Positions 1-64,000 of a stretch of 64,000 nucleotides of DNA are shown piece by piece. The stretch lies in NCBI GenBank assembly GCA_947172415.1, contig OX359190.1, positions 5,766,001 through 5,830,000 on the forward strand. The letters are read 5' to 3'. Origin of the DNA: Chondrosia reniformis. Taxonomy: Eukaryota > Porifera > Demospongiae > Chondrillida > Chondrillidae. The notes beneath the pieces are model-generated. The model worked only from the letters and a program-made list of their open reading frames with translations, was not told the origin of the DNA and searched no databases. The position numbers and the translations under genes are program-made. Within the stretch, counting starts at the first letter, position 1, and each line of letters starts with the position of its first letter.

Positions 1-16
1 ATATATATATATATAT

Positions 17-331
17 AAATATATATATAATACGAGTTCATACGCAACTATTATAACACAGTTTATAAGTCGATATACGTATAATAGGAGTTCATATGCA
101 ACTATTGTAATACTTAATTTATACGTCAATACATCGTTTTTGCAAATGGCGGCGTTCAGGAAGCTTTAGTTAACGAAGCTTTTCTGTCGCTATTTATAAT
201 TTTCAGGACACTTAAGCGTCCTCAATCGTTAGGATAAAGAATAGTATATCAAAGCCCACCGATGCGGCCAAGTAGTTCGAGTAAATTCGGGGGGGGCGGC
301 AGCCCCATGAGTTTTAAACTCAGACTACTTG
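17..331 (-). repeat. Left arm of a 315-bp inverted repeat, copy of a hairpin-headed element
   Basis: This arm is the reverse complement of 2666-2980 with scattered mismatches. It follows an AT dinucleotide tract at 1-36. Shared landmarks are the CGCAACTATT blocks, GCAAATGGCGGCGTTCAGGA, and a GC-rich hairpin at the inner end (about 278-331) whose arms spell CAAGTAGTTCGAGT and its complement around GGGGGGCGGCAGCCCC. No protein is encoded. It reads as a copy of the same small element family as 2666-3045 and 26585-26970, inserted in the opposite orientation. The two together enclose 2.3 kb of satellite and another element. Confidence 0.75.
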
Positions 332-983
332 TTTTTTATTGATATACACACTATTTGTATGCAGTACTTGTGTGTTTTGGTTGTACGTATTAGTAATATT
401 TACCTTTTGCATTTACTAGTTGGATGTACTAGTTGTATGAACCAGTTGTATGTACTAGTTGCATGTACTAGTAACTACATATAAGTACAAGATGTATGTA
501 GCAGTTGTATGTATATACTAGTTGTAAGTACTAGATGTATGTACTAGTTACATCTACTAATAACTAGATATATTTATCAGATGTATGTATCAGTTGTATG
601 TACTAGTTGTAGTTACTAGTTTTGCGTACTAGTTGTTTGTACAATTGTAGGTATGAGTAACTAGTTGTATGTACTAGTTCTAGGTACTAGTTGTATGTAC
701 TGCCTGTATGTAGTAGTTGTATGTACTAGGAACTAGTTGTATGTACTACCTGTATATACTAGTAACTATCTGTACTTCTTATTTTATTTACTAGTTGTAT
801 GTACTAGTTGAATGTAATAGATGTATGTAGTAGTTGTATGTATTATTTTTATGTACTAGATACTAGTTGCATGTACTAGTTGTATGTACTAGTTGTATGT
901 ACTAGTAACTATCTGGATGTATTAATTGTATGTCCTAGTTGTATGTACTAGATGTATGTAGTTATATGTACTACTTTTGTATT
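332..983 (-). repeat. 13-bp satellite (satellite 1), reverse orientation
   Basis: Degenerate tandem copies of TGTATGTACTAGT, the reverse complement of the ACTAGTACATACA unit that fills most of the left half. Units vary by substitutions and short indels. No gene is seen. Confidence 0.9.
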
Positions 984-1740
984 AGAGAAAAATAAATATT
1001 TTCTACAAAAATAGTGAAGATGTAGGGATGGCACAAAAAGCACATAAACAAGAAAGGGATGTTACACAGTGAAGCATTAGCTATATATGCATGAATCATA
1101 CAACACCCTTGCTTGTAGGATTCATGCATTGCTAATACTTCACTGTGTAATATCCCTTTCTTGTTTATGTACTTTTTGTGCCATTCCTACATCTTCACTA
1201 TTTTTGTAGAAATTTTTTATTTTTCTCTAGTTTCTGTACTTTTTATGGAGCCTAAGCTAGGAATTTGATTGTATTAAAACCCATTTTGGTTTTGATATCT
1301 TCGACTTATTATGACGTCATTAAAATGGCGAATTTATTGAGGCCTTGCCTCTGGGGCCATGAAAACCGTAATACTCAATAATAGCGTTATCGCTCTCGCT
1401 TCTACAAAAGAATACAGTTTGGAAAATTTGCAATAGTTTCGTTTAACAATTAGTCCAAAAGGTTATTTAGTTTTTTAGTTATGGCTGACGAAAAAGAAGA
1501 ATAATAAGAAGAAGAATATGAAGAAGACGAAAATGGGAATTTTTAAAGTTTATTATTTTGCCAGCGGGACATATTCGCTTGCCTTTAAGGTCTAGTTAGA
1601 GTATGTATATTGTATATTTAGCTATACATAGCCTTATTTTGTCGATTTTCGGCTTATTTCGGGATTTTGCTCCTATACCGATGTATGGGGAATGCGAAAA
1701 AACATGTCATCCCTACATAGGGAGTACCACCGTACTCCCT
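984..1740 (+). mobile_element. 757-bp hairpin-headed non-autonomous element, copy 1
   Basis: A second copy lies at 49034-49787. The first 250 bp form a near-perfect inverted repeat, with arms of about 110 bp (984-1095 and 1125-1240) that contain AACAAGAAAGGGATGTTACA and its complement. About 500 bp of non-repetitive sequence follows (TGACGTCATTAAAATGGCGA, then a purine-rich GAAGAAGAATATGAAGAAGA block). The right end is a short hairpin, GGGAGTAC-cacc-GTACTCCC. No convincing coding frame was found; a short ATGGCTGACGAAAAAGAAG start stops within a few codons. The family is not recognised. A terminal hairpin can suggest Helitron-type elements, but no CTRR end was seen. Confidence 0.75.
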
Positions 1741-2665
1741 GATATGTTTATGTACTAGGTATATGTACTACTTGTGGGTACTAGCTGTATTAGCTGGTTG
1801 TATGTACTAAGTCTATGTACTAGTTGTATATACTAGTTGTATTTACTATTTGTATGTACTATTTATATGTGTGTGTACTAGTTATATGTACTAGTTGTAT
1901 GCGCTAGCTGTATGTACTAGTTGTAGATACTATTTACATTTACTAGGTATACGTGTATTGTACTAGTTATATGTAGTAGGTGTATATACTTGTTATATGG
2001 CCTATTTGTATGTACTAGTTGCATGTACTAGTTGTATGGACTAGTTGTATATACTAGTCGCATGTACTAATTATATTTACTAGTTACTAATTGTATGAAC
2101 TAGTTGTACCTACGAAATTTATGTAATACTTGTATGTACTAGCTAAAGGTACAAATAGTACATAAAGTTGTATGTACTAGTTTCTAGTTGTATGTACTAT
2201 GTGTATGTACTATTCATATCTACTAGTTATATGTTTATGTATTAGTTATATGTAGTAGGTGTGTGAACTTATTATATGTACTAGTTAAAAGTACTAGTTG
2301 TATGTGCTAATTGTTTGTATACGTTCGGTGTACTAGTTGTATGTTTATACGAGTTGTATGTACTAGCTTTGTACTAGTTGTATGTTCTAATTGTTTGAAC
2401 TAGTTCTATGTACTAATTGTATGTACAGGTATGCACTAGTTACTAGTTTCTAGTTGTATGTAATAGTTGTAAGTACTAGTTGTTTGTACAATGTGTATGT
2501 ACCAGTTGTTGATTCTTGTACTACTTATACTATGTACTAGGGAGGTTCTAGTTGTATGTACTAGATACTACAACTAGAAACTAGAATATACATCTATATA
2601 GTATATATATAAAACTAGTACATTTAACTAGTCTACAACTGGTATATATAAACAACTAGTACAAA
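1741..2665 (-). repeat. Satellite 1, with orientation switch near 2570
   Basis: From 1741 to about 2565 the units read TGTATGTACTAGT. At about 2565-2580 the array flips (ACTAGATACTACAACTAGA) and the units then read ACTAGTACATACA. Everything to the right in this satellite keeps the second orientation. No gene is seen. Confidence 0.85.
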
Positions 2666-3045
2666 CAAGTATTTTGAGTTTAGAAACTCGTGGGGCTACC
2701 GCCCCCGCATTAACTGGAACTACTTGGCCACATCGTTGGGATTTAATATATATATTCGTAATACTAACGATTGAGGACGATTTAGTGTCCTGAACTTTAT
2801 AAATAAAGTTGGAAAAGCTTCGTAAACTAAAGCTTCCTGAACGCCGCCATTTGCAAAAACCATGTATTGACGTATAAATCAAGTATTACAATAGTTGCGT
2901 ATGAACTAGTATTATACAAATATCGACGTATAAAATAAGTGTTATAATAGTTGCGTATTAACCTGTATTATATATATAGATATATATATATACTCTTTCC
3001 GTAACATGAAGCCGTACAACGTAATCGGCAAATGAAAACAATATA
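2666..3045 (+). mobile_element. Small hairpin-headed element (right arm of the inverted repeat)
   Basis: It starts with a GC-rich hairpin (about 2666-2728, CAAGTATTTTGAGTTT to GGAACTACTTGG around GGGGCTACCGCCCC). A unique body contains CTGAACGCCGCCATTTGC, followed by a TATATA tract and a tail GAAAACAATATAAGG. The element at 26585-26970 has the same order: hairpin, CCGCCATTT, TATATA tract, GAAGCCATACG, GAAAACAATATAGGG. It is therefore a dispersed family. No coding capacity. Confidence 0.65.
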
Positions 3046-4816
3046 AGGTATACAAGTAGTACATAAAATTCGTAGTTACAAGTAGTTCATAAAATTAGTA
3101 GTTACAAGTAGTTCATAAGATTAGTAACTAGTCAATATAATTAGTACATGCGACTAGTGTATACAACTAGTCCATACAACTAGTGCATGCAACTAGTACA
3201 TACAACTAGGCCATGTAAATAGTACATACACCTACTACATGTAACTAGTACAATACACGTATACCTAGTAAATACATAAAACTAGTTCATACACCCTGTA
3301 CATACAAATGTAACGAGTACATATCAGTAGTACATACAAATAGTACATACAACTAGTACATATAACTAGTACATAAATATAGTACATACAACTAGTACAG
3401 AACACTAGTTCACACAAACAAACAAGTAGTTCATAGAACTAGTTCATTTCTAGAACCTAGTACCTAGTACTAGGAATATATAAATACATACAAAAACATA
3501 AATACACTCAGTACATACAAATGTAACGAGTACATATAAGTAGTACATACAACTATAACATACAACTAGTATATATAACTAGTACATAAATATAGTACAT
3601 ACAACTAGTACAAATAACTAGTACATACCACAATTACCCACTACTTATACATTGAACTAGTGCAAATAACTACTACATTCGATTAGTACATACAAATAGT
3701 ATTGAGTACATACAACTAGTACATACAACTAGTGCATACAATTAGTAAACACAAATAGTACATAAAGCTAGTAATTATAACTAGTACATACTACTAGTAC
3801 ATATAACTGGTACATATAAACAGTACATACAACTAGTTCATAAAACTAGTTCATACAACTAGTACATTCAACAAGTATCTAGTACATACAACTACAACCT
3901 ACCTAGTACATAGTATAACTAGTACAGGGATCAACAACTGGTACATACACATAGTACATACAACTAGTACTTACAATTAGTACATACAACTATAAACTAG
4001 TAACTAGTATATACTTTGTACATACAATTAGTACATAGAACTAGTTCCAACAATTAGAACATACAACTACAACATACACCTAGTAAATACAGCTAGTACA
4101 TAACACTAGTACATACAATTAGACAATAGAACATACAACTAGTACATACAACTAGTACAGACAAAGAGTACACACAACTAGTACATATAACTAGTACATA
4201 CAAACATTACCCACTACTTATACATTCAACTAGTAGAAAAAACTACTACATTGGACTAGTGCATACAAATAGTATTGAGTACATACAACTAGTACATACA
4301 ACTAGTGCATACAATTAGAACACACGGATAGTACATACAGCTAGTAAATATAACTAGTACATACTACTAGTACAGAAAACTATAGAGTACATATAACTGG
4401 TATATATAACTAGTACATATAAACAGTACATAAAACTAGTTCATACAACTAGTACATGCAACAAGTATCTAGTACATACAGCTAGAACCTACCTAGTACA
4501 TAGTATTAGTAGTACAAGAATTAACAACTGGTACATACACACAGTTCATACAACTAGTACTTACAACTAGGACATACAACTAGAAACTAGTAACTAGTAC
4601 TCACCTAGTACCAACAATTAGTACATAGAACTAGTACACACATATATAAATAGAACATACAAATAGTAAATTCAACTATTGCATACAACTAGTACATAGA
4701 ATTAGTACATACAACCAGCTAATACAGCTAGTACCTACAAGTAGTACATATACCTAGCACATACACATATATATAGTACATATAAATAGTACGTACAACT
4801 AGTATATATAACTAGT
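3046..4816 (+). repeat. Satellite 1
   Basis: Tandem degenerate ACTAGTACATACA units, with internal duplications of longer blocks: the stretch around 3640-3900 resembles that around 4200-4510. No gene is seen. Confidence 0.9.
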
Positions 4817-6262
4817 ATAGTGCATTTCACTATAAATGTATAATTTTCTTTTAAGGCGCTTTATGGAAAGTATCCTCAGTACATTTTTAAATTTGGTATC
4901 AAATGGAAGAGGAAACACTAGGGAATCCGTACCTGTTTTCGGTTTTGCGATAGCAGCTATCGTTTAGAAGATAGGCGTTATTGAAAGAGGATACCTATTT
5001 CAGCCAGTCAAATGGCTTCATTCAGTCACGTTTGCAAAATTAATAAGGTGAAATCGAGTTACAACGCAACGTTCCCGCGTATAACCATTATCGAAAATTG
5101 GATGCCTAAAAATAAACAAATAAACAGTTACATATTTTAAGCTTTTTAGAGGCGTATACGCTTGTTACGTTGATAAAGCTTTATTCGAAGGTCAAGCTAT
5201 AATAGTTAAGGCGATTTAAAGACTAAAAAGCTTTTAAAGTGGGAAATTATGTCAGAAATCGACAGAGAATTGGCCGAAGTCGGCAATCGTGATAACGAGG
5301 AACTATCCAGTGAACGAATGACTGAGGAAAGCGGTTGTAGCACAGTCGATCAAGGCATACCACAGAGTAGTACTCCTTCCCCAGCCTCAAGACTGGGTAA
5401 AAGGCAAAAGAGGTCTGAAAAGGCAAGATTATTTGATTAAAAAAGTGTGCTTTCAAATGTGTTTATCATTTGAGCCAGAAGGTAAAAAAGTAAATACTGC
5501 CTTTAAAGACTGTCACTGCCTAGTTATATGTGAATCTCGAGGAGTCTTAATTGGTAAAAAATGTCAAATGAAAGTTACTAGTGGTTGTCTATATTAACCC
5601 CACTTTTCAGTTAAATTTTATTCCCAAAAAAGTCTAGTAAGTTAAAATTACTATCTGAGTGTTGAATGTACACATACGAAGGCTAGAATCTATAGGATTC
5701 TTTAAAAGACAACTATACTTCATTAGTTGTTGAAAGTGTTGTTAAATATACTATGAAACCTTTATATCTCATCACACAGAGCGAAACTTACAAAAAGGCT
5801 ACTTAAAGATTTAGTATATTTCTTAAATATTCTTATACTAAAAGTCTGTATCGATTAGACTAACTTGAAAGGAGTGCCGATTAAAAGCCCTCAAGGTACG
5901 GAAATATGGAAACACGCAATAACTTTCTTATAAAATGTCCTATTAAAAAAAGCTACTTAGGTTTTTGAGTGTTTACAAGGGCTACCAGAAGCCAGCGTTT
6001 TGGTCTTCTCTGTTTCTTCTTCAACAAGCACCGATCACTTTTATCTTTTACTGCTGCCTTTCTTCTTCACGATTGTGCCATCAAAATTTTGACATAGCAA
6101 CGAATGTCGAAATTTTTCTTGCTGTTTCCATGGTTACTTGAGCATTATTATTTTGGTGGCAAGTTTGAAAAAGACTCACTTTTAACATTAATCACTTTTG
6201 TCACCCTGTTTTGAACCCCACTATACAATTGGAAATTTTACATTTATGGTGAAATGCACTAT
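4817..6262. mobile_element. 1.45-kb TIR DNA transposon, superfamily unknown
   Basis: The ends are an imperfect inverted repeat of about 30 bp. The left begins ATAGTGCATTTCACTATAAA and the right end, read in reverse, begins ATAGTGCATTTCACCATAAA. TA or TATA at both borders suggests a TA target duplication, though the first bases of the repeat could equally be TA. The interior is ordinary-composition DNA with no satellite units, so it interrupts satellite 1 cleanly. The only open frame of note is at 5249-5440, too short for a transposase, so the copy is probably non-autonomous or decayed. I cannot assign a superfamily from the termini. Confidence 0.7.
5249..5440 (+). CDS. Short hydrophilic ORF inside the TIR element
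   Basis: A 63-residue frame starting at ATG 5249 and ending at TAA 5438. It is acidic and polar in the first half (MSEIDRELAEVGNRDNEELS), Ser/Pro-rich in the middle, and basic near the end (RLGKRQKRSEKARLFD). Such a charged leader ahead of a Lys/Arg stretch could be the start of a transposase whose remainder has decayed, since lysine-rich codons follow the stop. No domain is recognised. It lies about 430 bp inside the left terminus of the element, a reasonable place for a transposase start. It could also be a chance frame. Confidence 0.3.
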   Translation: MSEIDRELAEVGNRDNEELSSERMTEESGCSTVDQGIPQSSTPSPASRLGKRQKRSEKARLFD

Positions 6263-7600
6263 ACAAACAACTAGTACATACACCCAGTACATACAAATGT
6301 AACGAGTACCTATAAGTAGTACATACAACTAGTACATATAACTAGTACACATAACTAATACATATGACTAGTATATACACATATAACTAGTACATAAATA
6401 TAGTACATGCAACTAGTACAGAAAACTAGTTCAAACAAACAAACAAGTAGTTCATAGAACTGGTTAATTCCTAGTACCTAGTATAACTTGTACTAGAACC
6501 TAAAACTAATTCAAACATCTAGTACATACAACTAGTACATGCAAATAGTACATAAAAGAGTACACACAACTAGTACATATAACTAGTACATACAACAATT
6601 ACCCAATACTTATACATTCAACTAGTAGAAATAACTAGACTAGTACATACAAATAGTATTGAGTACATACAACTAGTTCATAAAACTATTTCATACAAGT
6701 AGTACATGCAACAAGTATCTAGTATATACAACTACAACCTACCTAGTACATAGTATAAGTAGTACAAGAATCAACAACTGGTACATACACAAAGTACATA
6801 CAACTAGTATTTACAACTAGTACTTACAACTAGAAACTAGTAACTAGAACATACCTAGTGCATATAATTAGTACATACAACTAGTACCCAGAACTATATA
6901 GCACTTAAAACTGGTTCATACAACTTGTACATAACTAGTACCAACAATTAGTACATAGAACTGAGTTAAAACAATTAGAACATACAACCACTACATACAC
7001 CTAGTATATACAATTTGTACATACAATTAGTACATTCAACTAGTCCATACAACTACGACAAACAGCCAGGACATATAACTAGTACATACCCCTACTACAT
7101 ATAGCTAGTAAATACACATACCTTGTAATTATAAATAGTACACACAACTAGTACACACAACTAGTACATACAACCAGTACATAAAACTAGTACTTACAAC
7201 TAGTACATACAACTAGAAACTAGTATATACAACTAGCTCACAGAATGAGTACATAATTCTAGAACGTACAACTTGTATATTCAACTAGTACATAACTACT
7301 ACACACAACTAGGAAAAACAAGTAGGACATATAAATAGTACATACACCTACTACAAAAAACTAGTAAATACACTTTTACCTAATAATTATAAATAGTACA
7401 TAGTACATACAACTATTACATACACCTTCTATACAGGTAGTACCTACAACTACTAAATATAACTAGGACTAGTGCATAAAACTAGTGAATCATCATCCAA
7501 TTAGTACATACAACGAGTACATACAACTAGGACATACAACTAGAAACTAGTATATACAACTAGTTCACATAATGAGTACATAATACTAGAACGTTCAACT
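6263..7600 (+). repeat. Satellite 1
   Basis: Degenerate ACTAGTACATACA tandem array running to the assembly gap. Blocks from it recur after the gap: the stretch at about 7540-7600 matches about 8030-8090. This may be why the assembler failed here. No gene. Confidence 0.9.
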
Positions 7601-7800
7601 NNNNNNNNNNNNNNNNNNNNNNNNNNNNNNNNNNNNNNNNNNNNNNNNNNNNNNNNNNNNNNNNNNNNNNNNNNNNNNNNNNNNNNNNNNNNNNNNNNNN
7701 NNNNNNNNNNNNNNNNNNNNNNNNNNNNNNNNNNNNNNNNNNNNNNNNNNNNNNNNNNNNNNNNNNNNNNNNNNNNNNNNNNNNNNNNNNNNNNNNNNNN
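7601..7800. other. Assembly gap, 200 N
   Basis: A run of 200 unknown bases inside satellite 1. The round number suggests a placeholder length, so true spacing is unknown. Confidence 0.99.
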
Positions 7801-8174
7801 TGTATATAAAACTAGTGCATAGCTATTTTTTATCACTAGTAAATACATACAACAAGTACATACAACTGGTACATAACTAGTACACACAACTATTACATGC
7901 AATGTTTATACAGGTAGTACCTACAACTACTAAATATAACTAGGACTAGTACAAAAAACTAGTGAATACAACTAGTACAAAAAATTAGTACATACAACGA
8001 GTACATACAACTAGTACATACAACTAGAAACTAGTATATACAACTAGTTCACATAATGGGTACATAATACTAGAAAGTACAACTTGTATATTCAACTAGT
8101 ACATAACTGCTACACACAACTAGGAAAAACAACTAGGACATACATTTTTACCTAATAATTATAAGTAGTATATA
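7801..8174 (+). repeat. Satellite 1
   Basis: Short satellite block between the gap and the 3' end of the minus-strand Penelope-like element. No gene. Confidence 0.85.
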
Positions 8175-8320
8175 CATGAAAAATCTAATATACCATTTTC
8201 CTACATGCTATATGCCTATTCTGTAAAAAGAGCCTATAGGGGAACTAAACCTAAAGAGAGCTTTAGATTAAGATACAGGAGTCTTTTCTTCCTTCTTTTC
8301 CCTTCTTTCATCTTCTTCTC

Positions 8321-8378
8321 CACTGGGTCAGACAGCCGTTTCTGGGAATTCCACCCTTCATCAGTGATCCTGGGAGTC
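8321..8378 (-). ncRNA. Candidate hammerhead ribozyme in PLE copy A 3' region
   Basis: On the minus strand the core reads CTGATGA (8364-8358), a GGG/CCC stem II, then GAAAC, then GGCT as a four-base loop closed by AC/GT (short stem III), then a GTC cleavage triplet. TCA/TGA pair as the start of stem I. Penelope-like elements are known to carry hammerheads with very short stem III. The odd point is an A-A opposition at the base of stem II (10.1/11.1), where G-C is usual, so activity is uncertain. An identical motif is in copy B. Confidence 0.5.
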
Positions 8379-8625
8379 TTTGTCTTTTTCTTTATCTTGA
8401 TCTTCTGTGAATCCTTGGCTCACTATGCTAAATCTAGGGGCCTTATATACACTATTTTGGCGCCAAAAGTTAAATAAGGTGTTAACTAAGACACAGGATG
8501 AAATTTAATTTTATGAAAGGAATGTAGGTCCAAATAACTTTTATGAATTAATTATAAATCTATTAGTAATCTTGCTTGTACAGGTAAAACAAACTCAGCA
8601 TAACTATAGACACAAGTAGGACATA

Positions 8626-10191
8626 TTACATAAGTCTACCCTTAGGTCTTCTAGTAGTAACATTTCTTTGGAGGTGGGGTAACACAATATGGGGTAACAC
8701 AAGACAGTCCTTAAGCATACTAGCTACTTTTTGCTTATACTTGATTCTAACTAGAGACTGCCGGGATAGGAAGGTTTTAAAGGTTGATTTTAGCTTAAAG
8801 TATTTGTAACCCTGCTTAATAAGCCTACTGCATAACTGCAAACTTTTAGCCTGAAAACTGGAGAAGTCACTACATATTCTAGAATACCTAATTAGTTGTG
8901 AAATAAAGACACCATAGGCTGGGGTATTAGGAATATTACTATCTAAATGGGGAAATTTACTATATCAAAGTTAAAGTCCTCTTGCTTATCATATACTTTA
9001 GTGATAAATTGATTGGTAGTAATGGTTATATCTAAGTCTAAAAAGGTGGATTTTTTAGGGCTGGTATTTGTCTTTTTAAGAATAAGTTCTTTGGGGTAAA
9101 TATCACTAATTGACAGTTCAAAATCCTTGTTGTTAATACATAAAAGGTCATCAATATACCTATAACTATTGGAAAATTTAATAGCTAGGGTGATTTTATC
9201 CTTAAGTAGTCCTTTCATAAACTCATACTCATAGGAAAACAGAAAAAGATTAGCAACAACAGGGGCACAGTCAGTACCCATAGGGATACCTACACATTGC
9301 TTAAATACAGAACCGTCTACATATACATAAATGTTGTCAATAAGGTAATTAAAGAGCTCTACTAAATGAATAGCTGTGACTGCTTTATTGGAGACATTGT
9401 TAAACCAAAATGCTTTATCCAGACAGACTTCTATATATTGGGACTTCCTACAGGTATAGGCACTATAAATTAGGTTAGTAATCTTATCTTTAAGTAGGTT
9501 ATGGGGGATCGCTGTATATAATGTAGAAAAATCAAAACTAGCTAGCTGGGCTTTTCTAGTGGGTATAGACCTAAGACTCTCTAAGACTTCTAGTGAGTTT
9601 TCTACTATCCAAAAGGCATTAACACCAGTATTCCTATATATACCTAGGCAGTATTCTCTAAAATGTTTGAGAATTAGTCTGAATGCCGAATTTAGAAATC
9701 TAGAAAGGGGTTTGGTAGTACATTTGTGAGAGGCGGCTATGAATCTGTAGCTGTAAGGGTTCTTATGTAGCTTAGGCATCCAGTAAAAAGAGGGAAGGTT
9801 ACACCAGTCTGGTGTAGGTTCTAAGTTCTCTAGTTTTAAGAAATCTATGTGTTTCCTAATTAACTGTTGGGGTTCTACTGTACATTTAGCATACGTGGAG
9901 GTACTGCCTAGTTCTTCATTAGGACTTACATATAAATATTATATTATTAGAGGCCTTATCGGCAGGGGCTATAACATACTTATCATGTAGGTCTGCTAAG
10001 AATTTCTTAATTTTAGGACAAGTAAGGGTCTTCTTGGCTACTGAGGATTTGGTATACAATTTAGACAGCTTAGAGATCCTATCATTAATTTTCTTAAATA
10101 CAGCATTTTCCCACTCACTAAATACAGAAGTAGATACATTTTCTCTACGGGCCCAGGTAATCTTATATTTTCTAAGACCTTTCTTACACAT
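8626..10191 (-). pseudogene. Reverse transcriptase region of PLE copy A, broken frame
   Basis: Open pieces lie at 9919-10191, 8943-9779 and 8626-8841 in different frames. RT motifs in order: KYVIAPADKASNNIIF (RT1), YWMPKLHKNPYSYRF then TKPLSRFL (RT2a region), FDFSTLYTAIPHNLL (motif A with the first catalytic Asp), GIPMGTDCAPVVANLFLFSY (motif B), YRYIDDLLCINN (motif C, the YIDD catalytic pair), and a thumb/C-terminal part with SRLIKQGYKYFKLKSTFKTF. This is a Penelope-type RT (GIPMGT and YIDD context), not an LTR or LINE RT. The catalytic residues are all present. The copy is non-functional because the reading frame is interrupted about three times. Parallel pieces in copy C read nearly the same protein. 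Confidence 0.85.
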
Positions 10192-10202
10192 TTTTAAAGC
10201 AG

Positions 10203-11528
10203 TTATCCAATTAAAGTTATTAGGTTCTCTAAATTTTGGTCCTTTCTTAGAAGTTTTCTAAGTTTTGGTTTACTAACAATACGTAGATCACCTGTTAAAA
10301 CATGGCCTAGGGGCTTGTAAATGAAGGGGGACTTGTGACACTCACATGGTTCTGGTTTTCTAAAAACATCTGACTTAGAGGTTTGTGAAAAGTTAAAGAT
10401 TTGAGGTCCTATTGGTTGGGTATACTTATATACTACACATGGGGGCTCTTTGTTTTGTATAAAGAGTGGGACAGTTTCTAACACTAACTTTTGGTTTAAG
10501 ATACCTGAGAGGCCTATTTTTTCTACACCTTTATTATGAAACACGATTTTAAGAAACCCTTCTGGACTTGTTGTTTTCGTTGGGTGTTTGGGAAGGCTGG
10601 CTGAAGCGCGTGCTTTAATAACGTCTTTAATCATTAGCGTAAGTCTAAGCGGAAAAGGTGTTTCTGGGGTATCGATGAGACATTGTACCGAGTTTAACAA
10701 ACGGTGAAGGTGTTGAGCTTGTAATGCAAAAGTATCGCGTTTAAGTTTGGCTAGAAAGCCCACGTTCTTGTAAAGTGGTAGTCGTTCTTTGAGCCATTTA
10801 GGGTCGTAGGCAGCGTTATTACTACTGCCTGTCAATTTTAGATTGGAGCGCCGATGCCGTCTTTTATGAGATAAGCGATTAAAAAGGTTCCATACGATGA
10901 TTTCTTTTTTAAGTTTTGAAATATTGCCAACGCCTTTAATGTTATCGTTAAGTCCATATGGGTAAATAGAGCAGAGTTCCTTGTACCAGAACGCTTCTCT
11001 CAGTAGTCTGAGGCTAGTAGAATTAGGTGTCTCAGGTATCTGTTCTATGGGCATAATCAAGGCATCATCAAAACTATGGTTATCAGAATTAAAGTGATTG
11101 TAAAGATACAGTGGCTTAAAACCTTTGGTACTAGTCCTATGGTTGTTCTTTCTACTCCTAAGCATCTGAGAGGTTTCCCCTACATACTGTACATCACATT
11201 GTTTACAAGTAATAAGATACACAACATTCCTACTCTGGCATCCTAGGGGACCACAAGGGCTACGGACTTGATAGGTCCTGCCAGTAACTGAACTCTTAAA
11301 AGTAGGGCCAGTAACTAAAGAGGGACATGTTTTACACCGCTTATTGCTACACTTCTTAACTAGTGAGGGGCTAGCTTGCCCACCAGTAGGCACCCCTCTA
11401 CCTACAGATGGGGGAGAGTTAGCTAACTTTTCATAACCAGGCACCCTACCTTTACCTAATGACGGGGAGCTTGTTAACCCGGGCGACCTCCCAGCCGGTA
11501 TCCTATCTCTATACTTTGTACTTGTCAT
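10203..11528 (-). CDS. GIY-YIG endonuclease and N-terminal RT region of PLE copy A
   Basis: A 441-residue frame whose ATG is shared, in context, with copy D at 63386. The N-terminal 60 residues are Pro/Gly/Ser-rich. A cysteine cluster CSNKRCKTC (about residues 60-68) precedes the GIY-YIG core: VVYLITCKQCDVQYVGET (about 104-121) is the GIY/YIG pair in this family's variant form, followed by a basic helix LRSRKNNHR. The middle part continues into conserved RT-leader sequence (SASLPKHPTKTTSPEGFLKI, about 305-325). The enzyme would nick target DNA for target-primed reverse transcription. The frame ends early, before the RT core, because of a break. The same protein in copy D is open to the window edge. 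The assignment to an N-terminal GIY-YIG Penelope-like clade is strong from domain order. Confidence 0.85.
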   Translation of the reverse strand: MTSTKYRDRIPAGRSPGLTSSPSLGKGRVPGYEKLANSPPSVGRGVPTGGQASPSLVKKCSNKRCKTCPSLVTGPTFKSSVTGRTYQVRSPCGPLGCQSRNVVYLITCKQCDVQYVGETSQMLRSRKNNHRTSTKGFKPLYLYNHFNSDNHSFDDALIMPIEQIPETPNSTSLRLLREAFWYKELCSIYPYGLNDNIKGVGNISKLKKEIIVWNLFNRLSHKRRHRRSNLKLTGSSNNAAYDPKWLKERLPLYKNVGFLAKLKRDTFALQAQHLHRLLNSVQCLIDTPETPFPLRLTLMIKDVIKARASASLPKHPTKTTSPEGFLKIVFHNKGVEKIGLSGILNQKLVLETVPLFIQNKEPPCVVYKYTQPIGPQIFNFSQTSKSDVFRKPEPCECHKSPFIYKPLGHVLTGDLRIVSKPKLRKLLRKDQNLENLITLIG

Positions 11529-11670
11529 GATTGGAAATGGGTCAAGGACTAGACGAGCTAGTCCACAAAGACTTAACCTATTACATGTAGCCGGGGCTAT
11601 TTAAAGGCAACAATGGCTCAACAGCCACCAGGGACTAACATGAGGCTAAGTAAACACATGAAACATCTAA

Positions 11671-12137
11671 GACATGTAGTCCATACAACTGGTATATATA
11701 TAACACTAATACATTTAACAAGTACCTAAAAGTAGTTTAAACATACAATGAGTACATACAACTAGTACATAAAATTAGTAGGTACAACTGGTTCACACAA
11801 CTAGTAACTAGTACATATGACTAGTACATGCGACTATTACATACAACTAGTATATACAATAACTTCATAAAACTAGTATATAGCTAGTACAAACAACTAG
11901 TGCATACATCTTGTACAAACAACTGGTTCATTTCTAGTACATACAACTAGTACATACAACTAGGATATCCAACTAGAACATACAATTAGTACGTACAACT
12001 ACCACATACAACTTGTACATACAACGAGCACCTACAACTAGTAAATATAACTAGTATTAGTACATACAACAAGTACATACAATTAGCACATACAAACAGC
12101 ACATACCGCTAGTACATACAAATAGGATATATACCTA
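11671..12137 (+). repeat. Satellite 1
   Basis: Short ACTAGTACATACA-type array between the 5' end of PLE copy A and the CACTG terminus of the CACTA element. No gene. Confidence 0.85.
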
Positions 12138-12235
12138 CACTGTTAAAAATGCGGTGTGACGATCACACCAATTTACGCTCACACCAACGGTGTGATCGGT
12201 CACACCGCAGGTTTAGTGTGACGATCACACCGAAC
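12138..12235 (+). repeat. CACTA terminus with subterminal palindromes
   Basis: CACTGTTAAAAATG, then GGTGTGACGATCACACC, then TCACACC / GGTGTGATCGGTCACACC, then GTGTGACGATCACACC: at least three short palindromic GTGTGA/TCACAC modules in about 90 bp. Clustered subterminal repeats are the usual transposase-binding sites of CACTA elements. The first 35 bp recur, slightly changed, at 19568. Confidence 0.75.
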
Positions 12236-13112
12236 GGTCGCCATTTCTACAGTTACGCAACCGTGCCCTGCCCTCTGCTCGTTGCGCAAACATTGCGAGC
12301 ACGTATCCTAGGTAACGAGTTCTTTTTAGAGAATGGCTACCGACTGAACGAGTGGACGGTTCAGGAATTGGTCGTTTGTGTCAGAGTACATACGGTTCTA
12401 GAGGCAAATAAAGACAACAAAGGTACACTGCATGTGTTACACACTATTTAAAGCCATTTCTCAGTTTTCGTTCTCGCGTAAGGTAAAACGGGGTAACTTA
12501 GAACAATATTTTGTTTTCCGTACCTTGTTTTCAGACAAATTTTGCTGGATGTCCAATAAGCTGTTCATATATGAGGTTCACCTTGCCTAGTCACAGTACA
12601 GTAGACAAACCTAGATTTCGCGTGCATTTCAAGGCGCACGGGGAATGAAACGGCGGCCAAGTAACAAAATGGCGGATGGGGTAACTTGGAACGCTGTTTT
12701 TAAAGATGTGTCGCTTCCCCCATGAGCCGCCAATAACCTGAATGGAAGGTTCGGCATGCAGGTAGCAATTATAACTTGCTATGTAATTACTCGTGCGTAT
12801 TTTGGCGTTGTGTGAAGTCAAGCAAAACAGATTATTTTATTACTTTAAATCGTCGTAAAAGTTGCACCGAGCTTCTCAGGATGCCGAACGAGGAACAGTG
12901 AGTTGTAGGCAACTCAGTGACCATCGTAGAAGGAGGTTCATTGCAAGATATGGCATTATCACTGGTTTCGCGCCTGTTTCAGAATTTGATTTCGTTGTAT
13001 TATCGCTAGCGTGTCACACTTAGCTATTAACTTAACAATGGTGAACACCAATGAATCTAAAGATCATGAATAATAAAATAAGATGGTGAGAAAGTGAATA
13101 CAACATAAAAGG

Positions 13113-15962
13113 TCAGATGTTAACTTCAGCAATTTCCTCAAGTTTGACCAAGTAGCCCTGCAGGTAGTAGAGAATCAATACGTACATGCAGTTAAGCTAC
13201 GCATTCGTGCATACACTGTCACTTGCAATACAGACAAAATACCACTCACAAAGCCAGCCTCCTCAGCCCTGGATATTTCACCAGGAAACTTAATGTGGAG
13301 GATTCTTTCCACCTGCCACGGGAATATTATGTAGGCACTTTTGATGATTGCCAGCTCTTCCTTCTCCGGCATCGTGTTCTGTATGTAGAAAGTAAATTAA
13401 TAACTTATGTTCTTACATGCAGGCCATGTGATTGCAAACTTACAAAAAGGGCAGTCTCAAAATTGTCCTCGAAGGACTCCCGGCCAGGCAGTGGCTCCTG
13501 TAGGAGCTCCAGGAACTTCGGTGGACACAACAGACTATCAAAGAACAACTATGGTAAGTCACGTATGCAGTTGTACATATTAGAAACTGTTGGTCCTCAC
13601 CCATGTTCTTGAAATGATTGTTCGAGGGCAACAATGGCCTCTTCAAATGCACTTAGTACTGGCATCCTCTCATCCTAGACAAATTCTTAAAGAAGGAGTG
13701 TTTAGCCTCGTACCTCATGCACCAATAATTCACCAGAGGCCCATACCTACATACGGATATAACAACATTTTTAAAGGAGGAAGTGGTTATGTACAATGTG
13801 CACATACATACCTAACAAAGTGGGCTTCTTAATTAAGTACTCACCTGGCTGTCCATGTAGGCAAATGCAACAAATAGTGCATTTTTGGTGTCAAGGTTCT
13901 TGAAGGGTACAGTTCCACCCAGGTGGAAAGAAAAGCCTCAATGAGGAATATCATGTGTTCTGTGGTGGCCATTGAAACCTTCTGGGCGAACAGAAACTCC
14001 ATGATATGGAAGAGCATGAGGAAGTGTTCCCAGTGAGCACTATCCTCAGGGACGACGTCTCCCACTAGGAGTGGGAGGAAACGCCCTAGGCACCACATTT
14101 CTGTAGCTACAATGTATAATGGAACATATGTATAAATAACATTAGCTATAGGACAGACTTGTACATAATAAATACAATGGAGGTAAACTTGTCACAGCTA
14201 TATATGTAAGTGTACCTGATTGCTTTAAATCCCCCGATTCCAAGTGGGTGGCGGCAATGTTCCCTCTTGGCCTGTTTGAACCCTCAATTGGTCCAAATTG
14301 GTAGGACTCAATCCGCCGGTTCAACTCAGTGACACTTATTAGCGAGCTGTCAATGAGATGACTAAGCAGGTGCTTCACCCACATTGGCAGCACTCCTTCT
14401 AGGACATCATGCATAATGTCTGGTAGTAGCCCCTCCGTTGTGTGGAAATACCTAAGGGTGTTTAGTATCGGATCCCTCACTACACCATAGGTAGTAGCCA
14501 TGTGGTCATGGAGGGGACCTCCGAGGCTGGCACAATGTCTCTGATGTGTGTCCCTGGTTCGTGGCTGAAACTCTCGCTCGTGAAACTACACATAAACCAA
14601 TAATAATACAGTGTATGTTGTATCATGTACAGATGCAAGTGTATGTACACACAAGTAGATACACATCCAAACACAAAACACACCTTCTGTTGCATCTCGG
14701 CATCTGTAGCCATGCAATATCGGCATTTTCTGAAGGCAGAGTTGAGTGCCTTGTAGCCTCCAATGAGCTGAGATGCAAGGTTGTCGGCAGACACTACAGT
14801 GACGGTTCCCCTAAATTTTCTTTCAGCTCCATCAAACTGGAAGTTGTGTCCCTCATCCTAAAAAGATTAAAATTAATCATCACATGCAGATTTAATAACC
14901 ATGCACGATCAAACAGGCATGCCAATCTTATATCTCTATATATGTACCTCCAGCTTCTTCACAGCTTCCACAAAGGGCTCTAGAACAGCATCTATACCAT
15001 GGGCCTGGATGACTGACACTTTCACAATGCTGAGGAGGCAGATGCTGTCAAGGGTGGAACGGAGTTTGGGGTCCAGGTTTCCCAATGTGTAATAGAATAG
15101 CCCTGTATATAGGACATATATGTTTACGTAAACATTGATAATGGGTAATAATGTATAGATAGCATTACATACATATGTACCAAGCTTGTGCACTTTAGTA
15201 TTAGATCCCAGTGGGTTGACAGCTTCAACGTCGTCATAATACAACTGAATTTGCAGAGCTGATTTGTCTTCCCGGAAAAGTGAGTTGTCCTTGTATGCCT
15301 GACTGTCACAGAAGTCCCCCATCACTCCCTCCGTGACAGAACAATGAGAGTTGCAGATCTACACACACAAGGTAATTAATTGGTATATTGTTTTCACATA
15401 ATCAAAGTCAGTTTAGAAATTATGCAACCTACCTGGTCTCGAACAACCTCCATGTTCATGAGGTTCTGAAGGGACTCTATGATGGGGATGTCATAACACA
15501 TGTCCTTTTCCTCCTTCATTGTTCCACCTTTTTGCACCATACGTGTTCCAACGACACGTCCAACAGGCTCCTGTAAATAGATGTGGATAAACATCACAAT
15601 TGATAATTGACGTCATTATCCAATTAACATTCCTTCGCTTACATGCAAATGGTCTATTGCACATCTTCCATAGGCTGGACTGATATGCATGTGTATACAA
15701 ACATAGTCTGTTTGTATAGTTGAATACTTACCAAGTAGCTGAAGTTTTCTTTGTAGTACTGCACTTGTTTATATTCTGTCATCAACCCTTCAAAGGGGTT
15801 ATGGGAGACACCAGCTGAAGCTAATCTGCTCAGCACCGTCTTTGTGTCTGCTTCTGGTAACCCGATGTCCTGTAAGGCTTCTCTAATTTCTCCTTTTACG
15901 TTGTGTATCACATCTTCACACAGGGATGATGCACTCTGCACAACTTGGTTCAACGCTGACAT
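13113..15962 (-). CDS. CACTA/EnSpm-like transposase gene, 11 exons, N-terminus missing
   Basis: Exons (high to low): 15962-15732, 15570-15433, 15358-15181, 15102-14948, 14857-14684, 14570-14216, 14100-13845, 13746-13601, 13534-13444, 13378-13250, 13157-13113. Every junction is GT-AG and the phases agree (0,0,1,0,0,1,2, then 2,0,0 after exon 8). Conserved blocks in order: NPFEGLMTEYKQVQYYKENF; SALQIQLYYDDVEAVNPLGS; HKLG/LFYYTLGN across a junction; CRYCMA; GPLHDHMATTYGVVRDPILN; GLLPDIMHDVLEGVLP; WCLGRFLPLLVGDVVPED; YPSRTLTPKMHYLLHLP; GPLVNYWCMRYEAKHSFFK. This set is a widespread animal transposon protein family; the D-x-MH motif resembles CACTA transposases. One frame change lies within exon 8 next to a TCTAG that looks like a splice acceptor, so a deletion through an intron is possible. 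The terminal exon ends EIAEVNI then TGA (13115-13113). The first exon is cut by satellite. The CACTA assignment leans on the CACTG terminus. Confidence 0.75.
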
Positions 15963-15967
15963 AACCA

Positions 15968-17922
15968 TATGTATAGTACATATAAATAGTACATACAACT
16001 AGGACAATTACACACAACTGGTACATACAACTAGTACAAAGAATTAGAACATAAAACTAGTTCAAACAAACAAACAAGTAGTATATAGTGCGAATTCCTT
16101 GCTAGTTCCTCTTATAACTTGTACCAGAACCTACAACTCGTTCAAAAAACTAGTACATACAGCTAGTACATACAACTTGTACAAAGTTAATACATACAAC
16201 TAGTATAAACATACAACTAGTACAGAGTAAGTGTGCATACAATTAGGACATCCAACTAGTACATACAACTAGTACATACAATTAGTATCTAGTACGTACC
16301 ACTAGCACCTCCCCAGTACCTAATGCAACTGGGACTTGAACCTGTAACTGTAAATGCAAATAGAACAAACAATTAGTACATACAACTATTACATACAACT
16401 TTTACATACAGCTAGTACCTACAACAACTAAATATAACTAGGACTAGTACATAAAACTAGTGAATACAACTAGTTCTTACAAAAAGTACTTAAAACTAGT
16501 ACATGCAACAAGTACATACAACCAGTACATACTAAATAGTACCCAAAAACTGATACATACAATTAGTAAATGCAACTAGCACATTCAACTAGTCCATACA
16601 ACCATGACAAATAGCTAGGCCATATAACTAATACATGCACCTACTACATATAACTAGTAAATACACATGCCTTAAATTATAAATAGTACATACAATTAGT
16701 AAATAAAACTAGTACATAAAACTAGCACATACAACTAGTACATACAACTAGAAACTAGTATATACAACCAGCTCACAGAATGAGTACATAATACTAGAAC
16801 GTACAACTTGTATATTCAACTAGTAAATAACTACTACACACAACTAGGAAAAACAACTAGGATATATAAATAGTACATACACCTACTACATTTAACTAGT
16901 ACATAAACGTTTACCTAATAATTATAAATAGTACATACAACTAGCATATACAACTAGTACATACAACTAGTATCTAGTACATACAACTAGTACCTCCCTA
17001 GCACCTAGTTTAACTAGTACAAAAACCTATCACTTGTACATACAACTAGTACATACAACTAGTACATACCCCTAGAATCTACAACCATACATAGCTAGTA
17101 CATACAACTAGTATATACATACAACTAGTACATACAACTGGTACATACAACTAGTACTTGCTACTAGTACATATAACTAGTTCACACATCTACCACATAT
17201 AACTAATACATGAAAATATAACTAGTACATATAAATACTACATAAACATAGAACATACTAGTAGTTCATACAACTGCTAGTACATAGAACGAGTACATAA
17301 AACTAGGACCTATAACTAGTTCACACCTACTACATATTATTAGTACATAAATATATAACTAGTACATATGAATAATACATGCAACTAGAAACTTGTACAT
17401 ACAACTGGTATATATATAAAACTAGTACATTTAATTAGTTCATACAACCATTATATACAAACAACTAGTTCATACAACTAGTATTTACAATTAGGTCGTA
17501 CAACTAGTTCACACAACTATTAACTAGTACATATAACTAAAACGTTCAACTATGACAAACAACTAGTTTTTACAATTAGTTCGCACAATTAGTTCATACA
17601 ACTAGTAACTACTACATACAACTAATACATACAACTAGTACCTAAAACTAGTAAATTAAGCTAGTTCTAGTACATACCACTAGTACATTCGACTAGTACT
17701 TTCAACTAGTACATTTAACTAGTACAAACAATTACTACATATAACGAATACATAAAAATATAACTAGTTAAAATAAATATTGCCATCCACATAGTACATA
17801 CAACTAGTACATAAAACTAGTAAATACAACTAGAAACTAATACATACAACTAGTATATATATAAAATTAATACATTTAACTAGTACATACAACTGGTGTA
17901 TACATACAACTAGTACATAACA
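15968..17922 (+). repeat. Satellite 1
   Basis: ACTAGTACATACA-type array, about 2 kb, with larger blocks shared with other parts of the array (for example around 16720-16940 versus 7190-7400). No gene. Confidence 0.9.
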
Positions 17923-18763
17923 ACAATCAATTTATCACAAAAGTATATGATAAGCGAGAGGACTTTAACTTTGATATAGTAATTTTCCCCCCTTTAGATA
18001 GTAATATTCCTAATACCCCAGCCTATGGTGTCTTTATTTCACAACGAATAAGTATTCCAGAATATGTATTGACTTCTCCAGTTTTCAGGCTAAAAGTTTG
18101 CAGTTATGCAGTAGGCTTATTAAGCAGGGTTACAAATACTTTAAGCTAAAATCAACCTTTAAAACCTTCCTATCCCGGCAGCCTCCAGTTAGAATCAAGT
18201 ATAAGCAAAAAGTAGCTAGTATGCTTAAGGACTGTCCTGTGTAAACCCATATTGTGTTACCCCACCTCCAAAGAAATGTTACTACTAGAAGACCTAAGGG
18301 TAGACTTATGTAATATGTCCTACTTGTGTCTATAGTTATGCTGAGTCTGTTTTACCTGTACAAGCAAGATTACTAATAGATTTATAATTAATTCATAAAA
18401 GTTAATTGGACCTACATTCCTTTCATAAAATTAAATTTCATCCTGTGTCTTAGTTAACACCTTATTTAAATTTTGGCGCCAAAATAGTGTATATAAAGCC
18501 CCTAGATTTAGCATAGTGAGCCAAGGATTCACAGAAGATCAAGATAAAGAAAAAGACAAAGACTCCCAGGATCACTGATGAAGGGTGGAATTCCCAGAAA
18601 CGGCTGTCTGACCCAGTGGTGAAGAAGATAAAAGAAGGGAAAAGAAGGAAGAAAAGACTCCTGTATCTTAATCTAAAGCTCTCTTTAGGTTTAGTTCCCC
18701 TATAGGCTCTTTTTACAGAATAGGCATATAGCATGTAGGAAAATGGTATCTTAGATTTTTCAT
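17923..18763 (+). mobile_element. PLE copy B, 3' fragment
   Basis: It begins within the last part of the RT frame (AATCAATTTATCAC, matching 31218 of copy C). It includes the RT C-terminal tail (CTTATTAAGCAGGGTTACAA, encoding LIKQGYK) and the whole 3' region with a TATATAAAG box and a hammerhead-like motif, ending ATTTTTCATAC. Copy B is the plus-strand equivalent of 8175-9000. It is a 5'-truncated insertion, as expected from incomplete target-primed reverse transcription. The short frame read on the opposite strand of this 3' region in copies A and B is not considered coding. Confidence 0.85.
18562..18620 (+). ncRNA. Candidate hammerhead ribozyme in PLE copy B
   Basis: CTGATGA at 18575-18581, stem II GGG/CCC, GAAAC at 18597-18601, AC-GGCT-GT short stem III, and the expected cleavage after GTC at 18608. 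Stem I begins TCA (18572-18574) with TGA (18609-18611). It is the same as in copy A, including the unusual A-A at the base of stem II. Confidence 0.5.
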
Positions 18764-19567
18764 ACAAGTAGTACATATACCTAGTACATACACATATATA
18801 TAGAACATATAAATAGTATGTACAACTAGTATATATAACTAGTACAAACAACTAGTACATACACACATACAAATGTAACGAGTAGATATATGTAGTACAT
18901 ACAACCAATACATACAACTAGTACATTTAAAGAGTACATACAACTGGTACATACAAGAATTACACAAAACTGTTACATACAACTAGAACATATAACTAGT
19001 ACATATAACTAGTATATACAACTAGTACCTCCCTAGTACCTAGTATAATTTTGACTAGGACCTACAACTAGTATATACTACTAGTAAATGCAACTAGTAC
19101 ATGCAACTAGTACATGCAACCTATACCTAGTACATATAACTAGTACATATGACTAGTACATACACATATAACTAGTACATAAATATAATACATACAACTA
19201 GTACAGAAAACTAGTTCACACAAACAAACAAGTAGTTCATAGAACTAGTTCATTCCTAATACTTAGTATAACTTGTACTAGAACCAAACAAACTAGTTAA
19301 AACATCTAGTATATACAACTATTACATACAATTAGGCAATAGTACATACAACTAGTACATACAACTAGTACATACAACTAGTACATACAACCAGTTCATA
19401 TAACTAGTACATACAATTAGTACATACAACCAGTTCATATAACTAGTACATACAACTATTACACACTACTTATACATTCAACTAGTACAAATAACTACTA
19501 CATTCGACTAGTACATACAAATAGTATTGAGTAAATATATACAACTAGTACATACAACTAGTGCATA
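18764..19567 (+). repeat. Satellite 1
   Basis: Tandem degenerate ACTAGTACATACA units between PLE copy B and the second CACTA terminus. No gene. Confidence 0.9.
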
Positions 19568-20075
19568 CACTGTTAAAAATGTGGGGTGACGATCACACCA
19601 AAAATTGGTGTGAATTGATTGCTACAGGGCTCACACCAGATTTCAGTGTGATAGTCACTCCTAGCATAATGGTGTGAGAATCACTCTTTGTAAAGTGCGA
19701 ACCTCACCAGAACATAATCTCCCACAAATCCAGGTTCCAGTTCAAATTCTCACAACCTCATGCAGTTTACATACACATGCATTGACTTTTCCATGCATGC
19801 ATGCCTCTAGCTGAATTGCAGTTTAGTGTAGACTGACACACATCATAAGAAACACATGTGAAGGATAGATACAGCATAGTAAAAGCAGTACAGTGAATGA
19901 TAGAAAAATAATATTAAAGAGCAAGTCTGGCAATAAACTTTTGAAGCCTTGGCTTCTTTGGTACTTTGGCTTTCAAAAACACAGTTTCTAGGAACTGAAA
20001 AAGGGACGTAGTGCCAATTGGGTAGCTGATGTTGAAGACAAAAAAGGAGGCAAATAACGCTGCCACTGCTACATA
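19568..20075 (-). mobile_element. CACTA/EnSpm terminal fragment, second copy
   Basis: It begins CACTGTTAAAAATGTGGGGT, almost the same first bases as 12138, with GTGTGA/TCACAC modules following (for example GTGTGATAGTCAC). It ends in satellite at about 20075, so only one end of the element is present. The right part carries a short coding exon on the minus strand (19914-20069). Beyond the first 40 bp the sequence is not the same as the copy at 12138, so this is a different family with related ends. Confidence 0.65.
19914..20069 (-). CDS. Putative C-terminal exon of a CACTA transposase
   Basis: An open stretch of about 51 codons ending in TAA at 19914-19916. It reads SFFVFNISYPIGTTSLFQFL in its first half and then a Lys/Arg-rich tail (KAKVPKKPRLQKFIARLAL). 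It lies about 350 bp from the CACTG end and points toward it, the same arrangement as the larger gene at 13113-15962. The upstream part is lost into satellite. The family is not recognised from this piece alone, so the call rests on position and on having a clean stop. Confidence 0.4.
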   Translation of the reverse strand, partial: AVAALFASFFVFNISYPIGTTSLFQFLETVFLKAKVPKKPRLQKFIARLAL

Positions 20076-23000
20076 AAATTAGTACACACAAATAGTGCAT
20101 ACAGCTAGTAAATATAACTAGTACATACTACTAGTACATAAAACTAGTACATATAAAGAGTACACACAACTAGTTCATAAAACTAGTTCATACAACTAGT
20201 ACATGAAACAAGTATCTAGTACCTACAACTAGTACAAGAATCAACAACTGGTAAATTCACATAGTAAATACAACTGGTACTTACAACTAGTTCATATGAC
20301 TAGTACATAACTAGTACCTACAATTAGTACATAGAACTAGTTTAAACAATTAGAACCTACAACTACTACACACACCTTGTATATACAATTTGTATATACA
20401 ATTTTGTACATACAAATAGTACATACAACTAGTACATAAAACTACACCATACAACTATTAACTAGTACATACAACTAGTACATTCAAATAGGACATACGA
20501 ATCGTACTAGCAACTAATAAATAAAACTAGTACATATAACTGGAATTAGTACATAAAACTAGTACATACAACTACTACTAACAACTAGTAACGAGTACAT
20601 ACAACTAGTACATTGAACTAGTACACACAACATGTACATGCAACTTGTACATACAATTAATAGATAAAATTAGTACATATAACTAGTACATACAAATAGT
20701 AACACATACAGTACGTACTGCTAGTAATTATAAATAGTACATACAACTAGTATCTAGTACATACAACTAGTACCTTCCTTGCACCTAGTATAACTAGTAC
20801 AAGAACCTACCACTTGTACATACAACTAGTACAAACAACTAGAACATACAGCCAGTGCATAGCTAGTAGATACAGCTAGTAGATAAATACAACTAGTACA
20901 TACAACTAGTACCTACAACTAGTACATATAACTAGTACTAGTTCATACAACTAGTGCATACAACTAGAACTTGTAATTAGTACATGTAACTAATACACCA
21001 TCTACCATATATAACTAATACAGAAAAATATAACTAGTACATATAAATAGTACATAAACATAGTACATAGAGGTAGTTCATACAACTACTAGTACATAGA
21101 ACGAGTACATAAAACTAGGACCTACACACTTACTACATAAAATTAGTATATAAATATTTAACTAGTAAATATGAATAGTGCATCCACATAGTATATATAA
21201 CTAGGATATTTAACTTGTTCATACAACTATTATATACAAACAACTAGTATTTAAATTAGTATTTAAAATAAGGTCGTAAAACTAGTTCACACAACTATTA
21301 ACTAGTACATATAACCAGTACAAGCAACTAGTACATACAACTAGAACATACAACTAGTTCATAAAACCAGTACATACAATTAAGTTCATACAACTAGTAT
21401 TTACAATTAGTAAGTACAACTAGTTCATACAACTAGTACATAAAACTAGTACATATAACTGGTACATATAACTGGTACATATAACTAGTACATTTAAACA
21501 GTACATAAAACTACTTCATAAAACTAGTTCATACAACTAGTACATGCAACAAGTATCTAGTACATACAAATAGAACCTATATACCAAGTCCATAGTATAA
21601 GTAGTACAAGAATGAACAACTGGTACCTACACATAGTACATACAACTGGTCCATACAACTAGTACAAAGAACTTGAAACCAGTAAATACTACTAGTTCAT
21701 AGAACGAGTACATAATACTATAGAGAACATACAACTTGAATATACATCTAGTACATAGCTAATATTAAAAACTAGTATATACATACAACTATTAAGTACA
21801 ACTGGTACATAACTATATAGTATATACAAAGAGTACATACAACTAGTACATACCAAATAGTACACACACCTAGCACATACAATTAGTACCTACAACTAGT
21901 ACAGTCAATTATTCCATACAACTAGGACAAACAACTAGGACATATAATTACTACATATAACTAGTATACAAAAATATAACAAGTAAATACACATATAACT
22001 GGCACTTATAAATAGTACATACACATAATTCATACAATTAGTACATAGAATTATAAACTAGCACAAACAACTAGTTCATAGAACGAGTACATAATACTAG
22101 AACGTACAACTTGTGTATACAACTAGTGCATAGCTATTATTTAAATCTAGTGTTTACATACAAGTAGTACATACAACTGATACATTATTAGTACATATAC
22201 TATTAACTAGTACATAGAACGAGTACATAAAACTAGGACCTACACACTTACTACATAAAATTAGTATATAAATATTTAACTAGTAAATATGAATAGTGCA
22301 TCCACATAGTATATATAACTAGGATATTTAACTTGTTCATACAACTATTATATACAAACAACTAGTATTTAAATTAGTATTTAAAATAAGGTCGTAAAAC
22401 TAGTTCACACAACTATTAACTAGTACATATAACCAGTACAAGCAACTAGTACATACAACTAGAACATACAACTAGTTCATAAAACCAGTACATACAATTA
22501 AGTTCATACAACTAGTATTTACAATTAGTAAGTACAACTAGTACACACTACTAGTACATAAAACTAGTACATATAACTGGTACATATAACTGGTACATAT
22601 AACTAGTACATTTAAACAGTACATAAAACTACTTCATAAAACTAGTTCATACAACTAGTACATGCAACAAGTATCTAGTACATACAAATAGAACCTACCA
22701 AGTCCATAGTATAAGTAGTACAAGAATGAACAACTGGTACCTACACACAGTACATACAACTGGTCCATACAACTAGTACAAAGAACTTGAAACCAGTAAA
22801 TACTACTAGTTCATAGAACGAGTACATAATACTATAGAGAACATACAACTTGAATATACATCTAGTACATAGCTAATATTAAAAACTAGTATATACATAC
22901 AACTATTAAGTACAACTGGTACATAACTATATAGTATATACAAAGAGTACATACAACTAGTACATACCAAATAGTACACACACCTAGCACATACAATTAG

Positions 23001-23147
23001 TACCTACAACTAGTACAGTCAATTATTCCATACAACTAGGACAAACAACTAGGACATATAACTAGTACATACATCTACTACATATAACTAGTAAATACAC
23101 ATATACCTAGTAATTATGAATAGTACATACAACTAGTACATACAGCT
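20076..23147 (+). repeat. Satellite 1 with a 1,118-bp segmental tandem duplication
   Basis: About 21094-21985 and 22212-23100 are nearly identical over roughly 0.9 kb at an offset of 1,118 bp; both contain the run ACTAGGACCTACACACTTAC. A further copy of 20745-21440 appears at 24168-24860 (offset 3,423 bp). The basic unit remains the 13-mer. No gene. Confidence 0.8.
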
Positions 23148-23474
23148 AATAGAATAAGGATTCCTTATAACTGCGTCGAACTTATCTTTGGGATGGTACA
23201 TCCTTCGACTTTTGAGCGTTTAAAAACGCAGTTGGTTTCTTTCAATTCTTGGTCAAACGTTTCGACCCTGGGGGTCTTCCTCAGTGACTGATGGTTGAGT
23301 GGAAGAATTGCCTCTATTTATAGAGGATTTTTCCGCCATTTCCACTTCCTGTCATGTGACCCTCAGCAGAATGAGAAAAACAGGAAATATGAATATTAAA
23401 TCGTCTCCAGGCTTGATGTAACACAATGCCTTGATCTAAATTCATTCTCACCTGACTCTTCTGGATCTTCTGGA
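23148..23474 (-). mobile_element. Retroelement end fragment with hammerhead-like core (second PLE family)
   Basis: On the minus strand it contains CTGAGGA, a GACCC/GGGTC stem and GAAAC, matching the CUGANGA...GAAA core layout but with an extra A before stem II. It ends AAGTTCGACGCAGTTATAAG then GAATCCTTATTC, the same end as 28155-28189. The non-shared part (about 23290-23474) is unique sequence with no frame. Assignment to a Penelope-like end is by analogy with ribozyme-bearing ends of such elements. Confidence 0.45.
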
Positions 23475-26400
23475 ACTAGCACAAACAACTAGTTCATAGA
23501 ACGAGTACATAATACTAGAACGTACAACTTGTGTATACAACTAGTGCATAGTTATTATTTAAATCTAGTGTTTACATACAAGTAGTACATACAACTGATA
23601 CATTATTAGTACATACAACTAGTACACAAAAATAGAACAACCAATTACTACATACAACTATAACATACAACTTTTACATACAGCTAGTTCCTACAACTAC
23701 TAAATATAACTAGGACTAGTACATAAAACTAGTGAATACAAGTAGTATATACAATTAGAAAATACAACTATATAGTACATGCATCTAGGACATACAACTA
23801 GTACATACTAAAGAGGACCCACAACTAGTACATGGAATTAGTACATACAACTAGAACATTCAACTAGTCTATACAACTAGGACAAACAGCCAGGACATAT
23901 AATTAGTACATACACCCACTACATATAACTAGTAAATACACATACCTTTTAATTATTAATAGTACATACAACTAGTAAATACAACTAGTACATAAAACTA
24001 GCACATACAACTAGTACATACAACTAGAAACTAGTACATACAACTAGCTCACAGAATGAGTACATAATACTAGAACATACAACAACTAGGATATATAAAT
24101 AGTACATACACCTACTACATATAACTAGTAAATACACGTTTACCTAATAATTATAAATAGTACATACAACTAGTATCTAGTACATACAACTAGTACCTTC
24201 CTTGCACCTAGTATAACTAGTACAAGAACCTACCACTTGTACATACAACTAGTACAAACAACTAGAACATACAGCCAGTGCATAGCTAGTAGATACAGCT
24301 AGTAGATACATACAACTAGTACATACAACTAGTACCTACAACTAGTACATATAACTAGTACTAGTTCATACAACTAGTGCATACAACTAGAACTTGTAAT
24401 TAGTACATATAACTAATACACCATCTACCATATATAACTAATACAGAAAAATATAACTAGTACATATAAATAGTACATAAACATAGTACATAGAGGTAGT
24501 TCATACAACTACTAGTACATAGAACGAGTACATAAAACTAGGACCTACACACTTACTACATAAAATTAGTATATAAATATTTAACTAGTAAATATGAATA
24601 GTGCATCCACATAGTATATATAACTAGGATATTTAACTTGTTCATACAACTATTATATACAAACAACTAGTATTTAAATTAGTATTTAAAATAAGGTCGT
24701 AAAACTAGTTCACACAACTATTAACTAGTACATATAACCAGTACAAGCAACTAGTACATACAACTAGAACATACAACTAGTTCATAAAACCAGTACATAC
24801 AATTAAGTTCATACAACTAGTATTTACAATTAGTAAGTACAACTAGTTCATACAACTAGTAACTAGTACATATAACTAGTACATTCAACTAGTGCATACA
24901 ACTAGGACAAACAACTAGGATATATAACTGGTACATACACCAACTACATATAACTAGTAAATACACATATACCTTGTAATTATAAATAGTACATACAACT
25001 AGTACATACAGCTAGTGCATACAACTAGTATATATAACTAGTTCACAAACATATAACTGGTACTTATAAATAGTACATACACATAGTACATACAAATAGT
25101 AGATACAAATAGTACATACATCTGCTATATATAACTAGTCCCTACAACTAGTAAAAAGAGAACTACTTCATAAAACTTGTGCATACAACTAATACATGCA
25201 ATTAGTACATACAACTAGTACATCCTAACAGTACACACAAATAGTACATACAACTAGTACATAGAATGGGTCCATAAAACTAGTACATACAACTAGAAAC
25301 TAGTCCATACGACTAGTATATATATAACACTAGTACATTTAACTAGTACCTAAAACTAGTATATACATACAAAGAGTACATACAACTAATACATAAAATT
25401 AGTAAGTACAACTAGTTCACAAAACTATTAACTAGTACATATAATTAGTACATGCGACTATTACAAACAACTTGTATATACAACTAGTACAAACAGCTAC
25501 TTCATAAAACTAGTATATAGCTAGTACAAACAACTAGTGCATACATCTTGTACATACAACTGGTTTATTTCTAGTACATACAACTAGTACATACAACTAG
25601 TACATCCAACTAGTACATACAATTAGTACATACAACTACCACATACAACTTGTACATACAACTAGCACCTACAACTAGTAAGTATGACTAGTATTAGTAC
25701 ATACAACAAGTACATACAATTGGCACATACAAACAGCACATACCGCTAGTACCTACAAATAGGACATATACCTAGTACATAAACATATAAATAGTACACA
25801 TAAATAGTACATACAACTAGGACAATTACACACAACTGGTTCATACAACTAGTACATACAATTAGTACAAACAATTACTACATACAATTATTATATACAA
25901 CTTTTACATACAGCTAGCACCTACAACTTCTAAATATAACTAGGACTAGTACCTAAAACTAGTGAATACAACTAGTACAAACAATTAGTACATAAAACTA
26001 GTACATGCAACTAGTACCTACAACTAGTACATTCAACTAGTCCATACAACTACAACAAACAGCTAGGACATATAATTAGTACATACACATACTACATATA
26101 ACTAGTAAATACACACACCTTGTAATTATAAATAGTTTATACAACTAGTACATAAAACTAGTACATAAAACTAGTACACACAACTAGTACACACAACTAG
26201 TACATACAACTAGAAACTAGTATATACAACTAGCTCACAGAATGAGTACATAATGCTAGAACGAACAACTTGTATAATCAACTAGTACATAACTACTACA
26301 CATAACTAGGAAAGACAACTAGAACATATAAATAGTACATACACCTATATACTACATACAACTAGTATATATAACTAGTATATTCTTAGCACTTAATATA

Positions 26401-26584
26401 ACTAGTACAAGAACCTACCACTTGTACATACAACTAGTACATACAACTAGAACATCCAACCAGTACATAGCTAGTACATACAACTAGTACATACACATAG
26501 TACAATTAGTACATACAACTAGTACTTGCAATTAGTACATATCACTAGTACCCACATCTACCACATATAACTAACAGAAAAATA
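23475..26584 (+). repeat. Satellite 1
   Basis: ACTAGTACATACA-type array. The first 160 bp match 22073-22210, so the fragment at 23148-23474 sits between duplicated satellite blocks. The stretch 24168-24860 repeats 20745-21440. No gene. Confidence 0.9.
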
Positions 26585-26970
26585 CAAGGAGTTCGAGTTT
26601 AAAAAACTCGTGGGGCGCCAGGCGCCCCTAAGTAAACTCAAACTACTTTGCTGCTTCTCATAGATATCCGGTTAACCGATTTCCGATCGACTCTTGTTGG
26701 CCGTCAATTTGTCAAGGCCATATCTCGTAGAAAACGTTTTTACGCAAGCTTTACGTTACATAGTATTAGTAAGGGTGGTTTTTAAGTCCATTTCGTTCGT
26801 TCACTGTTCTACGCTAAGGAAGAGAAAGCTAATTTTAAGCTAGAAAACGAAAGCTAGCCGAACGTCCGCCATTTTTTGACAGATATATATATATATATAC
26901 AAGACTACGAACAGGAAGCCATACGTTAACATAATTTCTGAAAACAATATAGGGGCGCCTGCGGCGCCCC
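26585..26970 (+). mobile_element. Small hairpin-headed element, relative of 2666-3045
   Basis: It starts with a GC-rich hairpin (CAAGGAGTTCGAGTTT, GGGGCGCC/GGCGCCCC, AAACTCAAACTACTTTG). The body contains TTTACGCAAGCTTTACG, GAAAGCTAATTTTAAG and CGTCCGCCATTT, then a TATATA tract, GAAGCCATACG and GAAAACAATATAGG. It closes with a second GC hairpin, GGGGCGCC-TGC-GGCGCCCC. No coding frame. Both ends carry hairpins, and satellite 1 flanks it. Confidence 0.65.
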
Positions 26971-27999
26971 AAATAACTAGTACATATAAATAGTACATAA
27001 ACATAGTACAAACTAGTAGTTCATACAACTACTAGTACATAGAATGAGTACATAAAACTAGGACCTATAACTAGTACACACCTACTACATATAATTAGTT
27101 CATAAATATATAACTAGTACATATGAATAGTGCATCCATATAGTATATATATCTAGTACATAAAACTAGTACATGCAACTAGAAACCAGTACATATATAC
27201 AACTTATATATACATAAAACTAGCGAATTTAACTAGTTAATACTACTATTATATACAAACAACTAGTTCATACAACTAGTATTTACAATCAGTACGTACA
27301 ACTAGTTCATAAAACTAGTACATTCAACTAGTACATACAACTAGGACAAACAACTACAATATATAACTAATACATACACCAACTACATATAACTAGCAAA
27401 TACACATATACCTAGTAATTATGAATAGTACATACAACTAGTACATACAGCTAGTGCATACAACTAGTATATATAACTAGTTCACAAACATATAACTACT
27501 ACATACATATAACTGGTACTTATAAATAGAACATACACATAGTACATACAAATAGTACATACAAATAGTACATACATCTGCTACATATAACTAGTACCTA
27601 CAACTTGTAAATATAAATAGAATTACTTCATAAAACCTGTGCATACAACTAGTACATGCAATTAGTACATACAACCAGTACATCCTAACAGTACACAAAT
27701 AGTACAAACAACTAGTACATACAACTAGTACATTCAACTAAACCATACAACTAGTACAAACAACTAGGACATATAACTAGGATATGCACCTACTACATAC
27801 AACTAGTACATACACATATACCTAGTATTTATTAATAGTACATAAAACTGGTACATAGAACGGGTACTTAAAACTAGTACATACAACTAGAAACTAGTCC
27901 TTACAACTAGTATATATATAACACTAGTACATTTAACTAGTACATAAAACTAGTATACATATATACATACAAAGAGTGAATACAACTAGTACATACAAC
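26971..27999 (+). repeat. Satellite 1
   Basis: ACTAGTACATACA-type array; no gene. Confidence 0.9.
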
Positions 28000-28189
28000 T
28001 ATCTTTGTAAAGGTTCATCTTTCGACTTTTAGAGCGTCTAGAGACCCAGTTTTTTCGATTCTTCTGTTTGCCAAACGTTTCGACCCTGGGGGTCTTCTTC
28101 AGTGACTGCGTCTCTAGATGCTCTAAAAGTCGAAAGATGAACCTTTACAAAGATAAGTTCGACGCAGTTAGAAGAAATCCTTATTCCAT
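28000..28189 (+). mobile_element. Snap-back retroelement end with hammerhead-like loop
   Basis: 28000-28045 and 28110-28155 are inverted repeats of 46 bp with about one mismatch. The 64-bp loop holds, on the minus strand, CTGAAGA, a GACCC/GGGTC stem and GAAAC. The tail AAGTTCGACGCAGTTAGAAG then ATCCTTATTCC is the end seen, in the opposite orientation, at 23148. No protein. It probably arose by template switching at the terminus of the same family as 23148-23474. Confidence 0.55.
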
Positions 28190-29460
28190 TACATACAACT
28201 ACTTCATAAAACTAGTATATTGCTAGTACAAACAACTAGTGCCTATATCTTGTACATACAACTTGTTCATATCTAGTACATACAACTAGTACATACAATT
28301 AGTACATCAAACTAGTACATAAAATTAGTACATACAACTACCACATACAACCTGAACATACAACTAGTACCTACAACTAGTGAATATAACTAGTATTAGT
28401 ACATACAACAAATACATACAACTGGTACATGCAACTAATACATACAATTAGTACATAAAACTGGTTCAAACAAACAACACAAGTAGTATAGAGAACGAGT
28501 TCTTTCCTGGTTGCTAGTATAACTTGTACCACAATCTACAACTAATTCAAAAAACTAGTACATACAACTAGTTTATACAACTAGTACAAAGCTAGTACCT
28601 ACAACTAGTATAAACATACAACTAGTGTATACATACAACTAGTACACAGGACATGTGCATACAATTAGCACGTACAAACTAGTACTTTCAACTAGTACAT
28701 ATAACAAGTACACACACCTACTGCATATGACAAGTACACACACCCACTACATATAACTTTTACATAATCATAAAACTAGAATATGTAAATAGTACATACA
28801 CATTGTACATACAACTAGAAACTAGTACATACACATTGTACATACAACTAGAAACTAGTACATACAACTAGTATACATATAAAGCTAGTACATTTAAATA
28901 GTACATACAACTAGTACATGCAAGTAGTACATAAAATTCCTAGGTACAACTAGTTCATAAAATTTGTAACTAGTAAATTTAATTAGTACATGCGACTAGT
29001 ATATACAACTAGTACATACAACTAGTGCATGCAATTAGTACATGCAACTAGGACATATACCTAGTACATAAACCTACTGCATATAACTAGTACATACACG
29101 TATACCTAGTAAAAGTAAATAGTACATACAACTAGTACATACAGCTAGCACTACAACTAGTACAAATAACTAGTACAAACACTTATAATTAGAACATACA
29201 AATAGTAAATACAACTAGTACATAAAACTAGTAGGTACAACAAGTACATACAACTAGTATATACATACAATTAGTACACAGAACTTGTACATTCAATTAG
29301 TATATACAACTACTACATACAACTAATACATACAACTAGTACCTAAAACTAGAAAATATAGCTAGTTCTAGTACATACAACTACTTCTTACAAATAGTAC
29401 TTTCAACTAGTACATAACACTTATAATTAGAACAAACAAATAGTTAATACAACTAGTACA
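28190..29460 (+). repeat. Satellite 1, last block
   Basis: ACTAGTACATACA-type array ending at PLE copy C. Satellite 1 is absent to the right of this point. No gene. Confidence 0.9.
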
Positions 29461-31707
29461 TTTCTAGCCAAACTTAAAGCGATACTTTTGCATTACAAGC
29501 TCGACACCCTCATCGTTTGTTAAACTCGGTACAATGTCTCATTGATACCCAAGAAACACCTTTTCTGCTTAGACTTATGCTAATGATTATAGACATTATT
29601 AAAGCACCCGCTTCAGCCAGCCTTCCCAAACACCCAACAAAATCGACAAGTCCAGAAGGGTTTCTTAAAATTGTGTTTCATAATAAAGGTGTAGAAAAAA
29701 TAGGCCTCTCAGGTATCTTAAACCAAAAGTTAGTGTTAGAAACTGTCCCACCCTTTATACAAAACAAAGAGCCCGCATGTGTAGTATATAAGTATACCCA
29801 ACCAATAGGACCTCAAATCTTTTCACAAGCCTCTAAGTCAGATGTCTTTAGAAAACCAGAACCATGTGAGTGTCACCAGTCGCCCTTCATTTACAAGCCC
29901 CTAGGCCATGTTTTAACAGGTGACCTATGTATTGTTAGTAACCCAAAACTTAGAAAACTTCTTAAGAAAGGACAACAATTTAGAGAACCTAATAACTTTA
30001 ATTGGGTAACTGCTTTAAAAATGTGTAAGGAAGGTCTTAGAAAATATAAGATTACCTGGGCCCGTAGAGAAAATGTATCTACTTCTGTATTTAGTGAGTG
30101 GGAAAATGCTGTATTTAAGAAAATTAATTATTAGGATCTCTACGCTGTCTAAATCGTATACCAAATCCTCAGTAGCCAAGAAGACCCTTACTTGTCCTAA
30201 AATTAAAAAATTCTTGGCAGACCTACATGATAAGTATGTTATAGCCCCTGCCGATAAGGCCTCTAATAATATAATATTTATATGTAAGTCCTACTATAGA
30301 CAAATTATTAATGAAGAACTAGGCAGTACCTCCACTTATGGTAAACGTACAGTAGAACCCCAACAGTTAATTAGGAAACACATAGATTTCTTAAAACTAG
30401 AGAACTTAGAACCTAAACCAGACTGGTGTAACCTTCCCTCTTTTTACTGGATGCCTAAGCTACATAAAAACCCTTACAGCTACAGATTCCTAGCTGCCTC
30501 TCACAAATATACTACCAAATCCCTTTCTAGATTTCTAAATTCGGCACTCAGACTAATTCTCAAACATATTAGAGAATACTGCCTAGGTATATATAGGAAT
30601 ACTGGTGTTAATGCCTTTTGGATAGTAGAAAACTCACTAGAAGTCTTAGATAGTCTTAGGTCTATACCCACCAGAAAAGCCCAGCTAGCTAGTTTTGATT
30701 TTTCTACATTATATACAGCGATCCCCCATAACCTACTTAAAGATAAGATTACTAACCTTATTCATAGTGCCTATACCTGTAGGAAGTCCCAATATATAGA
30801 AGTCTGTCAGGATAAAGCCTTTTGGTCTAACAATGTCTCCAATAAAGCAGTCACAGCTGTTCATTTAGTAGAGCTCTTTAATTACCATATTGACAACATT
30901 TATGTATGTGTAGACGGTTCTGTATTTAAGCAATTTGTAGGTATCCCTATGGGTACTGACTGTGCCCCTGTAGTTGCTAATCTTTTTCTCTTTGCCTATG
31001 AGTATGAGTTTATGAAAGGACTACTTAAGGATAACATCACCTTAGATAGTAAATTTTCCAATACTTATAGGTATATTGATGACCTTTTATGTATTAACAA
31101 CAAGGATGTTGAACTGTCAATAAGTGATATTTACCCCAAAAAATTTATTCTTAAAAAGACAAATACCACCCCTAAAAATCCCCTTTTCAGACTTAGATAT
31201 AACCATTACTACCAATCAATTTATCACTAAAGTATAAGATAAGCGAGAGGACTTTAACTTTGATATAGTAAATTTCCCCCATTTAGATAGTAATATTCCT
31301 AATACCCCAGCCTATGGTGTCTTTATTTCACAACTAATTAGGTATTCCAGAATATGTAGTGACTTCTCCAGTTTTCAGGCTAAAAGTTTGCAGCTATGCA
31401 GTAGGCTTATTAAGCAGGGTTACAAATACTTTAAGCTAAAATCAACCTTTAAAACCTTCCTATCCCGGCAGCCTCTAGTTAGAATCAAGTATAAACAAAT
31501 AGTAGCTAGTATGCTTAAGGACTGTCTTGTGTAACCCCATATTGTGTTACCCCACCTCCAAAGAACTGTTACTACTAAAAGACCTAAGGGTAGACTTATG
31601 TAATATGTCTTACTTGTGTCTATAGTTAATCTGAGTCTGTTTAACCTTTACAAGCATGAATACTAAGAGATTTATAATTAATTCATAAAAGTTAATTGGA
31701 CCTACAT
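29461..31707 (+). mobile_element. PLE copy C, truncated at both ends
   Basis: It starts inside the RT-leader part of the protein (CTAGCCAAACTTAAAGCGAT) and ends in the 3' region at GGACCTACAT, where satellite 2 begins at once with CCTCGTACGACGATG. The 3' hammerhead region present in copies A and B is missing. Its left flank is satellite 1 and its right flank is satellite 2, so it marks the border between the two satellites. It is the same family as copies A, B and D. Confidence 0.85.
29517..31230 (+). pseudogene. PLE copy C reverse transcriptase, broken frame
   Basis: Two overlapping open pieces (29517-30134 and 30073-31230) read the RT leader and most of the RT core. Motifs seen: KYVIAPADKASNNIIF, YWMPKLHKNPYSYRF, FDFSTLYTAIPHNLL, GIPMGTDCAPVVANLFLF and YRYIDDLLCINN. 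The catalytic aspartates (motif A FDFS and motif C YIDD) are intact. The ORF is interrupted about twice to three times, and the GIY-YIG domain is absent by 5' truncation. It would have copied element RNA into DNA at a nicked target. Very close to copy A, so insertion of both was recent on the scale of this locus. Confidence 0.85.
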
Positions 31708-34318
31708 CCTCGTACGACGATGTTATCCGTAACACCATCGGTCACGTGGGTTCCAAAATATATGTTGTAAATGAAGTCCAATTTATATACCACTCACTTT
31801 TGACTCTACCTATATATGCATTATATAAGATAAATAATATGCATATAACATATATACAATATATATTACATATAAGATTTATAATACATATATAAGCTGT
31901 ATGCTCTTTTTCTTTTTCAGGACCCAACCTGGTATTGAACCACGACATCCTCATAACTTGTGTCCGGACGATGTCATCCGTAACACCATCGGTCACGTCG
32001 GTCACCCAATATATGTTGCAAATGAAGTCCTATCTATATACCACTCACTTTAGACTTACATCTATATGCAATATATAAGATATATAATATGCATATAAGA
32101 TATATACAATATATATTACATATAAGATATATAATAAATATATATTATGTGTGCTTTTTTTCTTTTTTCAGGACCCAACCTGGCATTGAACCAGGATATC
32201 CTCGTACCTTGTATCCAGACGATGTTATCCGTAACATCATCGGTCACGTGGGTTCTACAATATATGTTGTAAATGAAGTCCTATTTATATATCACTCACT
32301 TTTGACTCTACATATTTATGCAATATATAAGATATATAATATGCATATAAGATATATACAAAATATATTTCATATAAGATATATAATAGATTTTTAAAAT
32401 TTATGCTTTTTTTCTTATTTTCTTTTTTCAGGACCCAACCTGGTATTGAACCAGGGCATCCTCGCACCTTGTATCCAGACTATGTCATCCGTAACACCAT
32501 AGGTCACCTGGGTCACCCAATATATGTTGTAAATGAAGTCCTATTTATATACCGCACACTTTTGACTTTACACATATATGCAATACATATATACATAATA
32601 TGCATATAAGATATATACAATATATATTACATATAAGATATATAAACATATATATTATGCATGCTTTTTTTTCTTTTTTCAAGCCACAACCTAGTATTGA
32701 ACCAGGACTTCCTCGTACCTTGTATCCAGACGATGTCATCCGTAACACCATCGGTCACGTGGGTCACCCAATATATGTTGTAAATGTAGTCCTTTTTATA
32801 TACCAATCACTTTTGACTCTACATATATATGCAATATTTATATATATAATAAGCACAAAAGATATATACAATATATATCACATATAAGATATATAATACA
32901 TATATAATATGTATTTTGTTTTCTATTTTCGGAACCCAACCTTGTTTCGAACCAGGGCATCCTCGTACCTTGCATCCAGACGATGCCATCCGTAATACCA
33001 TTGGTCACGTGGGTTCCACAATATATTTTGTAAATGAAGTCCTCTTTATATACCACTCACTTTTGACTCTACATATTTATGCAATATATAATATCCATAT
33101 AAAATATAAACAATATATATTACATATAAGATATTTAACACATATCTAGGATGTATGCTTTTTCCTTTTTTTCTCTTTCTGTACCCAACCTTGTATTGAA
33201 CCAGGGCATCATCGTGCCTTGTATCCAGACGATGTCATCCGTAACACCATCGGTCACGTGGGTCACCCTATATATGCTGTAAATGAAGTCCTATCTATAT
33301 ACCACTAACTTTTGACTCTAAATATATATGCAATATATAAGATATATAATATGCATATAAGATATATACAATATATATTACTTATAAGATTTATAATACA
33401 TATATAAGATGTATGCTCTTTTTCTTTTTTCAGGACCCAACCTGGTATTGAACGAGGGCATCCTCGTACATTGTATCCAGACGATGTCATCCGTAACACC
33501 ATCGGTCACGTCAGTTACACAATATATGGTGTAAATGAAGTCCTATTTATATACCGCACACTTTTCACTCTACATATATATGAATTATATATAAGATATA
33601 TTATATTCATATATAAGATATATACAATATATATTACATATAAGATATATAATACATATATAAGATGTATCTTTTTTTTCCTTTTTTCTTGACCCAACCT
33701 GGTATTGAACCAGGACATCCTCGTACCTTGTTTCCAGACGATGTTATCCGTAACACCATCGGTCACCTGGGTCACCCAATATATGTTGTAAAATAAGTCT
33801 TATTTATATACTACTAACTTTTGAATCTACTATTTTTTTGCATTATATAAGATATATAATAAGCATATAAGATATATACAATATATATTACATATATATA
33901 AGATTTGTAATACATATATAAGATGGATGCTTTTTTTTCTTTTTTCAGGACCAAACCTGGTATTGAACCACGACATCCTCGTACCTTGTATCCTGACGAT
34001 GTCATCCGTAACACCATCGGTCACGTCGGTTACACAATATGTGGTGTAAATGAAGTCCTATTTATATACCACTCACTTTTGACTCTACATATATATGAAT
34101 TATATATAAGATATATTATATTCATATATAAGATATATACAATATATATTACATATAAGATATATAATACATATATAAGATGTATCTTTTTTTTCCTTTT
34201 TTCTTGACCCAACCTGGTATTGAACCAGGACATCCTCGTACCTTGTTTCCAGACGATGTTATCCGTAACACCATCGGTCACCTGGGTCACCCAATATATG
34301 TTGTAAAAGAAGTCTTAT
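31708..34318 (-). repeat. Satellite 2 (about 255-bp unit), block 1
   Basis: About ten units. Each has a conserved half (ACCTGGTATTGAACCAGG, CATCCTCGTACC, ATGTTATCCGTAACACCATC, GGTCACGTGGGTTCC, CCTATTTATATACCACTCAC) and an AT-rich half built of GATATATAATATGCATAT-like motifs, then a CTTTTTTCTTTTTTCAG tract. On the minus strand the conserved half resembles a tRNA. 33471-33770 and 33986-34285 are a duplicated dimer (offset 515 bp). The long open frames through these arrays on both strands are by-products of the repeat. Confidence 0.9.
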
Positions 34319-35410
34319 GTTTGGTTGGGGGGGTGGGTTTATGCTTTCTTCAAGCAAGAGTGCATCGTCCTATAATATATTTAAATAGAAAACGGGATCT
34401 AAACGATATTTACATAATCGTAACAGTATACCAATACTTTAGAAACTACAGTATCTCTCAACTGGTTACAGACTTACCTACAGCTAGGGTATATGAAGAC
34501 ATTCCTATTGCAATGATATACGCTGTACAAGGATATATGTCCGTATTACGGAATATTGAGGTCTCTATAAATCAGACGTTAGTTAAATACGTACATCTAC
34601 AGGCAACAATCGGGACCTTATATTTGTGTCCGCATAATCGCGACGTCCGCATTTCAGCTGAAATTTGGCGTTTGAAGCGAGCATTTGGCGGTAAGAATAT
34701 TATCGATATCGCTATAACAACCTATGCTACAACGATGAACGTCGAAAAGTGGCTTTTGCTTATAACAGCGTTTTTCAACGCTACAGCTATCTATGACTCC
34801 CTTTGTGAACGCCAAACATCATCTCTAGTGAGTATATTGATTATCTTTTACTAAGCAATAAGTTAAATTAAACGCTTATATGTATAAGTAGTAGACCCCC
34901 TATATTATATACGCGCTGCTTATACATTATATATATTATATGTAAAGACGACTTGGCCTTTGATCGCCGTCTCTAAACAAACAGTAGTGTACAATCCATA
35001 TAAAGATTAATATTTACACTACTCCATATCAAGAATCGGTGAACACAAAGACGTAGGGTGCTACACTGTAGAGGGAGGGAAACACATTATCAAATCAAGT
35101 GATAGGAGGCAGCCCCGTATTCGAGCTACTTGCTCATATTTCAGTATTAAGGCATCAAGCGTACGTTTCACCGGTTCCAATTCGTCGTTTGAAGTCCGTA
35201 CGTCTTTAAAACCTTGTACGCAGGCTTTACTTTGGTGTTCAGCAGTTCAGTTTTCATCAGTGTCATTTTCATCAGTGACGCTAGTGAAGAGGAAGCTAAT
35301 TAAGGTTTAGAATAGTGTACCGAAGTTAGCCTAAGCGTTGGGCATTTCGTTTACAAGTATTCGAAGATGGAAGCCATATCAAAAGTTTATTAATACAGCA
35401 TAGGGATTTC
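34319..35410. other. Non-satellite segment with an unrecognised open frame
   Basis: The array stops at about 34318 and is followed by GTTTGGTTGGGGGGGTGGG. The plus-strand frame continues open from the satellite to TAA at 34852, giving about 175 codons of non-repetitive protein (pieces: QLVTDLPTARVYEDIPIAMI; ISAEIWRLKRAFGGKNIIDI; LITAFFNATAIYDSLCER). I recognise no domain. It has no own start within the unique part, so it could be an exon, a transposon remnant or chance. From 34860 to 35410 I see no gene. Confidence 0.3.
35110..35365 (+). repeat. Possible diverged relative of the hairpin-headed element
   Basis: The order of landmarks parallels 26630-26880: GGCAGCCCCGTATTCGAGCT, ACTTGCT, GTACGCAGGCTTTAC, GAAGAGGAAGCTAATTAAGG, GAAGTTAGCCTAAGCG, GGGCATTTCG. 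The match is patchy and was judged by eye only. Confidence 0.35.
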
Positions 35411-36202
35411 ACAGTGCCTCCAAATACAGACTTTTCTGTTAGTCCTATAGTCTTACGGCTCATGACTTCCCTCTACTAAAGTCTTACAGTACATTAAGGC
35501 AGAGGGGTTCTACATTTGTCTAAAGTTGTTCGAGTGTAGCTTAGCAGAGGCGTTCTAAGTCTGTCTCAAGTTGTTTGAGTGTAACTTGACAGAGGCGTTC
35601 TAAGTCTGTCTATAGTAGTTCAAGTGTCGCTTAGCAGAGGGCTTCTAAGTGTGTCTAAAGCTGTTCGAGTGTAGCTTAGCAGAGGCGTTGTATGTCTGTC
35701 TAAAATTGTTCGAGTGTATCTTAGCAGAGGGGTTCTACATTTGTCTAAAGTTGTACGAGTGTAGCTTAGCAGAGGCGTTCCAAGTCTGTCTAAAGTTGTT
35801 CGAGTGTAGTTTAGCAGAGGGGTTATACATTTGTCTGAAGTTGTTCGAGTGTAACTTGACAGAGGCGTTCTAAGTCTGTCTAAAGTTGTTAGAGTGGAGC
35901 TTAGCCGAGGGGTTCTACATTTGTCTAAGTTGTACGAGTGTAGCTTAGCAGAGGCGTTCCAAGTCTGTCTAAAGTTGTTCGTGAGTAGCTTAGCAGAGGG
36001 GTTCTACATTTGTCTAAAGTTGTTCGAGTGTAACTTGACAGAGGCGTTCTAATTCTGTCTAAAGTTGTTAGAGTGGAGCTTAGCAGAGGGGTTCTACATT
36101 TGTCTAAAGTTACGGTGCCTCTAAATATACACTTTTCTGTTAGTCTTATAGTCTTACAGCTCATGACTTCTCTCTACTAAAGTCCTACAGCACATTTAGG
36201 CT
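35411..36202. repeat. 45-bp minisatellite between 90-bp direct repeats
   Basis: 35501-36111 holds about 13 copies of a 45-bp unit (GCAGAGGCGTTCTAAGTCTG, TCTAAAGTTGTTCGAGTGTA, GCTTA) in two alternating flavours, GCGTTC...AGTCTG and GGGTTC...CATTTG. The flanks 35411-35500 and 36112-36202 are direct repeats of each other (TACTAAAGTC, CTTTTCTGTTAGTC, GCTCATGACTTC). Because 45 is a multiple of three, a 74-codon frame of 15-residue repeats (LKLFECSLAEAF) appears; I take it as a by-product. Confidence 0.85.
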
Positions 36203-38050
36203 GTAAGTTTACTTTTAACTTAAATTAGATTCCCGTGTTTACAAACATGACAGTATTTGTTTATAAACTGTTTATAATAAACACTGTAATGTTTGTATCA
36301 TCTATTGATAATCTTGCTAATCAGTAATAAGAAGCGTACGGCAAAGACACCGACGGCGCCTGCCAAATGAATACACTAGTCTTTTGCGCTCTGAAGGCCT
36401 TTTTGATTTTTAGCCATATTACATGATATCCATAATTATGTCCGGCGCCGTATGTAATCATTTTGTCTTTGTTTACGACAAATTACATCTGTATATAATA
36501 CCTTTACTATAACGTTTAATATACTTATTCAGGTTATGTTATCAATAAACAAGGGCAAATATTACAATGATTGTGATAAAGATGATGGTACTGTAAGGAT
36601 GAGACAGTGATGTTTAATCATAAATTATGTATACTACGTAGCGTTACGTAATATAGATATCTATGGTTTAATATAGGCATAATTCCTTTGTTCCCTTGCT
36701 ATGCTAAGGACGGCTTGGACCAAAGTTTTTTAGCTATGTGAATGAAAAGAAAATCTTACCCCTTTGTGTGAAACTCTTTGGATATGATTTAGGGATGAAC
36801 AACAACCAGTGTCCACCTCCCACAACCTTACAGTACAATCATCTCAACCTACAGAAATGTACACTTAGCTGTCGGTCTGTCAATGCTGACACCAAGTTTC
36901 AGCTGCACATCTATCCATTTGAAAGAGTTGTATTTCTTCATTCGGATTCCCTTCCTTTTCCTCCTACTTTCTTAAACTGCTAAGATTCATCTTAAATTAA
37001 TACTTAAATCCGACTTCTACTTAGGACGACTTCTACTTAGGAAAAGAACAAGGACTATGGATTGGTATCCGCCTATGCGCGGCTGTCAGCATGTTTGTTG
37101 AAATTCCGTTTATGGGTACAGCATTTCCGGGACGTATGATGAGCTAAAACGCTTTTAAATAAATGACTTGATACCTCGAATAGCCTTTGAAGAGGGATAC
37201 AATAAAGGATTTCATATGATTCTCGTATATCACTTTGAACGTTACCAATTCGTTCGGCGATTAGCCGAAGTATTAGGGTCATGGTACAATAAGGGGAGCA
37301 GATTCAAGTCCAATTCCTATAGATAATCTATGATATAGAGCGATTGAGGTGGTAACGCTTCCAGTTGTATGGAATAAGCTATATAGCGTCAGCAATGACG
37401 CCAAACTTCTCAAGCTGTCGATCGAAAGGCTACCTTGCTAGGTAATATAGGTAGAATGGAGAAAAGACAGGAACTTGCCATTATATACAAAGAATCGCGT
37501 AAATCGTTTATGTATCTATAGTAGTAGCACCGCTAAGTTCTTTAATGAATACAGCATATCCCTAATAACATTGTCATGTACTAAACTGACTCCACTAGTT
37601 AATAGAAGAGAAGTAAAATAGGCTATCCTTTTAGTACAGTAAAGAAAAACGCTTCAGTTGGGTAAATTGTCCAGCAAACTTTGAGTGTCTTTATCTTAGA
37701 ACATGGCGTTAAAGGAGAGTTATCTATGAACTCATCGTTACAATGTATCTCTCACTTGATTAATAATAAGAGAAATATATGCTTTTTAATTATAGTAACA
37801 CAAAATGTGGTTCCAGATTATATACACTGTCAAAAACAAACGATGAAGTGTGTCTGACTACGGCCATCTTCACACTTCTAAGACAAAAATTGGGAAGCAT
37901 AACAACCCTTAATTGCTCACATCATTTTATGTTGTTTCCAATCCATTTAAGTGTTGTATACAAACCTAGTCTTATTATGCAATACTTAATTGCCTTTGGA
38001 AAACTTACGGACACCTCCCATATTTAGCAATTGGAATGTAGTTAATGACA
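36203..38050. other. AT-rich unique DNA, no recognised gene
   Basis: Short frames exist (36738-36983 plus, 37073-37282 minus, 37779-38027 plus) but none has a recognisable domain, a coherent neighbour or a repeat structure. No TIRs, satellite units or tRNA-like sequence were noticed. It may be host intergenic DNA or very old transposon sequence. Confidence 0.4.
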
Positions 38051-38438
38051 TTCTTTATTTCAATATATATATATAGCTTTCCAAGGTATATAAATGAGTG
38101 AAAAACTGAATTTAGTTGCTTATGAAACTGCATTTATGGTATGCACAGTGCAGCTAGAACTGGCTAGCTGACAAGTTAATTTTATGTATAAATTGCATGC
38201 AACATTAATACTACATCCTTTTTACCCAATGCAGAAGGAATCATCCCAGAACAGTGCACATGGAAAAAACAGTAAGAAATACTGCACAGAACACAAGCCA
38301 ACTTAGTCATCATTGATACCGTAAAGTGACAATATTGTATGTGTGAGTTTTATCTCTAAATATGCGAGGCAATAACTGGGCACACGAATTTCTATTGCAC
38401 TATTTAATTGCTGTATTTATAAAAATCGACAACACTAA

Positions 38439-38808
38439 CGTCAAGCAGGTCGCAATGAATTACTTCAAGGTTGCAAAGATGAAGAACTTCGTTCATTGGT
38501 GTTGAGAGTGCAGCAGCACCATCATACATCAACTTGCAGGAAAGCAACCCGAAGGGGGAAAAATGTGGCAGACTGCCGATTTGATTTTCCTCAACCTCTG
38601 TCAGAAGATACACGGCTAAAAAGCCATGATGATCCTGGAAACAAGTCCAGGTTCTATGTCTTGAAGAGATCAGCAAGGGAAGAAACTGCAATCCATACAA
38701 TACACACCTTCTGAAGGCATGGAAAGCTAATATGGATATACAATTGATTGGATCAGTATATGGCACAGCTGCATATGTGTGTTGCAGAATGACATGGGAT
38801 GGGTTCGT
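38439..38808 (+). pseudogene. Helitron-like Rep-distal conserved region, frame broken
   Basis: From 38439 the frame reads ELLQGCKDEELRSLVLRVQQ then HHHTSTCRK and CRFDFPQPLSEDTRL, ending at 38714. In another frame NPYNTHLLKAWKANMDIQLI, GSVYGTAAYVC follows (about 38688-38808). These blocks, with HT-TC, CRF-FP-P and LLKAW-ANMDIQ, are the conserved stretch between the Rep and helicase domains in animal Helitron proteins. One frame change separates them, and a TGA at 38809-38811 ends the second. The usual sequence between this block and the helicase leader is shortened. Confidence 0.6.
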
Positions 38809-40932
38809 CTGAGAAGGAAGCAAGCCTGTCTTCGAATCCCAATACAGACAGTAGAAAGTCATGGTGATGACTATTACTACAGTTTGCTGCTACTATACAT
38901 CCCTTGGAGGAAGGAACCTGAGGATCTGTTGAAAGGTCACTCTTCTGCAATGGAGGCTTTCATTGTACGAGAAGGAGAAATGGTTGTTTTGAATGCTCAC
39001 AATCATGCCTTTGCAGATGAAGTGCAGAAGGCTGTTGTGCAACTACAAGCCTTGGAAGACGATGCCTACCAAGATGTTGTTGCCCCAATGGCACAGCAGG
39101 CTCAAAGGGAGGATGCTGCACAACCCTTTATTGAGGCTGAAGGAGGGTTGATGAACCCAGAGCATTTCATGGACCCAGCATGCCTTGATGATGACAATCT
39201 GAGTGCAATAGAGGAAGAACATATGCTCCTAAATGACAATGCTGACGACATTGGAGCTATGAGTAGACACTCCCTTACGGATAGGGAATTTAGGCAACTC
39301 ATTGCAAGTTTGAATACAAAGCAGCGTATTCCATTTGGCATTGTTGTGCACTACACTCGTGAGTTGCACAAACACAGAATGAAAATACGCCACAAACCTC
39401 CAGAACCATTTCATCTGTTTGTGACAGGTGGAGCAGGCACTGGAAAATCACATGTAATTAGGGCTATTAAAGAGCATATGGAACGTTCTATGTCAGGGAG
39501 TCAAGAGATGCATGCCTGTATGTTGATGGCACCCACCGGGGTTGCAGCCTTCAACATTGGAGGCCTCACAATCCATAGAGCATTGCGGCTTCAGGTGGAG
39601 CATGGCAGAACTGCTCATCAATTGCAGCTGAATGCCCTAGCCCTGCATGACTTGAGGAATCTGTGGCAAGGAGTGCACACCATCATCATTGATGAAATCA
39701 GTATGGTGTCTTACCAGATACTGAAGTCAGTTCACAGTCGACTGTGTGAGATTTATGGCAATGATGAGATCTTTTGTGGCTTGAATGTCATTGCAGTGGG
39801 TGACTTGTACCAGCTATCTCCAGTAAACCGTAGTTTTATATTCAGTCAGAAACCTGGACGCTCATCGGGGTGACTGGCTTCACACCTTTGGAGGGATTTC
39901 TTCAAGGTGATTGAACTGGAAGTGAACATGCGTCAGCAGAATGATGTTTCATTCTAAGAGATACTTAATCGGATCAGGACGGGCGTGCACACCAATGAAG
40001 ATGTGAAAATTCTTCAAACACGTTTGGTTTCGGGTGGGACTGTGGATTTGCTGGCTTCCCCATTTGATACAGCTCTGACATTGTATCCTCGTAGAGTAGA
40101 TGTTTATGGGCACAATGAAATGCAGATAAAAAGTCTAGCAAAGAGCAGTCAAATCTATAGTATTGATGCCGAGCATGCAATATTAGAGAGTCGAGGGCAA
40201 ATTTATGCCAATATTAAATACAATGAGGTTCCTGAACGTCTCATTCCACAGGATGATAAAGACTGTGCTGCACTGCCCCGTATACTGAAGCTAGCAGTTG
40301 GTGCTAGAGTAATGTTGCGACGAAACATTAACTGTGGTGATGGCTTGGTAAATGGTGCCAAAGGAACAATTGTAGGCTTCAAGTGGTCAAGAGATGCAAG
40401 GCATCAGAGTATGCCTGGTGAATTACCCACAGAGGTATATGTGAGATTCTTAGATCCCAATGTGGGGAAATTGTCAAAGGTACCAGTTGTCTCGGAGCAA
40501 CAGGATGTTGTACCAATTCAGCCTATTTCTGCACGTTTCTATGGAAAGGAAGGTACACTCCTGCAGAGAACACAGATTCCTTTGATTCTGTGCTGGGCAG
40601 CAACTGTTCACAAGGTGCAAGGATTGTCTCTTGATGCAGCAGTCATGGATTTAGGGAAGGATGTATTTGAACCTGGAATGGCCTATGTAGTTCTTAGTCG
40701 TGTGCGCACACTGAATGGAGTGGCCCTGCTGAACTTTCAGCCAAAGAAGATGACAGCAAACAAGAGAGTCCATGAGGAAATGGCAAGGCTACAACAAGAA
40801 TCTGCTCATAGTGGTGAGGAATCAGAAAAAGAGGAGTTAATATCAGGTCATTTTGTCCAGAATTGTAGTCAAAATGAGGAGAAATCAAGTGCTGCAGTAA
40901 AGGGTAGTAGTGCTTTGGTATATACACAATGA
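38779..40932 (+). pseudogene. Pif1-type helicase of Helitron-like element
   Basis: One frame with two in-frame stops (TGA 39871, TAA 39955); otherwise continuous for about 717 codons. The leader RRKQACLRIP and DDYYYSLLLLYIPWR is typical of Helitron helicases. Motifs: LNTKQR (about residue 180), Walker A GGAGTGKS (about 217-224), MLMAPTGVAAFNIGG (motif Ia), Walker B IIIDEISMVS (about 302-311), VGDLYQLSPV (motif III), LWRDFFKVIELEVNMRQQ after the first stop, LAVGARVMLRRNINCGDGLVNGA, TVHKVQGLSLD (motif V), and AYVVLSRVRTLNGVALLNF (motif VI). It would unwind DNA 5'-3' during rolling-circle-like transposition. All seven motif regions are readable, so decay is modest. It may be a Pif1-like stand-alone element rather than a full Helitron. 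Confidence 0.8.
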
Positions 40933-41887
40933 CAAGTGTATGTCACAATCTTACGTTAAGAGTGCGGATAAAGGGACATATGGCAAGGAGTATACATCGG
41001 AACCATTGGTGGTTGGCAGTCAGTCTGTGCATTCAGACATCCCAATTACTTATGTGGACACACTGGTGTTGTCACTGAAAACAACACTTGAAGGTATAGT
41101 GACTAGTAACACTTTGAATAGTGAGTCAATAGTAAGGTGGTCAAAGTGTCATCACAGTGAATTACAGACTATTCTTAAAGTTGTCAATCGTCCTTCCCGG
41201 GCAACTTTCAGTAATTTGCATCATCAAGTGGATGTTGCAGTAAAAGACAAAGTCTTTCCAGCTTTTACGTCACAGTACATGCCAGTTTGCACTAAAGGAG
41301 GTGGAAATTGTATGTATCATATGCTATCGTTGGCCCTCTGTGGAACAGAGCAGTACATGTGCCACTTGAGATTGGTGACCGCTTATAGCCTCATTGTGCA
41401 TCAACAACATATGCTAAAAGTCATTCAGCCAACTGCTAGGATACTTCTACCGTTGCAGAAACGAGATGCTGCTTCAGTTGCTAAAGCAGCAGAAGTACAC
41501 TGGCTGGAACTACTTTGCAGTTCGATCACTGACAAGTCATGGGGAAACCAATTTCATCTGCATGCACTGGCAATGATTTTGGAGAGGTCTATTTGGTTGT
41601 ATGGTGTGATGTACGGCAGATGCCTTCAAGATGAAGGAAAGCAGCTCCAACCAATTAAGCAGGATGTAACACCTACTGAATTGCAAGATCTGTTTGAAAT
41701 GAGAGACAAGAGGTTGAATAACAGCATTTGCTATCGCTTTGATGCAGTCCTAGAAGAGCATGTTCCCCTTTTAGGATTTCTGGATTCCTCTCATTTCACT
41801 GCCATTCTTCCAACGGTGTCTGCAAAATGTTCCTTAGGGTTTGCTCCATTTACCACCTTCATGTCACAGTGGGCTCCTGAAGAGTGA
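40910..41887 (+). CDS. OTU-family cysteine protease domain downstream of the helicase
   Basis: A 325-residue frame that overlaps the end of the helicase frame by 23 bases in another phase, so a single frame change or a splice joins them. The catalytic block GGGNCMYHMLSLALCG (Cys about residue 134) is the OTU nucleophile motif, with Gly where Asp is more common. It is followed by LRLVTAYSLIVH and a Trp-Gly block SWGNQFHLHALAMIL, and the catalytic His is in SSHFTAIL (about residue 295). OTU domains remove ubiquitin; they are known passengers of animal Helentrons. Here the domain lies C-terminal to the helicase, whereas in described Helentrons I recall it toward the N-terminal side. Stop TGA at 41885. 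Confidence 0.75.
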   Translation: MLWYIHNDKCMSQSYVKSADKGTYGKEYTSEPLVVGSQSVHSDIPITYVDTLVLSLKTTLEGIVTSNTLNSESIVRWSKCHHSELQTILKVVNRPSRATFSNLHHQVDVAVKDKVFPAFTSQYMPVCTKGGGNCMYHMLSLALCGTEQYMCHLRLVTAYSLIVHQQHMLKVIQPTARILLPLQKRDAASVAKAAEVHWLELLCSSITDKSWGNQFHLHALAMILERSIWLYGVMYGRCLQDEGKQLQPIKQDVTPTELQDLFEMRDKRLNNSICYRFDAVLEEHVPLLGFLDSSHFTAILPTVSAKCSLGFAPFTTFMSQWAPEE

Positions 41888-42901
41888 TATACACAAATGT
41901 GCCAACTACCATCATCGGTTGCAGTGTTTGTGTGTCATGGTAAGTGAATGGTAGAATACAGTGACTGCAAACGCTGACGTGGTGATGTCAAGTTATATAG
42001 AATTTAGTATTTGAGGCTACTTCGAACTCACTGAAGTATATTTGTAGTTTACGTATAATGTATTTTCTAAGTGTTTGTAACTTTTCTACAGCAGCAATGT
42101 ATTTTGACAATAAGTTACACTCTACAGCAATGCAAGGTGTTAGTTTGAGTTCATATGTACATTGTAATTTTGAATGTTTTCTCTGACGTGTGGTTGGCTG
42201 TGTCACAGTTATTGTCCTCTTATGTCCTTTATACTAAGAAGCAAGGATGCATGGAGCAGGCAATTTAAAAGCTTTCTGGTAAGTCAAAAGTTTCAATTTC
42301 TTTAATTTTATACCTCATTTGGCTTTCACTTACAAAATTCATTGCAAATTTCTAATTGTTCTCACATCATTGCAGGTCACTCCTTACCTTCACAACTAGA
42401 AGGAAAAAATATTACAGAAGAAGATACATGTTTTGAATCACTATGAACACATAACTTAGACCTGCATTGGGTAGACATGAGGAGTGAGCAAGCATTTCAT
42501 TAGCAAGTCTAACAAGTAAATGTACATATAATATGATTGCTAATTAACTCATGCACACTACTGCGAAGTGCTGTTAATATGTAAGTGTACTCTTTTCCTT
42601 CAGGTATCCACAGAATCACAGGATGAACATGTTTGGAACCAAAGAAAGAAACCATACCCATACCATATCTGTCATATCTCATTTATTGCATTATTAATTT
42701 ACAAGTCAATTTAGTGCATACTTCAGTGTTCCTGCAAAATACATGCTTGATAGTACCAAAACCTAATACTCTTCAGTCACATTCTTTTTTCTGTTTGTAA
42801 TGTACTTATTAATTGATAATTGTTCATAGAAGTGTTTAATAGAGTTTACCAGTAGGATGAACATGATTGGTAATAATAAGGTCAGAGCGACCGAAGGGAG
42901 C

Positions 42902-42963
42902 CAAGTAGTTCGAGTTCATTCGGGGGGCGGGAGCCCCACGAGTTTTTTAACTCGAACTACTTG
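42902..42963. repeat. Solo GC-rich hairpin
   Basis: CAAGTAGTTCGAGTT and AACTCGAACTACTTG are perfect 15-bp arms around GGGGGGCGGGAGCCCC. It is the same hairpin that heads the elements at 17-331, 2666-3045 and 26585-26970, here without the body, exactly at the border between the Helitron-like region and satellite 2. Confidence 0.75.
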
Positions 42964-42969
42964 TTTTTC

Positions 42970-45202
42970 TTTTTTCAGGACCCAACCTTGTATTGAACCA
43001 CGACATCCTCGTACCTTGTATCCAGACGATGTCATCCGTAACACCATTGGTCACGTGGGTCACCCAATATATGTTGTAAATGAAGTCCTATTTATATACC
43101 ACTCACTTTTGACTCTACACATATATGCAATATATAAGATGGATAATATGCATATAAGATATATACAATATATATTACATATAAGATATATAATACATAT
43201 AATAGATGTAAGCTTTTTTCCTTTTTTCCTTTTTAAGGACCCCACCTTGAAATGAACCATGACATCTTCGTACGACGATGTTATCCGTAACACCATCGGT
43301 CACGTGGGTTCCAAAATGTATCTTGTAAATGAAGTCCTATTTATTTACCACTCACTTTTGATTCTACATATATTTGCGATATATAAGATTTTTAATATAC
43401 ATATAAGATATATACAATATATATTATATATAAGATATATAAAACATATATAAGATGTATGCCTTTTTTCTTTTTTTCTTTTTTCAGGACCCCACCTGGT
43501 ATTGAACCAGGGCATCCTCGTACGACGATGTTATCCGTAACATCATCGGTCCCGTGGGTTTCACAATGTATCTTGTAAATGAAGTCCTATTTATATACCA
43601 CTTACTTTTGAATACATATATATGCAATATAAAAGATATGTAATATGCATATAAGATATGTACAATATATATTACATATAAGATATATAAAATATAAGAG
43701 ATGTATGCTTTTTTCTTTATTCTTTTTTCAGGACCCAACTTGTTATTGTACTAGGGCATCCTCATACCACGATGTTATCCGTAACACCATCGGTAACCTT
43801 GGTTCCACAATATATGTTGTAAATGAAGTCCTATTTATATACCACTCACTTTAGACTCTACGTATATATGCAATATATATATATATATATAATATGCATC
43901 TAAGATATATATTACATATAAGATATATAATACATATATAAGATGTTTTCTTTTTTTCTTTTTTCTTTTTTCAGGACCCAACCTGGTTTTGAACGAGGGC
44001 ATCCTCGTACCTTTTATCCAGACGATGTCATCCGTAACACCATCGGTTATGTGGGTTCACAATATATGTTGTCAATGAGGTCCACTTTATATACCATTCA
44101 CTTCTGACTCTAAATGTATATGCAATATATAAGATATATAATATGCATATAAGATATACACAATGTATATTACATATAAGATATATAATACATATATAAG
44201 TTGTTGGCTTTTTTCTTTTTTCAGGACCCTACCTGGTATTGAACTAGGGCATCCTCGTACCTTGAATCCTGACAATGTCATCCGTAACACCATCGGTCAC
44301 TTGGGTAACCCAATATATGTTGTAAATGAAGTCCTATTTATATACCACACACTTTTGACTTTACATATATATGCAATATATATATATATAATATGCATAT
44401 AAGATATATACAATATATATAACATATAAGATATATAATACATATATATTATGCATGCTTTTTTCTTTTTTCAGGATCCAACCTGGTATTGAACCAGGAC
44501 ATTGTCGTACCTTGTATGTCCAGACGAGGTTATCCGTAACACCATCGGGCACGTGGATTCCACAATATATGTTGTAAATGAAGTTCTATTTATATACCAC
44601 TCACTTTAGACTCTACATATATATGCAATATCTATATATATATATAATATGCATATAAGATATATACAATATATATTACATATAAGATATATAATACGTA
44701 TATAATATGTATGCTTTTTTCTTTTTTCATGACACAATCTGGTATTGAACCAGGACATCCTCGTACCTTGTTTCCAGACTAGGTTATCCGTAACACCATC
44801 GGTCACGTGGGTTCCACAATATATGTTGTAAATGAAGTCCTATTTATATACCACTCACTTTTGACTCTACATATATATGCAATATATAGGATATATAATA
44901 TGCATATAAGATATATACAATATATATTACATATAAGATATATAATACATATATAAGATGTATGCTTTTTTCTTTTTTTCTTTTTTCAGGACCCCACCTG
45001 GTATTGAACCCGGGTATCCTCTTACGACGATGTTATCCGTTACATCATCGGTCACGTGGGTTCCACAATGTATCTTGTAAATGAAGTCCTATTTATATAC
45101 CACTCACTTTTGACTCTACATTTATATGCAATATATAAGATATATAATATGCATATAAGATATATACAATATATATTACATATAAGATATATAATACATA
45201 TA
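42970..45202 (-). repeat. Satellite 2, block 2
   Basis: About eight to nine units of the 255-bp repeat. Several have lost part of the tRNA-like middle: TACCTTGTATCCAG is missing and the sequence reads CTCGTACGACGATG. No gene. Confidence 0.9.
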
Positions 45203-46375
45203 CATTGGAACCTCTGTTAACGGACATTCCCAATAGCGAAAACCTCCACTACAACGGCACGGAAGTAAAGCACCGACTGAACTTCGTATTAAAGTAGTAT
45301 GTAAGAACCCTCCGTATAGCGGAAACCTCTCAGTTCTGTAATAACGAACTTATCTCCTTTTCCAAAGTGTAAATTCTATCTCTATTTAACGGAAAAGGGA
45401 ATCACAATTCGAACGTGATATATCTGGAATTAACGTGTGTGTCAAAAGAATGCGAATTGCGAGTAGTATACACAATCTTTTGACACGTATTGATTTGACA
45501 CCTTAGTAACTTCGTATACACATCCCGTACAACTAAGCATTCTTTTAACCACAATGTTTACATATACCCGAATTTTCGACCAGATTCAAATCCAGTGATA
45601 TTATTAGGTAAGCAGCTGCCATCTACGGACAGGAGGAGCATCTTGAATAAGATAGATATGAACAGAACCGACATAGTAAGGAAAGCCTCCCTAAGGACAA
45701 AGAACTGTCGTCCTTGAATGTCCTTTAAAAAGCTTTTTAAATGAGCACGTACAGAACACAGGATCAAATTACAGGTTTCATATGGTGTGAAATCTATTTG
45801 AAACTTCTTGAACAGCCAGGTTTCAAAGGGTGCTCAAAAATGTGCTAACAGATTAATTTCACTGGTTTCAAATTTTAACAGCCCCCTTTCCGAGTTTATA
45901 CATACTTTCATACCTTTTGAAACCTGGCAGTTCATAGAGTTTCAAATAGGTTTCATGCCATCTGAAACCTGATATTTGATCCTTTGGAATAAAGTTATCT
46001 TGAAAAGTATCTTCTTAGGGATGCTCCTCCTGTCCATAGATGGCAGCTGCTTAACTATCACTGGATTCGAAAGAATCCCTGCAGGACATCAAATACTTTT
46101 TGGAGAGCTATTCCCACTTTATTGAAGCAGCTACTACCAGCAACCTTATTGATAGAGTTGCAATGTTGCATTCAGTTTGTGCCAGACAGACTACTATAGA
46201 AGATCATAATTAAGGACTATAGTTACATGTGTGCATGTAAATGTATATATATGAAGTCTGAGTAATTATTTTGTGTAAAAACAAGAAATGCGCAAAACCT
46301 CCCTTTAAAGAAAACCTCCTAAATAAAGGAAAAAGAAATTGTCCCAATGATGTTTGTTATTCGGAGGTTCCACTG
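45203..46375 (+). mobile_element. pogo/Tigger-like DNA transposon, 1.17 kb, TA-flanked
   Basis: The left end is CATTGGAACCTCTGTTAACG and the right end, read in reverse, is CAGTGGAACCTCCGAATAAC. TA lies on both sides (45201-45202 and 46376-46377), as for Tc1/mariner-pogo elements. Inside there are two nested inverted repeats: about 45583-45645 with 46021-46075 (GCAGCTGCCATCTA), and about 45770-45825 with 45915-45980 (GGTTTCA blocks). Near the right end a coding tail survives (46073-46213). Most of the transposase is gone. Confidence 0.7.
46073..46213 (+). pseudogene. C-terminal remnant of a pogo-like transposase
   Basis: A 46-codon open tail ending TAA at 46211, reading ESLQDIKYFLESYSHFIEAA then TTSNLIDRVAMLHSVCARQT. 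It is helical and acidic, as transposase tails of this superfamily often are. Its position just inside the right terminus fits. No catalytic DDE/D residue is present. The family call follows from the TIR and TA borders, not from this peptide. Confidence 0.35.
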
Positions 46376-46377
46376 TA

Positions 46378-49033
46378 ATAGATGTATGCTTTTTTCTTTT
46401 TTTCTTCTTTCAGGACCCCACCTGGTTTTGGACCATGGCATCCTTGTACGAAGATGTTATCCGTAACATCATCGGTCACATGGGTTCCACAATGTATCAT
46501 GTAAATGAAGTCTTATTTATATACCACTCACTTCTGACTCTACATTTATATGCAATATATAAGATATATAATATGCATATAAGATATATACAATATATAT
46601 TACATATAAGATATATATTACACATAATAAATTGTTGGCTTTTTTCTTTTTTCACGACCCAACCTGGTATTGAACCAGGGCATCCTCGTACAACGATGTT
46701 ATCCATAACACCATCGGTCACGTGGGTTTCACAATATATTTTGTAAATGAAGTCCTATTTATATACCACTCACTTTTGACTCTACATATATATGCAATAA
46801 ATAAGATATATAATATGCATATAAGATATGTACAATATATATTACATATAAGATATATAATACATATATTACTTGTTGACTTTTTCTTTTTTCAGGACCC
46901 AACCTGGTATTGAACTTGGGCATCCTCGTACCTTGTATCCAGACGATGTCATCCGTAACACCATTGGTCACGTGCGTCACCCAATATATGTTGTAAATGA
47001 AGTCCTATTTATATACCACACACTTTTGACTCTATATATATATGCAATATATATATATATATATATATATAATATGCATATAAGATATATACAATATACA
47101 TTACATATAAGATATATAATACATATATATTATGCATGCTTTTTTCTTTTTTCAGGACCCAACCTGGTATTGAGTGAGGACATCCTCGTACCTTGTATCA
47201 AGACGATGTTATCCGTAACACAATCGGTCATGTGGGCTCCACAATATATGTTGTAAATGATGTCCTATTTATATACCACTCACTTTTGACTCTACATATA
47301 CATGCAATATATATATATATATAATATGAATATAAGATATTCACAATATATATTACATATAAGATATAGAATATATATATAAGTTGTTTGCTTTTTTTTC
47401 AGGACCCAACCTGTTATTGCACCAGGGCATCCTCGTACGACGATGTTATTCGTAACATTATCGGTCACGTTTGTTCCACACTGTATCTTGTAAATGAAGT
47501 CCTATTTATATACCACTCACTTTTGACTCTACATATATATGCAATATATATATATATATATAATATGAATATAAGATATTCACAATATATATTACATATA
47601 AGATATAGAATACATATATAAGTTGTTTGCTTCTTTTTCAGGACCCAACCAGTTATTACACCAGGGCATCCTCGTACGACGATGTTATCCATAACATTAT
47701 CGGTCACGTTTGTTCCACAATGTATCTTGTAAATGAAGTCCTATTTATATACCACTCACTTTTGACTCTACATAAATATGCAATATATAAGATATATAAT
47801 ATGCATATAAGATATATTCAATTTATATTACATATAAGATATATAATACATATATAAGATGTTGACTTTTTTCTTTTTTCAGGACCCAACCTGGTATTGA
47901 ACTAGGGCATCCTCGTACCTTGTATCCTGACGATGTCATCCGTAACACCATCGGTCACGTGCGTCACCCAATATATGTTGTAAATGATGTCCTATTTATA
48001 TACCACTCACTTTTGACTCTACATATATATGCAATATATATATATATAATATGCATATAAGATATAAAGAATATATATTACATATAAGATATATAATACA
48101 TATATATTATGCATGCTTTTTTTTCTTTTTTCAGGACCCAACCTGGTATTGAATCAGGACATCCTCGTACCTTGTATCCAGAAGATGTTATCCATAACAC
48201 AATCGGTCACGTGGGCTCCACAATATATGTTGTAAATGATGTCCTATTTATATACCACTCACTTTTGACTCTACATATATATGCAATATATATATATATA
48301 TAATATGAATATAAGATATACACAATATATATTACATTTAAGATATAGAATACATATATAATTTGTTTGCTTTTTTTTTCAGGACCCAACCTGGTATTGA
48401 ACCAGGGCATCCTCGTACGACGATGTTATCCGTAACATCATCGACCACGTTGGTTTCACAATGTATTGTAAATGAAGTCCTATTTATATACCACTAACTT
48501 TTGACTCTACATATATATGCAATATATAAGATATATAATATGCATATAAGATATATTCCATATATATTACATATAAGATATATAATACATATATAAGTTG
48601 TTGGCTTACTTTCTTTTTTCAGGCCCAACCTGGTATTGAACTAGGGCAATCTCGTACCTTGTATCCAGACGATGTTATCCGTAACACAATCGGTCACGTG
48701 GGCTCCACAATATATGTTGTAAATGATGTCCTATTTATATACCACTAACTTTTGACTCTACATATATATGCAATATATAAGATATATAATATGCATATAA
48801 GATATATTCCATATATATTACATATAAGATATATAATACATATACAAGTTGTTGGCTTATTTTCTTTTTTCAGGCCCAACCTGGTATTGAACTAGGGCAT
48901 TCTCGTACCTTGTATCCAGACGATGTTATCCGTAACACAATCGGTCACGTGGGCTCCACAATATATGTTGTAAATGATGTCCTATTTATATACCACTCAC
49001 TTTTGACTCTACATATATATGCAATATATATAT
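46378..49033 (-). repeat. Satellite 2, block 3
   Basis: About ten units. Some carry long (TA)n runs, for example 47045-47072. No gene. Confidence 0.9.
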
Positions 49034-49787
49034 ACTAGAAATATTAAAAATTTTCTACAAAAATAGTGAAGATGTAGGGATGGCATAAAAAGTAGAGAAA
49101 CAAGAAAGGGATGTTACACAGTGAAGCATTAGCTATATACATGAATCCTACAAGCAAGGGTGTTGTATGATTCATGCATATAGCTAATGCTTCACTGTGT
49201 AACATCCCTTTCTTGTTTCTCTACTTTTTATGCCATCCCTACATCTTCACTATTTTTGTAGAAAATTTTTAATATTTCTAGTTTCTGTACTTTTTATGGA
49301 GCATGGGCTAGGAATTAGATTCATATAATTAAAATCATTTTGGTTTCGCAATCTTCGACTGATTATGACGTCATTAAAATGGCGACTTTATTGAGGCCTT
49401 GACTCTAGGGTCATGGAAACCGTCATGCTCAATAATAGCGTTATCGCTCTCGCTTCTACAAAAGAATACAGCTCGGAAAATTTGCAGTAGTTTCGTGTAA
49501 CAATTAGTTCAAAAGCTTATATAGTTTTTTAGTTATGGCTGACGAAGAAGAATAAGAAGAATATGAAGAAGACGAAAATGGGAATTTTTAAAGTTTATTA
49601 TTTCGCCAGCGGGACATATTCGCTTGCCTTTAAGGTCTATTTAGAGTATGTATATTGTATATTTAGCTATACATAGCCTTGTTTTGTCGATTTTCGGCCT
49701 ATTTCGGGATTTCGCTCCTATACCAATGTATGGGGAAAACGAAAAAAACCGTGTCATCCCTACATAGGGAGTACTACCGTACTCCCT
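49034..49787 (+). mobile_element. 754-bp hairpin-headed element, copy 2
   Basis: It matches 984-1740 throughout, including the outer inverted repeat (ACTAGAAATATTAAAAATTT and its complement), the GAAGAAGAATAAGAAGAATA block and the closing hairpin GGGAGTAC...GTACTCCC. The arms are more perfect than in copy 1. The small loop between the arms is in the opposite orientation to copy 1. Satellite 2 resumes on both sides mid-unit, so it is a clean insertion. Confidence 0.8.
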
Positions 49788-51004
49788 GATATATAATATG
49801 AATATAAGATATACACAATATATATTACATTTAAGATATAGAATACATATATAATTTGTTTGCTTTTTTTTCAGGACCCAACCTGGTATTGAACCAGGGC
49901 ATCCTCGTACGACGATGTTATCCGTAACATCATCGACCACGTTGGTTTCACAATGTATTGTAAATGAAGTCCTATTTATGTACCACTCACTTTTGACTCT
50001 ACATATATATGCAATGTATAAGATATATAATATGCATATAAGATATATTCCATATATATTACATATAAGATATATAATACATATATAAGTTGGTGGCTTT
50101 TTCCTTTTTTCAGGCCCAACCTGGTATTGAACTAGGGCATTCTCGTACCTTGTATCCAGACGATGAAATCCGTAACACCATCGGTTACGTGGGTTACCCA
50201 ATATATGTTGTAAATGAAGTCCTATTTATATACCACACACTTTTGACTCTACATATATATGCAATATATATATATATAATATGCATATAAGATATATACA
50301 ATATATATTACATATAAGATATATAGTACATAGAGGTTGTTTTCTTTTTTTCTTTTTTCAGGACCCAACCTGGTATTGAACCAGGGCATCCTCATACGAC
50401 GATGTTATCCGTAACACCATCGGTCACGTGGGTTCCACAATGTATCTTGTAAATGAAGTCCTATTTATATACCACTCACTTTTGACTCTACATATATATG
50501 CAATATATAAGATATATAATATGCATATAAGATATATTCCATATATATTACATATAAGATATATAATACATATATAAGTTGTTGGCTTTTTCCTTTTTTC
50601 AGGACCCAACCTGGTATTGAACTAGGGCATCCTCGTACCTTGTATCCAGACGATGAAATCTGTAACACCATCGGTCACGTGGGTTACCCAATATATGTTG
50701 TTAATGAAGTCCTATTTATAGACCACACACTTTTGACTCTACATATATATGCAATATATATGTATATAATATGCATATAAGATATATACAATATATAGTA
50801 TATATAAGATATATAATACATATATATTATGCATGCTTTTTTTCTATTTTCAGGACCCTACCTAGTATTGAACCAGGACATCCTCGTACCTTGTTTCCAG
50901 ACGTTGTTATCCGTAATACCATCGGTCACGTGGGTTCCGCAATATATGTTGTAAATGATGTCCTATTTATATACCACTCACTTTTGACTCTACATATATA
51001 TGCA

Positions 51005-51035
<31 letters not shown>

Positions 51036-51516
51036 GCATATAAGATATATACAATATATATTACATATAAGATACATAATACATATATAAGTTTGTTTCT
51101 TTTTTCTTTTTTCAGGACCCAACCTGGTATTGAACCAGGGCATCCTCGTACGACGATGTTATCCGTAACACCATCGGTCACGTGGGTTCCACAATGTATC
51201 TTGTAAATGTAGTCCTATTTATATACCACTCACTTTTGACTCTGCATATATATGCAATATATAAGATATATAATATGCATATAAGATATATACAATATAT
51301 TTTACATATAAGATATATAACACTTATATAAATTGTTGGCTTTTTTCTTTTTTCAGGACCCAACCTGGCATTGAACCAGGACATCCTCGTACCTTGTATC
51401 CAGACGATGTTATCCATGACTCCATCGGTCACGTGGGTTCCACAATATATGTTGTAAATGATGTCCTATTTATATACCACTCACTTTTGACTCTACATAT
51501 ATATGCAATATATATA
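49788..51516 (-). repeat. Satellite 2, block 4
   Basis: About six to seven units; no gene. Confidence 0.9.
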
Positions 51517-52373
51517 CAGTGAAACCTCCGAATAACGGACACGCTTGGACCCATCAGTTTATCATTTATTCAGAGGTTGTCCTCTTCTAGGAGGTCGGCC
51601 CATAACCACCCTTTTAACAACTAATTGTGTAATAGCAACTAGCTACCCGTTATATATGTCATGCGCAAAGTACAGATTCGGACAATCCACGGATTGGCCT
51701 GTGCAAAGCCTTAATCCACACTATATTACGGCTCATGATCAAGATCCAAGAGATGCAATAAATACACACCAACAAATTATAGGAAGCTACAAACACTAAC
51801 ATTTTACTAACATAATGGTTTACTAACTTAAAGGTTATGCTGGGCACGATCCTCAGAAGCAGGACTTCCTATTAGATGGTTTGGTACGAGTGGTTTTAGG
51901 ACAGTTAAAATGAACAACTACCAAATGTATAAATCATTCGCTTAGACCAATCAGGTTTAAGGCCACTTTTATCGACCTTTGAATAGTTGAAAAGTAGGAG
52001 CGCAATGAGCTAGCGGGGGAACCGAAATTCCCTTGAGACTACTGTACGTACGATCCGCTGGACATCTGTAGCAATTTTATGTAGCTAGATACTTATGACT
52101 TACGTTAATTTTATTCACTGTACTATTATCGTTTTATCGTATTAGTTTCGTCTTGTCTTTAGTTTAACTATCTGCTTTCGGAGGTTATTATGTATTGTCA
52201 GAGATCAGTCTGAGGCTTGGTGGTTAGTATCTGTTGTCCGGAGTTCGGAGGTGCCGCTACTCGGAGGTTCAAAATGTACTAGTTCTATGGGAAAATTAAT
52301 CGGGGGCGTAAGATTTGTCCGCTGTACAGAAGTTGTTCGCTTTTTGGAGAGTCCGCTAATAGAGGTTTTACTG
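51517..52373. mobile_element. pogo/Tigger-like non-autonomous element, 0.86 kb, TA-flanked
   Basis: The left end is CAGTGAAACCTCCGAATAAC (then GGACACGC) and the right end, read in reverse, is CAGTAAAACCTCTATTAGCG (then GGACTCTC). TA lies on both sides (51515-51516, 52374-52375). Inside, near both ends, GGAGGTT and CGGACAA-like motifs recur as subterminal repeats. The 84-codon plus frame at 51545-51799 shows no transposase motif. The ends resemble those of 45203-46375 but the interiors do not match, so the two are different families. Confidence 0.7.
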
Positions 52374-52375
52374 TA

Positions 52376-55300
52376 TACATAATATGCAAACAAGATATAT
52401 ACAATATATATTACATATAAGATATATATTACATCTATAAGTTGTTTGCTTTTTTTTTTCACGACCCAACCTGGTATTGAACCAGGGCATCCTCGTACGA
52501 CGATGTTATCCGTAACGCCATAGTTCACGTGGGTTCCACAATGTCTCTTGTAAATGAAGTCTTATTTATATACCACTAACTTTTGAATCTACATATATAT
52601 GTAATATATAAGATATATAATATGCATATAAGATATATACAATATATATTACATATAAGATATATAATACATATAATAGATGTATACTTTTTTCTTTTTT
52701 TTCTTTTTTCAGAACCCCACCTGGTATTGAACCATGGTATACTCGTCCGACGATGTTATCCGTAACACCATCGGTCACGTGGGTTCGACAATGTATGTTG
52801 TAAATGAAGTCCAATTTATATACTACTCACTTTTGACTCTACATATATATGCAATATATAAGATATATAATATGCATATAATATATATTCAATATATATT
52901 ACATATAAGATATGTAATACATATATAAGTTGTTGGCTTATTTTCTTTTTTCAGGACCCAACGTGGTATTAAACTAGGGAATCCTCGTACCTTGTTTCCA
53001 GACAATGTTATCCGTAACACCATCGGTCACGTGGGTCACCCAATATATGTTGTAAATGAAGTCCTATTTATATACTTCACACTTTTGTCTCTACATATAT
53101 ATGCAATATATATATATATAATATGCATATAAGATATATACAATATATATTACATATAAGATATATAATACATATATATTATACATGCTTTTTTTCCTAT
53201 TTTCAGGACCCTACCTAGTATTGAACCAGGACATCCTCGTACCTTGTTTCCAGATGATGTTATCCATAATACCATCGAACACGTGGGTTCCACAATATAT
53301 GTTGTAAATGATGTCCTATTTATATACCACTCATTTTTGACTCTACATATATATGCAATATATATATATATAATATGAATATAAGATATATACAATATAT
53401 ATTACATATATGATATATAATACATATATAAGTTGTTTGCTATCTTTCTTTTTTCAGGACCCAATGTGGTATTGAACCAGGGCATCCCTGTACGACGATT
53501 TTATCCGTAACACCATCGGTCACTTGGGTTCCACCATGTGTCTTGTAAATGAAGTCCAATTTATATAGCACTAACTTTAGACTCTACATTTATATGCAAT
53601 ATATAAGATATATAATATGCATATAAGATATATACAATATATTTTACATATAAGATATATAATACATATAATAGATATATGCGTTTTTCTTTTTTTCTTT
53701 TCTCAGGACGCGACCTGGTTTTGAACCATGGTATCCTCGAACGACGATGTTATCCGTAACACCATCGGTCAAGTGGGTTCCACAATGAATCTTGTAAATG
53801 AAGTCCTTTTTATATACCACACACTTTTGACTCTACATATATTTGCAATATATATATATATATATTATGCATATAAGATATACACAATATATATTACATC
53901 TTAGATATATAATACATAAATATTATGCATGCTGTTTTTTCTAATTTCAGGACCTTACCTGGTATTGAACCAGGACATCCTCGTACCTTGTATCCAGACG
54001 ATGTTATCGTAATACTATCGGTCAATTGGGTTCCTCAATATACGTTGCAAATGATGTCCTATATATATACCACTCACTTTTGACTCTACATATATATGCA
54101 ATATATATATATATAATATGCTTATAAGATATATACAATATATATTACATATAACATATAAAATACATATATAAGTTGTTTGCTTTTTTTTTTCAGGACC
54201 CAACCTGGTTTTGAACCAGGGCATCCTCGTACGACGATATTATCTGTAACACCATCGGTCATGTGGGTTCCTCAATGTATCTTGTAAATGAAGTCCTATT
54301 TATATACCACTAACTTTTGACTCTACATATATATGCAATATATAAGATATATTATATGCATATAAGATATATACAATATATATTTCATATAATATATATA
54401 ATACATATATAAGTTGTTGGCTTTTTGTCTTTTTTTCGGACCCAACCTGGTATTGAACTAGGGCATCCTCGTACCTTGTATCCAGACGATGTCATACGTA
54501 ACACCATCGGTCATGTGGGTGCCACAATATATGTTGTAAATGATGTCCTATTTAAATACCACTCACTTTTGACTCTACATATATATGAAAAACATGTATA
54601 TATAATATACATTTTAGATATATACAATATATATTACATATAAGAAATATAATACATATATATTGTATATGCTTTTTTCTTTTCAGGACCCAACCTGGTA
54701 TTGAACCAGGACAACCTCGTACCTTGTATCCAGACGATGTTATCCGTAACACCATCGGTTACGTGGGTTCCACAATACATGTTGTAAATGAATTCCTATT
54801 TATATACCACTCACTTTTGACTCTACATATATATGCAATATATAAGATATATAATAAGCATATAAGATATAAACAATATATATTACATATAAGATATAAA
54901 ATACTTATATATTATGTATGCTTTTTTTTTCAGGAACCAACCTGGTATTGAACAAGGACATCCTCGTACCTTGTATCCAGACGATGTTATCCGTAACACA
55001 ATTGGTCAAGTGGGTTCCACAATATATGTTGAAAATGAAGCCCTATTTATCTACCACACACTTTTGACTCTACATATAAAATGCAATATATAAGCTATAT
55101 AATATGCATATAAGATATATACAATATATATTACATATAAGATATATAATACATATGTAAGTTGTTGCCTCTTTTTCTTTTTTCAGGACCCAACCTGGTA
55201 TTGACCTAGGGTATCCTCGTACCTTGTATCCAGACGATGTCATTCGTAACACCATCGTTCACGTGGGTCACCCAATATATGTTGTAAATGAAGTCCTATT

Positions 55301-58300
55301 TATATACCACACACTTTTGACTTTATCATATATATGCAATATATATATATATATAGTATGTATATAAGAATTATACAATATATATTACATATAAGATATA
55401 TAAAGCATATATATTATGCATGCATTTTTTCTTTTTTCAGGCCACAACCTGGTATTGAACCAGGACATCCTCGTACCTTGTATCCAGACAATAAACATCC
55501 GTAACACCATCGGTAACATGGGCAACCCAATAGATGTTGTAAATGAAGTCATAGTTATATACCACTCACTTTTGACTCTACATATATATGCAATATATAA
55601 GATATATAATATCCATATAAGATATATACAATATATATTACATATAAGATATATAATATCCATATAAGATATATACAATATATATTACATATAAGATATA
55701 TAATACATATATGAATTGTTGGGTTTTTTCTTTTTTCAGGACCCAACCTGGCATTGAACTAGGGCATCCTCATACCTTGGATCCAGACGATGTCATCCGT
55801 AAAACCATCGGTCACGTGGGTCACCCCATATATGTTGTAAATGAAGTCCTATTTATATACCGCACACTTTTGACTTTACAGATATATGCAATATATATAT
55901 ATATAATATGCATATAAGATATATAAACATATATATTATGCATGCTTTTTTCTTTTTTCAAGCCACAACCTAGAATTGAACCAGGACATCCTCGTACCTT
56001 GTATCCAGACAATGTCATCCCTAACACCATCTGTCACGTGGGTCACCCAATATATGTTGTAAATGAAGTCCTATTTATTTACCACTCACTTTTGACTCTA
56101 CATATATATGCAATATATATATATATAATATGCATATAAGATATATACAATATATATTACATAATAGATATATAATACATATATAAGTTGTTTGTTTTAT
56201 TTCTTTTTTTCTTTTTTCGGGTCCAAACCTGGTATTGAACTAGGGCATCCTCATACCTTGTATCCAGATGATGTCATCCGTAACACCATCGGTCACGTGG
56301 GTTCCTCAATATATGTTGTAAATGAAGTCCTATTTATATACCACTCAATTTTGACTCTATATATATATGCAATATATATATATATATATAGAATATGCAT
56401 ATAAGATATATACAATATATATTACATATAATATATATAATACATATATATTATGTATTCTTTTTTCTTTTTTCAGGACCCAACCTGGTATTGAACTAGG
56501 GCATCCTCGTACCTTGTATCCAGACGATGTTATCCGTAATACCATTGGTCACGTGGGTTCCACAATATATGATGTAAATGACGTCCTATTTATATACCGC
56601 TCACTTTTGACTCTACATATATATGCAAAATATAAGATATATAATATACATATAAGATATATACAATATATATTACATAATAGATATATAATACATATAT
56701 AAGTTGTTTGTTTTATTTCTTTTTTTCTTTTTTCGGGTCCAAACCTGGTATTGAACTAGGGCATCCTCATACCTTGTATCCAGATGATGTCATCCGTAAC
56801 ACCATCGGTCACGTGGGTTCCTCAATATATGTTGTAAATGAAGTCCTATTTATATACCACTCAATTTTGACTCTATATATATATGCAATATATATATATA
56901 TATATAGAATATGCATATAAGATATATACAATATATATTACATATAATATATATAATACATATATATTATGTATTTTTTTTTCTTTTTTCCGGACCCAAC
57001 CTGGTTTTGAACTAGGGCATCCTCGTACCTTGTATCCAGACAATGTTATCCGTAATACCATTGGTCACGTGGGTTCCACAATATATGTTGTAAATGACGT
57101 CCTATTTATATACCACTCACTTTTGACTCTACATATATATGCAAAATATAAGATATATAATATGCATATAAGATATATTCAATATATTTTACATTTAAGA
57201 TATATAATACAGATATAGGTTGTTTGCTTTTTTCTTTTTTCAGCACCCAACCTGGTATTGAACCAGGGCATCCTCGAACGACGATGTTTTCCGAAACATC
57301 ATCGGTCCCGTGGGTTCCACAATATATCTTGTAAATAAAGTCCTATTTATGAACCACTCACTTTTGACTCTACATATATATGCAATATATAAGATATATA
57401 ATATCCATATAAGATATATACAATATATATTACATATTAGATATATAATACATATATAAGTTGTTTGTTTTATTTCTTTTTTCTTTTTTCGGGACCAAAC
57501 CTGGTATTGAACTAGGGCATCCTCATACCTTGTATCCAGATGATGTCATCCGTAACACCATCGGTCACGAGGGTTCCTCAATATATGTTATAAATGAAGT
57601 CCTATTTATATACCACTCACTTATGACTCTACATATATATGCAATATATATATATAGAATTTGCATATAAGATATATACAATATATATTATATATAATAT
57701 ACATATAATACATATATATTATGTATTCTTTTTTCTTTTTTCAGGACCCAACCTGGTATTGAACCAGGACATCCTCGTACCTTGTATCCAGACGATGTTA
57801 TCCGTAACACCATCGGTTACTTGGGTTCCAGAATATATGTTGTAAATGAATTCGTATTTGTATACCACTCACTTTTGACTCTACATATATATGCAATATA
57901 TAAGATATATAATATGCATATAAGATATATTCAATATATTTTACATTTAAGATATATAATACATATATAAGTTGTTTGTTTTATTTCTTTTTTTCTTTTT
58001 TCGGGTCCAAACCTGGTATTGAACTAGGGCATCCTCATACCTTGTATCCAGATGATGTCATCCGTAACACCATCGGTCACGTGGGTTCCTGAATATATGT
58101 TGTAAATGAAGTCCTATTTATATACCACTCAATTTTGACTCTATATATATATGCAATATATATATATATATATAGAATATGCATATAAGATATATACAAT
58201 ATATATTACATATAATATATATAATACATATATATTATGTATTTTTTTTTCTTTTTTCCGGACCCAACCTGGTTTTGAACTAGGGCATCCTCGTACCTTG

Positions 58301-61300
58301 TATCCAGACAATGTTATCCGTAATACCATTGGTCACGTGGGTTCCACAATATATGTTGTAAATGACGTCCTATTTATATACCACTCACTTTTGACTCTAC
58401 ATATATATGCAAAATATAAGATATATAATATGCATATAAGATATATTCAATATATTTTACATTTAAGATATATAATACAGATATAGGTTGTTTGCTTTTT
58501 TCTTTTTTCAGCACCCAACCTGGTATTGAACCAGGGCATCCTCGAACGACGATGTTTTCCGAAACATCATCGGTCCCGTGGGTTCCACAATATATCTTGT
58601 AAATGAAGTCCTATTTATGAACCACTCACTTTTGACTCTACATATATATGCAATATATAAGATATATAATATCCATATAAGATATATACAATATATATTA
58701 CATATTAGATATATAATACATATATAAGTTGTTTGTTTTATTTCTTTTTTCTTTTTTCGGGACCAAACCTGGTATTGAACTAGGGCATCCTCATACCTTG
58801 TATCCAGATGATGTCATCCGTAACACCATCGGTCACGAGGGTTCCTCAATATATGTTATAAATGAAGTCCTATTTATATACCACTCACTTTTGACTCTCC
58901 ATATGTATGCAATATATATATATAGAATTTGCATATAAGATATATACAATATATATTATATATAATATACATATAATACATATATATTATGTATTCTTTT
59001 TTCTTTTTTCAGGACCCAACCTGGTATTGAACCAGGACATCCTCGTACCTTGTATCCAGACGATGTTATCCGTAACACAATCGGTTACTTGGGTTCCAGA
59101 ATATATGTTGTAAATGAATTCGTATTTGTATACCACTCACTTTTGACTCTACATATATATGCAATATATAAGATATATAATATGCATATAAGATATATTC
59201 AATATATTTTACATTTAAGATATATAATACATATATAGGTTGTTTGCTTTTTCTTTTTTTCTTTTTTCAGCACCCAACCTGGTATTGAACCAGGGCATCC
59301 TCGAACGACGATGTTATCCGAAACATCATCGGTCACGTGGGTTCCACAATATATCTTGTAAATGAAGTCCTATTTATGAACCACTAACTTTTGACTCTAC
59401 ATATATATGCAATATATAAGATATATAATATCCATATAAGATATATACAATATATATTACATATAAGATATATAATACATATATGAATTGTTGGGTTTTT
59501 ACTTTTTTCAGGACCCAACCTGGCATTGAACTAGGGCATCCTCATACCTTGGATCCAGACGATGTCATCCGTAAAACCATCGGTCACTTGGGTCACCCCA
59601 TATATGTTGTAAATGAAGTCCTATTTATATACCGCACACTTTTGACTTTACACATATATGCAATACATATATACATAATATGCATATAAGATATATACAA
59701 TATATATTACATATAAGATATATAAACATATATATTATGCATGCTTTTTTTTCTTTTTTCAAGCCACAACCTAGAATTGAACCAGGACATCCTCGTACCT
59801 TGTATCCAGACAATATCATACCTAACAACATCTGTCACGTGGGTCACCCAATATATGTTGTAAATGAAGTCCTATTTATATACCACTCACTTTTGACTCT
59901 ACATATATGTGCAATATATATATATATAATATGCATATAAGATATATACAATATATATTACATATTAGATATATAATACATATATAAGTTGTTTGTTTTA
60001 TTTCTTTTTTTTCTTTTTTCGGGACCAAACCTGGTATTGAACTAGGGCATCCTCATACCTTGTATCCAGATGAGGTCATCCGTAACACCATCGGTCACGT
60101 GGGTTCCTCAATATATGTTGTAAATGAAGTCCTATTTATATGCCACTCACTTTTGACTCTACATAGATATGCAATATATATATATAGAATATGCATATAA
60201 GATATATACAATATATATTACATATAATATATATAATACATATATATTATGTATTCTTTTTTCTTTTTTCAGGACCCAACCTGGTATTGAACCAGGACAT
60301 CCTCGTACCTTGTATCCAGACGATGTTATCCGTAACACCATCAGTTACTTGGGTTCCACAATATATGTTGTAAATGAATTCCTATTTGTATACCACTCAC
60401 TTTTGACTCTACATATATATGCAATATATAAGATATATAATATGCATATAAGATATATTCAATATATTTTACATTTAAGATATGTAATACATATATAGGT
60501 TGTTTGCTTATTTCTTTTTTTCTTTTTTCAGCACCCAACCTGGTATTGAACCAGGGCATTTTCGAACGACGATGTTATCCGAAACATCATCGGTCCCATG
60601 GGTTCCACAATATATCTTGTAAATGAAGTCCTATTTATGAACCACTCACTTTTGACTCTACATATATACAATATATAACATATATAATATGCATATAAGA
60701 TACATAAAATATAAAATATATATTACATATAAGATATATAATAGATATATAAGTTGTTTTCTTTTTTTTCTTTTTTTCTTTTTTCAGGTCTCAACCTGGT
60801 TTTGAACTAGGGCATCCTCGTACCTTGTTTCCAGACGATGTCATCCGTAACACCATCGGTCACGTGGGTTTCACAATATATGTTGTAAATGAAGTCCTCT
60901 TTATATACCACTCACTTTTGACTCTACATATATATGCAATATATATATATATAATATGCATATATACAGTATATTACATATAAGATATATAATACTTATA
61001 TATTATGTATCCTTTTTTTCTTTTTTCAGGACGCAACCTAGTATTGAACCAGGACATCCTCGTACCTTGTATTCAGACAATGTTATCTGTAAAACTGTCG
61101 GTCACATGGGTTTCACAATATATGTAGTAAATGAAGTCCTATTTATATACCACTCAAATTTGACTGTATATATATGCAATATAAAGGACCCAACCTTTTA
61201 TTGAACCAGGGCATCCTCGTACCTCTTATACAGACGATGTCATCCGTAACACCATCGGTCACGTCCGTCACCCAATATATGTTGTAAATGAAGTCCTATT

Positions 61301-63342
61301 TATATACCACACACTTTTGACTCTCTATATATATGCAATATATATATATATAATATGCATATAAAATATATTCAATATATATTACATATAAGATATATAA
61401 TACATATATAAGTTGTTGGCTTTTTTCTTTTTTCAGGACCCAACCTGGTATTGAACTAGGGCATCCTCGTACCTTGTATCCAGACGATGAAATCCGTAAC
61501 ACCATTGATCACGTGGGTCACCCAATATATGTTGTAAATGAAGTCCTATTTATATACCACACACTTTTGACTCTATATATATATACAATATATATATATA
61601 TATATATAATATGCATATAAGATATATTCAATATATATTACATATAAGATATATAATATATATATATTATGCATGCTTTTTTTCTATTTTCAGGACCCTA
61701 CCTAGTATTGAACCAGGACATCCTCGTACCTTGTTTCCAGACGATGTTTTCCGTAATACCATCGGTCAAGTGGGTTCCACAATATATGTTGTAAATGATG
61801 TCCTATTTATATACCACTCATTTTTGACTCTACATATATATGCAATATATATATATATATAATATGCATATAAGATATATTCAATATATATTACATATAA
61901 GATATATAATATATATATATTATGCATGCTTTTTTTCTATTTTCAGGACCCTACCTGGTATTGAACCAGGACATCCTCGTACCTTGTTTCCAGACGATGT
62001 TTTCCGTAATACCATCGGTCACGTGGGTTCCACAATATATGTTGTAAATGATGTCCTATTTATATACCACTCACTTTGGACTCTACATATATATGCAGTA
62101 TATATATATATAATATGCATATAAGATATATACAATATATATTACATATAAGATATATAATACATATATAAGTTGTTTTCTTTTTTCTTTTTTCAGGACC
62201 CAACCTGGTATTGAACTAGGGCATCCTCGTACGACGATGTTATCCGTAACACCATCGGTCACGTGGGTTCCACAATGTATCTTGTAAATGAAGTCCTATT
62301 TATATACCACTCACTTTTGACTCTACATATATATGCAATATATAAGATATATAATATGAATATAAGATATATACAATATATATTACATATAAGATATATA
62401 ATACATATATAAGTTGTTTGCTTTTTATTTAGGACCCAACCTGGTAATGAATCAGGGCATCCTCGTACGACGATATTATCCGTAACGCCATCGGTCACGT
62501 GGGTTCCACAGTGTATATTGTAAATGAAGTCCTATTTATATACCACTCACTATTGACTCTACATATATATGCAATATTTAAGATATATAATATGCATATA
62601 AGATATATACAATATATATTACATATAAGATATAGAATATATATATAAGATGTATGCTTTTTTCCTTTTTCTTTTTTCAGAACCCCACCTAGTATTGAAC
62701 CAGGGCATTCTCGTACGATGATATTATCCGTAACATCATTTGTCACGTGGGTTCAACTATGTATCTCGTAAATGAAGTCCTATTTATATACCACTCACTT
62801 TTGATTCTACATATATAAGCAATATATAAGATATATTATATGCATGTAAGATATATACAATATATATTACATATAAGATATATCATACATATATGTTGTT
62901 TTCTTTTTTTCTTTTTTTCTTTTTCAGGACACAACCTGGTATTGAACTAGAGCTTCCTCGTACCTTGTATCCAGACGATGTCATCCGTAACACCATCGGT
63001 CACGTGGGTCACCCAATATATGTTGTAAATGTAGTCCTATTTATATACCACTCACTTTTGACTCTACATATATATGCAATATATATATACATATGTAAAA
63101 TGCATATAAGATATATACAATATATATTACATATAAGATATATAATACATATATATTATGCATGCTTTTTTCTTTTTCAGGACCAAACCTGGTCATCCTC
63201 GTACCTTCTATCCAGACGATGTTATCCGTAACCCCATCGGTCACGTGGGTTCCACAATATATGTTTTAAATGAAATACTATTTATATGCCACTCAATTTT
63301 GACTGTACATATATATTCAATATATGAGATATATAATATGCA
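52376..63342 (-). repeat. Satellite 2, main block (about 11 kb)
   Basis: Roughly 43 units by length. Higher-order structure is present: see 56701-59236. Unit variants with GTTTGTTTTATTTC and CGGGTCCAAACC, and with TTTTTTTCTATTTTCAGGAC, recur at separate places. Each unit keeps CACGTG and the tRNA-like half. No gene. Confidence 0.9.
56701..59236 (-). repeat. Higher-order repeat: two tandem 1,268-bp blocks of five units
   Basis: 56701-57968 and 57969-59236 are nearly identical at an offset of 1,268 bp; each is five monomers of about 254 bp. Within the block the monomers differ clearly from one another. The preceding 516 bp (56185-56700) equals the first two monomers of the block in part. Confidence 0.8.
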
Positions 63343-64000
63343 TCTTTGTGGACTAGCTTGTCTAGCCCTTGACCCATTTCCAATCATGACATGTACAAAG
63401 TATAGAGATAGGATACCGGCTGGGAGGTCGCCCGGGTTAACAAGCTCCCCGTCATTAGGTAAAGGTAGGGTGCCTGGTGATGAAAAGTTAGCTAACTCTC
63501 CCCCATCTGTAGGTAGAGGGGTGCCTACTGGTGGGCAAGCTAGCCCCTCACTAGTTAAGAAGTGTAGCAATAAGCGGTGTAAAACATGTCCCTCTTTAGT
63601 TACTGGCCCTACTTTTAAGAGTTCAGTTACTGGCAGGACCTATCAAGTCCGTAGCCCTTGTGGTCCCCTAGGATGCCAGAGTAGGAATGTTGTGTATCTT
63701 ATTACTTGTAAACAATGTGATGTACAGTATGTAGGAGAAACCTCTCAGACGCTTAGGAGTAGAATGAACAATCATAGGACTAGTACCAAAGGTTTTAAGC
63801 CACTGTATCTTTACAATCACTTTAATTCTGATAGCCATAGTTTTGATGATGCCCTGATTATGCCCATAGAACAGATACCTGAGACACCTAATTCTACTAG
63901 CCTCAGACTACTGAGAGAAGCGTTCTGGTACAAGGAACTCTGCTCGATTTACCCATATGGACTTAACGATAACATTAAAGGCGTTGGCAATATTTCAAAA
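63343..64000 (+). mobile_element. PLE copy D, 5' part, continues beyond the window
   Basis: It starts at CTTTGTGGACTAGCTTGTCT in the leader, shortly before the ATG, so it lacks the first part of the leader seen in copy A. It then runs open to the window edge. Left flank is satellite 2. Confidence 0.85.
63386..64000 (+). CDS. GIY-YIG/RT protein of PLE copy D, partial
   Basis: Open for 205 codons from ATG 63386 to the edge. It matches copy A residue by residue with few changes (start MTCTKYRDRIPAGRSPGLTS). It contains the CSNKRCKTC cluster, VVYLITCKQCDVQYVGET and SRMNNHRTSTKGF of the GIY-YIG domain, and the SLRLLREAFWYKELCSIYPY stretch with its conserved Glu-containing helix. The GIY-YIG endonuclease would cut the target site before RT priming. 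No break is seen in this part, so this is the best candidate in the window for a recently active copy. The RT core lies outside the window. Confidence 0.85.
   Translation, partial: MTCTKYRDRIPAGRSPGLTSSPSLGKGRVPGDEKLANSPPSVGRGVPTGGQASPSLVKKCSNKRCKTCPSLVTGPTFKSSVTGRTYQVRSPCGPLGCQSRNVVYLITCKQCDVQYVGETSQTLRSRMNNHRTSTKGFKPLYLYNHFNSDSHSFDDALIMPIEQIPETPNSTSLRLLREAFWYKELCSIYPYGLNDNIKGVGNISK

Follow-up and report, generated by a model that had tools for sequence, protein, structure and literature searches.

A Helitron family of the sponge Chondrosia reniformis with a long terminal hairpin whose loop occurs in two orientations

Two copies of one repeat family lie in the window, the 64,000-nucleotide stretch of Chondrosia reniformis chromosome 2 that was analysed. 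They have arms and body in common in the same orientation, as the initial annotation had reported, with 89.5% identity over 769 aligned columns. Copy 1 (982-1742) and copy 2 (49035-49789) are both on the minus strand in the Rep sense, with the hairpin end to the left in copy 1. The limits of copy 2 are exact and its termini read 5'-TCAG...CTAG-3' in the Rep sense, while those of copy 1 were set by homology to copy 2 and its outer terminus reads TTAG where CTAG is expected. In copy 1 the outer (terminal) hairpin arm (984-1097), the loop region ATACAACACCCTTGCTTGTAG (1098-1118) and the inner arm (1119-1230) follow each other, the arms being placed from sequence, alignment and folding. The corresponding parts of copy 2 are at 49035-49147, 49148-49168 (CTACAAGCAAGGGTGTTGTAT) and 49169-49281, with the arms placed from sequence and folding; no strand is assigned to arms or loops. 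The two loops are 21 nt long and are reverse complements without a mismatch, which bears out the annotation; we call the state of copy 1 orientation A and the flipped state of copy 2 orientation B. Folded with DNA parameters, both hairpins are far more stable than their 200 shuffles each, at -106.3 kcal/mol (z -26) for copy 1 and -130.1 kcal/mol (z -34) for copy 2. On the plus strand, a subterminal inverted repeat (GATGTAGGGATGGCA) is found inside the outer arm (1019-1033 and 49071-49085) and its partner (TGTCATCCCTACATAG) near the opposite end (1705-1720 and 49752-49767). A short stem-loop, the Rep-sense 5' end hairpin, follows at 1720-1739 (GGGAGTAC-CACC-GTACTCCC) and 49767-49786 (GGGAGTAC-TACC-GTACTCCC), also on the plus strand. 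Elsewhere in the window no tail-stem, subterminal repeat or arm motifs were found.

The family is almost certainly a non-autonomous Helitron, a rolling-circle transposon, with a palindrome of about 240 nt as its Rep-sense 3' end. The 'head' hairpin of the annotation is present, but it is this 3' end. An empty site for copy 2 was found in a paralogous satellite unit (48194-48367, plus strand), to which the joined flanks match over 173 bases with 0 mismatches, placing this insertion between A49034 and T49790 without target duplication. The 5'-TC terminus appeared as A|TCAG in 51 of the 51 copies scored at that end, with TA before TCAG in 47 of the 51. At the other end, 23 of the 54 copies scored, copy 2 among them, had CTAG in place, and a T came next in 22 of these 23; the remaining 31 of 54 had no CTAG in place. 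In-place CTAG was found in 17/34 copies of orientation A and 6/20 of orientation B (Fisher P 0.17), and both Rep loci that carry the family arm end in TTCTCT without CTAG. By inspection of the last 40 nt, no hairpin of 16-20 nt was present about 11 nt from the 3' end; this stretch is rich in A+T and could form no more than a weak TAGAAA..TTTCTA stem, and the long palindrome is found there instead. A Foldback element or MITE, with terminal inverted repeats at both outer ends and a target duplication, does not fit: the long palindrome is at a single end, and copy 2 shows no target duplication.

With canonical Helitrons (Helitron1; Helraiser, PMC4778049) the family shares the 5'-TC and, in 23/54 copies, CTAG-3' ends, the A|T target without duplication, a Rep+Pif1 locus and head-to-tail tandem copies. 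Unlike them it showed no short G+C-rich hairpin some 11 nt before the 3' end, its palindrome contains the 3' subterminal repeat, and its 3' terminus is often imprecise. The layout resembles Helitron2. Both window copies have asymmetric terminal inverted repeats and terminal hairpins, the 5' hairpin starting at TCAG (TCAGGGAGTACGGTAGTACTCCC). In the available sections of PMC5148889, FoHeli1/2 of Fusarium likewise start with TCAG and a 5' terminal hairpin and have hairpins at both ends, and Helitron2/FoHeli elements have asymmetric terminal inverted repeats of which the 3' one is tens of nucleotides from the end. However, the sponge elements have an A|T target and CTAG rather than the TNAT|T target and terminal ATTTT reported for FoHeli1/2. 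In the sponge the 3' hairpin is also much longer, and it flips. The Helentrons HINE/DINE-1, in the part of PMC4067079 available, are alike in subterminal inverted repeats, end palindromes, high copy number and non-coding nature, but the sponge family does not have their TT target (A stands before TCAG in all scored copies and the empty site is A|T) and does have a long flipping palindrome. In the parts of the Helitron literature searched, no description was found of the 240-nt hairpin length or of loop flipping. The claim that the layout occurs in no described family is not supported, since the ends and the target choice are those of Helitrons and a Rep/helicase locus is flanked by family sequence, and Helitron2-type elements are described in which each terminus has a hairpin and the inverted repeats are asymmetric (excerpts of PMC5148889 and PMC4067079). 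As a Helitron family it combines Helitron1 ends with the Helitron2 layout.

The flanked locus, at C4:3329045, has one frame of 2510 codons with Rep (PF14214, E 5.9e-26) and Pif1 (PF05970, E 4.2e-21). Hairpin arms 91-93% identical to the family lie 3' of the frame, and the tail half of the family body lies upstream (79% over 408 columns, the stretch examined ending just short of the TCAG end). A second single frame with PF14214 and PF05970 is at C5:3597642, where family sequence was seen on one side. Judged by this adjacency, on both sides at C4 and on one side at C5, the Rep+Pif1 frame is a candidate partner of the family. A Helitron remnant inside the window (38731-41887, Pif1 and OTU) was not supported as a partner, since none of the tail-stem, subterminal repeat or arm motifs was found there. 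In the one stretch taken from each of three further Rep loci (L110, a triple tandem on C5; L114 on C13; L115 on C6) there was no significant family match, and in that from a fourth (L111) an old body copy of 72-76% was found without the hairpin.

An exact-pattern scan of the genome gave 329 places in orientation A, 31 in orientation B and 0 control matches. Orientation B is thus not confined to copy 2, and of the 31 matches four are hairpins common to two bodies and five have a foreign outer arm. An assembly error is unlikely with 31 B places and 0 control matches; at copy 2 it is also unlikely, as a twin on chromosome 5 is 100% identical (as rounded) in the same orientation with different flanks. 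We have very little doubt that the centre of the hairpin has undergone true inversion repeatedly. Five B groups have a centre that reads, without any mismatch, as the reverse complement of an A centre: 125 nt in W2 and L061 against L096, 146 nt in L062 against L100, 244 nt in L065 against L059, 162 nt in L069 against the A copy in L084, and 139 nt in 10 of the 14 copies of the large B group against the A copy in L085. In L085 two tandem heads are alike over 286 bp, except for a short centre with the inverted loop and one nearby base. The inversion proposed in the annotation has therefore happened more than once, but the inverted segment is not limited to the part between the arms and extends into them.

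Not all 31 B places are flips, and nine are not clean, because four hairpins (two on C13, two on C8) each serve a body and, across from it, a second body or a stub, and five copies (L064, L066, L086-L088) have a foreign outer arm. A body tree, in which 39 of 69 forks are weak, showed 9 orientation changes, 5 of them forced by starred branches, against a shuffled mean of 22.5-22.6. This tree omits the four shared hairpins and keeps the five copies with a foreign outer arm as well as L109, which has a poor loop; three elements without a loop had been left out at extraction. When L109, L057 and three duplicates of copy 1 were removed (68 rows) there were again 9 changes. Loop orientation is inherited between changes, the flipped state included, with one body clade containing 12 B and 2 A copies. 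Copy 1 was duplicated passively along with its surroundings, since the tail flank is common to copy 1 and its best 29 matches, all of which are in orientation A. None of these 30 passively duplicated copies was flipped, but an equal rate of flipping would have given only 1.56 (P 0.21); as this is not significant, flips could also occur in situ.

The arms of each copy were compared in 61 copies, after exclusion of 13 of 74 with broken arms. Arms are kept alike within copies by concerted evolution, except near the loop. At 16 of 24 variable columns they agreed above expectation, seven of these columns doing so in 56-60 of the 61 copies against 26-45 expected. Mismatch within copies was 0.12-0.19 in the 20 nt next to the loop but 0.007-0.033 farther out, at 21-100 nt. 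A fast-changing stretch may account for some of the inner mismatch, as copies also differ among themselves by 0.209 at 11-20 nt from the loop. At 71-80 nt the mismatch within copies (0.021) was no lower than between copies (0.019). Paired changes on both sides were found at 13 of 113 pairs (15 copies), 2 of these in the loop, and in one copy (L052) each arm contains a 6-nt insertion that none of the other 14 aligned copies has. Selection for pairing could contribute to the agreement.

Template switching at inverted repeats is described as homogenising arms and inverting the spacer or loop (available parts of PMC8604942 and PMC8794818), and these two signatures are found here together. The cases in those parts are of RNA genes or short repeats, among the rows listed yeast arms of 10-16 nt with spacers of 3-5 nt, in contrast to the arms of about 113 nt in a multicopy transposon here. 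Breakage and recombination are a less probable cause than polymerase fold-back or template switching. The form that we favour is fold-back copying at the 3' hairpin, which may or may not take place during transposition. In host replication or rolling-circle transposition this end of the element would become single-stranded, and a growing or free 3' end could fold back or switch strand within the palindrome. Re-copying of the outer arm from the inner arm would make the arms alike, and synthesis that crosses the centre on the opposite strand and then returns would invert the loop. Copying continued too far would produce an inverted stub of the body; an exact-pattern search found two copies (C13:3403488 and C13:3698248) that continue past their end with their own body in inverted form. 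Ordinary transposition would leave the orientation unchanged, and we propose that flips are therefore rare. More tentatively, the palindrome may be remade in rolling-circle transposition itself: the freed 3' end would fold back, prime itself on the inner arm and re-copy the outer arm as far as a primer stem of about 20 nt beside the loop, and would sometimes turn round completely, so that resolution of an inverted dimer leaves the loop flipped. This self-priming is rather doubtful; if true, the family would be a eukaryotic rolling-circle transposon with an optional parvovirus-like hairpin-transfer step, and the 20-nt limit beside the loop would be the mark of the primer stem.

Both routes named in the annotation, recombination between arms and replication across a hairpin or cruciform, are still in play. 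A chromosomal cruciform or arm recombination could invert the centre while mismatch repair in the hairpin makes the arms alike, which we consider unlikely but worth weighing. The long, near-perfect arms suit it, as does the reciprocal swapping of inner asymmetries in the inversions; since that swap fits polymerase switching, cruciform resolution and crossing over alike, the flip itself does not separate the three. On C8, head-to-head dimers join different subfamilies through one shared hairpin, a recombination-like product that points to recombination at that place. However, cruciform repair gives no obvious reason for the fall in homogenisation within 20 nt of the loop or for stubs of a copy's own body past its end, and the absence of flips among the 30 passive duplicates also speaks against an origin in the chromosome, though not significantly. 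A parvovirus-like rolling hairpin at every transposition, in which the 3' hairpin primes itself, the inverted dimer is resolved and the end is flipped as routine, is very improbable. Adeno-associated virus, in the accessible text of PMC11575299, does have the same product types (a centre in two orientations, matching arms and inverted junctions), and a terminal palindrome and a Rep protein are common to both. But an obligatory step is expected to randomise orientation, whereas 329 of 360 places are A and one body clade has 12 B and 2 A; orientation in the sponge is inherited and strongly biased, and a single end is of this kind. In the same text, ITRs in one head-to-tail (rolling-circle) read hold a single orientation. 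It is harder still to believe that separate deletions in a palindrome with a longer loop, like that beside the Rep gene, gave rise to A and B, one keeping the motif on the left and the other on the right. The Rep-locus palindrome does have a 485-nt spacer with the loop motif in the arm on each side, but in each subfamily such deletions would have had to produce one and the same junction, with identical substitutions, every time, and the five B groups equal A centres at every position, down to the mismatched pair.

The loop is a natural recorder, in which hundreds of dispersed copies log DNA synthesis on a long hairpin through orientation and arm agreement. It opens the testable question, difficult to approach in other systems, of whether fold-back synthesis takes place in animal rolling-circle transposition or in ordinary replication, and it is a caution that a palindrome can show compensatory changes without selection for RNA structure.

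The possibility that the head hairpin is a separate MITE inserted in the body found insufficient support in the loops sampled. Among 11 loops without an exact body anchor, 8 belonged to full or internally deleted elements, two (L099 and L101) stop in the loop or just past it, and one (L098) is the hairpin alone with its outer side cut.

The two elements in the window, copy 1 at 982-1742 and copy 2 at 49035-49789, are members of one non-autonomous Helitron family and align end to end, each made up of a palindrome (arms of about 113 nt), some 500 bp of body and a short stem-loop. The initial annotation had claimed a shared orientation with reverse-complementary small loops; both hold: the copies lie in one orientation, and each 21-nt centre is the exact reverse complement of the other. 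Both palindromes folded far better than shuffled sequences. The genome searched had 117,379,552 bases in 15 contigs, with a chromosome 4 of 8.954 Mb; the window is C2:5766001-5830000 in it. The odChoReni1 assembly of Chondrosia reniformis is described as 117.37 Mb in 14 chromosomes and the mitochondrion, with chromosomes 2, 3 and 4 of 10.29, 9.42 and 8.96 Mb (PMC12181767). With an exact pattern of loop and body anchor, genomic copies could be collected and their loops scored: 329 places had the orientation of copy 1 (A) and 31 that of copy 2 (B), which are lower bounds because the body anchor alone matched 504 times and the 17-nt A-type loop 516 times (both strands counted). Reversed control patterns had no matches genome-wide. 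All 31 B places were read, namely copy 2 and 30 further regions.

B centres were then compared with the A hairpins of the regions examined (L numbers), scoring left arm, 15-nt core and right arm. Exact reverse-complement matches to an A hairpin covered 55+15+55 nt in copy 2 and L061, 71+15+60 in L062, 109+15+120 in L065, 98+15+49 in L069 and 11+15+113 in 10 of the 14 members that make up the largest B group. Asymmetries between the arms had been swapped together with the loop in copy 2, L065 and L069; compared unflipped, copy 2 had a best arm match of 11 and 2 nt. The match was limited to the core in L072 and was 27+15+21 in L071, and for L064, L066, L068, L086-L088 and L109 the scoring gave no A hairpin with an exactly reverse-complementary core among those examined. 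At L085, two tandem heads (the long-hairpin end) were alike over 286 bp; they differed in the centre, which was inverted, and in a single base close to it.

Four sites with shared or over-running hairpins were left out of the body tree (73 bodies, 28 of them B). At two of them, the exact pattern sites C13:3403488 and C13:3698248, full A-type elements have a hairpin that runs on into the inverted start of their own body. At C8:3361030 one hairpin is common to two full elements, and recombination is likely there because the two halves belong to different subfamilies; L080 resembles this site over the stretch examined. Orientation required nine changes on the tree, five of these being forced by starred branches, whereas shuffled orientations required 22.5-22.6 on average; of the 69 forks, 39 were weak. 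One clade of 14 held 12 B and 2 A copies, and copy 2 differs in its flanks from its twin on C5. From the exact centres, the tree changes, the B clade and the separate flanks of the twin, flips were repeated, uncommon and inherited, and the proposal that the segment between the arms had inverted at least once is borne out.

A rolling hairpin in every cycle should randomise the orientation; in this family it is inherited and biased. AAV2 head-to-tail reads are reported to hold one orientation (PMC11575299). Passively duplicated copies, including copy 1, were all A (30/30), with only 1.56 flips expected. The inherited, biased orientation fits rolling-circle copying with rare turn-rounds. Since the 3' hairpin of Helraiser was proposed as a termination signal (PMC4778049), the palindromic 3' end would plausibly pause as a single strand. 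Arm homogenisation together with spacer inversion has been attributed to template switching (PMC8604942), and loop inversion has been reported, with a discussion of hairpin priming (PMC8794818). We found no description of such a flipping end in Helitrons or transposable elements among the accessible papers listed on Helitron palindromes, hairpins and flips, sponge Helitrons, Helitrons with template switching and inverted repeats, and loop or spacer inversion with transposable elements. Copy-1-like copies also occur at C3:2742358-4183135 in minus/plus pairs about 10-12 kb apart (e.g. L011/L021, L008/L027, L012/L024), in which the two hairpin ends point towards one another and the flanks are shared; these pairs are a large inverted-repeat unit that has been amplified several times.

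Arm statistics were taken from 61 of 74 copies, those with intact arms and without the four sites named. Arms within a copy differed by a mean of 0.052; same-side arms of different copies differed by 0.016-0.032 if bodies were <3% apart and by 0.086-0.131 if bodies differed by ≥6%. The arms agreed above expectation in 16 of 24 variable columns (1058 agreements over all 24 vs 772.6 expected), and seven of these 16 agreed in 56-60 of 61 copies (expected 26-45). Among the eight columns closest to the loop, agreement matched expectation in six and fell below it in two, in one of them to 2/61 vs 18.9 expected. Arm mismatch was 0.116 in the 10-nt bin next to the loop and 0.192 in the second bin; it then stayed at 0.007-0.033 as far as 100 nt and was 0.052 at 101-110 nt. 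The same arm differed between copies by 0.034 and 0.209 in these two bins and by 0.019-0.131 at 21-100 nt; the second bin is thus fast-changing anyway, and the first is clearly not homogenised. In fifteen chosen copies 13 of 113 pairs were altered on both sides; two of these lie in the loop and reflect the flip itself. Only L052 of the fifteen had a 6-nt insertion, and both of its arms carried it.

Copy 2 sits inside a satellite of about 250 bp, and its joined flanks reproduce the unit at 48194-48367 (0 mismatches in 173 bases), which sets its limits at 49035-49789 and shows insertion between A and T without duplication. On the minus strand it starts with TCAG and ends with CTAG. An A precedes TCAG in 51/51 copies scored; CTAG is in place in 23/54, followed by T in 22 of those 23. 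A subterminal repeat, GATGTAGGGATGGCA, lies inside the outer arm and its partner adjoins the stem-loop. Head-to-tail tandem copies were found (L059). The satellite occupies 31716-34318 and about 43000-63300; its unit includes by eye a tRNA-like, box-B-like stretch, and ARAGORN called no tRNA in the satellite of the window.

In total 133 Rep (PF14214) matches were listed in the genome, and adjoining sequence was examined at six of the Rep loci. Two of these loci have the family's arm 3' of the Rep frame: C4:3329045, with a frame of 2510 codons free of stops, and C5:3597642, with a frame of 2555 codons and examined on one side. Both frames also hold Pif1. In the C4 palindrome the 156-nt arms are 100% complementary and enclose 485 nt, and one arm adjoins the body start; upstream of the frame is the tail half of the body (positions 330-725 of the 755 of copy 2, 79%). 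The head is thus the 3' end in the sense of Rep. At C4 the TCAG end would be expected about 30 nt beyond the stretch examined. The short elements resemble derivatives formed by deletion, and we infer that the small loop likewise seems to have come from the Rep-locus palindrome by deletion. L099 and L101 are fragments with the Rep-sense 3' end alone, broken in or just beyond the palindrome loop.

Helitron-type frames with Pif1 helicase (two stops within the match) and OTU protease domains at 38731-41887 (+) of the window are apparently of a lineage other than the C4 and C5 partner. Another Helitron lineage has an identical hairpin, TGCAGTGGC-N5-GCCACTGCA, at L111:100, L114:874 and L115:1797; it is absent from the 64-kb window, and in L114 and L115 it directly follows the end of a frame that by eye is like the window's OTU frame. 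Three Rep/helicase frames of equal score at C5:4589442, 4601407 and 4613372, spaced by exactly 11,965 bp, probably represent three head-to-tail copies of a further Helitron. At 8943-11600 (-) of the window there are frames that match reverse transcriptase and GIY-YIG weakly, and frames like them run the other way at 29478-31230 (+); both are presumably Penelope-like.
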